A stretch of 43,150 nucleotides of DNA from a virus: positions 1 to 43,150 of the IMG/VR virus record IMGVR_UViG_3300009032_000005. The stretch is one strand, 5' to 3'. Below, piece by piece: positions 1 to 43,150 of the stretch. Every line of letters begins with the position of its first letter. Within the stretch, counting starts at the first letter, position 1. The notes beneath the pieces were generated by a model. The model worked only from the letters and a program-made list of their open reading frames with translations. It was not told the DNA's origin and did no database searches. The translations under genes were made by a program, and so were the position numbers.

Positions 1-181
1 AGAAGTTTACATCAAGTCTATACAATGATGGAACCAGCGCAACATTCGCATACCTAATTCCTGTGGTTGTCTCATCGCCTGTATGAAGCTCGAAGTAGTT
101 CCTAATCTCTGGCAGCGGACGAAACTCACCAAACACTTCTACTACTGCATCTTGATCGGGATAGGTTGTCACACGATTGAT
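1..181. repeat. Terminal overlap, left copy
   Basis: These 181 bases recur at 42970-43150 with only two mismatches, adjacent at 81-82 (GT here, AC in the other copy). A coding sequence runs through the repeat in frame, so this is most simply the overlap of a circular or circularly permuted genome and not a physical end. Removing one copy gives a 42,969-bp unit. Confidence 0.9.
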
Positions 182-481
182 GACAGACACAGTAGTCATC
201 ACGCGCAAACCACCGTTGATACGATGAGCATTTGTAGTGAAGTTTACAGCAACAGGTGTATCGCCTCGAACATGCGTAAAGGATGCAGATGCCAAAGCAC
301 CTACATTCCCTTGCACCATCGAAGCTGTAAGGGCGTTTAATCTCGCAGCATCACGAGACTTAAGACGCCGCTTTAATTGATGATAGCCGGATGTGCCTTT
401 GGTTTTACTTACCATCGGCCGACCATCAAAGAAGTCAGGCACGCAACTGACCACGCCCATTGCCGCTTGCGTCAGCGACAT
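1..481 (-). CDS. Late structural-type protein, N-terminal part; gene split by the window ends
   Basis: Read leftwards from ATG 481, the frame stays open to base 1 and continues at 42969-42941, giving a 169-aa protein that starts MSLTQAAMGVV and ends LDITPMDT. I do not recognise the family. It is the second gene of the leftward late block, just before a gene for a repeat-rich putative tail protein, so a tail or baseplate role is plausible by position only. The start is uncertain: ATG 481 has a modest AGGGTG-like site upstream and overlaps the previous gene by 47 bases, while ATG 460 or ATG 415 would shorten the product. The two mismatched bases of the terminal overlap change one residue: Thr (ACA) in this copy, Val (GTA) in the right-hand copy. 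Confidence 0.75.
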   Translation of the reverse strand, partial: MSLTQAAMGVVSCVPDFFDGRPMVSKTKGTSGYHQLKRRLKSRDAARLNALTASMVQGNVGALASASFTHVRGDTPVAVNFTTNAHRINGGLRVMTTVSVINRVTTYPDQDAVVEVFGEFRPLPEIRNYFELHTGDETTTGIRYANVALVPSLYRLDVNF

Positions 482-857
482 ATGTATATGCACCCTGCTG
501 AAGCAAGAGTAGTGCGGTCAATGCTGTCTTGTCTGCCGCCGTTGCTGTAATGGATGTATCAAAGGACTTCATAAGACTAAGCCCACCAATGAGGTTGGGA
601 TCAGTTGGCCCCTGCACACGAAAGATACTGTTGGTGACAGTGGTTCCAGTATCACCGACAATCAAAGCACGAAACTTGTTCCGCAGCTTTCGATTGCCTA
701 GCTTTCGCATACGTTGCATGATTGCGCGATCAGACTGTGACAACTTGTTGTAAAGGGTTGTGCCACTTGCTGCACCTGTAAGAGCACTGCCAACGCCGAG
801 TGTGCCCGTGTATCCTGTGAAGGGAATTGTGCCGTTATTCAGCCCATACGTGGTCAT
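435..857 (-). CDS. Hypothetical late protein, first gene of the leftward block
   Basis: A 140-aa product beginning MTTYGLNNGTIPFTG. It is Gly/Thr-rich at the N-terminus, has a basic helix around QRMRKLGNRKLRNKFRAL, and then an Ala/Thr-rich C-terminal part. No family is recognised. It is the promoter-proximal gene of the late transcription unit, about 0.6 kb downstream of the leftward promoter at 1456-1484. ATG 857 is chosen because an AAGG lies about 11 bases upstream; a TTG at 893 would add 12 residues but has no ribosome binding site. An operator-like palindrome at 872-887 sits just upstream of this start. Structural function is inferred from position only. Confidence 0.6.
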   Translation of the reverse strand: MTTYGLNNGTIPFTGYTGTLGVGSALTGAASGTTLYNKLSQSDRAIMQRMRKLGNRKLRNKFRALIVGDTGTTVTNSIFRVQGPTDPNLIGGLSLMKSFDTSITATAADKTALTALLLLQQGAYTYVADASGNGRGQLRA

Positions 858-871
858 GGAATGGTAAGCCT

Positions 872-887
872 TATCAATGGGTTGACT
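872..887. promoter_or_regulatory. Degenerate operator-like palindrome
   Basis: TATCAATGGGTTGACT matches the recurrent TGTCAA-N4-TTGACA palindrome except at one base in each arm. It lies immediately upstream of the first late gene (ATG 857). Its central part is identical to the sites at 5914 and 6013. Confidence 0.45.
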
Positions 888-893
888 GGTCAA

Positions 894-1455
894 GCACCAG
901 GGTAAGGCAGCTTATCAGGCTTTTGTCAAGTGTGCAAGCCTCCTAGCCCGGCAAGCGAAGCGCAGCCGGAAACCGGCAACAAGCCAGCAATCATCGCAAC
1001 AACCGGCAACAAGGCAATCACCGACAACAACAACAACCGACAATCAGTGCAGCAACCGACAACAACAAGCGATTGACGATCAGCCGTTATCTCAATAGCC
1101 ATGCTAGTAACAAGATGAGCACAGCAAGAGCAGCACAACAGCGCGAGTGCATTACAACAGCATACCAACAGCACAACAGCACGAGCATCAGCACAGCAGC
1201 ACAACAGCACAGCAGCACGAACCAACGAGCATTATACCCAGATAAGGAAACGCACTATTGCTACATAAACCAACACAGCAAACATCTCAAACGCTTGCCA
1301 AGGAGTCATGGTTATGTCCTTTATAGTATGAGTGACAACACAACAAGCAACACAACACAACAACAAGAGGCCGACGACGATATGCAGCAACATGTAGCAG
1401 CCCCGGCCCGCCCCGCTTACTTACTTGCCTGCTGTGCCCTTCGGGGTAGGAAGAG
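894..1455. other. Non-coding leader region with CAACA/CAGCAC low-complexity repeats
   Basis: No convincing gene is present; the open frames here translate to Gln/Ser/Thr or Cys/Leu low-complexity strings caused by the repeats. The direct repeat AACCGGCAACAAG occurs at 971 and 1001, 30 bp apart, followed by variants with CAACCGACAA. From about 1108 to 1215 the sequence is a degenerate run of GCACAACA, GCACAGCA and GCACGAGCA units about 8-11 bp long. On the minus strand this would be the 5' leader of late mRNA starting near 1449. It may be part of a replication or packaging region, but nothing in the sequence proves that. Confidence 0.6.
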
Positions 1456-1484
1456 AATATATCATGTATTTCACTCCTTGTCAA
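1456..1484 (-). promoter_or_regulatory. Leftward sigma70-type promoter, probable late promoter
   Basis: On the minus strand an exact -35 box TTGACA (1484-1479) is followed by a 17-base spacer and a -10 box TATATT (1461-1456). Transcription would start near 1449 and run into the late block. It is the only leftward promoter of this quality I found in the divergent region. The first bases, TTGACAAGGAGTGA, resemble the start of the rightward promoters (TTGACAA, a few bases, TTGA). Confidence 0.75.
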
Positions 1485-1550
1485 CTGACCTTTCACTGAC
1501 AGCCTGCGTAATTATACTCACGTCTATAACAACAGCATAACAATGTTATC

Positions 1551-1566
1551 TGTCAATGAATTGACA
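1551..1566. promoter_or_regulatory. Perfect 16-bp operator palindrome
   Basis: TGTCAATGAATTGACA has perfect six-base arms around a four-base centre. It lies 67 bp upstream of the leftward promoter's -35 box. No -10 element is correctly spaced from either arm, so it looks like a protein-binding site and not a promoter. Confidence 0.7.
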
Positions 1567-1649
1567 CCACGATCAGCACGATCAGCAACAAGCAAGCAAC
1601 AAGATAGCTCAATAGACAGCAGACACAGGCACAAGCAAGCAACATCATA

Positions 1650-1732
1650 GGTCCAATTACACTATGTAGGCTACACTGTGTAGGCCCAATTACAAGCCCA
1701 CTTACAACTTACAACTTACAGGCCCAATTACA
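1650..1732. repeat. GGCCCAATTACA direct repeats and ACTTACA tandem triplet
   Basis: Three copies of GG(T/C)CCAATTACA start at 1650, 1683 and 1721. Between the second and third copies, ACTTACA is repeated three times in tandem at 1700-1720. No gene overlaps convincingly. The arrangement resembles iterated protein-binding sites, but the ligand is unknown. Confidence 0.65.
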
Positions 1733-1950
1733 GCGCAAGCGCACACTGACGCATACATTGACTGTATAGGGGAGTGTTTGACGTGCCCCCACCGCTAGCC
1801 CATTACAACGAGGCCCGCCTTTTGGAAACACCGGGGGGTATGCCTCGTGCGTGTATAGGACAGGAATGGCGTTGCGTGCGTGTGCGAGTGGGGAGGCGGG
1901 ATCGACCACCAATCGAGCATCCCATAGCAGCCCATCGCAACGCAAGGGCA

Positions 1951-2013
1951 GCACAAGTAAAGCACAAGCAACGCACAAGTAAGCACCAAGTAAGCAAGCA
2001 TCGTGCAAGCATG
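1951..2013. repeat. Helically phased GCACAAGTAA repeats
   Basis: Six consecutive units of 11, 11, 10, 11, 9 and 11 bp with consensus GCACAAGTAA(A/C). Downstream of the palindrome at 2032 the opposite-strand version of the core appears twice (TTGCTAGTTAC at 2082 and TTGCTAGTTGC at 2094). The same vocabulary makes up the larger array at 3860-4072. The rest of 1733-2450 contains no gene I can support. Confidence 0.55.
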
Positions 2014-2031
2014 GTTACTTGGTATATAGTG

Positions 2032-2047
2032 TGTCAATGGATTGACA
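2032..2047. promoter_or_regulatory. Perfect 16-bp operator palindrome
   Basis: TGTCAATGGATTGACA has perfect arms and is identical over all 16 bases to the site at 9553. It lies in non-coding DNA between phased repeats and the first rightward promoter. Confidence 0.7.
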
Positions 2048-2381
2048 GTGCAAGCATAGTTGCATTGGTAGCATGGATGTATTGCTAGTTACTTTGCTAG
2101 TTGCTTAGTGTGTTGCAATGCAGCATCTTGTGTCGCACCCGTGACCATTTCACAATGCGTATATGCCTGCAATGCTCATACAAGCCCATACAAGCCATGC
2201 ATGAGTGTCGTGTATGATTGCCTATGCCAACACAAAGGGGCTTCAGCGTGCAGCGTAGAGGCGTGCAAGGGCATACGAACAAAGCGGAATGATACGCAAA
2301 CAACGCAACGCATAGCTTAGTGTTAGGTTGCTTGCACAGTTTGCGTTGCACAATGTTTGCTAGCTTGCGTGCTGGATACCG

Positions 2382-2397
2382 TGTCAAGCGATTGACA
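2382..2397. promoter_or_regulatory. Perfect 16-bp operator palindrome
   Basis: TGTCAAGCGATTGACA has perfect arms but a centre (GCGA) unlike the usual T-first centres. It is 55 bp upstream of the -35 box of the promoter at 2452. Confidence 0.7.
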
Positions 2398-2451
2398 GGC
2401 GAGTGAGCAAACGCAGCAAGGGCGCAGCGTGTTTCATGCGAGTGACGACAT

Positions 2452-2480
2452 TTGACAACGTATTGAGATGGTGCTATCAT
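2452..2480 (+). promoter_or_regulatory. Rightward early promoter P1 with embedded operator
   Basis: TTGACA (2452-2457), a 17-base spacer and TATCAT (2475-2480) precede the first rightward gene. Bases 2453-2468, TGACAACGTATTGAGA, are an operator with one change in each arm. The change in the left arm is what creates the -35 consensus. The same 17 bases from TTGACA onward recur in the promoter at 4206. Confidence 0.85.
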
Positions 2481-2526
2481 CTTTAGGTCAGGCAATGACG
2501 CCGAGACAAGAAAGCGAGTAACTCCA

Positions 2527-3543
2527 ATGACCAAAGCTAACATGTCAAACAGCGCGCAAGCTACCTTCAAAGACGCAACTGCGGCTGTGATCGCGCTCTA
2601 TGCCAGCGCTGAAAAAGCATACGCCATCGGATCGGCAACCGTATCGCAGGCTTTTTCCATGCTTTGCGCGACTATCCTGCGTATCCATGCCGATGACGTT
2701 GCCCTCGGCTCCCCTGTCGCATCGTTGCTGGAAATGTTTAGTGAGAAAGAGGCAAATGCGTCTTTCAAGGCATTCAAGGCTGCGACTATCACACGCCTGA
2801 TCGGTGCCCGGCCGCGTGCAGAAGATGGAAACGGCGAAGACACTTTCATCGTCAATGTTTGGCGCGCGCGGTATGCTCGCATTGGTGCGGCCATCTTGCG
2901 CGCTACGGAAATGCACAAGGCAGGCATCCGGCTCAGCCATTACGACGCATCGACGGGCTTCTTTATCGTGCCCTTGTCAATGTTTGACCGCGCGCAAATG
3001 ACCATCCGCGCCAGTGGCAAGAATGCTCGCCCGACCGTCGCCCTGGATAACAAGCGGGAGGCCCCGATTGTTTGGATTGCCAAGCCTGATGCAACGCCTG
3101 ATATCCTCAGCGTAGACAAGCTGATGCCCACAATGGCGAACCTCTTCACGCTGCAAGCGGTGGTAGCGAAGAAGCGGTCTACCGTTAAGCCAACGGCGAC
3201 ACCGGCCAACGCAACGCCTGTCACGCCTGTCACGCCGGCCGCCCCCGGCGCCGCGCCTGGCAGCGTCATCGTGCCCACCGTGGATGGCAGCGCCAATCCT
3301 TCGCCGCATGATCGCGGCGGGGCGGGCTATGAGAACGTCCGGGCTGCAATCATCGCGGTGGGCAACGTGCTGGCGGAGTGGAAGGCAGACAAGAAAGCGG
3401 GCCCGATCACTCGTCAGAACCTCGTCGAGAGTTTCGGAAAGGATGGGTGGGCTGCGTTGCAGGAATTGGCGAAGATCGTGAATGCCTGCAATGCGGCGGA
3501 ACAAGCACCGAAAGAAGTGAGTGCGCCAGCCAAGACGGCGTAA
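2527..3543 (+). CDS. Hypothetical early protein with Pro/Ala/Thr linker
   Basis: A 338-aa protein and the first product of the rightward block, directly behind promoter P1 and ended by its own terminator at 3563. The N-terminal two thirds is Ala-rich and mostly helical by composition. Around residues 215-245 there is a linker rich in Pro, Thr, Ala and Gly (NATPVTPVTPAAPGAAPG), followed by a charged helical C-terminal domain with AAIIAVGNVLAEWKADKK. I do not recognise the family. Its codons end in G or C far more often than those of most neighbours, which suggests high expression or a different origin. The dedicated promoter and terminator fit an abundant early protein. ATG 2527 is used; ATG 2542, five codons in, is possible, and neither has a strong ribosome binding site. 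Confidence 0.8.
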   Translation: MTKANMSNSAQATFKDATAAVIALYASAEKAYAIGSATVSQAFSMLCATILRIHADDVALGSPVASLLEMFSEKEANASFKAFKAATITRLIGARPRAEDGNGEDTFIVNVWRARYARIGAAILRATEMHKAGIRLSHYDASTGFFIVPLSMFDRAQMTIRASGKNARPTVALDNKREAPIVWIAKPDATPDILSVDKLMPTMANLFTLQAVVAKKRSTVKPTATPANATPVTPVTPAAPGAAPGSVIVPTVDGSANPSPHDRGGAGYENVRAAIIAVGNVLAEWKADKKAGPITRQNLVESFGKDGWAALQELAKIVNACNAAEQAPKEVSAPAKTA

Positions 3544-3562
3544 CCTGCACAACGCAAACTCT

Positions 3563-3594
3563 CCCGCACATCGCAAGGTGTGCGGGATTTTTTT
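3563..3594 (+). terminator. Rho-independent terminator
   Basis: CCCGCACA (3563-3570) pairs with TGTGCGGG (3579-3586) around an 8-base loop, followed by A and seven T. It lies 20 bp after the first early gene and makes it a largely separate transcription unit. Confidence 0.9.
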
Positions 3595-3608
3595 AGGAGC
3601 GTCATCCC

Positions 3609-3755
3609 ATGCTGGTTAAAGTTATCTATCGTGTATGGTCGGATAAAGCCGGCTTTGGCAGGCAATACACCGATCACAATTCACGTCGTGAAGCTGACAC
3701 CTTGCGCGATCATTTGGAATTGAATGGCTATATCACCTGGGTGCAAATCATCTAG
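3609..3755 (+). CDS. Small hypothetical protein, 48 aa
   Basis: ATG 3609 follows AGGAG (3595-3599) at a nine-base spacing, and the frame encodes 48 residues starting MLVKVIYRVWSDKAG and ending ITWVQII. The pattern (beta-like start, basic middle, RREADTLRDHLELNGY helix, beta-like end) suggests a compact alpha/beta fold. The family is not recognised. It sits between two intrinsic terminators (3563-3594 and 3781-3813) with no separate promoter visible, so expression probably depends on readthrough of the first terminator. Its ribosome binding site starts one base after the terminator's T-run. The well-placed site and flanking terminators argue that it is real. Confidence 0.7.
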   Translation: MLVKVIYRVWSDKAGFGRQYTDHNSRREADTLRDHLELNGYITWVQII

Positions 3756-3780
3756 CCTGCTACTTCCCGCGCGCAACCTT

Positions 3781-3813
3781 GGCCCCATCGCAGCAATGCG
3801 TTGGGGCTTCTTT
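3781..3813 (+). terminator. Rho-independent terminator with GCAA tetraloop
   Basis: GCCCCA (3782-3787) pairs with TGGGGC (3802-3807). After a T-T mismatch, CGCA pairs with TGCG around a GCAA tetraloop. TTCTTT follows. It closes the transcription unit of the 48-aa gene. Confidence 0.8.
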
Positions 3814-3859
3814 GCGTCTAGCGTCTGGCGCGGGGTGGGCTGGCGCGGGGTGGGCAAGC

Positions 3860-3975
3860 AAGTGCAGCGCAAGTGCAGGCAAGTGCAGCGTAAGTAAGAG
3901 GTAAGTAAGAGGCAAGTGCAGCGCAAGCAAGGGCAAGCAAGTGCAAGTAAGAGGTAAGCAAGTGCAAGTGCTAGC
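3860..3975. repeat. Phased repeat array, AAGTGCAGCGC-type, 11 units
   Basis: Eleven consecutive units start with AAG at 3860, 3871, 3881, 3892, 3903, 3914, 3925, 3935, 3945, 3956 and 3966. All are 10 or 11 bp, mean 10.5, the helical repeat of DNA. Units alternate between AAGTGCAGCGC-like and AAGTAAGAGGT-like forms. The array ends in GCTAGC at 3970-3975, where the pattern flips strand. No gene is supported in 3756-4336; the frames there are repeat artefacts. Confidence 0.8.
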
Positions 3976-4072
3976 TCGTGTCTTGCGTGCTTATGCTCAT
4001 GCCTTGCGTGTGTCGTGCTCGTGCTTGTGTCGTGCCTAGCTCGTGCCTTGTTCGTGCCCGCGTGCTGTCTGG
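3976..4072. repeat. Inverted phased repeat array, TCGTGCCTTGC-type
   Basis: About nine units of 10-11 bp start at 3976, 3987, 3997, 4008, 4019, 4030, 4041, 4052 and 4062, with consensus TCGTGCCTTGC. This is roughly the reverse complement (GCAAGGCACGA) of the units in the preceding array. The two arrays form a large imperfect inverted repeat of about 210 bp centred near 3973. Origin function or a folded transcript is possible but unproved. Confidence 0.75.
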
Positions 4073-4205
4073 TCAAAGGGCAGCACGCGCGCTTGTTTGG
4101 CACAACTCTTGTGGGCGCGGTAAGCATTGACAGACGTTTCATCAGGCGCTTTGGGCTGTATATGGGGCACTGTTTACGTGTGTTGTTAGCTGTATGTTAA
4201 TAGAC

Positions 4206-4234
4206 TTGACAACGTATTGAGAGTGTGCTACTAT
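4206..4234 (+). promoter_or_regulatory. Rightward early promoter P2 with embedded operator
   Basis: TTGACA (4206-4211), 17 bases, then TACTAT (4229-4234). Bases 4207-4222 repeat the degenerate operator TGACAACGTATTGAGA of P1, and the two promoters also share GTGCTA and ATCTT near the -10 box. It drives the small-gene cluster from 4337. Confidence 0.85.
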
Positions 4235-4251
4235 CTTATTGGATAAGCGAG

Positions 4252-4302
4252 AAGGAGTTAACCCGTGTAAGCAAGTAACCAACACACGGACTACCGCGTA
4301 GT
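4252..4302 (+). promoter_or_regulatory. Structured leader with orphan ribosome binding site and GTG-TAA start-stop
   Basis: AAGGAG (4252-4257) is followed, seven bases later, by GTG TAA (4265-4270), a start codon directly followed by a stop. CCGTGT (4263-4268) can pair with ACACGG (4284-4289), and ACTAC (4290-4294) with GTAGT (4298-4302). The true gene start has its own site further down at 4325. This could be an attenuator or ribosome standby element. Confidence 0.4.
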
Positions 4303-4308
4303 AATGTC

Positions 4309-4324
4309 TGTCAATCAATTGACG
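4309..4324. promoter_or_regulatory. Operator palindrome in a 5' leader
   Basis: TGTCAATCAATTGACG has one mismatch in the right arm. It lies in the leader of P2, immediately before the AAGGA ribosome binding site (4325-4329) of the next gene. In RNA it could also form a short hairpin. Confidence 0.6.
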
Positions 4325-4336
4325 AAGGAATGTCTC

Positions 4337-4729
4337 ATGTCCCAGGATATCATCAAGCTCATCTATCCCGTTGTGCAGACGCCGTTCTCTGCCGCTGTGA
4401 TGGTCGCGCATCGCCTCGCACAAGAGACTGGCGCCGCTGCTGGTCCCTACCGCTGGGTGGTTACGCTGTCCACTCCCACCGTTCCGCTGAAAATCGCTGC
4501 CATCCGTGCCATCCGTGCGCTTGGTTGCGTGCTTGTGGGCTCCGCTCTCCCGCTGTTGGATGCGAAGCAGATTGTCGAAGGCACCCGTGTGCTTGTGCTC
4601 ACGAGCATGGCAGCGTTCACGGCACTGCTGCTCATCATGCAAGAGCACAACCAGGAGTATCGTCCCGCTGAGTTGTGGCACATCAAGGACATTCAGTTGC
4701 ACGCTAACAGCAACATGACGATTGTTTAG
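4337..4729 (+). CDS. Hypothetical early protein, 130 aa
   Basis: Starts MSQDIIKLIYPVVQTPF. ATG 4337 is chosen because AAGGA lies seven bases upstream; an ATG at 4304 would place the operator palindrome inside the gene and has no such site. The C-terminal half has a hydrophobic stretch (VLVLTSMAAFTALLLI) followed by an acidic/amide-rich tail, so a membrane helix or buried core helix is possible. No known family is recognised. It is the first gene after promoter P2 and shares the C-ending codon preference of the first early gene, which suggests strong expression. Another palindrome follows three bases after its stop. Confidence 0.75.
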   Translation: MSQDIIKLIYPVVQTPFSAAVMVAHRLAQETGAAAGPYRWVVTLSTPTVPLKIAAIRAIRALGCVLVGSALPLLDAKQIVEGTRVLVLTSMAAFTALLLIMQEHNQEYRPAELWHIKDIQLHANSNMTIV

Positions 4730-4731
4730 GC

Positions 4732-4747
4732 TGTCAATGCGTTGACA
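4732..4747. promoter_or_regulatory. Perfect 16-bp operator palindrome
   Basis: TGTCAATGCGTTGACA occupies most of the 30-bp gap between two genes, three bases after a stop codon and next to the AAGG of the following gene. Bound protein here would act as a roadblock inside the operon. Confidence 0.7.
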
Positions 4748-4759
4748 AGGTATGAGGCA

Positions 4760-4954
4760 ATGAACAAGTCATCGAGGGCTCCCCACTGGTCAGACTTTGA
4801 CAAGTGGAAGCATCAAGTCAACCAGGCTGTGCATTCGTCGTGCGGCCTGGAGTGTGATGATCTGCCAGACTATGCGTATCGTCAAGCGTTTGACGACAAG
4901 GTGCCTGTGAGTGTGGTAGCTCGTCGTGTAATTGCTAGGGCAAAAGGAGGATGA
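4760..4954 (+). CDS. Small conserved-type phage protein, 64 aa
   Basis: MNKSSRAPHWSDFDKWKHQ..., with the block CGLECDDLPDYAYRQAFDD followed by PVSVVARRVIARAK. This G-x-x-x-DDLPD-x-x-YR-x-x-(F/Y)DD pattern resembles small proteins I recall from many podoviruses (DUF5419-like, from memory; not checked). Function is unknown. ATG 4760 is preferred over the upstream TTG 4742 because AAGG at 4747-4750 is nine bases away and the TTG is part of the palindrome. Its stop overlaps the next start in an ATGA arrangement, so the two are translationally coupled. Confidence 0.75.
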   Translation: MNKSSRAPHWSDFDKWKHQVNQAVHSSCGLECDDLPDYAYRQAFDDKVPVSVVARRVIARAKGG

Positions 4955-5178
4955 AAAAAAATCGAGCGGAGGTTGTCAAGGTCCAGCAATCCATGGGGCG
5001 CCCGATCACGATCTTGATCTATGATGAAGCACGCACGTTGGTGGTGGAGAGAACGCCGACACCGCATGAGCGCACTCTGTTGAACAAAAATCCCAGAGTG
5101 TTCTGCTACGCTAATCGCAACCGTTCAAACGATTGGTCACTTCTAAGGGTGGCGACGTTTCAAGGTTTCGGTAAGTAG
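4951..5178 (+). CDS. Hypothetical small protein, 75 aa
   Basis: The product starts MKKNRAEVVKVQQSMGRP and contains ITILIYDEARTLVVERT and later RVFCYANRNRSNDW, a beta-rich pattern with several basic residues. No family is recognised. The ATG overlaps the previous stop. A strong AAAGGAGG abuts it with essentially no spacer, which is too close for ideal initiation. The real start could use the more distal AAAGG part of the site, or be the in-frame ATG near 4993, which would leave about 61 residues. It belongs to the operon driven from P2. Confidence 0.6.
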   Translation: MKKNRAEVVKVQQSMGRPITILIYDEARTLVVERTPTPHERTLLNKNPRVFCYANRNRSNDWSLLRVATFQGFGK

Positions 5179-5220
5179 TGTCAATCGTTAACTAAACAAT
5201 GTGTTCACAAGGAGACTGTC

Positions 5221-5619
5221 ATGCTGAGTCGTCAAGAGTTCTTCGAAACCACGATTGATCGGCTGATCGAACAGCGCACGCGGGCTATGCTTGAGAGCGG
5301 GGTGTGTGCATATCGAGTAACATCCATTAAATACGAACGGTTGGTCGTGAAGAAGTGCGCTATCGGGCATCACATCCCGGATGATGAATACACTAATGCT
5401 ATGGAAGGCATGACCATCGAGCACATGTCAACGGGTCGCATAGGCGATGTCTATGTTCCTTCGATCATCTTGTATGTTGCACACTTCGGCTTGCCTTTCA
5501 TGGAAGCACTGCAACGGTTGCACGATGCGGCTACGGAGGAGTTCATCGGACCATTGTTCACACGCGAACTTGCGTGTTTCGCTGAAACGTGGAACTTGCA
5601 GGGGTATGACAGCAAATGA
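5221..5619 (+). CDS. Conserved hypothetical protein with KCA-G-IPD-MEG signature
   Basis: A 132-aa protein with a clear AAGGAG seven bases before ATG 5221. Residues near the middle read KKCAIGHHIPDDEYTNAMEG. This matches a signature I know from many uncharacterised phage and plasmid proteins (KCA-x-G-x-x-IPD-x-x-Y-x-x-x-MEG), which also share the later LQRLHD helix seen here. The N-terminal helix (FFETTIDRLIEQRTRAML) and the YR residues after it also fit. Function is unknown in that family. The start follows a degenerate half palindrome at 5179-5194 (TGTCAATCGTTAAC...). It overlaps the next gene by four bases. Confidence 0.8.
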   Translation: MLSRQEFFETTIDRLIEQRTRAMLESGVCAYRVTSIKYERLVVKKCAIGHHIPDDEYTNAMEGMTIEHMSTGRIGDVYVPSIILYVAHFGLPFMEALQRLHDAATEEFIGPLFTRELACFAETWNLQGYDSK

Positions 5620-5846
5620 TGGATGAAGATGAGAAAGTGGCACTGCGGTTTTTAGCTACGGTGCCTGAGTTTCGCAGCTATGACATGGTGCGCGTGTGGG
5701 TCAAGAAACAAATCCCCAAGGAAACTTACATGACGCACGCCAATGTATCATTTGCGTTGTGGAACTTGGTTGTTGAGCGGCGACGGGAAGCAAGTCGTGC
5801 GCGCATGAACCGCCCATGGACTACGGTATTCCATCTACAAAAATGA
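5616..5846 (+). CDS. Hypothetical small protein, 76 aa
   Basis: Starts MMDEDEKVALRFLATVPEF and ends RPWTTVFHLQK. It is a charged helical protein with a basic segment VVERRREASRARMNR near the C-terminus. ATG 5616 overlaps the previous stop (ATGA), which implies translational coupling. No family is recognised. It is the last gene before a 228-bp gap containing an operator (5914) and promoter P3 (6012), so it ends the P2 operon. No intrinsic terminator is visible after it. Confidence 0.65.
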   Translation: MMDEDEKVALRFLATVPEFRSYDMVRVWVKKQIPKETYMTHANVSFALWNLVVERRREASRARMNRPWTTVFHLQK

Positions 5847-5913
5847 GTGCGTGCCTACATCCCGACCCCTGATACCCGTAATTACGTGCAAGAAAAGGCC
5901 GCTATCCTAGGTC

Positions 5914-5929
5914 TGTCAATGGGTTGACG
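5914..5929. promoter_or_regulatory. Operator palindrome with extended arms
   Basis: TGTCAATGGGTTGACG has one arm mismatch. The symmetry extends three bases further out (GTC on the left, GAC on the right), giving nine-base arms with a single T-G pair. It lies 82 bp upstream of promoter P3, whose own embedded site has the same centre TGGG. Confidence 0.65.
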
Positions 5930-6011
5930 GACTCAATAAGGGGCTCAGGGGTGCTTTTGCGGGTCTGTTGGCGTGTATGCAATAGGCTATGATACTGTTG
6001 TGTGAACCAAC

Positions 6012-6040
6012 TTGACAATGGGTTGAAACAAGACTACAAT
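6012..6040 (+). promoter_or_regulatory. Rightward promoter P3 with embedded operator
   Basis: TTGACA (6012-6017), 17 bases, TACAAT (6035-6040), then ATCTTA-like sequence as in P2. Bases 6013-6028, TGACAATGGGTTGAAA, equal the operator at 5914 apart from one change per arm. It drives genes from 6075. Confidence 0.85.
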
Positions 6041-6074
6041 CTTACTACTACCCCAACACCTTAAGGAGATGGTA

Positions 6075-6449
6075 ATGGACTTCATCGAGAGCGTGGCTAG
6101 CGCAATTGAGTCAATCACTGACGATCAATTGTCGTTGTTGGCGTCTATGGTGGTGAAGGAGAAGTTACGTCGGAGAAGGGGTTCACACGGGAGGTCCGTG
6201 TGGATCATTACCATTGAGTGGACTGCGCTCGGTTCTCTGCGTTATGTAGGGCTGTTGACTGCTGAAGAACTGGAGAAACTTCAGTTGAGAGCATTCAGCA
6301 ATGATGGTGTGATTTCTTCTACGTGGGTTCAAGGAACAATCGAAGACATGCCAGCCGCGGACACACGGTTGCTAATGCTCTTTTCAAATACAGCCGAAGT
6401 CTTCCCGGCGCAGTTGAGTGACACTGTAGTATCATCGGAGGATAACTGA
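6075..6449 (+). CDS. Hypothetical protein, 124 aa
   Basis: Starts MDFIESVASAIESITDDQ. ATG 6075 is chosen because AAGGAG (6063-6068) is six bases upstream, whereas the in-frame ATG 6069 directly abuts that site. The N-terminus is helical and acidic and is followed by a basic KEKLRRRRGSHGR patch. A beta-like core follows (WIITIEWTALGSLRYVG) and then a TAEELEKLQLRAF helix. No family is recognised. It is the first gene of the P3 operon, whose members mostly overlap or nearly overlap by a few bases up to the DUF932 gene. Confidence 0.7.
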   Translation: MDFIESVASAIESITDDQLSLLASMVVKEKLRRRRGSHGRSVWIITIEWTALGSLRYVGLLTAEELEKLQLRAFSNDGVISSTWVQGTIEDMPAADTRLLMLFSNTAEVFPAQLSDTVVSSEDN

Positions 6450-6450
6450 C

Positions 6451-6861
6451 ATGCCCTCGGTTATGACAATGATTGACGCGGCAAATGCCATGGTTGCTTT
6501 GTGGTCACTCGATGAACGACGAGCAATGCTTCGTCTTATGACAGAAGCCCTCGCAGTGCAACGCGCGCATGATTGGATACAATGCTACACTTCGAAGACT
6601 ACGCCTGATGGAGTCGTTTCCTTTTGCATGGTCGGTGCCTGCTATGAAGCAGCATTAGCTCATCCATACCCGATGTTGCATGATCTGCGTCTTATCATTG
6701 GGGCACAGATTTATCCGCAGCGTATGTGTGACAACGACTCAGGACTAGCTGTTTGGAATGACACTCCCGGCCGCACCAAAGCAGAGGTTCTTGCCGCTGA
6801 GCATTTAGCGTGGCAATACCTTGCAAAAGCAGTTGCCGCGAGTGAATTGCTGGATGGCTGA
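6451..6861 (+). CDS. Hypothetical protein, possibly DUF6197-like
   Basis: A 136-aa protein with GGAGG eight bases before ATG 6451. It contains WIQCYTSKTTPDGVVSFCMVGACYEAA in the middle. Near the C-terminus is the block WNDTPGRTKAEVLAAEHLAW, which recalls the ND-x-PGRT-x-AEVLA motif of small phage and actinobacterial proteins annotated DUF6197 (from memory, not checked). The Cys-x-x-x-G-A element also fits that memory. Function is unknown. It is tightly spaced in the P3 operon and overlaps the following start by eight bases. Confidence 0.65.
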   Translation: MPSVMTMIDAANAMVALWSLDERRAMLRLMTEALAVQRAHDWIQCYTSKTTPDGVVSFCMVGACYEAALAHPYPMLHDLRLIIGAQIYPQRMCDNDSGLAVWNDTPGRTKAEVLAAEHLAWQYLAKAVAASELLDG

Positions 6862-7060
6862 TGTTGTCATCGGCGTGCCGTTTAAGACGAGGCTTCTTCG
6901 CATTGAGCGAGGAGCCTCGTTTTGGCGTTTGTGGTTAGAGAGTCGTGACTTCAAAACAGGCACATACTTGCTATGCCATGACAGTGGTATGGTTGAGCGC
7001 GTGCAAGATGATGATGGAGAGAACATGACATATCTTGTGAAGGAGGCAGACAATGCGTAA
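6854..7060 (+). CDS. Hypothetical small protein, 68 aa
   Basis: Starts MADVVIGVPFKTRLLRIERG and continues with beta-rich sequence FWRLWLESRDFKTGTYLLCH and an acidic EDDDGEN-type loop (VQDDDGENMTY). ATG 6854 lies eight bases inside the preceding gene; no good ribosome binding site is visible, so translation probably depends on coupling. A longer frame back to 6821 is possible but would overlap more. The family is not recognised. The next gene starts within its last codons. Confidence 0.55.
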   Translation: MADVVIGVPFKTRLLRIERGASFWRLWLESRDFKTGTYLLCHDSGMVERVQDDDGENMTYLVKEADNA

Positions 7061-7286
7061 TGATGAGCGAGCCTTTTGGGATGAACAAGCACGATCATCT
7101 GATCCACGAATGGTCTTGTATGCGCGGCGGGCTGTGATTACAAGCGCCGTTCTAGATGACATAACACGCGATAACGAGGCGATATCACTGCGTCTTGGTA
7201 TCGCGAGTGCGTTGGGTATCACGGCACTAGGGATTGCACTCGTGTTTGGGTTGTTGTTTCTACGTATGTGGAGGATGTGCATATGA
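7053..7286 (+). CDS. Small membrane protein, one C-terminal helix
   Basis: A 77-aa product starting MRNDERAFWDEQARSSD, with AAGGAGG seven bases before ATG 7053. The first 45 residues are charged. The last 30 contain one hydrophobic segment (GIASALGITALGIALVFGLL) long enough to span a membrane, followed by a short basic tail. It has the size and topology of small phage membrane proteins such as superinfection or lysis accessories, but no family is recognised and the early location makes a holin role less likely. Overlaps its neighbours by a few bases. Confidence 0.65.
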   Translation: MRNDERAFWDEQARSSDPRMVLYARRAVITSAVLDDITRDNEAISLRLGIASALGITALGIALVFGLLFLRMWRMCI

Positions 7287-7549
7287 CTGTTACTTGTCGC
7301 ACCTGCAAACACTTTGCGCCTTGGCACAGGAAAACATCTACTATGGGAACGTGTCGTTTCCCTCTGCCCATGTGGTTTAACAACGTCTGGGGAGTGGAGC
7401 GGGTGAATGAATACCTTCTCGGCTCGACTCAACACCACTGCGCTGTATGGGAGCAGATACCCGCGTCAGTGATTGACACGCCGGAGTCAGCACCCGTGGC
7501 AGAGGCAGTGGCAGTGGTGCAGCACGGCCCGAAGGATGAGCGTCCATGA
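7283..7549 (+). CDS. Small zinc-ribbon-like Cys protein, 88 aa
   Basis: MTVTCRTCKHFAPWHRK..., with later GTCRFPLPMW and HHCAVWEQ. Two Cys in a C-x-x-C knuckle plus two later Cys (and adjacent His) suggest a structural zinc site. I know this arrangement (TCRTCKH..., C-x-x-PLP, C-x-x-WE) from small uncharacterised phage proteins. The C-terminal third is Ala/Val/Pro-rich and probably disordered. ATG 7283 is chosen because GGAGG is eight bases upstream; the ATG at 7268 lies before that site. The next gene starts four bases before its stop. Confidence 0.7.
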   Translation: MTVTCRTCKHFAPWHRKTSTMGTCRFPLPMWFNNVWGVERVNEYLLGSTQHHCAVWEQIPASVIDTPESAPVAEAVAVVQHGPKDERP

Positions 7550-7767
7550 CACAGTTCCTCACAAGTGAGCAGGTTCACAAGCGGCTGTGTTTGTTTGTGG
7601 ATGGTTATCCTACGCAGGTTGACGCTGCAAAGGCCCTGAAAGTTTCTAGAACACACTTGAACATGCTCTTGAACAAGAAGCGTTCTATTGGACCTGGAGT
7701 AATTGCCGAGCTAGGCTTGGTTCCGGTGTGCATCACGAAGGCACTGGCGCTGTCTCTTGGCAAATGA
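7546..7767 (+). CDS. Small helix-turn-helix DNA-binding protein
   Basis: A 73-aa protein with AAGGA nine bases before ATG 7546. The core TQVDAAKALKVSRTHLNMLL followed by NKKRSIGPGVIAELGL is a Cro/XRE-type helix-turn-helix: AAKALKVS is the first helix, the S-R-T-H-L segment the recognition helix, and IGP-x-V the usual third-helix region of small phage HTH proteins. It could bind DNA as a dimer and is one of two candidates (with the ribbon-helix-helix protein at 15037) for the protein that recognises the 16-bp palindromes. That link is inference. The stop overlaps the HNH gene. Confidence 0.8.
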   Translation: MTQFLTSEQVHKRLCLFVDGYPTQVDAAKALKVSRTHLNMLLNKKRSIGPGVIAELGLVPVCITKALALSLGK

Positions 7768-8230
7768 ACGAACAGATGTGTTTGCACACATTGATATGAC
7801 CGGCGGCACTGAGAAGTGTTGGCCATGGAAAGGAACGTGGGGTGGTAGAGACAGAGACAAGCGGCCGTATTTTCACTGCGAGGGAGCGCGATGGTTGGCT
7901 TACCGCTTGGTTTTCGTCCTTGCGACTGGCACAACCTTGTCTACCGAGCAACACATCTTGCATGATTGCGACGCAGGGAGTTGGCCTACAGGGTGCTGTA
8001 ACCCTAAACATCTCCGGGCAAGCAATAATCGCACCAACGTGGATGATCGGCTACTACGCGAGCGGCATGGATTGTCGCACGCAGTTGTCAAAAACATTCG
8101 AAGACTCTTACAGGCAGGAAAACAGACACAAGCAGACATAGCTGAGCTTTACGGCATCTCTCGTGAAGCTGTGAGTGCCATTGCGACACAACGAACATAC
8201 GCACATGTGAAGGATGATCTCAATGAATGA
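7757..8230 (+). CDS. HNH endonuclease with C-terminal HTH
   Basis: The 157-aa product carries the layout of phage HNH_3-type endonucleases. CWPWKG comes near the N-terminus, then ARWLAYRLVFVLATG, then ILHDCDAG with the metal/catalytic His region, and CCNPKHLRASNNRTNVDD completing the ββα-metal fold. The C-terminal 45 residues (KQTQADIAELYGISREAVSAI) form an HTH like those used for target recognition. Such genes are often free-standing homing endonucleases that insert between phage genes. The start is unsettled: TTG 7757, GTG 7778 or ATG 7796, none with a strong ribosome binding site. Confidence 0.8.
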   Translation: MANERTDVFAHIDMTGGTEKCWPWKGTWGGRDRDKRPYFHCEGARWLAYRLVFVLATGTTLSTEQHILHDCDAGSWPTGCCNPKHLRASNNRTNVDDRLLRERHGLSHAVVKNIRRLLQAGKQTQADIAELYGISREAVSAIATQRTYAHVKDDLNE

Positions 8231-8603
8231 GCAACAAGTCGTCATGCCCAGCCCCGAAGAATTGGCACAGCTTCATCGTGTGATTGATGATGTAACAACA
8301 GCGGTTGTTGCAATCTTCTCACTGCACAGCGTCACCGCTGATCAAGTGCAGAACATTCTCGCGAATACCATCGGTCCACTGTTCTGCGGTCTTACTGTGG
8401 CAGCAAACCGCATCAAAACATGGGAGCATTTGTCAGCACACACTGTTTCCGTGATCGAAAAATGCACAGAAGCAGGCACGAGCGAAGATTTGGGAATGAG
8501 TTCCGAGGACACGATTGCGCTTGTTGTCCGTCTTGTTACCCATGTAGCTGGCATGGCGCAACGCATAACAGACGAACAAGAACCATCCCCCGTGAAACAC
8601 TAA
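8223..8603 (+). CDS. Hypothetical protein, 126 aa
   Basis: Starts MNEQQVVMPSPEELAQLH. The protein is almost entirely helical by composition, with an amphipathic VIDDVTTAVVAIFSLHSV segment and a C-terminal PSPVKH tail. ATG 8223 lies eight bases after AAGGA, while the in-frame ATG 8214 directly abuts it. No family is recognised. It lies between the HNH gene and the DUF932 gene, and its stop codon overlaps the AAGGAG that serves the DUF932 start. Confidence 0.65.
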   Translation: MNEQQVVMPSPEELAQLHRVIDDVTTAVVAIFSLHSVTADQVQNILANTIGPLFCGLTVAANRIKTWEHLSAHTVSVIEKCTEAGTSEDLGMSSEDTIALVVRLVTHVAGMAQRITDEQEPSPVKH

Positions 8604-8615
8604 GGAGCTATGATT

Positions 8616-9470
8616 ATGTTCAAGACAACCACTCCCGATGTAGACATCTTCTTCCCCGTGGTAGAGCGCAAGTGCGCCTGGACTGATGTTCGGGGCGTTA
8701 ATCATCCCGTGCCCAACCAAAAGGTGTTGGTGCGTCCGATCATGCACAACACTGTTGTTCATGGTCAACCGCTTGCTGTTGTTGGCAAAGGTTACTCGCT
8801 CATATCTATGTATGAGGTAGTGACGGCGTTGGAGCAAGAAATGCAGACGCTCCTAACGCCCCATGACTTGGAAGCGTGTTTTGTGAAGGACTCTGTTGCT
8901 CGGCATGGTCAAACCTGTATGCGTGAGTATCACTTCCCTCACAATGCACGAACCATCGGTCGTCATGGTTCTGTGGGATTGCGTATTGCTGTCGTCAATG
9001 GGTATGGTGGTTCGTCAGTGAAGATCATTGGTGGTGCCATTGACTTCATGTGCACGAACGGACTTATCACAGGCACGTTTGATACGTCATACCATCGGCA
9101 TACCAGCGGCCTGAAACTTGAGCATGTCACAGCTAAACTTTCGCAGTGCATCAATGGCTTTAACGACGGTGTTGTGCGCTGGAGAAGTTGGTCACGCAAA
9201 GAGATGCCACATGAGCAAGCAATGGGTTTGCTGCGTGAGATTGCTACTTCTCCGCGCATGTTTGAACACTTGTCCGATCAATACTTGCGTGAGGTTCCTG
9301 TTCGTGGGTCGAACCTATGGAGCGTTGTCTCTGCGCTGACCTATTTTGCATCCCACGGTGTCGTCAAGAAGACAGACAACGATACGGAGGCATTGACGCG
9401 GCTTAGTCGCGGCTTGTTCATCGACAAAGTGCTTCGCAGTGCTACGTTTCATGCGTTGGAGAATGCGTAA
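8616..9470 (+). CDS. DUF932 domain protein
   Basis: A 284-aa protein starting MFKTTTPDVDIFFP. The segment IDFMCTNGLITGTFD followed by YHRHTSGLK is the hallmark of DUF932, a family of phage and plasmid proteins of unknown role that often lie in replication or early modules; GKGYSLISMYEVVTALEQ and LRIAVVNGYGG fit the rest of the domain. The length is close to the family's usual range. ATG 8616 is preferred because AAGGAG is eight bases upstream; ATG 8610 would be only two bases away. It ends the P3 operon, with promoter P4 beginning seven bases after its stop. Confidence 0.85.
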   Translation: MFKTTTPDVDIFFPVVERKCAWTDVRGVNHPVPNQKVLVRPIMHNTVVHGQPLAVVGKGYSLISMYEVVTALEQEMQTLLTPHDLEACFVKDSVARHGQTCMREYHFPHNARTIGRHGSVGLRIAVVNGYGGSSVKIIGGAIDFMCTNGLITGTFDTSYHRHTSGLKLEHVTAKLSQCINGFNDGVVRWRSWSRKEMPHEQAMGLLREIATSPRMFEHLSDQYLREVPVRGSNLWSVVSALTYFASHGVVKKTDNDTEALTRLSRGLFIDKVLRSATFHALENA

Positions 9471-9476
9471 GCCGAC

Positions 9477-9505
9477 TTGACAATGATAGTTAGATAGGCT
9501 ATACT
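9477..9505 (+). promoter_or_regulatory. Rightward promoter P4
   Basis: TTGACA (9477-9482), 17 bases, TATACT (9500-9505), preceded by GGC as in P1-P2 style GCTA context. It starts with TTGACAATG like P3, but the right operator arm is not preserved. It would drive the replication genes from 9639. Confidence 0.8.
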
Positions 9506-9525
9506 TAACTTTGTTGATGAGAATG

Positions 9526-9593
9526 CAACAGGTGCTAACACAAGCTGCGGGCTGTCAATGGATTGACACAGCTTGGTGAGTTGGTTCCTGTTG
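9526..9593 (+). promoter_or_regulatory. Nested inverted repeats around a perfect operator in the P4 leader
   Basis: Three arms nest symmetrically: CAACAGG (9526-9532) with CCTGTTG (9587-9593), CAAGCT (9541-9546) with AGCTTG (9570-9575), and the perfect palindrome TGTCAATGGATTGACA at 9553-9568. The whole lies in the expected 5' leader of P4 mRNA (start near 9512), so it may act as DNA operator, RNA hairpin or both. Confidence 0.65.
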
Positions 9594-9638
9594 TGTTCTT
9601 GCTGCATTAACATACACTAACAACGAGAGGAACATACC

Positions 9639-10085
9639 GTGACTGCGAAACGATTGAACGCCTTGAGCAATGCCTTGAGCAAGATCGGCAAGACGAATGG
9701 CACAGCATGTCCTGAAACAATAAGTAATGTGGGGCCTGCTGTCTATGAGTTGGCTATCTGTCAGCAGTTGAAAAAGATGATCGAAGCACGGACGGACGCC
9801 GCAATCAAAGTGCTCATTGATATGAGGGTGATGTTCGACCACAAGTTGTTTCCTGTCGAGCCAAAATACAATGCCACGCTGTTTACTTCTGATGTGGCGT
9901 CGCTCTTTCTCACGACGCGCACACCATCGACAAGGTTTGACAATGCGTTGTTTGTCGCTAAAGTCCGCCTTCTGTTGCCTGCATCGAAGCATGATGCGTT
10001 AACGGCGTTGGTGTCGGAATGCACCAAAGTCAACGCGGTGCCTCATGTATTCACTGCAAGCATTGTTACAGGAGAACAGGAGTGA
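9639..10085 (+). CDS. Hypothetical protein, 148 aa, first gene of P4 operon
   Basis: Starts at GTG 9639 with AGAGG about eight bases upstream. The product begins MTAKRLNALSNALSKIG and contains a helical VYELAICQQLKKMIEARTD segment and a beta-like FVAKVRLLLPA region. No family is recognised. It precedes a run of short helical proteins and then the recombination/replication enzymes, so an accessory role in DNA metabolism is possible by context only. Neighbouring starts are tightly packed, indicating one operon. Confidence 0.7.
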   Translation: MTAKRLNALSNALSKIGKTNGTACPETISNVGPAVYELAICQQLKKMIEARTDAAIKVLIDMRVMFDHKLFPVEPKYNATLFTSDVASLFLTTRTPSTRFDNALFVAKVRLLLPASKHDALTALVSECTKVNAVPHVFTASIVTGEQE

Positions 10086-10088
10086 CGG

Positions 10089-10328
10089 ATGGGCGACGTG
10101 ATCCAGTTGACGAGCATTGCACCAAAGCAAGAAAGGTTTCGCATTAACAATCTGCATGATGTGAAGCTGACATTCCTACCCGGCGCACCTGCAAATGCAC
10201 AGTGGCAGTGGGAGGTAACTGTGTGGCAATCCTACTACTATTCAGGCACAACGAACAACATTGCTAACGCGCGTTCACATGCAAGGGCGGTCGTTGACAA
10301 GATGGTAGGAGAGGCTGTCAATGAGTGA
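10089..10328 (+). CDS. Hypothetical protein, 79 aa
   Basis: Starts MGDVIQLTSIAPKQERF with AGGAG six bases before ATG 10089. The middle is aromatic (WQWEVTVWQSYYYSG) and the C-terminus is an amphipathic helix (ARSHARAVVDKMVGEA). No family is recognised. The stop lies eight bases inside the next gene, and the sequence at that overlap (TGTCAATGAGTGACC) begins like a palindrome half-site, although the right arm is not preserved. Confidence 0.65.
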   Translation: MGDVIQLTSIAPKQERFRINNLHDVKLTFLPGAPANAQWQWEVTVWQSYYYSGTTNNIANARSHARAVVDKMVGEAVNE

Positions 10329-10737
10329 CCATATACCTGGCGACTATATGGATGAACACGCTCAATTGATGTTTGACTTTGCGAAAGAAGAACGCGCGCT
10401 TGTGGAGGAGGAACAAGCCGCGCAACTCCAAACACAGATAACAACGGCTGATCCTCGTGACATCATCACGCGACGTAGCATTGCAGACCTTTCCTGCGAT
10501 GAGCTAGAGGAACAAGTTGAGGCTATCCGCGTGCGTCGTATGACGTATGTGGAAAAGCTGCGTAAGAAGACCGCTACTCGTGGCACAGCAACGGAAATGG
10601 CTTACTCAATCAAACGAGAAGGTGAGGTAGGTAAAATCCTGAAACGCCTAAGTAAGTTATCGAAGGACAGTGAAGCAATCATTGCCAGTATCCAAGCCAT
10701 TCGTGCTATGGATATGCAGAACGGAGACGATGAATGA
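10321..10737 (+). CDS. Coiled-coil hypothetical protein, 138 aa
   Basis: Starts MSDHIPGDYMDEHAQLMF with AGGAGAGG upstream. Long charged stretches (EERALVEEEQAAQLQ, CDELEEQVEAIRVRRM, EKLRKK, VGKILKRLSKLSKDSE) predict an extended coiled coil. There are no catalytic motifs. It overlaps the next gene by four bases (ATGA). A structural or partner-binding role alongside the following coiled-coil protein is possible. The family is not recognised. Confidence 0.7.
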   Translation: MSDHIPGDYMDEHAQLMFDFAKEERALVEEEQAAQLQTQITTADPRDIITRRSIADLSCDELEEQVEAIRVRRMTYVEKLRKKTATRGTATEMAYSIKREGEVGKILKRLSKLSKDSEAIIASIQAIRAMDMQNGDDE

Positions 10738-10997
10738 GACAGAATGAATATGAGTTGCGTTGTCGGCAAGATGGCTTCGAGAAAGCTACAAAGCGTGCGC
10801 TCATTGAGTTGATGGGTGAACACGCAACAACACGACAACACGTTCACAATCTTGCTGCACAGATGGTTGACATGGCAACGCTGCTAACGAACCTGTCTGC
10901 TGTAGCTGCACAAACTCTCGGTGCCATCAAAGATGTGCAGCGCGTTTTGAACCGCTCAGAGGAGCTTGATAATGAAGGTGTCCGTAACGGCGATTGA
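10734..10997 (+). CDS. Small helical protein, 87 aa
   Basis: Starts MRQNEYELRCRQDGFEKATK, with GGAG six bases upstream. It is helical throughout; VHNLAAQMVDMATLL and VAAQTLGAIKDVQRVL have coiled-coil-like spacing. It is coupled to the previous gene by ATGA and overlaps the nuclease gene by 26 bases. That overlap holds the nuclease ribosome binding site. Function is unknown. Confidence 0.65.
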   Translation: MRQNEYELRCRQDGFEKATKRALIELMGEHATTRQHVHNLAAQMVDMATLLTNLSAVAAQTLGAIKDVQRVLNRSEELDNEGVRNGD

Positions 10998-12096
10998 GTT
11001 CACTAAAACCACACCTGAACAACTCACATGGCCGACCTTCGACAACACTCGTCTTGTTGCCTATAACACATGCCCTGTATGGGGCACGGTGCGCTATGGA
11101 CACCACAAGATTATCAGTGAGCGTAATCCTCTGTCGTCCGAAGGTCGTGCAATGCCTCTTGAAACGGGCTCAGCTATGCACGAAGTCTTTGCTTGGGTGC
11201 GTATGTGTCAGTTGTTTCACCAGACAGAGGATAAGACACTCGCGGCTGCGTTGTTCAAGCGTGTTGGTCAGTCATTGTTTGGTGAAGACCGTCTGACAGT
11301 CATCTTGTCAAACATTGACGCGAGCTTTAGCCATGATCGTGTCTTGTATGCTAAGCAAGGCGCAGGCAATGTGCTTGAGACAAGCGGCTTCTATGATAAT
11401 CCCAACGACAAACGACGCACACTCTCGAACATGGAGTTGGCTGCGTATGCCTACATCGACAAGTGGAGTTGGGCTAATCTTATCTGGGTGCAGGGTGAAG
11501 GAGTAACTGCGTTTGTGGGCATTGAGTTGCCCTTTGATATTGCTGTTGTAGTTCAATACACAGATGAAGGAGGCAAAGAGTGTGAGTTGAAGGCGCGCTT
11601 TACAGGACGCATTGACGGTATCCATTACCGTGCAGATAATCCGAGCGTGCTTATCATTGGAGAGAACAAGACCGCCGCACGACTTGATGATGCGTGGACA
11701 CAATCGTTCAATCTTGCCACGCAAGTCACGGGCTACTGCATAGCGGGGATGGTGCTAGCACAAACACCCATTGATCGTGCTTACATCTTTGGGTTGGCTA
11801 TCCCGTTGCCTAAGGGGTATGACTATGGTGGAGTCATATCTCAGCGCGTGTTGCGAAAGGATTACCACTTTACTCAGTGGGCGCATTGGTTCACTGAAAC
11901 TGCTGTCAATGCTTTGACAGACATGGCCAAGCCTCTGGAAGCGACACGACACACGCATTCATGCAGTCGTTACTTTCGTCCGTGCCCTCTCGTGCCTCTT
12001 TGTGACAATCCACTGCCTGAACAACAGCGTATCTTTGATGACATGCCTGTTGATGAGTGGTCCCCTCTCGACAAACCAGGAGCTAACAATGCGTGA
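10972..12096 (+). CDS. PD-(D/E)XK nuclease, Cas4/RecB-like, with Fe-S cysteines
   Basis: A 374-aa protein. The core GRIDGI followed by VLIIGENKTA supplies the D...E-x-K residues of the PD-(D/E)XK nuclease fold, and YNTCPVWG near residue 34 plus Cys 331, 338 and 344 (CSRYFRPCPLVPLC) give the one-plus-three cysteine pattern of Cas4/AddB-type Fe-S nucleases. The likely role is 5'-3' exonuclease or end processing for recombination with the Sak4-like ATPase and putative SSB downstream. ATG 10972 has AGGAG seven bases upstream; TTG 10966 is less likely. A perfect operator palindrome lies inside the coding sequence at 11904. Confidence 0.85.
   Translation: MKVSVTAIEFTKTTPEQLTWPTFDNTRLVAYNTCPVWGTVRYGHHKIISERNPLSSEGRAMPLETGSAMHEVFAWVRMCQLFHQTEDKTLAAALFKRVGQSLFGEDRLTVILSNIDASFSHDRVLYAKQGAGNVLETSGFYDNPNDKRRTLSNMELAAYAYIDKWSWANLIWVQGEGVTAFVGIELPFDIAVVVQYTDEGGKECELKARFTGRIDGIHYRADNPSVLIIGENKTAARLDDAWTQSFNLATQVTGYCIAGMVLAQTPIDRAYIFGLAIPLPKGYDYGGVISQRVLRKDYHFTQWAHWFTETAVNALTDMAKPLEATRHTHSCSRYFRPCPLVPLCDNPLPEQQRIFDDMPVDEWSPLDKPGANNA
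11904..11919. promoter_or_regulatory. Perfect operator palindrome inside a coding sequence
   Basis: TGTCAATGCTTTGACA has perfect arms and encodes part of VNALTD in the nuclease gene. It is the only perfect copy I saw within a gene body, so it may be coincidental or an internal roadblock. Confidence 0.45.
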
Positions 12097-12508
12097 AATT
12101 GAAACGTCCACGTCCCTCAGGCAAGCTGTGCGTGCGCTGGAAGACATCAATCCTCTGGAGTGGCAAGACGCTATTGATCTGTTGTCAAGGCAGTGTCATG
12201 CACAGTCGTTTGTGGCAGGCTGGTGGTTCGCGGGTGTCCCGCGGAACCTCGGTGAGTTGATTGCACTCATTCACAGTGAAGTAAGTGAAGCCTTGGAAGG
12301 GGCTCGCAAGGATAAGATGGACGAGCACTTGCCTGAGTTCACATCGCTGGAAGTGGAGCTTGCTGACACACTTGTGCGTATCTTTGACTTGGCTGGTGCG
12401 GGTAATCTGCGCCTTGGACAAGCCTTTGCACAGAAGATGGCATACAATGCTACTCGCCCCGATCACCGATTGGAAAATCGCGCACGTCCCGGAGGTAAAC
12501 AGTTCTAG
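12089..12508 (+). CDS. MazG-like nucleotide pyrophosphohydrolase
   Basis: A 139-aa protein with the all-alpha NTP pyrophosphohydrolase pattern: ELIALIHSEVSEALEGAR supplies the first Glu pair, HLPEFTSLEVELADTLVRIFD the second metal-binding E-x-x-D set, followed by FAQKMAYNATRPDH. Members of this family hydrolyse (d)NTPs to monophosphates and may clean the nucleotide pool or lower alarmone in infected cells; the exact substrate here is unknown. ATG 12089 has AGGAG seven bases upstream and overlaps the nuclease stop by eight bases. It sits among replication genes. Confidence 0.85.
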   Translation: MREIETSTSLRQAVRALEDINPLEWQDAIDLLSRQCHAQSFVAGWWFAGVPRNLGELIALIHSEVSEALEGARKDKMDEHLPEFTSLEVELADTLVRIFDLAGAGNLRLGQAFAQKMAYNATRPDHRLENRARPGGKQF

Positions 12509-12516
12509 CTGTGGAA

Positions 12517-13332
12517 ATGAAGCTGGGTAACTTTGTTGTTGCTGCACCATCCTTTGAACAGACACGCATGACTTTGTTCTTGTGGGGGCCAAGTGGTGCG
12601 GGCAAAACAACGCTCGCTTCTACAGCCCCAGGCAAGAAGTTGTGGATATTGTTTGATCCTGATGGTGCTGCTTCACTCATTGGGCGTGATGATATCTTGG
12701 TGCTTGATCTGTCAGGCGAACGACATGGCATTGTCAGTAGGTTCAATGACGATGATCCGTTTCGTTTGACGGCGTTCTTGAAAGAGCATCCTGACATTGA
12801 GACAATTGTGTTTGACAGTGCTACAGCGTTTGCACAACTGTCTCTCGAACATGCTGTGTCAGAGATCAAGAAGCGGTTTCCGACAACACAAGTATCCTTG
12901 GAAGACCCCGCACCAAAAGGATATGGGCACAGGAACACGCTTGTTTTGCGTGCTATTACTTCGCTTATGCGGTTGACAAAGTTACACAACCTGCACTATA
13001 TTATCATCACCCATGAGGATACAGCCACTACCGATGAGAAAGGTAATGTGTTGTTTATCACTATGGCACTTGGTGGTAAGATACCAAACAACGTCGGGCT
13101 ACAGTTGTCCGAGATTTGGTGGATGAACAGTAACGATAAGGGGCAGCGCATGATTGCTGTCAGACCTTGCCGCACACGTAAACCCATGAAGTCTCGCATG
13201 TTCGATCAGACAGGTGCGCCGGAGTTTGTTTGGCACTACAACGCAAACGAATGGAAAGGTGATGGCATTAAAGAGTGGTTTGAGGCGTGGAAAGAAAGGG
13301 GAGGTAAAAAACTCTCCATCCCTACCAAGTAA
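12517..13332 (+). CDS. RecA-fold ATPase, Sak4/AAA_24-like recombinase
   Basis: A 271-aa protein with Walker A GPSGAGKTT at about residues 24-32 and Walker B TIVFDSAT near residue 90; DPDG after the second strand and IIITHED further on match the AAA_24 'phage nucleotide-binding protein' group that includes the Sak4 single-strand annealing proteins. The neighbours support this: an exonuclease two genes upstream and a putative ssDNA-binding protein just downstream, as in phage recombination cassettes. The start is uncertain: ATG 12517 or GTG 12511, with the nearest GGAGG about 16 bases upstream of the latter. Confidence 0.85.
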   Translation: MKLGNFVVAAPSFEQTRMTLFLWGPSGAGKTTLASTAPGKKLWILFDPDGAASLIGRDDILVLDLSGERHGIVSRFNDDDPFRLTAFLKEHPDIETIVFDSATAFAQLSLEHAVSEIKKRFPTTQVSLEDPAPKGYGHRNTLVLRAITSLMRLTKLHNLHYIIITHEDTATTDEKGNVLFITMALGGKIPNNVGLQLSEIWWMNSNDKGQRMIAVRPCRTRKPMKSRMFDQTGAPEFVWHYNANEWKGDGIKEWFEAWKERGGKKLSIPTK

Positions 13333-13338
13333 CGAGCC

Positions 13339-13354
13339 TGTCAATGGCTTGACA
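13339..13354. promoter_or_regulatory. Perfect 16-bp operator palindrome
   Basis: TGTCAATGGCTTGACA lies six bases after the ATPase stop and upstream of the next gene. No -10 element is spaced correctly from it. Confidence 0.7.
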
Positions 13355-13450
13355 GAGATGCAGGTGCGCGAGGTTGCCGCTCAGCCTGTGAAGACTGCCG
13401 CAACCGAGACTACGCCTATCAACGCACAACGCAATGGAGCAAGTGCAACT

Positions 13451-13864
13451 ATGACCAATCTCCTACATTTCGCGCAGTCTCTTGCCGAAGCCGAGAAGCC
13501 GCAGCCCCTTCCTCCTGGTGAATACACGGCGGAAATTCGTGGGGCCGAGAACAAGGTCAGTGATCGCACAGGGAACGATTACATCTCCTTGACGATGCAC
13601 GTCAGCGCGGATGAATACCCGGCAGATTATACCGACGGTGATCCTGATGGCACCATCTTGTCATACAACCGTCTGTCGCCCAAAGCTACGCCACGCAACC
13701 GCTATGCCCTGCGTCAGTTCATTGAAGCCGTTGGCATGGTGCCTGGCACGGAGCTTGACCTGAATGACCTGTTGGGCAAGGCGGTGACTGTGCGCGTGCG
13801 GGTCACGAAGTATGAAGGGGATGACCGCAGCGAAATCTCTGCGATTATCTTCAACGCAGGCTGA
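13451..13864 (+). CDS. Putative ssDNA-binding protein, DUF669-like
   Basis: A 137-aa product: MTNLLHFAQSLAEAEK, then PLPPGEYTAEIRGAENK, RTGNDYISLTMHVSADE, NRLSPKATPRNRYALRQF and DLLGKAVTVRVRVTKYEGD. The order (PGEY, strand, GN-x-x-I/Y strand, L...F helix, G-K-x-V-x-V-x-V) resembles DUF669, an OB-fold-type family found next to Sak4-like ATPases and thought to bind ssDNA. Codons are GC-rich, as expected of an abundant protein. ATG 13451 gives a clean domain; ATG 13358 would add 31 low-complexity residues and abuts the palindrome. Neither has an ideal ribosome binding site. Confidence 0.7.
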   Translation: MTNLLHFAQSLAEAEKPQPLPPGEYTAEIRGAENKVSDRTGNDYISLTMHVSADEYPADYTDGDPDGTILSYNRLSPKATPRNRYALRQFIEAVGMVPGTELDLNDLLGKAVTVRVRVTKYEGDDRSEISAIIFNAG

Positions 13865-13869
13865 TTGTT

Positions 13870-13897
13870 GTGTTGGGGAGTTGACTACTCCCCACAC
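13870..13897 (+). other. Stem-loop after the putative SSB gene
   Basis: GTGTTGGGGAG (13870-13880) pairs with CTCCCCACAC (13888-13897), leaving one bulged T and a 7-base loop. No T-run follows, so it is probably an mRNA 3'-end or processing element and not a full terminator. Confidence 0.5.
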
Positions 13898-13960
13898 TTC
13901 CGCTATCTTGCTTATGCCAACTGAGGCAGTGTGCTTAATCAAATGAGAAGGTCAACTAAC

Positions 13961-14215
13961 ATGTCTGAGACTTCCCCCCGTGGTCGCAAGCCCCGTGATC
14001 CCAATGGCCCCAAGCAGACCCGCGCACCGGCAAAGCCGCGTGTAGTGTTCGTCGTTGCTCAAATCATCGACGACACTGGCGCCGTTCGAACGGACCTTGG
14101 CAAAGCCAACGTGCGCGTGGTGGCGTTCGAGAAGAACGCTGATGCAGCCCTTGCGACGCTGGAAACCACTCCTGGCGCGTTCTACTTGCGCGGCACGGTC
14201 CCTGCGGGTCGCTAA
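13961..14215 (+). CDS. Hypothetical basic protein, 84 aa
   Basis: Starts MSETSPRGRKPRDPNGPKQT, a Pro/Arg/Lys-rich, probably disordered tail. A compact domain follows: PRVVFVVAQIIDDTGAVRTD, VRVVAFEKNADAALATLE and AFYLRGTVPAGR. ATG 13961 has AAGG about ten bases upstream. Its GC-rich, C-ending codons and the strong terminator after it mark it as a probably abundant product. The basic tail could bind nucleic acid. No family is recognised. Confidence 0.75.
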   Translation: MSETSPRGRKPRDPNGPKQTRAPAKPRVVFVVAQIIDDTGAVRTDLGKANVRVVAFEKNADAALATLETTPGAFYLRGTVPAGR

Positions 14216-14218
14216 TCC

Positions 14219-14234
14219 CGTCAATCGTTTGACA
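14219..14234. promoter_or_regulatory. Operator palindrome before a terminator
   Basis: CGTCAATCGTTTGACA has one mismatch in the left arm. It lies three bases after a stop codon and 17 bp before the terminator at 14252. It is the rightmost good copy in the early block. Confidence 0.6.
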
Positions 14235-14251
14235 AGCTGATCCGCGCGAAG

Positions 14252-14285
14252 CCCTGTCCTAGCACCATGCTGGGGCAGGGTTTTT
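14252..14285 (+). terminator. Rho-independent terminator
   Basis: A 13-bp stem: CCCTGTCCTAGCA (14252-14264) pairs with TGCTGGGGCAGGG (14268-14280), with two G-T pairs and a 3-base loop, followed by TTTTT. It separates the recombination genes from the helicase/polymerase genes. Confidence 0.9.
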
Positions 14286-14314
14286 CGTATGTCCTCTATG
14301 AAAGGTTCATACAA

Positions 14315-14953
14315 ATGAGCAACAAGTCATATCGTCCCTTCACTAGCGATGAGGTTGCTGCGATCATTGCATCAGCAGTATTAGGCGGCCATGATGATGT
14401 TTGGACGTTGAGACAAGCGTTGCCCCATGATTGGTGGGTTGCAACAAATCAGGAGGGAAGGGACTACGATATCTTCGTGCCTGCACACATTCTTGCGGCT
14501 GCTGAGTTGCACAGTGAAAAACATCCCGCAGTGGATGACGAGTCAGCCGATGAAGCAAACAAGCCAAGTGACAAGCTGCCTGATCTTCTGCGCTTTTCTG
14601 CTGTATTGAAGAAGTTTTCCGCTGACCGGATTGCTGCGTTGCTCGCTGTTTTGTTGACCGACACGGAGTTTGAGTTGCTTGTGCGTGAGCGTGTTCGTCT
14701 TGAAGCACAAGCTCTCTATGCCGTTGTGCCCAATATCAGCGAGCAACACACGAACATCTCATTCAGTTGGCAGACAATGAATGAACCCGCGAAGTGGACC
14801 GTTCGTTGTGGTGTCAACTATTCCAGCAGCACGCAAGAAGAAGGTGAAGTGCTTGTAACCACGCGACAAGACGTAGCGGAGCGTTACATGCGGCAGTCAC
14901 GGAACAAGATGGCACTGCTCCCAGGCGTGTCTAAGGACGAGCCAGCGGCGTAA
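14315..14953 (+). CDS. Hypothetical protein, 212 aa
   Basis: Starts MSNKSYRPFTSDEVAAIIAS with AAGG nine bases before ATG 14315; an upstream frame would begin inside the terminator stem. The sequence has an aromatic DDVWTLRQALPHDWW segment, an acidic Ala/Glu linker and a helical LKKFSADRIAALLAVLLTD region. It ends with beta-like sequence VRCGVNYSSSTQEEGE and a QDVAERYMRQSRNK helix. No family is recognised. It is the first gene after the terminator, yet no promoter of the P1-P4 type precedes it, so readthrough must supply it and the replication genes. Confidence 0.7.
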   Translation: MSNKSYRPFTSDEVAAIIASAVLGGHDDVWTLRQALPHDWWVATNQEGRDYDIFVPAHILAAAELHSEKHPAVDDESADEANKPSDKLPDLLRFSAVLKKFSADRIAALLAVLLTDTEFELLVRERVRLEAQALYAVVPNISEQHTNISFSWQTMNEPAKWTVRCGVNYSSSTQEEGEVLVTTRQDVAERYMRQSRNKMALLPGVSKDEPAA

Positions 14954-15036
14954 CAAGCGTGTCTGTGCCGTTGCGCGTAATGGTCTTGGTGCCCCACGAG
15001 GCACCAAGGCTGCGTGGCATCCATGCAACAGGTGCA

Positions 15037-15204
15037 ATGAGTGCTAGTCGCAGGACTGTCAACTTTACACAGAAAGAACTGCAAGAAATCACCGACGCAG
15101 CACAAGCATGTGGTGTGTCGGTTAGTGCATTTGTGCGTAGTGCGTCATCAAGAGTGGCGCAAGGCGTGCTTGCAGGCAGTCAACAGGAGACAAAGCATGA
15201 CTGA
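15037..15204 (+). CDS. Small ribbon-helix-helix DNA-binding protein
   Basis: MSASRRTVNFTQKELQEIT, followed by DAAQACGVSVSAFVRSASS, is a compact Arc/MetJ-like ribbon-helix-helix: the strand RRTVNFT, helix A QKELQEITDAAQACG, turn VSVS and helix B AFVRSASSRVAQ. The 55-aa form starts at ATG 15037; a GTG at 14959 would add 26 residues but has no ribosome binding site. Such proteins bind short palindromic operators as dimers and often regulate their own operon. It is the second candidate reader of the 16-bp palindromes. The stop lies eight bases inside the helicase gene. Confidence 0.65.
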   Translation: MSASRRTVNFTQKELQEITDAAQACGVSVSAFVRSASSRVAQGVLAGSQQETKHD

Positions 15205-16498
15205 CATTCAGCTAACTGCTATACAACAAGAAGCAGTGAACCTATGCACAGACTTAACCAAGCGCGTTGTATGCGTCGTTGGTGAAGCTGGCACAGGTAA
15301 GACAACCATCATCAAAGAGACGTATAAGCGTCTTACGAGTATGGGCTACAAAGTGCTTGTCACTGCTCCTACGGGCAAAGCTGCGCGACGAGTTACAGAA
15401 GTAACTGGTATTACGGCGATGACAAATCACCGCGCCCTTGGGTATGGTATGCCGACTGATGAGATCATCGAAGATGCGGAAGGCAAAAAGCTGCGCGTCA
15501 AGTTATCTACCGGCCCCCGCTATACTCGACAATCCCCACTAGACTATGACGTGCTTATTTGCGACGAGTATCCCATGGTGAATAGGGAAATCCACGCTAA
15601 TCTTGTAGCTGCCTTACGTCAGGGGGCACAGATGCGCGTGTTCGGTGATCCAAACCAGCTTATGCCAATCGAAGAAAACAAACTCCTGCGTCTGGAACCA
15701 AGCGCGTTTCACATTCTACTCGACAAGTTCCCTCCCATTCGTTTGACGCAGGTGCATCGACAGGTTGAGGGTAATGCTGTATTGATGGGTGCTACACGCA
15801 TTCTTCAAGGTAAGTTGCCCGAGCGTTCGGTGTTGCCAAACACTGACATGGAAATCATTTACACGGACACACCCACAGACACGCTGCTAAACTTTCTGGA
15901 GACGCACGCCCATGAGTATGACTTCTCACGCATAGATCATCAGATCATTACAGGGATGAACAAGTCGTGGGTTGGCACGGTGAAACTCAATGCACTGTTG
16001 CAAGACTTCTATTGGGATACTCGCAAGCCTGCAATGGGCGTGCCTCGTCCTCGGTGGGCAGAGAACATGCCTGATCTACGCATTCAAGAAGGCTCTAAGG
16101 TAGTGTTCACTACCAATGCGTATGACTTAGGCAATGGACAATCATTGTTCAATGGTGAAGTAGGCATCGTGCAAGGCTTTGATGCTGAGGTAGGCATGAT
16201 TGACATAGATTTTGGAGATCGCATTGTCAGTTTGCCTCCCATTGTGGTGATGATTGACCGTAACGAAAGCATCGTCAAAGAGTTCGATCCACGCACTAGC
16301 TTAGACCTTGCATATGCACTAACTACACATAAGATGCAGGGGAGCGAAGTTCAGCGTCTTGTCTACATGCTCAATAAGTCTACACGCTTTGCACAGAACA
16401 GGCGTAACTTCTACACTGCGATTACTCGCGCACGCACGGCTGCTACTATCATCACAGATCAAGCGTCTATCATGCGTTCTATCACAGTCAAGGAGTAA
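15197..16498 (+). CDS. RecD-like SF1B DNA helicase
   Basis: A 433-aa protein with ordered superfamily 1 motifs. Walker A is GEAGTGKTT (residues 29-37), motif Ia TAPTGKAA, Walker B LICDEYPM, motif III GDPNQLMP and motif IV-like TQVHRQ. The C-terminal motifs are ALTTHKMQGSEVQ and FYTAITRAR. This is the core of 5'-3' RecD/Dda-type helicases without the long N-terminal domains of RecD2, about Dda size. It probably unwinds DNA in replication or recombination. ATG 15197 has AGGAG eight or nine bases upstream; the frame is open further upstream but without a sensible start. Confidence 0.9.
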   Translation: MTDIQLTAIQQEAVNLCTDLTKRVVCVVGEAGTGKTTIIKETYKRLTSMGYKVLVTAPTGKAARRVTEVTGITAMTNHRALGYGMPTDEIIEDAEGKKLRVKLSTGPRYTRQSPLDYDVLICDEYPMVNREIHANLVAALRQGAQMRVFGDPNQLMPIEENKLLRLEPSAFHILLDKFPPIRLTQVHRQVEGNAVLMGATRILQGKLPERSVLPNTDMEIIYTDTPTDTLLNFLETHAHEYDFSRIDHQIITGMNKSWVGTVKLNALLQDFYWDTRKPAMGVPRPRWAENMPDLRIQEGSKVVFTTNAYDLGNGQSLFNGEVGIVQGFDAEVGMIDIDFGDRIVSLPPIVVMIDRNESIVKEFDPRTSLDLAYALTTHKMQGSEVQRLVYMLNKSTRFAQNRRNFYTAITRARTAATIITDQASIMRSITVKE

Positions 16499-16503
16499 CA
16501 GCC

Positions 16504-17091
16504 ATGCACAAGGTAATCTTCCTCAATGGTCCTCCGGGTGCAGGAAAGGATCGCGCAGCACGTATTATGATGAAAGCCTACCCTAACATTCGCCACAGGA
16601 AGTTTTCCGCTCACTTGAAAGAAGTGGGTGCAGTCATGTATCAACTGACCGCAGCGGAAGTGAAGGAGTTTGACTTTGACCAAGCAAGTAAGGATATGCC
16701 TCGTGCTGCTTTGTTTGGCAAATCATGGAGACAGACACTCATTTGGCTGAGTGAAAAGGTGATGAAACCTGAGTTCGGAGAGTCTTACTTTGGTGACATG
16801 TTGCTTCGTCAGATGCAGCAACCAACAGGCTCAAAGATAACAGCCATCAGTGACAGTGGTTTTGTGAAAGAAGCCATGCCTCTCATCGCTGAATATGGTG
16901 CACCGAATTGCTTGATCGTGCAACTCACGCGCCCTGGCCACTCGTTTGACGGAGACAGTCGCAACTATTGGACCTATCCGTGGGTTCCCATGGTGTCAGT
17001 CAATAACCTGTTTGACTTGCCGATGTTCCGTGTGCAAATACTGTCAAGGGTTGACAAGTTTCTCTCGTTTGAAAGGCCCAACTATGACTAA
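16504..17091 (+). CDS. Deoxynucleoside monophosphate kinase-like P-loop protein
   Basis: A 195-aa protein with P-loop FLNGPPGAGKDRAAR at the N-terminus and AISDSGFVKEAMPLI in the middle. The GKD ending of the P-loop and the later (S/T)D-x-(R/G)F-x-x-E block resemble the T4 gp1-type dNMP kinase family, though the usual Arg in that block is Gly here. The likely role is phosphorylation of dNMPs for phage DNA synthesis. AAGGAG precedes ATG 16504 by eight bases. It overlaps the polymerase gene by eight bases, and a TGTCAA-N3-TTGACA sequence near its 3' end (17042) has a shorter centre than the operators. Confidence 0.7.
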   Translation: MHKVIFLNGPPGAGKDRAARIMMKAYPNIRHRKFSAHLKEVGAVMYQLTAAEVKEFDFDQASKDMPRAALFGKSWRQTLIWLSEKVMKPEFGESYFGDMLLRQMQQPTGSKITAISDSGFVKEAMPLIAEYGAPNCLIVQLTRPGHSFDGDSRNYWTYPWVPMVSVNNLFDLPMFRVQILSRVDKFLSFERPNYD

Positions 17092-19630
17092 CATGCCAGA
17101 CACTGATGATCCCATCATCCCAACTACAGTAGACAAGGGCATGGCAATTTCATCCGTTGGTGATATGAACCGTATGCTTGCAAAAAAGATCACGTCCATG
17201 CACATGCTGTATGCTTGCGGTAGTGGTGGCTCAGTCAATGCTGAGATTGCTTTCGTTGGTGAGGCTCCTGGTGAACGAGAAGTGCAGGTCAAGGCGCCGC
17301 TCATTGGGAACAGTGGTAAGCTGTTGTGGGAGTGTCTTCGTGCTGAGGGGATCACGCGCGGGGAGTGTTACTCAACCAACCTTGTGAAACGGCCGCTTGA
17401 AATCCTGCACAAGTCAATGAAGAAGCCTAGAGCACCCATTGCTAAGGGTGAGTTGGAGAATTGGAAACACATCCTGCTTGATGAGTTGCGTCGCTTACCC
17501 AACGTCAAGTATATCGTTGCTCTTGGTGCATCAGTTCTCTATGCACTTACAGGAAATACGCACATTGATCGTTGGAGAGGCAGCGTTATTCCCATTCAAT
17601 TGGGCTCGCCTGATAGCGCGCTTAAGTTACGCACGGTGCAAGTCCTCTGCACGTATAATCCCGCGCACACATTCAGCGCACCCTTGACAGAGATTACGCT
17701 GCGAATGGATTTAAGCAAGCTACATAAGTTGCGTAATGGGACATTCTCTACACCACCCATCACGCACTTGATTAACCCGTCATACCTTGACGCGCTCGAT
17801 TACATCCGCATGTTGCAAATGGATCGTAAACCTGTCTGCTATGACATTGAGACAATCAACGGTGAGACTGCGTGCATCGGGCTAACCAACAAGACGAACG
17901 AAGGTATGTGCATCCCCTTTCGTTCGAGCGCCGAGCATTTCTATACACGCCCCCAGGAGATTAATCTACGCCTTGCACTCAACGCACTGTTGATGGATAA
18001 GGGAATGCGCTTCGTTGCACAGAACCACACGTTCGATAGCACATGGCTAGGCTTTAAGGATCGCATCATGGTGCATGGGTGCTGGCTTGATACCATGCTT
18101 GCACACCATCTACTCTATCCTCAATTGCCTCACAACCTCGGTTATCTTGTCAGTCAATACACTGACTACCCATTCCACAAGGATGATGCGTCTGACTGGC
18201 GAGACATGAATGACATCGACATGCTTTGGCGATACAACGTGAAGGATGTTGCTTGCACATTGCTCATTGCTGAGAAGATACTTGATGAGCTTCGTGAAGC
18301 AAAGCTTGATAGGTTCTACTTCAGTCACGTAGCCCAACTACAGCCTAAGTTAGTGCGAATGACGATAGGAGGCGTGCGTGCAGATACCCGACTCAAGCAA
18401 CAATTCACCGACGAGTTTGGAGCAGCCGTTACACTTGCAAGAGGCGTGGTTGAAAGCACGGCACGCATCGCAGCTGGTGACGACACTCTATCAATCAATC
18501 CAAATAGCCCAAAACAGTTGGGCACTCTATTCTTCCATACACTCAAACTTGTTGGTCGAGGAACCAGCACTGATGCAGAGAATAGGAGTCGCATTAGAGA
18601 CAATCCACGCACAAACCAAGATGCTAGAGACCTACTTGACGCCCTTGACGATTATGCAAAAAAGGCTAAGTTCTTCTCTACCTACGCCAACAGTCGGCTC
18701 GACTATGATGGACGGTTCCGCTGTGAGTATAAACAAACAGGAGTCCAGTCCGCCCCAGGAAGGTTAAGTAGTTCGGGAACGATGTGGGGTAACGGCTTGA
18801 ATTTGCAGAACATTCCCCCGCGCGGACGACCTATGTTCATTGCCGATGAAGGCTATGTTTTTAGCTACTTTGACATGGCACAGATCGAGGCTCGCTATGT
18901 TGCTTGGCTGGCAAACATTGTCTCATGGAAGCATCAGTTTGAGCTTGCACGAACCAGTGGGGGCACATATGATGCTCACAGGGCTTTAGCGAGTGAGTTG
19001 TTCGGGATACCGTATGATGATGTTCCAGTCGAAGACTTCATTGAAGGGCATTACACCAAGCGGTATATCGCAAAGCGATGCCGACATGGCCTTAATTATC
19101 GCATGGAAGCAGCACGTCTTGCAACTACAGCAGGACTCCCGCTTCTTGAAGCGTCAAAAGCCTATGCCCTATACCACAAGCTGCTCCCTGAATTGCGCGT
19201 GTGGTGGAACGCAACAATCCAAGCCGCTACACGAGACAGGGTGCTTTATTCTCCCTTGGGCAGACGATGGGTGCTTTTAGAGCGTCTACAGGAAGACACA
19301 CTTGATAGCATCATTGCTTTCAAGCCTCAATCAACTGCTGGGGATCATGTTGCACGGGTAATTTACCAGTGTGAGAATGATCCTCGGTGGCCTGTAGATG
19401 CGCGCTTCGTGCTCAACATTCACGACGCCGACATTGCAATGCACCGACCAGAAGATGGTGAAGTAGTGCGCGGCTTAATGAAGTTGTATGCCGAGCAGTC
19501 CGTGTTTATCAATGATGAGCCTGTTATCTGTCCCGCAGACTTTGCTTTGTCAATCCCTGACGAGCAAGGTGTTCATCGTTGGAGCACACTGAAGAAGCTC
19601 AAGGGCGTTGAGGCATTGAAGCCGCTATAA
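17084..19630 (+). CDS. Family A DNA polymerase with N-terminal UDG-like and exonuclease domains
   Basis: An 848-aa fusion. Residues about 40-210 form a family 4-like uracil-DNA glycosylase domain (FVGEAPGERE, GNSGKLLWECL, STNLVK, TYNPAH). Its motif has Asn192 where a catalytic His is normal, and the Fe-S cysteines are missing. Residues about 245-430 are a DEDDy 3'-5' exonuclease (YDIETINGE with D254 and E256, AQNHTFDSTWL, YNVKDV). The C-terminal part is Pol I-type: NLQNIPPRG, motif A FDMAQIEARY (D597), motif B R-x3-K-x3-H-x3-Y with His668 at the Phe762 position, and motif C IHDADI (D781, then A782). ATG 17084 has AAAGG seven bases upstream. Confidence 0.93.
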   Translation: MTNMPDTDDPIIPTTVDKGMAISSVGDMNRMLAKKITSMHMLYACGSGGSVNAEIAFVGEAPGEREVQVKAPLIGNSGKLLWECLRAEGITRGECYSTNLVKRPLEILHKSMKKPRAPIAKGELENWKHILLDELRRLPNVKYIVALGASVLYALTGNTHIDRWRGSVIPIQLGSPDSALKLRTVQVLCTYNPAHTFSAPLTEITLRMDLSKLHKLRNGTFSTPPITHLINPSYLDALDYIRMLQMDRKPVCYDIETINGETACIGLTNKTNEGMCIPFRSSAEHFYTRPQEINLRLALNALLMDKGMRFVAQNHTFDSTWLGFKDRIMVHGCWLDTMLAHHLLYPQLPHNLGYLVSQYTDYPFHKDDASDWRDMNDIDMLWRYNVKDVACTLLIAEKILDELREAKLDRFYFSHVAQLQPKLVRMTIGGVRADTRLKQQFTDEFGAAVTLARGVVESTARIAAGDDTLSINPNSPKQLGTLFFHTLKLVGRGTSTDAENRSRIRDNPRTNQDARDLLDALDDYAKKAKFFSTYANSRLDYDGRFRCEYKQTGVQSAPGRLSSSGTMWGNGLNLQNIPPRGRPMFIADEGYVFSYFDMAQIEARYVAWLANIVSWKHQFELARTSGGTYDAHRALASELFGIPYDDVPVEDFIEGHYTKRYIAKRCRHGLNYRMEAARLATTAGLPLLEASKAYALYHKLLPELRVWWNATIQAATRDRVLYSPLGRRWVLLERLQEDTLDSIIAFKPQSTAGDHVARVIYQCENDPRWPVDARFVLNIHDADIAMHRPEDGEVVRGLMKLYAEQSVFINDEPVICPADFALSIPDEQGVHRWSTLKKLKGVEALKPL

Positions 19631-19646
19631 AAGAAGGCGTAATCCA

Positions 19647-20897
19647 TTGACACGGTATCCACAAGACACACTACTAGGTATGTATCAACAGTTGCAAGAA
19701 CCAACGGAAACTGCTGCTGCGTATGATCTTTGGTGTGGCTTGTGGTTGATCTCTCTTGCATGTGGGCGTGACATTTACATAGATCGTCCCCATGCAAGAG
19801 TCTTCATGAACATGTATGTGATCCTCGTTGCTGATAGTGGTATCACACGTAAGTCATCCGCAGTAGACAGGGCAACCACACTTGCTCATGTATGCCTTGA
19901 GGGTCAAGACAATACACGCATCATTGAAGGTAAGATGACTGCTGAAACTTTGTGTTTTGAGCTTGGTGAGATATCCTCGTTTGAAGGCACGGGGCGCGTA
20001 GTCATCGCGGTAAGTGAGTTGGCAACTGTGCTGGGAACGGAGACATATGCACGCACACTTCCAACGCTGCTTACTGACCTTTATGACTGTCCTGCTCGTC
20101 GTCACATTCCCGCCAACAGTAAACGCAAGGCTTATGACTTACGTAATGTGTGGGTATCGTTTCTCAGTGCATCGACGCCGGCGTGGTTACTCAAGACAGT
20201 TAATCCAACTGTTATGGAGGGCGGCTTTACATCTCGATGCTACTTTATCCTTGGGGATAAACCAAAGAACCAAGTAGCGTGGCCCGAGGCCCGTGATGAC
20301 AAGCGATTGACAGACGCAATTGTGACTAAGTGGCGTGAGATACAGCGTAAGGTGCATGAACACAAGGTAATTGGCATTTCAGAGAAGGCGAAGGAGTATT
20401 TTGTGCGGTGGTATGGGCGCAGAAGGCTCTCGTCTGATCCCTTTCGCAGCAGTTTCGAGAGTCGGGAAGACTCTCATGCACTTCGTCTTGCTGGTTTGTT
20501 TTGTATCAATGATGACACATGGATAATCCAGCACCAACACATTGTTGCTGCTGTAAAGCTCATTACTGAGGTAAAGGAAAGTGGTGCAACGCTGTTTGAG
20601 CCCGTCAGTGAACAAACTGACTGGCTACTCGCAACTGATTGCATTAGAACAATGCTCATTGAGGCAGGTGCGTCACCCATTGCCCGTGCTGTGCTCTATC
20701 GTGCAGTGCGACGACACATCACCAATGAACAGTTTACAGTATTAATTACTACACTTCACGAAATGCTCTTGATCCAACGGTTTAACTCACGGGACATTGT
20801 AAAGCGTGCAGGTAGACCAACTGAGTTGATCCGTGCAACTACAGCGTTCTTGGCCCCGCAAGCATTGACTGCGGTTAATCAGCGTGTAAGGGCGTAA
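19647..20897 (+). CDS. DUF3987-like replication ATPase
   Basis: A 416-aa protein starting from TTG 19647, with AAGG nine bases upstream; ATG 19680 is the alternative. VILVADSGITRKSSAVDRA is a degenerate Walker A (S-G-x-x-x-K-S), VVIAVSELATVLG could serve as Walker B, and WVSFLSASTPAWLLK after it is sensor-like. The overall pattern is that of DUF3987/primase-helicase-type ATPases, which serve as phage replicative helicases or loaders; helicase action here is inference. The C-terminal third looks like winged-helix domains (AVLYRAVRRHITNEQFTVLI). It ends the early block and overlaps the convergent late gene by 23 bases. Confidence 0.7.
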   Translation: MTRYPQDTLLGMYQQLQEPTETAAAYDLWCGLWLISLACGRDIYIDRPHARVFMNMYVILVADSGITRKSSAVDRATTLAHVCLEGQDNTRIIEGKMTAETLCFELGEISSFEGTGRVVIAVSELATVLGTETYARTLPTLLTDLYDCPARRHIPANSKRKAYDLRNVWVSFLSASTPAWLLKTVNPTVMEGGFTSRCYFILGDKPKNQVAWPEARDDKRLTDAIVTKWREIQRKVHEHKVIGISEKAKEYFVRWYGRRRLSSDPFRSSFESREDSHALRLAGLFCINDDTWIIQHQHIVAAVKLITEVKESGATLFEPVSEQTDWLLATDCIRTMLIEAGASPIARAVLYRAVRRHITNEQFTVLITTLHEMLLIQRFNSRDIVKRAGRPTELIRATTAFLAPQALTAVNQRVRA

Positions 20898-23800
20898 ACT
20901 GTTCGCGGCCCTTGTTCCAGTTAATGTCTTGGAAACGAATATACTGTCCTGCCCGTTGACTCATTGCTGCTTCTGTGTTCAGAAGGAATGTAGCAAGGTG
21001 CTTCATGTGGGTCTCGTATGCCTTGACATAGATGTTCTGTTGCGTGCGTTGCAAGTTCGCTGGTGCTCCCGTAGTCTTGGATGCGTCCATTTGTTTGCGC
21101 ACGTCAATAGCTGCTTGGTTCATCTTGTTTGCTTGATTATATACACGACCTAAAGTAGTGTAGAGTTCAAGCATGAACGGGTCTTTGGGCAACTTAGCCT
21201 GTAGTTGTGCCATGTCAGGAATGTCCTGTTGCCCAACACCGCTGCGAGTGAATTGCCCATCAAGACGCAGTGCATTTGTAACTCCCGCAGTATCTCGCAA
21301 GACTGTCATCTTGTCCTCAACAGCCTCAACAAACGGTTGACGCGGGGCTAATGCAGTCTCCTGTTTCCACAACATGCCATTGAACATGCCAAGGTTATCG
21401 CGTGCATTCTGTGCCCATTTACCGCTTACACCGCCAAGGAATGCGGCAATACGATCACCTGGCGGACCACTTTTGGCTGTGTTTTGTGCATAGGAACCGT
21501 CTATATACATGCCTTGCATACGAAAACCAAAGCCTGCCATAAGTCCTGTAAGTGCTTTCAATGCACTACTAGACATGTTCGCGCCTGTGAGTGGATCAAT
21601 GTTTGTCAACGCGCCAGGAATTGTGCGTTGTTTGTCTGTAGACATGAAAGGATTGCTGCCATTAAATACTTCAGCAGACCATCCTTGTGGAAGTGCTTTG
21701 TCTATCCCTCCTGCAAATGCAGCAGCCAACGGAGGAAGTGAGGGTTCGATCGTGCCAGCAATGGACTTCTGTATCTTGCCCATGGTCTCAGTTGTGATGT
21801 GTTTGTTCCACACATTCATCATGGTATCGTAAAAAACCTTCTTGCCTTCTTCACCACTGTTATGCAGTGCTCCAAACGTGTCATGGATTATGCTCAATGC
21901 CATGACGTAGAATGGTCGCACAGTTGGATCAACAGGAATGTCTACACGATCAGTCAAGAAGTTAGGAGACATTACCAGTGGCATTGATGAAGCAAACCTG
22001 TCACTGCTTGTTTGTTTCATTAGATGCTCAACGGCTTCATCACCGTTAGACCGTGCAAGAAAGTAAGCACCAAGAGCCGGTAGAACCAATCCATTCGTGA
22101 TACCAGCCGCAGTTGCAAAAGGATGTGCGCTTGCAGAGTTAACAAACTTTCGCGCCCCTTGCACTGTCGGCGCCCAATAAGGAATGGTTTGGTTTGCATA
22201 TTGAGCAAGAACATTCGAGCCCTGGTGTCCTACATCTCCTGTAAGTGCTCGCACTTCTCGCGCAAGTTTCCAGTCACGTCCTGAGGCAATGGTGCCCTGC
22301 TTACGATTAAGTCTGTAGGCCGCAGAAGCATGACTCTCAGAAATGAGCTGCATGATCTCACGCACAAACTCTTTGACGCGAATAGCTGCGGGAATGTAAC
22401 GTCCAATGGGAATGGGGATGTTCGTGAAAGGTATGCTAGGATCATATGCACGAAACAACTCAGGCACTAAGTTGTTCAAAGGACTAGGCTTACTTGTTGC
22501 CAATGAACCCATCTGCAAGCCTGGTTGTTCTGCTGATCCCGAGCCAGCACTACCTGTTATGCCAAGCTGTCTGCGCTCAGTGAGCGTGGATCGTGCTACT
22601 GCGGCTTTCAGGTTGTAAAGTAGTGCATCAATCGCTTGATCTCCAAACGTCTTACGAGCAAACTTATTTGCCCACCACAAGTTGTTGGGTTGGAGCAGTG
22701 TTACAAAACCATCAGCAACGTGCGTAGCTATGTCTGCGGCAATGGCTAACGGTTGTGCAACAGTTAGGCCCGTAAAGTCCCCGCGTATGCCTGTAGGCGT
22801 GCCAAACATTCTCTGTGTTAGCCGCTGTGCTCCACGATCAAGGTAGCCTGTTGCAATGCCTGGGGGCCTGACAATGCTTGACAAGACCCCGTTGTAGGCT
22901 GCGATCCTCACGGATGCTAGAGAGCCTGTAGTGAGTGACAAAACGCCGGTCATTCCACTCTGCGCCCAAGCACGCATCTCATTTGCAACGTCGTTCGCAA
23001 GAGGCTGTCGTGCAGGGTCCATCCAAGTGAACAAGTCTTTATCAAGTATCTCAAACGCGCGTAAACGTCCTTGGATACGCACAACAATTGCAGCCGTGTC
23101 TGTGTCAGGTTCACCAACAACACGGTTCAACGCATTCGTGTATTTTACTTCCTTGATAAGAGGAATTACGTCATTCGATTGACGCTGATAATTAAGCACC
23201 GACCGAATGATCATTGTCTGGTGAGTGTTGCGTTCAACAGCCCTGAACAGTGCATCAAAGTGCTGCTTATCTAGCTCATGTGCGTGCACAGGTATTTCGT
23301 CAATGCCACCAAAAGGCGTAAGGTTGCGCGATGAAAGCGGGTTGTCTATGATGCCACGAAAGTTGGTGTTTGGCATGAAGTTGGGATGAGCAACTTTAAG
23401 CGCCCGTGCCTCGTGCGCCTCTAACATGCCACGCGCTTGCAACCAGTCAGCCATTCCCCGTGCAATGAGATTGCGCTCATCAAGAACCCGGCTCAACGCA
23501 GGATTGCGCCTGATGTTTGCCAATTCACCGACTAAATCAGCGTTTGATAGTGCTGCGAAGTTGTGTGGAGTCCCGCCAGCATTCCTTCGATTGTCTAGCT
23601 CATCTGCAATGTTGCGTGCGCGAGTGTAGGCTGCCTTCTGCGGGTCATCTAATGTATGGGCGATATTGTCCCAATGCTCGCGTATGGATGGAAAATACTT
23701 CTTGCCATTCATAGGATCAACGCTTGTGTTTGCAAACGCTTGCATACGCGAGTTTACGGCAGCCTCGTTTGACAGCATAGAAAACACATTAGTGTTTGCT

Positions 23801-24939
23801 ACTGCTTCTTCAGCCAAGCGAGTGTTCTGTGTGTTCACCCATGCCACATCTGCGTGATACTTAGCCATCTCATGCGAAGATGCAAATGGCGCGGGCACTG
23901 GCGGCAAATCTACGTGTTCTGGTGCCGCCTCAGCAAGTGTATCCATCACTCGTTGCAGTGGTGCATTACGATCTAACGTATATCCAACAGCTTTATCTGA
24001 CGCCATAACACCTGGGGGACCAGGCACATTTACGCGCGGTGTTGTTAGTAGCCCTGGGCTCGCAACACGCCTTGCCATGTCATCATTATATGCTGTTGCT
24101 TGAACAATGGCACGATCCATCGAGTAATTACGCAACATACCGATGGCTCTTTTACCCCCCGCGACAATACCAATACCTGCCGCAGTTGACAAAATTACAT
24201 CACCCCATGACCACTCACTGCTTTCTAGTGCTGCGCGTAGTGATAACTCGGGGCCTGCTTGTATAGTTGTTGGATCAGGAGGCAACCACGCAACATCGCC
24301 TGTAGGGACGACGGCCGCTGGTGGGGCTGGTGGCTGGGCCTCTGCGCCATTCTCTGGCGGTGGTCCGGTGTATGCCTCCACGCCGCCTGTAAGCGCCCCT
24401 AGACCACCGGCAAGCCCAAGGGCTGTTTTGGTGCCAAGATTAGATGCAGGCAACAAGAGTTGTTGGGCTACTTGCAAAGCGGCGGGGCCTTTGGTTGTCA
24501 TACCAAGTCCCGGCAGCACGCTCGACATAGTTGCTACAGCCTCTTGAGCAACACGTTCTCCCTCAGATTGTGGTGTAGCAGCAATGTCTTTCATTGCTTT
24601 CTCATGCCCGCGCATTGCCATGTCACGCGCTTCTTCACCGCCCGGTAATTCAAGAGACTTGTATGTTTCCCAAGGCTCTTTCATTGTGGTTGGTGCTAAG
24701 AAATGTGCAGCATTTTGCACTCCCCTGCCGAGAAGTGATGCAATGCCATACAAGCCTGTAAGTGCGCCAGGAAGATAACTCTTGGCGTCACTGTTTGCAG
24801 GATCACCGTAGAAAGAACTCGCAATGCCCGCAGGGACCGCAGACAACACACGCGCGGTTGCCTGTTGACGAGCAAGTTCTTCTTCTGGTGTCAGTGTGCC
24901 GTAGTCAAACGGTGCGCCAGTAGTCAAACCACCAGACAT
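20875..24939 (-). CDS. Large internal virion/ejection-type protein, 1354 aa
   Basis: The largest and last gene of the late block. Size and place match T7 gp16-like ejection proteins (about 1300 aa), although no lytic transglycosylase motif was seen. The N-terminal 200 residues are Ala/Gly-rich with a Pro-rich stretch (PPPENGAEAQPPAPPA). A hydrophobic segment follows (GDVILSTAAGIGIVAGG), then long helical regions. Late in the protein ALTGDVGHQGSNVLAQYANQ and TIPYWAPTVQGARKFVNSA, next to a hydrophobic segment, recall LPD38-type domains of large phage polyvalent proteins (from memory). It probably forms part of the channel carrying DNA into the cell. Starts ATG 24939, overlapping the previous stop. 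Confidence 0.75.
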   Translation of the reverse strand: MSGGLTTGAPFDYGTLTPEEELARQQATARVLSAVPAGIASSFYGDPANSDAKSYLPGALTGLYGIASLLGRGVQNAAHFLAPTTMKEPWETYKSLELPGGEEARDMAMRGHEKAMKDIAATPQSEGERVAQEAVATMSSVLPGLGMTTKGPAALQVAQQLLLPASNLGTKTALGLAGGLGALTGGVEAYTGPPPENGAEAQPPAPPAAVVPTGDVAWLPPDPTTIQAGPELSLRAALESSEWSWGDVILSTAAGIGIVAGGKRAIGMLRNYSMDRAIVQATAYNDDMARRVASPGLLTTPRVNVPGPPGVMASDKAVGYTLDRNAPLQRVMDTLAEAAPEHVDLPPVPAPFASSHEMAKYHADVAWVNTQNTRLAEEAVANTNVFSMLSNEAAVNSRMQAFANTSVDPMNGKKYFPSIREHWDNIAHTLDDPQKAAYTRARNIADELDNRRNAGGTPHNFAALSNADLVGELANIRRNPALSRVLDERNLIARGMADWLQARGMLEAHEARALKVAHPNFMPNTNFRGIIDNPLSSRNLTPFGGIDEIPVHAHELDKQHFDALFRAVERNTHQTMIIRSVLNYQRQSNDVIPLIKEVKYTNALNRVVGEPDTDTAAIVVRIQGRLRAFEILDKDLFTWMDPARQPLANDVANEMRAWAQSGMTGVLSLTTGSLASVRIAAYNGVLSSIVRPPGIATGYLDRGAQRLTQRMFGTPTGIRGDFTGLTVAQPLAIAADIATHVADGFVTLLQPNNLWWANKFARKTFGDQAIDALLYNLKAAVARSTLTERRQLGITGSAGSGSAEQPGLQMGSLATSKPSPLNNLVPELFRAYDPSIPFTNIPIPIGRYIPAAIRVKEFVREIMQLISESHASAAYRLNRKQGTIASGRDWKLAREVRALTGDVGHQGSNVLAQYANQTIPYWAPTVQGARKFVNSASAHPFATAAGITNGLVLPALGAYFLARSNGDEAVEHLMKQTSSDRFASSMPLVMSPNFLTDRVDIPVDPTVRPFYVMALSIIHDTFGALHNSGEEGKKVFYDTMMNVWNKHITTETMGKIQKSIAGTIEPSLPPLAAAFAGGIDKALPQGWSAEVFNGSNPFMSTDKQRTIPGALTNIDPLTGANMSSSALKALTGLMAGFGFRMQGMYIDGSYAQNTAKSGPPGDRIAAFLGGVSGKWAQNARDNLGMFNGMLWKQETALAPRQPFVEAVEDKMTVLRDTAGVTNALRLDGQFTRSGVGQQDIPDMAQLQAKLPKDPFMLELYTTLGRVYNQANKMNQAAIDVRKQMDASKTTGAPANLQRTQQNIYVKAYETHMKHLATFLLNTEAAMSQRAGQYIRFQDINWNKGREQFTPLHAD

Positions 24940-25760
24940 TACTTTACCTCATACGTGCCAGTCATGCCTACAAGAACCAATTTACCACCATCATTACGCA
25001 AAGGTAGGCGCGTTGACTTCTGACTTGCCATCAATGCACCAACGTCCGCTTGTGCAGCAGAAGATAGTTTATTGTATGCACTGTATGCACGCACGGTATT
25101 GTCATGGGCACCTACGGTAGTTGGTGCAAGCGGGTCTTTTACTGCGCCACCAGATACTCTTGCGAGTGTCTGAGCTGGGGTTTCGTTGCGGGGAACTTTG
25201 ACCGTTGCCATTGCTCCAGGACCAGCACCAACTTCGCTACCAAGAACTTGCAGAGTAACCTCAGACTTTTCTACTGGCGCTCCACCAACAGGCAAGCCCG
25301 TAAGATAAGGCATACCCGTTACCTCAGTAACATAACTGGACTGAGGATAGATGCCCGCCTTTGCTCCTGCTGCTAGTCCCGAGACAGTCTCGTGCAATAT
25401 CTTGCTTTCAGCCGTGCGTCCTGAGAACTCACCAAGCGGCGCAAGATTACTTCCACGCAAAAACTCACGCAAATAAGCGTTTTTTTGAATGGCGTCTGAA
25501 GCTCCAGCAACACCAGCACCTTTGATTGCATCAATAGCAACGCCTGCGCCTTTGAGTGCAAAATCTCGTTGTGCTTGTTGCTGGTTCATCAGGTTAACTT
25601 GCTGCGTATAAGCTTCGTTAGATCGTGCAGCCATGCTACGATCCGCAGCAAATGCCTGCAAGTAACCAAAAGCACTGCGGTTTGTTGGTTGTCCTGCAAG
25701 TGATATTTCCGCATCACTAGGATGACTAAGCGCAGGATTTGGAACGATGTATGAGGGCAT
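24939..25760 (-). CDS. Putative internal virion protein, 273 aa
   Basis: Starts MPSYIVPNPALSHPSDAEIS. The N-terminal half is Ala/Gln-rich and helical (QQVNLMNQQQAQRDFALKG) with a GAGVAIDAIKGAGVAGA repeat. The C-terminal half has Gly/Pro/Val-rich strands and ends RNDGGKLVLVGMTGTYEVK. It forms an overlapping or nearly abutting run with the two genes before it and the 1354-aa gene after it, which fits a set of ejection proteins. No family is recognised. Confidence 0.7.
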   Translation of the reverse strand: MPSYIVPNPALSHPSDAEISLAGQPTNRSAFGYLQAFAADRSMAARSNEAYTQQVNLMNQQQAQRDFALKGAGVAIDAIKGAGVAGASDAIQKNAYLREFLRGSNLAPLGEFSGRTAESKILHETVSGLAAGAKAGIYPQSSYVTEVTGMPYLTGLPVGGAPVEKSEVTLQVLGSEVGAGPGAMATVKVPRNETPAQTLARVSGGAVKDPLAPTTVGAHDNTVRAYSAYNKLSSAAQADVGALMASQKSTRLPLRNDGGKLVLVGMTGTYEVK

Positions 25761-25771
25761 AGCTATATTCC

Positions 25772-26776
25772 CTAACTTATAGACCCTGTGCGCGTCACGG
25801 GCAGATCACTGACATTACCGGCTCCTGGCGAGCCTTTCCAGTTAATTTGACCCAACAAGTTTACAAGTTCTTTGCCAGCACCAAGGATGTTTGCACCCGT
25901 TGGATCATTCTGTCTGTGTTTGTTAGCACTTTCTACCGCTGCATTCATACCCTGCGTTCCATAGCCAATGGTTTGACCAGCAGACATAGACGGTGCAACA
26001 GACCCTTGACGCAAAGATGCAAGTAGCTGTGCCATAGCAGATGAAGCGTTGCTTGGTGCGAAACGTGTGGGGTTGGGATTATATCCACCAGACAATGCCC
26101 CAAGGCGTTGTTGGAGCATGGTAAGCATTCCACTGTTTGCTTGTGTTGCTCCTGCTGCACCGCCAGCCCGTGCTTGCGCTAAGCCATTCTGCAAGTTTTG
26201 AGCACCACCACGAGCAATCGCAGTGAGAACCGGCGCTGCGCCTGTTCCTGTGCGCGCAAATGATCTTGCTGTGCTTCCAAGAGTTTCTCGCAGTGCATCT
26301 CGATTTGCTGCGAGGACTGGTTGTGCTGCTGCTGCGCTACCTTGTTCACCTGTCATGGGCTGAAAGGCTTCAATGTCACCTGCTGCTGAGTCCGCCTGTC
26401 TAGCACGAAGGGCCGCGGTCAAATCACTGCTTCGATTAGCGCGCATGTTGTTACCAACATCAACAGTGTTTTGAATGGTCGCTGCACCATCACTGCTTCG
26501 TTGTGCGGCCTCGGCAAGCGGGCCGAGATTACTCAACCAAGTGTTACTTCCTGCATCATACTGCGTTGAGTTGCCTTCACTGTCTGATGTGCCTGCACGT
26601 CCCATCTTGATTGCGAGTGCATCATACATCGCTTTGTTGCGTTGGTTACTTTGCGCGTTCCCAATCGCAAGGTTGTTTGCGTCGTTTGCGGCCCCTTGAG
26701 CAGCACTCGATGACATGGCATTCATGCCCGTTGCCGCGAGGGACGTTGCAGCCATCAATGCAGCGGAGAGACACAT
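25772..26776 (-). CDS. Putative internal virion protein, Ala-rich, 334 aa
   Basis: Starts MCLSAALMAATSLAATGMNA, a hydrophobic N-terminus that could be a membrane-active helix or a lipoprotein-like leader, although the Cys at position 2 is too early for a normal lipobox. The rest is rich in Ala, Gly, Asn, Gln and Ser with few charges (for example AIARGGAQNLQNGLAQARAGG). Such compositions are common in podovirus ejection proteins, for example T7 gp14. Its ATG overlaps the previous stop (TAATG). The function is inferred from position and composition. Confidence 0.65.
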   Translation of the reverse strand: MCLSAALMAATSLAATGMNAMSSSAAQGAANDANNLAIGNAQSNQRNKAMYDALAIKMGRAGTSDSEGNSTQYDAGSNTWLSNLGPLAEAAQRSSDGAATIQNTVDVGNNMRANRSSDLTAALRARQADSAAGDIEAFQPMTGEQGSAAAAQPVLAANRDALRETLGSTARSFARTGTGAAPVLTAIARGGAQNLQNGLAQARAGGAAGATQANSGMLTMLQQRLGALSGGYNPNPTRFAPSNASSAMAQLLASLRQGSVAPSMSAGQTIGYGTQGMNAAVESANKHRQNDPTGANILGAGKELVNLLGQINWKGSPGAGNVSDLPVTRTGSIS

Positions 26777-27789
26777 TAGAACACTCCCGAGTTGCCGAGG
26801 CCACGTGGCGGTGACTTAGCAGCTACTTGTTGCGTGAGTAAAGACTCAAGATTGCCACCCATTGCGCCGGGCTGATTTGCGCGCGGGGCACCAATTGCAC
26901 CTTGACCAACTCCACCTGCGTTAAGCAAGGTGTTTAGATCAGCAAACTTCACATCACCAAGCGCACTACTCACTTGTCCACCAAACCCACTAGACAAGCG
27001 ATTTGCTTCACTGTTGAACCGCTCTTGTTGTGGTAAGAAGTTAATCTGTTCTAGCTTAGGCAAGTTCCAGCGGTTCACTTCACCGCCCATTGTGCCAATC
27101 AAGTCTTGCAGAGATTTTTGACCCGAACCAAGCACAGATCGTCCTGCGTTGTCAATCTCTGCTGATGCTTTGTTTCGTGATCCTTGTAACGCAGCAAGAG
27201 CTGACGCATATCCTGTATCGTTGAGTGTGCCCCGCTTGTGTGCAGTGCCCAACTGTGCAGATAGAGGATCAAACTGTTCACTAAGCAAGCTACTACGCAC
27301 AGGATCAAGCAATGACGTGTTTAGTGCTCGATCTATAGCACCACTGTCAAACTGTGATGTGTATTGATCACGCGCTCGTGCACGTCCTGCGGTAGTTTGT
27401 TCATTGAAGACACTCGCACCAACATTGTTAGCGAAGAAGCCTCCAGGATTAGGTGACAAATCAGGCACCGTGCCTGTGATGCGCGCAAGTTCGCGTTCAA
27501 TGTCCCCGTGATACTTGGTTGGGTCTGCGCCATAGTCGGTGAAGTATTTGTTTGCTTCTGCGCGTGAACGATCTACAGCACCGCTAAGTCTGGTATCGTA
27601 TGTTGACTTGTCTGAAGCCAGCTTTGCGTCTGCCGTCGCCTTCGTTTCCGCAGTCTTTGCGCGCTCGGCAACCTCTCGCTCAGTGATTGCGACATTCAAC
27701 TGTTCTGGCGACCAGAACGCGCGTCCTGTAACAGGATCAATGAAGGTTGGTTGCGGGGGAGGACTGCCCCCGCTGTTACTTGGGCACAT
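26776..27789 (-). CDS. Putative internal virion protein, 337 aa
   Basis: Starts MCPSNSGGSPPPQPTFIDPV. A Pro-rich start is followed by an Ala/Lys/Glu coiled-coil region (EREVAERAKTAETKATADAK), a central domain with NKYFTDYGADPTKYHGDIER and a Gly/Asn-rich C-terminus. No enzymatic motif is visible. It shares the MC N-terminus with the next gene product. It overlaps the acetyltransferase gene by 14 bases. Grouped with the ejection-type set by position. Confidence 0.65.
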   Translation of the reverse strand: MCPSNSGGSPPPQPTFIDPVTGRAFWSPEQLNVAITEREVAERAKTAETKATADAKLASDKSTYDTRLSGAVDRSRAEANKYFTDYGADPTKYHGDIERELARITGTVPDLSPNPGGFFANNVGASVFNEQTTAGRARARDQYTSQFDSGAIDRALNTSLLDPVRSSLLSEQFDPLSAQLGTAHKRGTLNDTGYASALAALQGSRNKASAEIDNAGRSVLGSGQKSLQDLIGTMGGEVNRWNLPKLEQINFLPQQERFNSEANRLSSGFGGQVSSALGDVKFADLNTLLNAGGVGQGAIGAPRANQPGAMGGNLESLLTQQVAAKSPPRGLGNSGVF

Positions 27790-28195
27790 GTTGCATCACT
27801 CCCATCTTCTTGTAGTATTGACCAATTCTGCGATACCCGGAGATGCGTAACAAACCATCAACTCCGCGATTATCTATATCTACAGTTACACCAACAAGCA
27901 CTAGACTTGCCCCGCGTGCGAGAGCCCATTCCGTGAATGCAGCAAGTAACGCGCGTGCTTTTGATGTTCGATTTACTGCGTCAGGCTCGACATACAACGC
28001 AATGTCTGATGCCTGCAAGCAGTCAGAGAACAACATCGGGAACACAAAGCCACTCATCACACCGTCTACTGTTCCATCTTCTGCGAGTGTTACACGCGCA
28101 AACCAATCAGGACTGTGCATACAAGCATCAAAGATGTTGTTCACCTTTGCTGGATCAAAAGGAAACTCACCGTAGGTCGGAGACAATGCAACCAT
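27776..28195 (-). CDS. GNAT-type N-acetyltransferase
   Basis: The 139-aa form starts MVALSPTYGEFPFDPAKV. The block ALYVEPDAVNRTSKARALLA matches the beta4 strand plus acetyl-CoA-binding loop and helix of GNAT folds in a relaxed form (no canonical Q-x-x-G-x-G/A), followed by ALARGASLVLVGVTVD and GYRRIGQYYKKMG, the typical C-terminal end. Similar small GNATs occur among podovirus tail and lysis genes; the substrate is unknown. ATG 28195 overlaps the preceding stop; an ATG at 28252 would extend it into the upstream gene. Confidence 0.75.
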   Translation of the reverse strand: MVALSPTYGEFPFDPAKVNNIFDACMHSPDWFARVTLAEDGTVDGVMSGFVFPMLFSDCLQASDIALYVEPDAVNRTSKARALLAAFTEWALARGASLVLVGVTVDIDNRGVDGLLRISGYRRIGQYYKKMGVMQHVPK

Positions 28196-28196
28196 C

Positions 28197-28511
28197 TTAC
28201 TTAACAAGTGGAGTGCTTGGCTTCGCAAGTTTTCCGACAGTTTCTGCAACATTTGAGGCTCCAGGGACTATACCAGCCATTTTGAACAACAGGTCTGCTT
28301 TATCTGCACCAATCTGCAACGCAAGCAAGAAACCAAGAATAACAAAGCCCCACTTGAGTTTCTCGTTTATCATTCGATAACGCTCACCACAAATTGCTTC
28401 GTGCTTTGCTTGTTCTGCAACGGCACGAATAATCTGCTCTTGCATACTGCCTTGTTGTCTCCACCGTTCTTCAAGGCTTGGCGGAGAAAAATCACCGAGG
28501 TGTTGGCTCAT
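28197..28511 (-). CDS. Single-span membrane protein, holin-like
   Basis: A 104-aa protein starting MSQHLGDFSPPSLEERW. A charged helical region (QEQIIRAVAEQAKHEA) precedes a single hydrophobic segment (WGFVILGFLLALQIGA), and a mixed tail rich in Ala, Gly and Lys follows. An N-terminal coiled region followed by one membrane span resembles XhlA-type haemolysin/holin proteins. It is the best lysis candidate in the genome, but no endolysin or spanin lies beside it, so the assignment is tentative. It overlaps the fibre gene by four bases. Confidence 0.55.
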   Translation of the reverse strand: MSQHLGDFSPPSLEERWRQQGSMQEQIIRAVAEQAKHEAICGERYRMINEKLKWGFVILGFLLALQIGADKADLLFKMAGIVPGASNVAETVGKLAKPSTPLVK

Positions 28512-29386
28512 GCTGGCACCAACAGTTTCGCAATCACAACGCCAGCACCCGCAGCACCAGCAAATGAAGCCGTGCGTGTAATCCTGATGTGTAGAAGAAG
28601 TCCAAGACTCGGTGATAGTGTAGGCGCAATTGCATCTACAAGAGTAAGCGTGCGTAGCCCAATAGCTTTGATGTCTGTGGCTGCGACTACATCTGCACCA
28701 CCCACCGTTGTGCCAATCGTGAGGTTGACTGTGCCACCATCATAAGCAACTGTTGTGCGCTGATAGATTGCTTGCACATAAGCGGCTGGAATAGTGAGCG
28801 TGAAGTCATCTGTTGCTACTGCTGCTGTAACTGGCATGGCGGCTAGAATAGCCTGTTCCATTGCTCGTGTAGCCGCAGAAATTACAGCAAAGTTAGCGGA
28901 GATTACTGCACTTCCTGCACTACCCGCAGCAGAAGCGGCTGAGGCAGAAGCAAAACTCTGTGCATTAATTGCTTGCGTAAGGGCGGCACCTGCCTGAATA
29001 AGAGCATTGGTTGCTTGAGTAGTTGCAGAAACCTCAGCCGCTTGAGCAAGCTGTGAACTTACTCGTGCTGCTGCTGCGTATGCCGCAGAGGTTGTGAGCG
29101 TTGCCCAATTTGCTGGTGTTGCCGTGCGCGCTGCCAAAAAGGTGCCTGTGCCGGGCGACGTATGTTCCACAGCACAAAGGTATATTTCATTAAGCACGGC
29201 ATCAACGGCTACATCATTGACTCTATACAACGTGTTAAGCAACCACGCGCCACGATAACCCGTGAAAAAGATAGACGTGGCAATAGCAGCATCAATTGCA
29301 TCAAGGTTATCGTTCATCGTATCAGCCCAGCCTGCTTCATCGTAAGCAGGCTTTATCAATCGTATAGTAGCAGTATATACGGGCAT
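28508..29386 (-). CDS. Tail fibre or appendage protein, 292 aa
   Basis: AGGAG lies eight bases before ATG 29386. Residues 1-100 include TIRLIKPAYDEAGWADTMNDN, YRVNDVAVDAVLNEIYLC, and HTSPGTGTFLAA followed by NWATL. This resembles the small chitin-binding-like or N-terminal modules of phage fibres (Y-x-x-ND-x-V, IYLC, W-x-x-L). An Ala/Ser/Thr-rich region predicts a trimeric coiled coil (AAEVSATTQATNALIQAGAA), and the C-terminal 100 residues are beta-rich. It immediately follows the tail nozzle gene, where podovirus fibre genes often lie. Confidence 0.7.
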   Translation of the reverse strand: MPVYTATIRLIKPAYDEAGWADTMNDNLDAIDAAIATSIFFTGYRGAWLLNTLYRVNDVAVDAVLNEIYLCAVEHTSPGTGTFLAARTATPANWATLTTSAAYAAAARVSSQLAQAAEVSATTQATNALIQAGAALTQAINAQSFASASAASAAGSAGSAVISANFAVISAATRAMEQAILAAMPVTAAVATDDFTLTIPAAYVQAIYQRTTVAYDGGTVNLTIGTTVGGADVVAATDIKAIGLRTLTLVDAIAPTLSPSLGLLLHIRITRTASFAGAAGAGVVIAKLLVPA

Positions 29387-29387
29387 G

Positions 29388-31073
29388 TCAGACTCCTACA
29401 CTGCCTCGTTGATACAGCATAGAGAGTGCTGCAATCCTCAGTGACTTACTTGTTGTTCCGTGAATGCGAAACTTGAGCAAGTTAGCTACGGCATCCATCT
29501 TATAGACGCGCTCGTCACTCGTTGCTCGGCCCGTTCCAAAGGGCTCTACACCATACCCCTCGCCACCATACAGCACAACATCCCCTCCACGAAACTCTAG
29601 CGTAGCTGCTGGTGCATCATTACCGAGTAGATCATAACGTATGCGATTGACATACGCAGACAAAGCAAAGGTGCCTTGACCCTCAGAGTCAATTCCAACA
29701 GCAACTAGCACCTTCACTGCCATGCGTTGCCCAACGTCTGACCACGGGAACTCCCAATCAAACGTAATAGGTATGCCATTCCCGTTGTTGACCTGCGGAT
29801 CATCCAAGTAGTCAAGCGTTGACTCAGCAATAAAATTGTAGAAATACAACTTATTCTGCCGTGCAAAGATGATGTTCTGTAGGCTTGTTCTGCACACACT
29901 ACTGAAATCCCATCCCTTCAACCGCGCCCAAGCAAGCCGCTTAATCGCTGGGATGTAAGTATAACTAAAACAAATCGTTGCGCCGCGCACACCGAGAAGG
30001 TCATACGTAGGCACAAATATCATGTAGCGTTTATTGCGCTGGTCAAAGATAGAGAACACCGCAGACTGCATCTGTTCGAGGGTCAGGGGCTCTAGTGTTT
30101 CAATAAGCAAAGGATCAATCAACTGACTTGCACGGTCAGGCTTTAACACATCCGTGAGTGCTGTGCGCCGCAAGACATTGATTGACGTTGCATCTGCGTA
30201 GAAGGCTTCTGTGCCTGTAGATTGCAGACTGCGATGAGCAACGCAACCATAATCTGCAACAAAGCCATCATCAGTTGGTTTATGCACTTCTGGAGAACCT
30301 GCATAGACGCCAAGTGTCATTGGCAAGACACCATTCTGAAATCCAACAATCAGCTTGTTACCGTGTGACACCAAGCCCGTGATAGTTGCAGAACCCTCTG
30401 CAACGCGCGGGCCAAGATCAAGCTCAATAGCATCATTGGGTGCGGGATCATTGAGGTATGTGCCGCTGGTGTTGCGCGCAGAAATGCTAAGCACTCCTGG
30501 TCGATCAGCAAATCCTGCAAGCACGGTATATTGCCCATGAGAGGCACCAAACTTCGCAATGGGCACATTGATGTTCGTGAGGGTGCCCAAATCAACAAGA
30601 TACGTCACCTTTAGGTATAAAGGATTGGTTGGCGCACCTGTAATGATGAGCGGCTTATCTATGCCATTGAAGATGAGTAGGTCACTGTTATGCACAATGA
30701 ATGATACATACGTAACACCACTAGGCCATGGCGTTGTCATGCTCGGATGCAAGAGCATTGCAGTAGATGTGCCATTTGCAGCTACACGGTAGATAGTCCC
30801 GTCTTCAAGCACACAGATAACGAAGCCAAGGAAGTATATGTGATTGACAATGCGCGTGGCTACAGGAAGTGTAGCAAGTAACCGAGTTCCTGAACGCACT
30901 GCTCGCGAACCATCAAGCGCCGTTTCCATGTTATCTAGAACACGCGCAAAGCGAGGGCTCATGCTCAACTCGGTATCAGCAACATTCAACCCACCACCAA
31001 AATCTCGTATGGTGGTGGGCTGTGCTACGCGCGTTGCTGCTCGTGAAACCGATGGTTTGCCAAAAATACTCAT
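29388..31073 (-). CDS. Tail nozzle protein (P22 gp10/T7 gp12-like)
   Basis: A 561-aa protein. IRDFGGGLNVADTELSMSP and later LDNMETALDGSRAVRSGTR are typical of the N-terminal part of podovirus tail nozzle/tubular-B proteins. Repeated strand pairs follow (VNHIYFLGFVICVLEDGTIYR, ITGLVSHGNKLIVGFQNG), as expected of a beta-propeller. It would extend the tail tube below the adaptor encoded just upstream. ATG 31073 is used; a TTG at 31085 would overlap the adaptor gene more and has a ribosome site only one base away. Confidence 0.8.
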   Translation of the reverse strand: MSIFGKPSVSRAATRVAQPTTIRDFGGGLNVADTELSMSPRFARVLDNMETALDGSRAVRSGTRLLATLPVATRIVNHIYFLGFVICVLEDGTIYRVAANGTSTAMLLHPSMTTPWPSGVTYVSFIVHNSDLLIFNGIDKPLIITGAPTNPLYLKVTYLVDLGTLTNINVPIAKFGASHGQYTVLAGFADRPGVLSISARNTSGTYLNDPAPNDAIELDLGPRVAEGSATITGLVSHGNKLIVGFQNGVLPMTLGVYAGSPEVHKPTDDGFVADYGCVAHRSLQSTGTEAFYADATSINVLRRTALTDVLKPDRASQLIDPLLIETLEPLTLEQMQSAVFSIFDQRNKRYMIFVPTYDLLGVRGATICFSYTYIPAIKRLAWARLKGWDFSSVCRTSLQNIIFARQNKLYFYNFIAESTLDYLDDPQVNNGNGIPITFDWEFPWSDVGQRMAVKVLVAVGIDSEGQGTFALSAYVNRIRYDLLGNDAPAATLEFRGGDVVLYGGEGYGVEPFGTGRATSDERVYKMDAVANLLKFRIHGTTSKSLRIAALSMLYQRGSVGV

Positions 31074-31738
31074 ACCTCTTGCCAATCTCCTGCAAGGTGT
31101 CCTAGACGAGCATCTAGCTTAAGACTTTGCGCCTGTTCACCGCGCAAGGTTTGCTGCATACGCCCGCGAAACTGCTTTTCATACTTAGCTGCTTGTCCTG
31201 GGTTTGTGCCCATGTCTGTGACATATGCCCACGCAGCACCATACACAACTGCAAGATGATCTAAGTAAATCACCTGCGTCATGGGAAAAGGAATGGTAGG
31301 ACGCGCACGAGTAAGCACGTCAACATTGCCAGTAAAGCTACTTGGCCACACGACGAAAGGACGATTTGCCACTGCGCTACTTGGCTCAATGGCATGAACA
31401 TTGCCACTTGTAAAGTTTGCAATAGACCGTCGTGGAGAAACTTCTGCTAGCGGTTCCCCACCACCTGACCGCCATACATGGATTACATCACGAAACTCTG
31501 TGATGATGGTGCTACGTGCGCCCAACAAGTCACCCGTCAGCACACCATTCTGCACGGCAACAGTCCGTCGATCACGATAACCCAACCACACATGGTCTGG
31601 TTGATCGAACATTTCAAAGAATGCTTGCTCTACAAACAGCCGCATTCTTGGTGTGCCATATGTCTGCGTAGATACACCTGGCACTTGACTAAGCATAGTC
31701 ATCGCGTCATTCGTGATTGCCGTAACTGTAGAAGACAT
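31070..31738 (-). CDS. Head-tail adaptor protein (T7 gp11/P22 gp4-like)
   Basis: A 222-aa protein starting MSSTVTAITNDAMTMLSQVP with GAGG six bases upstream. The early helix pair, RMRLFVEQAFFEMFDQPDHV followed by WLGYRDRRTV, and a C-terminal helical part (LDHLAVVYGAAWAYVTD, ARLGHLAGDW) fit the tail tubular A/adaptor family that joins portal and nozzle. Its place directly before the nozzle gene supports this. Its last bases overlap the nozzle start. A strong stem-loop at 31759-31788 lies between it and the upstream structural gene. Confidence 0.75.
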   Translation of the reverse strand: MSSTVTAITNDAMTMLSQVPGVSTQTYGTPRMRLFVEQAFFEMFDQPDHVWLGYRDRRTVAVQNGVLTGDLLGARSTIITEFRDVIHVWRSGGGEPLAEVSPRRSIANFTSGNVHAIEPSSAVANRPFVVWPSSFTGNVDVLTRARPTIPFPMTQVIYLDHLAVVYGAAWAYVTDMGTNPGQAAKYEKQFRGRMQQTLRGEQAQSLKLDARLGHLAGDWQEV

Positions 31739-31758
31739 GGGCTACCTCACGCAACTGC

Positions 31759-31788
31759 GCGTAACAGAGTTTTGTAACTCTGTTACGC
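31759..31788 (-). other. Perfect 13-bp stem-loop between structural genes
   Basis: GCGTAACAGAGTT (31759-31771) and AACTCTGTTACGC (31776-31788) pair perfectly around a 4-base loop. No T-run follows on either strand, so it is not a classical terminator. It lies in the 63-bp gap downstream of the probable capsid-decoration gene and may stabilise the upstream mRNA end or attenuate transcription. Confidence 0.8.
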
Positions 31789-31801
31789 ACACTGTCACAA
31801 G

Positions 31802-32494
31802 CTACGCAGAATAATGCGGCATTCCATGCAGCCCACCACCAACCACCGAGTCGGTTGAGTTGTCAAACAAGAACGTCGCAGACAGGCGCGCAACACCCGT
31901 GAGTGTGGACGTATAGTTGTAACGACCACGAGGATCACTGCTTGTCGATGTGCCAGCCGTGAGGACAGGCGCAACCAACGTGCCAAGTGTTGCAGGAGCA
32001 CCTTCAAGTTCTTCTGAGAACGCCTTCACTGCCTTGAACGGCAAACCAAGCGATGCACCCCAGCCCACTGTTGCCGTTCGCCCAGCCGTTGCAGCATATG
32101 AAACGGACTTCAGATACTTGAAGCACTTTACACCAATCACTGGCGTAGCTCCATTGAGCGTCAGAAGTTCCGCGATAGGCTGCTGCATATAGTCCCAGCC
32201 AAAGACAGAAATCAGGGACGTTGCTGCACCATCAGCAACAACAGTAACATTGCGTCCCCAAAGACCATCAAGCTCAGTCACCAAAAGCTGACCGGCCGAC
32301 GCAAGAAGCGAGACTGCAGAAGCAATGGACGTAGCTCCTACAACGCCCGCAGCAGAAAGAGCAAGTGGTGTGCCAAAGTCCACACGCGAGATACCGCGCA
32401 TGTTAACCGTTGCATCATAGCTCATGTTAGGCACGTAACTGCTCATCCGCGCTGGGAAGAATGTAGGACGCGCGGCGATTTGATTGATAGCCAT
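31802..32494 (-). CDS. Putative virion structural protein, 230 aa
   Basis: Starts MAINQIAARPTFFPARMSSY with a strong AAGGAGGA upstream. The composition is rich in Ala, Gly, Ser, Thr and Val with few charges, typical of beta-rich virion proteins (TAGRTATVGWGASLGLPF, VLTAGTSTSSDPRGRYNY). It lies two genes after the major capsid gene and before a stable stem-loop, and it uses C-ending codons like the capsid gene, so an abundant decoration or head-completion protein is likely. No family is recognised. Confidence 0.7.
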   Translation of the reverse strand: MAINQIAARPTFFPARMSSYVPNMSYDATVNMRGISRVDFGTPLALSAAGVVGATSIASAVSLLASAGQLLVTELDGLWGRNVTVVADGAATSLISVFGWDYMQQPIAELLTLNGATPVIGVKCFKYLKSVSYAATAGRTATVGWGASLGLPFKAVKAFSEELEGAPATLGTLVAPVLTAGTSTSSDPRGRYNYTSTLTGVARLSATFLFDNSTDSVVGGGLHGMPHYSA

Positions 32495-32497
32495 GGA

Positions 32498-32899
32498 TTA
32501 GTCCTCCTTGTCAAGCGTTGACAAACCACCACGCTCGCGCGGAGCGTTCTTTGTCTTACGCATTACAGCGGCTTTCGGGGTTTGTGTTCCATCATTTGGA
32601 TACATGATCTGTCCACTCAGCATGTCCACAACAGGCATCTCACGCTCTAAACCAAGGCGTGCAATCTGTTCGTGATCATCACAAGCAACACAAATGCTGT
32701 GTCCGCTGGGGTAGTAAACCATGTAAACTTCAGTCTTGGTGACAGTCACACGATCAAACGATCGCATGATAAGCGTCTTCACATCACCATTCGGAAGATC
32801 AATGGTCTTGGCCTTCTCGTTGACGTGCATGACGGGAAACTCGAACGCGCCCCCCGTCAGCTTCTCAACTTCATGCCATGGACGCATATTTCTTGCCAT
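32498..32899 (-). CDS. Hypothetical head-region protein, 133 aa
   Basis: Starts MARNMRPWHEVEKLTGGAFE with GAGGAA upstream of ATG 32899. The middle is beta-rich (VTVTKTEVYMVYYPSGHSIC), with two nearby Cys (SICVACDDHE), and the C-terminus is basic and disordered (RKTKNAPRERGGLSTLDKED). It lies between the major capsid gene and the putative decoration gene, so a virion role is likely. A TGTCAA-N3-TTGACA sequence at 32509 falls in its last codons but has a 3-base centre and probably reflects coding. Confidence 0.7.
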   Translation of the reverse strand: MARNMRPWHEVEKLTGGAFEFPVMHVNEKAKTIDLPNGDVKTLIMRSFDRVTVTKTEVYMVYYPSGHSICVACDDHEQIARLGLEREMPVVDMLSGQIMYPNDGTQTPKAAVMRKTKNAPRERGGLSTLDKED

Positions 32900-32909
32900 T
32901 GTATGTTCC

Positions 32910-33878
32910 TCAGTTTGTCATCACCGCGTGAGTGCGGAAAGCCTTCCACAAGCAATACTGACCCTGCCACACGATGCGCGAACCCTCGGCATCAGTGTCC
33001 CATGGCGCAACAAGTTTCTTTGGCACCATGTTCACATGCTTGAGAACGTGCAGACGCAAAAACTCATCGTTGATGAAGTAGGCATAGTTCACCGGGCAAC
33101 GCTCGTCGTAAAGAATTGTGGTGTTGTTGTGCATGACGCCAGTGAAGCCAAGATCAAACATGCGTTGACCAGCTTTGCCTGCGGTCAATGGAATAGTGAT
33201 CTTGTCACGGACTGCTTGACGATACGAACGAAGCAAGTCACGCCCAATGAGAATGAGAGAAGGCTTGTCCGTGCCAACAGTCAAATCAAGCAAGACATCA
33301 TCGAAGGCTTCTTCGATGTTTGTGCTGTCGATGGCCCCTGCATAGATGTAGGCACTCGTGCGCCACTGTGCTTGTGTAGCGCGGTTGATGCCGCCAAGTG
33401 TTCCAGTGTTGGGGTTCGTCGGAATGAGTGAAGCAAGGCCAAGAGGATCATCACCACCACCAGCAGCATAGAGGTATTCGCTGAACTTCTCTTTGATAGA
33501 GCGTTCAAGAACCTTCATCTTGCCTTTGAGAATGTCGAAAATCTTGCCGTCACCTTGGTTCTCATCTTGCTCTTGATCGCTGATGATTACCGTGCCCGCG
33601 AAGCGAGACCAACCATACTCAACAGTCGCAAACTCGTCGGTCTGACCAACGGGAACAGGACTGTAGTATTTGTATGTGCCGACGTTGGGGTTGTTGCCCA
33701 CAACCAAAGGATTGCTAATCTGGTATCCACCAGACTCAAACTCCACACGGTCAGTTGCGAACACCCACGCCTGAAAGGCATTGGACATGATCGACGCCAT
33801 GATGAGTTTCTTGCGTGACCGCAGGAGCATACTGTGCGTAACAGTAGACACCGACGGAGTAATGGTTCCATTAGGCAT
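32910..33878 (-). CDS. Major capsid protein
   Basis: A 322-aa protein. It contains ERSIKEKFSEYLYAAGG, IEEAFDDVLLDLTVGTDKPS, VMHNNTTILYDERCPVNYAY and the C-terminal FINDEFLRLHVLKHVNMV, with WQGQYCLWKAFRTHAVMTN at the end. This late segment (FINDEFLRL...WQGQ) is typical of HK97-fold capsid proteins of podo- and siphoviruses annotated 'phage major capsid'. The order portal-scaffold-capsid supports the call. Codons are biased to C-ending forms, as expected of the most abundant virion protein. Confidence 0.85.
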   Translation of the reverse strand: MPNGTITPSVSTVTHSMLLRSRKKLIMASIMSNAFQAWVFATDRVEFESGGYQISNPLVVGNNPNVGTYKYYSPVPVGQTDEFATVEYGWSRFAGTVIISDQEQDENQGDGKIFDILKGKMKVLERSIKEKFSEYLYAAGGGDDPLGLASLIPTNPNTGTLGGINRATQAQWRTSAYIYAGAIDSTNIEEAFDDVLLDLTVGTDKPSLILIGRDLLRSYRQAVRDKITIPLTAGKAGQRMFDLGFTGVMHNNTTILYDERCPVNYAYFINDEFLRLHVLKHVNMVPKKLVAPWDTDAEGSRIVWQGQYCLWKAFRTHAVMTN

Positions 33879-33904
33879 TTGCGTTGCTCACTTTACTGTT
33901 GCCG

Positions 33905-35047
33905 TTATCCAGGTTGCGAATACTGTTCCCGAAGGGATTGAACAATGGCGTCCCACGAAGCATCACCAGCCATCTCAACTACTTGATTAGTTGGTGTTGC
34001 AAGATACGCATTACTGCGTCCATTGGGGAGTGGTTGTCTCTGTCTCGCAGCCTGTTCGGCTGGTAAAGGCTGACTCGGCGCATCGCCGGTGTTACGTGCA
34101 ACAAGTTGATCTACAAGAGGCTTACGCACGTCTAGTCCGTGTAGCATTGCATACTCAACAATCTCCAAGTATGCAGCTTGCAGTGTCTTTCCAGGGTTGC
34201 TCACCAACAGATTTTCGATGAGCGGAAGATGAACCGTGGCAGTTTGATGGGTTGAGAGAAAAGAGTCAAGCTCTTTTTTTGCTTCGTATAGGCCCCTCTC
34301 CTGAGCTTGGCTTGCTTGGCGTTCCTGCAACAACGGTCCAAACTTGCGATCAATCATGCCTTCAATCATGGATGGATTGAGTGTGCCCGTTTCATTCAAC
34401 CACGGCAACTCTACACCACTAGCAAGCAACTCACTGACAACTTGCTTTAGTGTATTGCTGGGGTCGCGGTTGAAGTCTCCCATGATCCGCATGGCAGCCG
34501 TTCGTTGCTCAGGATTGAGCCCATACTGCGTGCCTGCGTGATCTGCTTGCTTGTATGCGTCAACCTGTGCGCGCAACTGCGTAACTTCTTGCCCGGCCTG
34601 CCGAGCATTTTGTCCTTGCTGTTGCGCCATCTCATAGAACCTACGCGCAGCACCAGCAGGCACAACTACTTGACCCGTCTTCGGATCAACTAGGTTTTGT
34701 GCTTTAGTTGTTTCGTCTTGGACAGCGACAAGACCATCTGCTCTCGTTGTTCTATGAGCCGTTGGTGTGTCACTCTGTCGCGGGCTGCTTGGATTATCTG
34801 TTCCAGGAGTGTCTTGATTGTTGGGGCTTGCAGGATTTGGCGCTGCTTGCGTTTCTTTTCCCGCAGTATCACTTGGCCGGTCATTCGTTGATGCTGTAGC
34901 CGTGTCAGCGGCTTCGTTCTCCGCATCATCATCATCAATCCCCGGAATACTTGCGAAGATGCCATCCTCGGTGGACAACAAACTATCACGATCTCCATTG
35001 CCTTCAATCGTGCTGGAGAAAACACGACGTTCATTAACTTGCATCAC
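33905..35047 (-). CDS. Capsid scaffolding protein
   Basis: A 380-aa, highly charged, mostly helical protein starting MMQVNERRVFSSTIEG. Acidic and disordered N-terminal sequence (PGIDDDDAENEAADTATAST) is followed by Pro/Thr-rich spacer and coiled-coil segments (ARQAGQEVTQLRAQVDAYKQ, QERGLYEAKKELDSFLS). The position between portal and major capsid, the length and the composition are standard for podovirus scaffolding proteins, which guide procapsid assembly and leave the mature head. Confidence 0.8.
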   Translation of the reverse strand: MMQVNERRVFSSTIEGNGDRDSLLSTEDGIFASIPGIDDDDAENEAADTATASTNDRPSDTAGKETQAAPNPASPNNQDTPGTDNPSSPRQSDTPTAHRTTRADGLVAVQDETTKAQNLVDPKTGQVVVPAGAARRFYEMAQQQGQNARQAGQEVTQLRAQVDAYKQADHAGTQYGLNPEQRTAAMRIMGDFNRDPSNTLKQVVSELLASGVELPWLNETGTLNPSMIEGMIDRKFGPLLQERQASQAQERGLYEAKKELDSFLSTHQTATVHLPLIENLLVSNPGKTLQAAYLEIVEYAMLHGLDVRKPLVDQLVARNTGDAPSQPLPAEQAARQRQPLPNGRSNAYLATPTNQVVEMAGDASWDAIVQSLREQYSQPG

Positions 35048-35056
35048 TTGTCTCTC

Positions 35057-37297
35057 TTACTGAGGTTGTTGGGGAGATAGAATAGACTGAGCAATTTGCT
35101 CAGGAGGCACGCCTTGGGCAAGTGCTGCACCAATTGTCTTCAACGCTTCGGGAGGCAATTGACTTAGTGCTTTCGTAACCAACAGAATAATTTGTTGTGG
35201 GTTTCCCGCACCCATAGAGGCGTCAGGAGCACCGCTAGTTGGAACAGGAGAACCACTGTCTCCGGGATCAGCAGGGCCAGCACCTTGCCCTTGCCCTTGC
35301 GCGACAATTTCTTCTTCAATCGCTTCCCAATCTTCTTTCGTGAATACTACACTATCAAAGGTTGTTGAGAACAAGTCGAGCACTGCCTTAAGCACTTGGC
35401 CTGGGGCTGTTTTAGACAACTGTGAGAGGATTTGTGCAATTTCCAGTGCTTCTTGCTTCTTCGCTGCACCCGTCAATTTCTGTGACGAGCCTCCTACACA
35501 CATGATTGACTTTGCATCGAAGTCTGTCAAAGGATTGATGGCTTTCCAGAACTCTGTAACGTCCATGTTGATCATTTGAGTAACTTGGTCAGCCTTCATA
35601 AATTGCAAACACAGTTGTGCAATCTTCCAGCCTACATCACCAATGGCATCTTCTACAGCGTCAAGCCGCTCATCATTGCGTGAGTTGCCCATGGTAGCAT
35701 AGTAATCAACTGCTTTGTTCGTGGTGTTAGTCTTGAACTGACCACCACGCTGCGCTTCATTTGTTGCATCAATGCGATCAATGGCACTATAGATAGGCCC
35801 TTTATCAAACAACTGCATGAATTGCATTGATGGTGGCGTGAGTGAAAACACCATATCCTTGGGGTTCATTCCATCTGGCACTTTCAATCCCGTGATTGTA
35901 TCCTTTGCACCAGTGAGTATCTTCTCTGCATCAACGCGGTCCATGAGATTAGCATTGTAGAAGATGTTCCTGCGTGCCCACTGCCTTGCACGAGCCATCT
36001 CATCATTGACTGCGTTCAACTCATCTTGTTGTGAGAGATAGTAACTCACAGGCCCCTTTGCATACTTGTTGTTCGGGCTCTCGTGAAAGAACAACGGTGT
36101 TACAGGAAAGAATGTATCCAGCTTAAGAGGATCATCCCACACCCAAATAGGCCATGTCCAGTCTTTAGCGTTATACATTTCTACACGACGAGTAGCGCGA
36201 TCCCATACATACCAAACCTCAGTGCGTTTGGCTTTCTCGAAGCTATCTTTATCGCTGCCGTAGCCGTAGGATGTGCTATCGGAATTGTCAAAGATTGAGT
36301 ATGCTTCTGTGTCTGCGGCAGAGTCACCAGTAACAATGTGAGTGGGTGCATAGATGCTTCTCCACTCACCATCATCTCCTTTGCCTAACTTCTTGGCATA
36401 CATGGCACGCACATATGCAGTTGGCAGCATACCCTTAATCATAATCCAGTTTGCATCAGTCAACCACAGAAAGTCTTCTGCATCAGTGTCAACCAACACA
36501 CAACTAGGATCATGCAAGCGCACCCAGGGACCACCAGGCAGCAGAAACTCAATCTTTTCTTCTAGCGCAAGTAGCTTACCCTCAATTTCCTCAATCTCAG
36601 TCTGGGACTTGGCAACAGCAAACTCCTTACTTAATGCTTCAAGTTGCTTGTATGCTTCTTCACTACTCTCACCTTTAATTGTGTAGCCTGTTTCAAACCA
36701 CGCAAGGTTCGTCAACAGTGCAAGTGTAATTGCTCGCTTGGCCAAGGGCTTGAGATGCACGCCCGGCTTACTTTTCATGGCAAACAACACGTTCACTAGC
36801 TTTGCAACAGCCCGTGCCCGCTGTTCATTGCTGTTGTTGTCTTCGCCCTTCTCTGCATCACTGGTGCGAGGCCGCCTGTCTGGCTGTGCAGTAGCAGTGA
36901 GAACGGGGTTCTTTGCATAGAGATTAGGCACAATCCCCCGAATGTTTGAATAGACGATGTTCTCTGTCATCATTGCGCTGTCAGTTAAGCGACGCCCGGA
37001 GTAGCGCGCAGAACTATTGCGCGACGAGCCCTCACGCATACTTGACTGATCTTGATCGTAATACGCTTTTGCTTCTTCCCACGCACCCTTAACATCTTCC
37101 ATCGCCTTTTCAGCAATGCGCTTACGATGTTTCCACAATTTCCCACGCATCTTACTGACAGGGATTTTCGTGTCACCGACCATCTGATATACAGGTTGTG
37201 CAGGCTTGTTGCTTGCCCCGTCAAACCCCATAGTTTGAAAGGCTTTGTCAAGCGGGGCTGCATCAACAGGATCACCCGGCGGAATGATATCAGACAT
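35057..37297 (-). CDS. Portal protein
   Basis: A 746-aa protein starting MSDIIPPGDPVDAAP at ATG 37297, overlapping the terminase stop (TAATG) with GAGG upstream; a longer frame from 37357 would overlap the terminase. SSARYSGRRLTDSAMMTENIV, YSNIRGIVPNLYAKNPVLT, NDEMARARQWARRNIFYNAN and IDATNEAQRGGQF are typical of large P22-like portals (P22 gp1 is 725 aa). A basic/acidic coiled region (EEAYKQLEALSKEF...) and a Pro/Gly/Gln-rich C-terminal tail are also seen. The portal forms the DNA entry and exit ring and lies between the large terminase and scaffold genes. Confidence 0.88.
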   Translation of the reverse strand: MSDIIPPGDPVDAAPLDKAFQTMGFDGASNKPAQPVYQMVGDTKIPVSKMRGKLWKHRKRIAEKAMEDVKGAWEEAKAYYDQDQSSMREGSSRNSSARYSGRRLTDSAMMTENIVYSNIRGIVPNLYAKNPVLTATAQPDRRPRTSDAEKGEDNNSNEQRARAVAKLVNVLFAMKSKPGVHLKPLAKRAITLALLTNLAWFETGYTIKGESSEEAYKQLEALSKEFAVAKSQTEIEEIEGKLLALEEKIEFLLPGGPWVRLHDPSCVLVDTDAEDFLWLTDANWIMIKGMLPTAYVRAMYAKKLGKGDDGEWRSIYAPTHIVTGDSAADTEAYSIFDNSDSTSYGYGSDKDSFEKAKRTEVWYVWDRATRRVEMYNAKDWTWPIWVWDDPLKLDTFFPVTPLFFHESPNNKYAKGPVSYYLSQQDELNAVNDEMARARQWARRNIFYNANLMDRVDAEKILTGAKDTITGLKVPDGMNPKDMVFSLTPPSMQFMQLFDKGPIYSAIDRIDATNEAQRGGQFKTNTTNKAVDYYATMGNSRNDERLDAVEDAIGDVGWKIAQLCLQFMKADQVTQMINMDVTEFWKAINPLTDFDAKSIMCVGGSSQKLTGAAKKQEALEIAQILSQLSKTAPGQVLKAVLDLFSTTFDSVVFTKEDWEAIEEEIVAQGQGQGAGPADPGDSGSPVPTSGAPDASMGAGNPQQIILLVTKALSQLPPEALKTIGAALAQGVPPEQIAQSILSPQQPQ

Positions 37298-38838
37298 TAC
37301 TTGTGCCTCGGTAAAGTGTTGACACCCGTTGACATAGCATCTTGCCACGTCATCCAAGAAGGCTTGGTATGTAAAGCAACGCGAACAGGCTGTAACGCGG
37401 GCTTACGTGTCAGGATATACTTGATCGTGTCCATTGCGTGGTCATTTCGGTCAAGTGGCTTCTCTGCACTGATACCTGCGGCGTCACGCTTGATGTAGTA
37501 GTCACTGATCTCTACTTCAATGAATGACAGACCACTACAGAAATACAGGTAAGGTGCAGGAGCTAACTCTGTTGTAGGATGCTCATGTCGTGACATTGGT
37601 GTGAGATACTGACCCATTTTAGCAATGCCGGCTGTGATGTTATTTGCACCACGCTGCATGACAATGCCTTCTTCTGCAAACATTGCCGCAACTGTGGTGC
37701 CGATCTTACCTCCTTGAGTATGACGACGAAACAGCGACGGGTCAGCAAACATTGGAACATCCGCAGGCACACCATGCTTAAGACGAATTAATTTAATGTC
37801 ATCAGCTAAATCATTGATTTGTTGGTTCGCATGATAGAACCCATCTACTACAATCACATTGCCAAAGGGATCAGTCAATGACAGTAAATAACACGCAGGC
37901 ACCTGAATGCCATGATCGTATCCCTCAGACCAATCAATGTCATAGCCAGCCTCTACCAAGTTTGCAATGTAATTATCAATCAACTCAGCAGTCAGCAGAT
38001 GCACCATAGGATCAAACTGCGGATACACCAAGCCCTCTAATGCGCCCCATTTACCAAAGATGAACCTGTCACGCATTGACGCATTGGTGAATGTCGCAAG
38101 CATTCCACGAATGTAGCTATCACCTACGTTATGCACGTTCTCATACGTGGTGCCTTCAAACAACTCAATGATCGGCTTAGGCATTAGGTTGTCATCAAGG
38201 ACAGGCTTGCCATCATTGTCTACGTCTACAAGCAATGATGCAGTAACACGCCCACGCTGAAACTCATGCAGCGGCTTAACCAACTCACGATATGTCCAGT
38301 TGCGGTTGGGGTTGAGCGTAGCAATGAACATCTGCGGACCTAGCTTCGGCATAGTAGGATCGTCGCCAGTATATTCCGTTGTGCCACGCAGACGCCCCAT
38401 CAAATCCATGAAGTCTTTATGGCTGAACTCAGGGTCTTCTAATTGATCTACAATGATCCAGTCATATGTAGCGGACAGAAGGTTGCTTTTAGTTTCCTCT
38501 GTATTTACACCGCGCTGTGCAACATAGCGAAAGTTAATTGACGAGCCATTAGTAAGAATGAGTGTATTGTCATCCTTTACTGGAAGTCGCTTAATCCATG
38601 CCTTTGGGCACCACGCAAGAAACTCTTTACGAATGGTGTCGTTGAGCTTGGGATATGTTGCGCGGGCAATCAATCCATTGCTGCCAGGATATTCATTTGC
38701 AAACTGTAATCCCTTGATACACGATGCAGCGGTCTTACCGTTACCGTAGCCTCCACCAATAATCTGCACCTTTGCACGAGAGGCTAAAAACCTTTCGTGC
38801 ATTCCTCCCGCAATGATGTTGTAAGTTTTTTGGGCCAT
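37297..38838 (-). CDS. terL: Terminase large subunit
   Basis: A 513-aa packaging motor. Walker A GGGYGNGKT at residues 28-36, Walker B WIIVDQLED near residue 130 (the usual catalytic Glu comes one residue later than in the DE pairing), motif III-like FIATLNPNRN, and an RNase H-type nuclease with DIDWSEGYDHGIQVPACY, where the first metal-binding Asp lies, and EKPLDRNDHAMDTIKY near the C-terminus. It cuts and pumps DNA into proheads with the small terminase and portal. Starts ATG 38838 directly after the previous TAA. Confidence 0.92.
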   Translation of the reverse strand: MAQKTYNIIAGGMHERFLASRAKVQIIGGGYGNGKTAASCIKGLQFANEYPGSNGLIARATYPKLNDTIRKEFLAWCPKAWIKRLPVKDDNTLILTNGSSINFRYVAQRGVNTEETKSNLLSATYDWIIVDQLEDPEFSHKDFMDLMGRLRGTTEYTGDDPTMPKLGPQMFIATLNPNRNWTYRELVKPLHEFQRGRVTASLLVDVDNDGKPVLDDNLMPKPIIELFEGTTYENVHNVGDSYIRGMLATFTNASMRDRFIFGKWGALEGLVYPQFDPMVHLLTAELIDNYIANLVEAGYDIDWSEGYDHGIQVPACYLLSLTDPFGNVIVVDGFYHANQQINDLADDIKLIRLKHGVPADVPMFADPSLFRRHTQGGKIGTTVAAMFAEEGIVMQRGANNITAGIAKMGQYLTPMSRHEHPTTELAPAPYLYFCSGLSFIEVEISDYYIKRDAAGISAEKPLDRNDHAMDTIKYILTRKPALQPVRVALHTKPSWMTWQDAMSTGVNTLPRHK

Positions 38839-39192
38839 TTACATACCCACAGCACGACCATAAGAAACGGTCACAAGTTGCGTTGCTCCTGTATTGTTCT
38901 GCACATTTAACGCAGTAGCAGTTGTTGGGATGCTAACTACAACACCCTCAACGTCAAAGTTGTTCTGGCCCGCAACAACGGCAACATTGTTCCATGCAAA
39001 TGCCGCAGATGCAGCACCCCCACTTGCTAGCGCAGCCTTAATCGCTGTAGCTGATACGAAGTGGATTTTTGCGTGTGAGTCAATCGTCCATGACTTTGAG
39101 GGATCATTCGCACTATTCATGCGAGTAAGAGGGAATGACCCCGTTGCACCACTGGCAATGCTGAGTGTATTTGTCGTGCGAGTGACGATCAT
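38839..39192 (-). CDS. Hypothetical protein between small and large terminase, 117 aa
   Basis: Starts MIVTRTTNTLSIASGATGSF. It is uncharged and beta-rich, with Ala/Gly/Thr/Val blocks (ALASGGAASAAFAWNNVAVV, STTATALNVQNNTG-like segments), like a small jelly-roll virion protein. It lies between the two terminase genes and shares TAATG-type overlaps on both sides. A decoration or head-fibre role is possible from composition; no family is recognised. Confidence 0.65.
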   Translation of the reverse strand: MIVTRTTNTLSIASGATGSFPLTRMNSANDPSKSWTIDSHAKIHFVSATAIKAALASGGAASAAFAWNNVAVVAGQNNFDVEGVVVSIPTTATALNVQNNTGATQLVTVSYGRAVGM

Positions 39193-39809
39193 TATATGGT
39201 ATCCTCAAGGTCAATGGTTATGGGCAACGCACGTTCATCTTTCGTGATGACAACAATCCGCAACTCATTGTTTCGTGCTTCTCTCGTTACTCCATTATCC
39301 ACAGGACGAAGCCCCGCACGATCCAACACTTGAGTAGAGGCAGCCAAGCGAACCTCTTGCTTTCCTTTATCCATCAACTGCACCATTGTATCTAGTGCTT
39401 TCTGAGAATGCAAAGCAAACGCTGATCTTACATCTTCCTTTGCCGCGATCACTAGATTTTCTACAAGCGCATTGTGCATGGTAGTGTATGCAGGCAATGC
39501 CTTGATGCGTGTTACTTGCGTAACAGTAATGTTTGCAGTAAGTGCAATCTCCTCGTCATTCAGTCCGAACAACGTATAACTGAGGACCACACTTATTGCA
39601 TTCATCGTGCGCGGCAAGTCAGGCAAGTCTTGTGTTGTTCGACGGGTCTTCAACACCAACGCCTGTGCTTCAAGTGGCGTTGGTATTTCGATCACATCAA
39701 CCGTTCCATCTGCCCCTTGCTCACTAAGTTTCACAACACGCCCATCAGGAAAGACAAGCGTGCCATCAGCAAGTATCAGTGGGGCAGTAGCATCAACAAC
39801 ATCACTCAT
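39192..39809 (-). CDS. Terminase small subunit, putative
   Basis: A 205-aa protein starting MSDVVDATAPLILADGTLVF. After a beta-rich N-terminus comes a helix-turn-helix-like segment (LNDEEIALTANITVTQVTRI) and a helical region (NLVIAAKEDVRSAFALHSQ, EVRLAASTQVLDRAG). HTH followed by a helical oligomerisation region, located just before the large terminase, is the usual pattern of small subunits that recognise the packaging site. The last part with IVVITKDERALPITID is beta-like. Sequence support alone is moderate; position strengthens it. Confidence 0.65.
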   Translation of the reverse strand: MSDVVDATAPLILADGTLVFPDGRVVKLSEQGADGTVDVIEIPTPLEAQALVLKTRRTTQDLPDLPRTMNAISVVLSYTLFGLNDEEIALTANITVTQVTRIKALPAYTTMHNALVENLVIAAKEDVRSAFALHSQKALDTMVQLMDKGKQEVRLAASTQVLDRAGLRPVDNGVTREARNNELRIVVITKDERALPITIDLEDTI

Positions 39810-40843
39810 CGGGCAAACTTTATTCCCCGGAGAAACATACGCAAGTCATGCAGCGCGCTGGGACTAGCACCCGCACGCGCCAAGAATGACGGGTCTGTAA
39901 GACGCTTCTGTGCACTTGCTGGCAGGTTTTCCATAGAGAGACTGCGCTTCGCAAGTTCCTCTTTGATAACACCATCCACACGAGTTGTTTTTCCTTCTGC
40001 GTGCGTAGGACTGCGTGACGTGTTTGGCACGGTGTTATCACCGTAGTAGGTGCCAATCTTCGCTTGTTCTCCACTCGCAAGCTGCGGCATACCACCTTCG
40101 ATAGATTGTTTGCCGAGACTTGCAGCGTATTCATTGCGTGGCATCTCAGGTTGCGGAGCAGCAAGTTGTCGTTGTGGTGCAGCAATTTGTTGTTGGGGTG
40201 CAGCTAGTCGTGCGCGTTGTGGACCCTCAAGACGCTGTGAGGGTGCTTCAAGTTGCCCTGGCTGTCCTTGGGCTATTGTGCGTGCTGCAACTTCCTCAGG
40301 CGAAAGAGTCCCTTCAATCGTTGGTCCTGTTTGCAGCGGACCACTCTTGTAAGTAGGTGCCTCAGGAGGCAGCGCCTCACCGTGCAATGTGTTTGCACTA
40401 TCAGCATTACCTACTGTAGTCCCTCCACGCCCACTACGCATCAACGCATCAAGCAGCGCACCACCACCACCTGCACCAATTACCGCAGTAAGCAATTGCT
40501 GCCATGGAATGCCGCCGGGTGCAGCACCATTGTCTGTCGTTGAGTTAGCAACAGTTGCCATTGGATTACCAGGAGGCACACCAGGAAGCGGCCCTTGTGC
40601 CCCTGTAGGTGGTCCTGCGGAACGTCTACCAAGGGGAGAAGCACCAGCAGGAGAAACACCAACAGGAGAAACGCCGGGTGCATTCATAGGAGTGCCAGGC
40701 GCTATTGGCGGTGCAACAGGCTGCACCATTCCTTCTGACATTGTTGGTGAAAACAGAGAGCGAAAGAATGCTCCCATGTCACCAACATTCCCAGGATTTG
40801 CACCCGCATTGCGACCATCATCATAGCCTTGTTCGCCAGCCAT
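39806..40843 (-). CDS. Pro/Gln/Gly-rich hypothetical protein, 345 aa
   Basis: Starts MAGEQGYDDGRNAGANPG. It has low-complexity repeats (PGVSPVGVSPAGASPLG; LAAPQQQIAAPQRQLAAPQP), a hydrophobic Gly/Ala/Leu patch (LLTAVIGAGGGGALLDALM) and a helical C-terminal domain (GVIKEELAKRSLSMENL, SALHDLRMFLRGIKFAR). Most of the chain looks disordered. It lies between adhesin-type genes and the small terminase. No family is recognised; a virion component is likely from the late position. Confidence 0.65.
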   Translation of the reverse strand: MAGEQGYDDGRNAGANPGNVGDMGAFFRSLFSPTMSEGMVQPVAPPIAPGTPMNAPGVSPVGVSPAGASPLGRRSAGPPTGAQGPLPGVPPGNPMATVANSTTDNGAAPGGIPWQQLLTAVIGAGGGGALLDALMRSGRGGTTVGNADSANTLHGEALPPEAPTYKSGPLQTGPTIEGTLSPEEVAARTIAQGQPGQLEAPSQRLEGPQRARLAAPQQQIAAPQRQLAAPQPEMPRNEYAASLGKQSIEGGMPQLASGEQAKIGTYYGDNTVPNTSRSPTHAEGKTTRVDGVIKEELAKRSLSMENLPASAQKRLTDPSFLARAGASPSALHDLRMFLRGIKFAR

Positions 40844-40854
40844 TGCTGTATTCC

Positions 40855-41793
40855 TTATATTGCTATGAGGGTTACACTACCCTCGCCACCACGTCCACCT
40901 GCACCACCGACATTAGAAGCGAAGTTACTTGCACCACCGCCTCCACCACCCGTTCCCGGCGCACCATCACCACCGCGACCACCGGGAACAGTAGTAGTGA
41001 TCGAAGACCCGCCACCCCTTCCCGGATAGAATGTCGCTTCTTTCAAGCTGCACCAACCACCACTACCCGCCTCAGGAGGATTGCCACCAACACCACCAGT
41101 TAGCACAAGTCCCGCCGTTGGGTAAAACAAACTCGTCGCTTGTCCTGTCCATCCACCGCCTGTAGCAACTACACCGCCTGTTGCCCCTGCACCACCACAA
41201 CCACCATTCATCACACCGGGAAGTGGAGTTGTGCCAACACCTGCGCCTGTTCCACCTGTTGCACCGATAAGCCCACCATTGGATTGAAATAGGCCAAGTG
41301 TAAGAAGACGCGCGCTTGCAATCGTTGTCGCGGCAGATGCAGCACCAGCCGTTCCACCACCACCAGAACCACCACCCGCAGCGCCACCACCAGCAACAGA
41401 TACAAGCAAGTTATGTGTTACATTATATGGAGCAACACCAACAAGCGTCGTGCCTCCAACAACACCGCTGCCTCCCGTTGTATTGTTTCCACCATTGCCA
41501 CCTGCACCACCAAGGCCAGGAAGCACGAACAACACTTCTGGCAATAAAGTAAGCGAGAACAAACCTACAAGTGATGCTGCACCACCGCCCCCACCCCCCC
41601 CAGCAATTGCAGCAACACCGCCGCCCCCTCCACCGCCACCACCACCACCACCCCACGCATACACATAAAGTAGTGACTTACCCGCTGGACGTTGCCATGT
41701 CTGCCAGCCTACACCAGTAGACGATCCTCGGAACGTAGTAACATGTGCTTCTGCTGGTAGTCCACTTCCCATGCCAGGGAATAATGAGAACAT
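40855..41793 (-). CDS. Glycine-rich tail adhesin-like protein
   Basis: A 312-aa protein of which well over a third is Gly, with runs of up to 12 Gly (start near residue 52) and blocks such as GGGGGGGAASLVG and VAGGGAAGGGSGGGG. The N-terminal VTTFRGSSTGVGWQTWQRPA followed by SLLYVYAWGGGG, and an ending of GASNFASNVGGAGGRGG, GEGSVTLIAI, are characteristic of 'glycine-rich domain' phage tail proteins. These are thought to fold as polyglycine-II helix bundles, as in the S16 adhesin, and may bind receptors. The gene includes an eight-base C tract (G on the coding strand) at 41594-41601. Confidence 0.85.
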   Translation of the reverse strand: MFSLFPGMGSGLPAEAHVTTFRGSSTGVGWQTWQRPAGKSLLYVYAWGGGGGGGGGGGGVAAIAGGGGGGGAASLVGLFSLTLLPEVLFVLPGLGGAGGNGGNNTTGGSGVVGGTTLVGVAPYNVTHNLLVSVAGGGAAGGGSGGGGTAGAASAATTIASARLLTLGLFQSNGGLIGATGGTGAGVGTTPLPGVMNGGCGGAGATGGVVATGGGWTGQATSLFYPTAGLVLTGGVGGNPPEAGSGGWCSLKEATFYPGRGGGSSITTTVPGGRGGDGAPGTGGGGGGASNFASNVGGAGGRGGEGSVTLIAI

Positions 41794-42200
41794 TAGAAGC
41801 TACCTCCAACAGCGGTAATAGCCCACCCTGCTGCAACAGTTGTGCCAATTGCAGCAAGGAGCCTATATCCTGCGGGTAGTGGAAGGTTCAACGCAACATC
41901 TATGGGGATAAGACTACCGACTTCTGAAAGTGTCGTGCCGGGCAAAGAAATCTCTGCAAACAAGGTGTTGTTCGTTGCTGTAGCTGGCGTGCTTCCGTTG
42001 TTCACAAAGATGCGTAAGACAGAAGCAGTGTTTGTTCCTAGTGCCGATGCCCTTACACGCTGCACAATAGCACCATCAGCCCCAGCGGTGAAGATCGTTG
42101 AAGTAGTGCCCGTGCCGTCTTTCGCCGTGTTTGCCGTGAGAATGGTTCCCCAGGCAACTACAGGAACAAGCGGAAAGATGGGAACAATGTTTGCAGCCAT
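41793..42200 (-). CDS. Putative virion protein, 135 aa
   Basis: Starts MAANIVPIFPLVPVVAWGTI. Few charges and many Thr, Ala, Gly and Asn suggest a single beta-sandwich. Segments such as FVNNGSTPATATNNTLFAEI and LPAGYRLLAAIGTTV resemble small phage tail or head-fibre proteins whose C-terminal domain is a jelly roll. It lies between the repeat-rich tail protein and the Gly-rich adhesin, so a tail accessory role is likely. It overlaps the next start (TAATG). Confidence 0.65.
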   Translation of the reverse strand: MAANIVPIFPLVPVVAWGTILTANTAKDGTGTTSTIFTAGADGAIVQRVRASALGTNTASVLRIFVNNGSTPATATNNTLFAEISLPGTTLSEVGSLIPIDVALNLPLPAGYRLLAAIGTTVAAGWAITAVGGSF

Positions 42201-42212
42201 GGTGTGTATTCC

Positions 42213-42923
42213 TCAGAAGAAGGGGACAAACGAGTATGTTGCGGGCCACACAATAATCTGCAACTCATTCACTGCTGCGGTGCCTGCGACCGTTATAACT
42301 GGCGCCGGAGCAATGAGCACACCAGCCACGTTTTTTAGTCCTGAGCCGAGACTTGTAACAGCCGTTGTTCGCCAATCAGCAGTGAGTGTATTAACACTGA
42401 TAGATAGTCCTGTAGCAAGTGTCTTTACAGAACCAGCTTGCCACGACGCAGACAGAGTTCCTGCACTAACACCAAGTCCTGTTCCCACAGTGTCTACAGC
42501 ATCAGCAGTCCAATCAGACGCCGTGATCGTGCTTTTTAGTGTAGTGCCGTCAATCGTAAGTCCTGTTCCAACGGCAGTGATTGTTCCTGCTTGCCATTGT
42601 GGCGTCAGTGTTGTGCCAGCAATAGACAAGCCAGTAGCTAGTTTAGTTACCGTGCTAGCTTGCCACGATCCATACAGCGTTGTGCCAGCAATCTCTATTC
42701 CAGCGCCAAGACTGTCAATCGTTGCTGCTGTCCATGATTGCACAACAGATGAAGACAGTGTTCCACCGAGCAGCGACAAGCCTGCACCAATCGCGTTAAC
42801 AACGCCGACACTCGTTTGCCAGCCAAGTGTCTTCGCTGTGTCTAGTGCATTGACTGCATCCACAATTTCATTGAGCCGCGCACTTGGCAGCATTTGCTCA
42901 AACTTGAATTGGGCAATGGGCAT
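42213..42923 (-). CDS. Putative tail protein with seven beta-repeat units
   Basis: A 236-aa protein starting MPIAQFKFEQMLPSARLN at ATG 42923 with GGAG nine bases upstream; a TTG at 42944 is less likely. After an N-terminal helix, about seven degenerate units of 23-27 residues follow with the pattern W-x5-8-V-x-x-(L/V)-(G/A)-(T/S)-G-L-x-(I/V)-x-x-x-T-L (for example WQASTVTKLATGLSIAGTTL). This GTGLSIxGTTL motif is common in tail fibre and spike stems that form triple beta-helices. The tail assignment is by repeat type and position. Confidence 0.75.
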   Translation of the reverse strand: MPIAQFKFEQMLPSARLNEIVDAVNALDTAKTLGWQTSVGVVNAIGAGLSLLGGTLSSSVVQSWTAATIDSLGAGIEIAGTTLYGSWQASTVTKLATGLSIAGTTLTPQWQAGTITAVGTGLTIDGTTLKSTITASDWTADAVDTVGTGLGVSAGTLSASWQAGSVKTLATGLSISVNTLTADWRTTAVTSLGSGLKNVAGVLIAPAPVITVAGTAAVNELQIIVWPATYSFVPFF

Positions 42924-42940
42924 GTATTGTGTCTCCGTCC

Positions 42941-43150
42941 TCAAGTATCCATTGGAGTGATGTCAAGGAAGAAGTTTACATCAAGTCTATACAATGATGG
43001 AACCAGCGCAACATTCGCATACCTAATTCCTGTGGTTGTCTCATCGCCTACATGAAGCTCGAAGTAGTTCCTAATCTCTGGCAGCGGACGAAACTCACCA
43101 AACACTTCTACTACTGCATCTTGATCGGGATAGGTTGTCACACGATTGAT
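42941..43150 (-). CDS. C-terminal part of the gene split by the window ends
   Basis: The end of the 169-aa protein whose start lies at 1-481; bases 42970-43150 are the second copy of the overlap. The visible end reads PEIRNYFELHVGDETTTG and VALVPSLYRLDVNFFLDITP. This copy has Val (GTA) where the left copy has Thr (ACA). No known domain is recognised; a beta-rich virion protein is likely. It is followed by the repeat-rich tail gene. Confidence 0.75.
   Translation of the reverse strand: MNRVTTYPDQDAVVEVFGEFRPLPEIRNYFELHVGDETTTGIRYANVALVPSLYRLDVNFFLDITPMDT
42970..43150. repeat. Terminal overlap, right copy
   Basis: Matches 1-181 at 179 of 181 positions; the differences are at 43050-43051 (AC versus GT). 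This indicates an assembly end-overlap of a circular or permuted genome. Confidence 0.9.

Follow-up and report, generated by a model that had tools for sequence, protein, structure and literature searches.

In the temperate Streptomyces phage phiC31, which has a long repressor, conserved inverted repeats provide the repressor with multiple symmetric sites close to early promoters. The stoperators of Cluster A mycobacteriophages (L5, Bxb1) number 20–30 genome-wide, some at promoters (L5 Pleft) and others intergenic; each is an asymmetric 13-mer to which a monomer binds and which is aligned with transcription, and the phages are temperate (PMC6550527, PMC9283540). The SPBRE elements of SPbeta are bound by MrpR, a prophage repressor with the tyrosine-recombinase fold, and had been predicted as repressor sites some 24 years ahead of the discovery of the protein (PMC10516654). 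The Cluster O mycobacteriophages (Corndog) carry 17-bp palindromes, TGTTCGG-N3-CCGAACA, the function of which is unexplained (PMC4351075). This palindrome is the closest precedent for the sites described here, and dispersed palindromes in integrase-free phages have until now remained a curiosity.

The window, i.e. the whole analyzed stretch of 43,150 nucleotides from an uncultured bacterial virus (IMG/VR record IMGVR_UViG_3300009032_000005), represents a circular genome of 42,969 bp, its two ends sharing a 181-bp overlap, so that the palindromes flank and trail the divergent early/late intergenic region. It contains about two dozen palindrome copies of two spacer classes, located at early promoters, in intergenic gaps and inside genes (Table 1). 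The long-spacer palindrome, TGTCAA-N4-TTGACA, has 11 matches with at most one mismatch, compared with 0.17 expected from dinucleotide shuffles of the window, and 19 matches with at most two mismatches, compared with 3.4 expected. The first-pass annotation had listed ten of these copies; a motif scan reproduced all their coordinates and mismatch counts, the intergenic location of nine of them (the exception, at 11904, lies within a nuclease-like gene) and the lack of a perfect-arm N4 copy in the late block, and added a one-mismatch copy at 20297. The site is a 12-base perfect dyad with only a weak bias in the center, where, as had also been observed, the first base is T in nine of the ten copies.

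The spectrum of spacings is sharp, with two peaks only: GTCA-N5-TGAC and GTCA-N6-TGAC are found 13 times each in the window, and other spacings about 1.2 times each. The shorter spacing represents a second class of palindromes, with the spacer reduced by one base, which the first-pass annotation overlooked. These short-spacer sites are nearly all intragenic and extend into the pol gene and the late block (29811, 32510, 38068). When the window is pooled with two relatives (G029 and G033), 25 of the 50 long-spacer sites are intergenic, compared with 2 of the 31 short-spacer sites (Fisher p = 3e-5). In three phages with different half-sites, the two classes share the same half-site and differ by exactly one base; the other palindrome-bearing phages have a single spacing only.

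Table 1. Palindromic sites, predicted promoters and candidate binding proteins in the window.
Feature	Coordinates	Strand	Remarks
P1484, predicted sigma70-like promoter, leftward, 11/12	1456..1484	-	faces minus-strand genes
palindrome, perfect arms	1551..1566		divergent early/late gap; center ~110 bp upstream of P1484 start point
palindrome, perfect arms	2032..2047		intergenic
palindrome, perfect arms	2382..2397		intergenic; center ~98 bp upstream of P2452 start point
P2452, predicted sigma70-like promoter, 11/12, TTGACA-17-TATCAT	2452..2480	+	precedes gp2527
degenerate copy, 2 mismatches	2453..2468	+	covers P2452 -35 box; TTGACAACGTATTGAG
short-spacer site GTCAGGCAATGAC	2487..2499		at inferred P2452 start point
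short-spacer site	2976..2988		within gp2527
P4206, predicted promoter, 10/12	4206..4234	+	degenerate site 4207-4222 overlaps its -35
palindrome, 1 mismatch	4309..4324		gp4337 leader; center +76 from P4206
palindrome, perfect arms	4732..4747		intergenic gap of 31 bp
short-spacer site	4789..4801		within gp4760
palindrome core GTCAA-N4-TTGAC, outer bases altered	4880..4895		within gp4760
palindrome, 1 mismatch	5914..5929		intergenic; ~98 bp upstream of P6012 -35 box
P6012, predicted promoter, 11/12	6012..6040	+	degenerate site 6013-6028 overlaps its -35
short-spacer site	6110..6122		within gp6075; ~70 bp downstream of P6012 start point
short-spacer site	7465..7477		coding
Cro-like HTH protein, 73 aa, candidate binder	7546..7767	+	HTH_3 profile
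P9477, predicted promoter, 11/12	9477..9505	+	head of replication operon (gp9639)
palindrome, perfect arms	9553..9568		P9477 leader, ~+48
short-spacer site	10317..10329		gp10089/gp10321 junction
short-spacer site	11307..11319		coding
palindrome, perfect arms	11904..11919		within nuclease-like gene
palindrome, perfect arms	13339..13354		directly 3' of Sak4-like gene
palindrome, 1 mismatch	14219..14234		3' of gp13961
RHH protein, 55 aa, NikA/TacA-like, second candidate binder	15037..15204	+	
short-spacer site TGTCAA-N3-TTGACA	17043..17055		dNMP kinase gene
short-spacer site	17779..17791		pol gene
short-spacer site	19549..19561		pol gene
palindrome, 1 mismatch	20297..20312		primase/helicase-like gene
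short-spacer site	29811..29823		late block
short-spacer site	32510..32522		late block
short-spacer site	38068..38080		terminase gene

The placement of the sites relative to promoters is non-random as well. Of the five strongest sigma70 promoters of the window (promoters throughout being consensus matches, not mapped starts), four start no more than about 110 bp from a strong site, and the same is true of the weaker P4206. At three early promoters (P2452, P4206 and P6012), a degenerate copy of the palindrome lies across the -35 box; the plus strand contains 35 TTGACA hexamers, and A-N4-TTGA follows in only three, namely, these -35 boxes. Of 23 strong intergenic promoters pooled over 17 palindrome-bearing records, nine have a site centered between +35 and +65, an interval picked post hoc from the same data, compared with 1.06 expected (p < 1/3000), and six have a site between -115 and -50, compared with 1.9 expected (p = 0.009). 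Taken alone, the association of sites with promoters within 110 bp is modest (14 versus 7.9 expected, p = 0.03), and it is the +35 to +65 clustering that stands out. In a hold-out phage with a new palindrome (L395), one of the two promoters that make up this tiny set has a site at +55. The promoter equivalent to that of gp9639 is retained in relatives with and without palindromes, and its leader contains the phage's own palindrome only in the palindrome-bearing ones. Most of the sites lie away from recognizable promoters.

None of the relatives scanned carries the TGTCAA-N4-TTGACA palindrome of the window, and a raw motif scan of IMG/VR yielded only single matches among those listed. Searches of IMG/VR with pol, gp2527 and the HTH protein (7546) detected no close relatives, and a search of GTDB genomes with the capsid protein detected no host. 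Nevertheless, about a dozen relatives or groups of relatives each have their own dispersed palindrome, different from that of the window, nearly restricted to the respective phage or group and absent from shuffled sequences; in distant relatives, the palindrome sequence is replaced. Copies reach 21–34 per phage, many of them intragenic; the 250 sites pooled from 17 palindrome-bearing records include 109 that lie between genes by the calls of a simple in-house gene finder, compared with 24.4 expected. The half-sites across the clade have a common TGT-x-GA style, and in several relatives the center of the palindrome consists of 0–2 bases. Many other relatives have no dispersed palindrome, and no convincing dispersed asymmetric repeats were detected in these. 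Conservation of site position by gene family, striking at first, failed a permutation control (36 versus 35.5 expected for phages with different motifs) and was dropped as evidence.

The search for the binding protein produced only two candidates, the HTH (7546) and RHH (15037) proteins, neither of which has a recognizable homolog in most of the palindrome-bearing relatives. The HTH protein matches HTH_3 with E-values of 8.7e-4 and 7e-5, neither of which reaches the curated cut-off, and no relatives of it were found. The RHH protein was rejected as a general binder, being present only in G000, G035 and G038, with a G035-like copy in L139. A clade-wide HNH-HTH protein (window 7757-8230) is an unlikely binder because its recognition helix is nearly identical whether or not the phage has palindromes (G007 versus G009). 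The family of the first early gene (gp2527 with its counterparts) was dismissed as a regulator, the counterparts having no homology to gp2527; the predicted structures of these proteins (pLDDT 36 for gp2527 and 68 for the G034 family) gave no fold match. No DNA-binding gene was found to be common to the palindrome bearers and missing from the non-bearers, and clustering of gene presence and absence against the palindromes pointed to no convincing regulator. Profile searches of the window for an integrase (PF00589), a serine recombinase (PF00239), an S24 repressor (PF00717) and ParA (PF13614) returned no match; the negative results for the integrase, the S24 repressor and ParA leave the window without a lysogeny context.

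Overall, we somewhat favor the explanation that the palindromes are operators and roadblocks of a dimeric, most likely phage-encoded repressor, the specificity of which diversifies by lineage. Such a protein would bind the palindromes sequence-specifically and throttle or block early promoters served by the host sigma70, acting through the degenerate sites at the -35 boxes, the strong leader sites (approximately +40 to +76) and the strong sites some 100 bp upstream; elsewhere, between genes and within them, the bound protein could be a roadblock to elongation. The two spacer lengths might be tolerated, or separately used, by one protein. The specificity of the protein and the entire set of sites would change together between lineages, and the set would be missing in many clade members. 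Stoperator-like silencing of this kind may serve early-gene shut-off, exclusion of related phages or a plasmid-like carrier state. A more detailed version is possible but doubtful: in a whole clade of apparently non-integrating environmental phages, silencing would be optional and quickly re-specified, with one dimeric phage protein of an unrecognized kind acting at tens of lineage-specific palindromes, on promoter and leader sites with one spacer and on intragenic roadblocks one base shorter, so as to shut off early genes and confer immunity to superinfection in the absence of lysogeny.

Several other readings have to be weighed. Chance or a composition artefact could appeal only to the commonness of TTGACA as a -35 box; with about one match expected from shuffles and from other spacings, this reading is refuted and carries virtually no weight, in agreement with the first-pass annotation, which had considered chance unlikely. 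Leader terminators or other RNA hairpins would account for the perfect inverted repeats in leaders, but the predicted hairpins (-4 to -10 kcal/mol) are no more stable than those of shuffled sequences, there is no terminator-like T run 3' of the sites, and the 0–2 base centers in several relatives cannot fully loop out; this highly improbable reading was rejected. The two spacer classes might also belong to two systems, with the long-spacer sites as promoter and intergenic operators of one protein and the short-spacer sites, which are placed in coding sequence like random positions, serving another protein or process. The difference in intergenic location fits such a split, but the shared half-site and the one-base difference in three phages, together with the single spacing elsewhere, make one spacer-tolerant protein the simpler solution, and we regard two systems as unlikely.

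Sites of a host regulator, LexA-like or other, used by the phage could vary because the hosts vary, and the hosts of these phages could well differ; LexA boxes vary between phyla, and no common phage-encoded regulator was found. This possibility appears to be a minor one given that up to 21–34 copies per phage, many within genes, exceed the usual borrowing of a host regulon and that the TGT-x-GA style of half-sites is what a single homologous binder would produce, not a set of unrelated proteins from the hosts. Partition, segregation or DNA-organizing sites (parS-like or nucleoid-like), with no role in transcription control, would be dispersed palindromes too, and the CACGTG core seen in those of G034, G033, G029 and G035 resembles part of the parS core. 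The Cluster O authors, for their part, hold that the majority of the Cluster O palindromes have no link to promoters (PMC4351075). Against partition stand the strong promoter geometry and the intergenic enrichment, and no ParA profile match exceeded the cut-off in 18 palindrome-bearing records; we consider it improbable.

These dispersed palindromes look like a fast-evolving gene-control switch present in many relatives, and they suggest that phages with no obvious temperate lifestyle may fall into immunity-like specificity groups. Natural replicates are numerous in this large clade: the palindromes differ, some members have none, and a conserved promoter occurs either with the site or without it, so that the function of the sites is open to direct reporter and pull-down tests.

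Among the known systems, phiC31 is similar in its multiple symmetric sites near early promoters, and SPBRE in consisting of short repeats in phage intergenic regions, although the Phage_integrase profile has no match in the window. The window sites differ from lambdoid CI/Cro operators in being dispersed rather than clustered and in the lack of an S24 repressor match, and from parS/ParABS in the lack of a ParA-like ATPase match. The stoperator resemblance proposed in the first-pass annotation stands with respect to promoter and intergenic placement, in the window and, with other sequences, in the clade, but not with respect to a lysogeny repressor proper. Cluster A phages, the two-domain monomeric repressor of which blocks elongation, and those analyzed here are alike in the number of sites (11 strong and 13 short-spacer candidate sites in the window), in lineage-specific sequences and in the overlap of predicted operators with predicted early promoters. 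The window sites are symmetric, not asymmetric and oriented, and are accompanied by no integrase, serine recombinase or ParA match, whereas Cluster A phages have an integrase or parA; they may work in a stoperator-like manner, yet are not Cluster A stoperators. Cluster O shares with the window the dozens (here, about two dozen) of symmetric 16–17 bp sites, which occur between as well as within genes and at a higher density in one arm of a genome with no integrase. The phage type and the sequence differ, TGTTCGG-N3-CCGAACA being the palindrome of neither the window nor any relative scanned. Most Cluster O sites are away from promoters, whereas the clade described here has stereotyped distances between sites and strong predicted sigma70 promoters, along with a short-spacer class and a palindrome sequence that changes from lineage to lineage.

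The dispersed palindrome TGTCAA-N4-TTGACA is represented in the window by seven copies with perfect arms and four with one mismatch, compared with 0.17 in shuffled sequence; when up to two mismatches are allowed, there are 19 matches against 3.4 expected. The first-pass annotation had listed ten copies in the first 14.3 kb, nine of them intergenic, and considered chance an unlikely source; both statements hold, the copy at 11904 being the one inside a gene. The palindromes are a real, non-random system of sites and probably a regulatory one, the mechanism of which we infer.

The ends of this IMG/VR virus record (1-181 and 42970-43150) overlap by 181 bp with two mismatches, and therefore, the genome is circular (or circularly permuted) and comprises 42,969 bp. 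The plus-strand block (~2.5 to 20.9 kb) contains HNH, Sak4-like, helicase, dNMP kinase, PolA-like and primase genes, the terminase and lysis genes lie in a minus-strand block, and the palindromes are placed around and after the large divergent gap at ~0.9-2.5 kb. This largely noncoding gap (900-2520; 1.6 kb) holds many CAGCA/CAACA short repeats and three strong palindrome sites. Because a strong terminator directly follows gp2527 (window genes are named by start coordinate), this gene seems to form its own transcription unit. Several clade members encode an early protein of 300-400 aa behind a strong promoter (2527-3543 in the window; counterparts in G018, G033, G034 and G030), and these families mostly lack detectable homology to one another.

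Relatives were gathered via the terminase and via a PolA alignment (A1), which together yielded some 160 contigs of one clade, at ~42-59% identity and with conserved gene order. The window motif is absent from these contigs except for single imperfect copies. An unbiased palindrome count, with codon-sized shuffles as the control (no dispersed palindrome by the same count), revealed that many relatives carry palindromes of their own (see the table). The motif-by-genome table is nearly diagonal, each palindrome being almost limited to its own genome or group; CAACA-N2-TGTTG also matches the G006/G035 site, of which it is a part. Many other relatives (G001-G005, G036-G038, G041, G042 and G044) are palindrome-free by the same count, and a search of these for an asymmetric dispersed repeat as a replacement produced none that was convincing. 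In G030, G031 and G039, the TTATACGTATAA-type site that lies upstream of the gp31070 homologue forms the centre of an inverted repeat of greater length, and in other relatives this position is occupied by a different hairpin.

Palindromes and features in the window and its relatives (G and L numbers label contigs or records)
Feature	Genome	Position	Remark
TGTCAA-N4-TTGACA, at most one mismatch	window	1551, 2032, 2382, 4309, 4732, 5914, 9553, 11904, 13339, 14219, 20297	
Intrinsic terminator, strong	window	3562-3594	directly 3' of gp2527; 11-bp stem, T run
HTH_3-like protein, 73 aa	window	7546-7767	candidate binder
HNH endonuclease, C-terminal HTH	window	7757-8230	
RHH protein, 55 aa	window	15037-15204	candidate binder
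Palindrome in gp9639-family leader	window, G035, G028, G029, G026, G027	+49, +50, +44, +56, +80, +138 (respectively)	
Tyrosine integrase	G001	G001:C1:5014-5454 (L204)	G001 among window's closest relatives
TCAACACGTGTTGA	G006, G012, G015, G035		
TTTCCACA-N-TGTGGAAA	G007, G028		
ATCTACA-N2-TGTAGAT	G018, G027		
ACTTACYGCRGTAAGT	G026		
TTATACGTATAA	G030, G031, G039, G040		
CAACA-N2-TGTTG	G034, G032, G043		
TAACA-N2-TGTTA	G029		
TGACA-N2-TGTCA	G033		
TAKCCAA-N6-TTGGMTA	G045		
TTACA-N-TGTAA	L395		hold-out set
TGTT-N8-AACA	L245		hold-out set
GTCCCAA-N-TTGGGAC	Desulfofustis phage LS06		more remote
Longer palindrome near GCTATGTCCCAA-N-TTGGGACATAGC	LS06 (L383)	249, 2251, 7688, 15474, 23059, 29970, 37113, 41281, 42977	about nine copies, mostly intergenic

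A scan of the window for sigma70 consensus matches predicts five promoters at 11/12 consensus bases, and P4206 at 10/12. A strong palindrome lies near P2452, P6012, P9477, P4206 and the leftward P1484, at 67-102 bp from the -35 box; the sixth predicted promoter (12973, within a gene) has none nearby. The word TTGACA occurs 35 times on the plus strand and is continued by A-N4-TTGA in only three cases; these coincide with the -35 boxes of P2452, P4206 and P6012, so that three early promoters have a degenerate palindrome copy over their -35. A 16-base stretch is common to two of these cases, which may represent a duplication.

Across 17 records, with the genes of relatives called by a simple gene finder, 109 of the 250 sites are intergenic, compared with 24.4 expected. 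A site is centred at +35 to +65 from the inferred start in 9 of the 23 strong intergenic promoters, against 1.06 expected for random intergenic positions (p below 1/3000; interval chosen after inspection of the data), and at -115 to -50 in 6 of the 23 (1.9 expected, p 0.009); of the two promoters in the hold-out set, one has a site at +55. The promoter before the gp9639 family, with which the replication operon begins, is kept with 11-12/12 consensus bases in several palindrome-free relatives as well, and in the bearers its leader contains their own palindrome. Conservation of site position along with the genes, which the first-pass annotation had proposed as a check, does not exceed permutation in these distant relatives: phages with different motifs have sites before the same gene families in 36 cases versus 35.5, and therefore, we claim no positional conservation at the gene level.

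When the GTCA half-site is counted against its complement at every spacing in the window, N6 (the spacing within the dispersed palindrome) and N5 yield 13 sites each, and other spacings ~1.2. The N5 class might have been a coding artefact, but this is ruled out because N2, N8, N11 and N14, which share its codon phase, are not enriched. Twelve of the 13 N5 sites are within genes, some of them in pol and some in the late block (29811, 32510, 38068), whereas 9 of the 13 N6 sites are intergenic. Doublets of spacers one base apart, with half-sites differing from those of the window, are present also in G029 (TAAC-N3 nine times, TAAC-N4 fourteen times) and G033 (TGAC-N3 nine times, TGAC-N4 twenty-three times). 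In the three genomes pooled, 25 of 50 long-spacer sites are intergenic, compared with 2 of 31 short-spacer sites (Fisher p 3e-5); thus, the short-spacer sites are distributed like random positions, without special preference for genes.

Profiles of integrase, serine recombinase, S24 peptidase and ParA have no match in the window, and an integrase is found in only 1 of 32 records, the palindrome-free G001, so that a classical prophage repressor is not the reading that suggests itself; the sites may instead serve to shut off early genes, to exclude superinfecting phages or to maintain an extrachromosomal carrier state. Neither the HTH_3-like nor the RHH protein is recovered across the palindrome bearers, and when 114 accessory proteins of ten bearers were compared with Pfam and PHROGs, DNA-binding families were almost absent. 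For the window, the HTH_3-like protein would be the first-choice binder because of the site architecture, with half-sites ~10 bp apart and a variable 4-bp centre. The clade-wide HNH-HTH protein is an unlikely binder, its recognition helix being nearly the same with and without palindromes; it is kept in most of the clade, in bearers and palindrome-free relatives alike, and we consider this degree of conservation higher than a casual homing gene would show. Among the accessory proteins of bearers (alignment A2), one relative encodes an Acb2/Tad1-hairpin protein, possibly an anti-CBASS factor.

The repeated element of SPbeta calls for caution in the search for a binder: it was predicted about 24 years before its binder was identified, and this turned out to be a protein of the tyrosine-recombinase fold (PMC10516654). 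Cluster A stoperators, to which the palindromes had been likened, are asymmetric, monomer-bound and oriented along transcription in temperate phages (PMC6550527, PMC9283540); the sites of the window and the clade are symmetric and thus fall outside that definition, although they may work similarly. As far as the literature was searched, three features are new: the replacement of the palindrome throughout the clade, the geometry of sites relative to promoters, and the class of sites with the shorter spacer. In form, the sites most closely resemble the 17-bp palindrome of the Cluster O phages, which is present in 34 copies in phages without an integrase and has no known function (PMC4351075).
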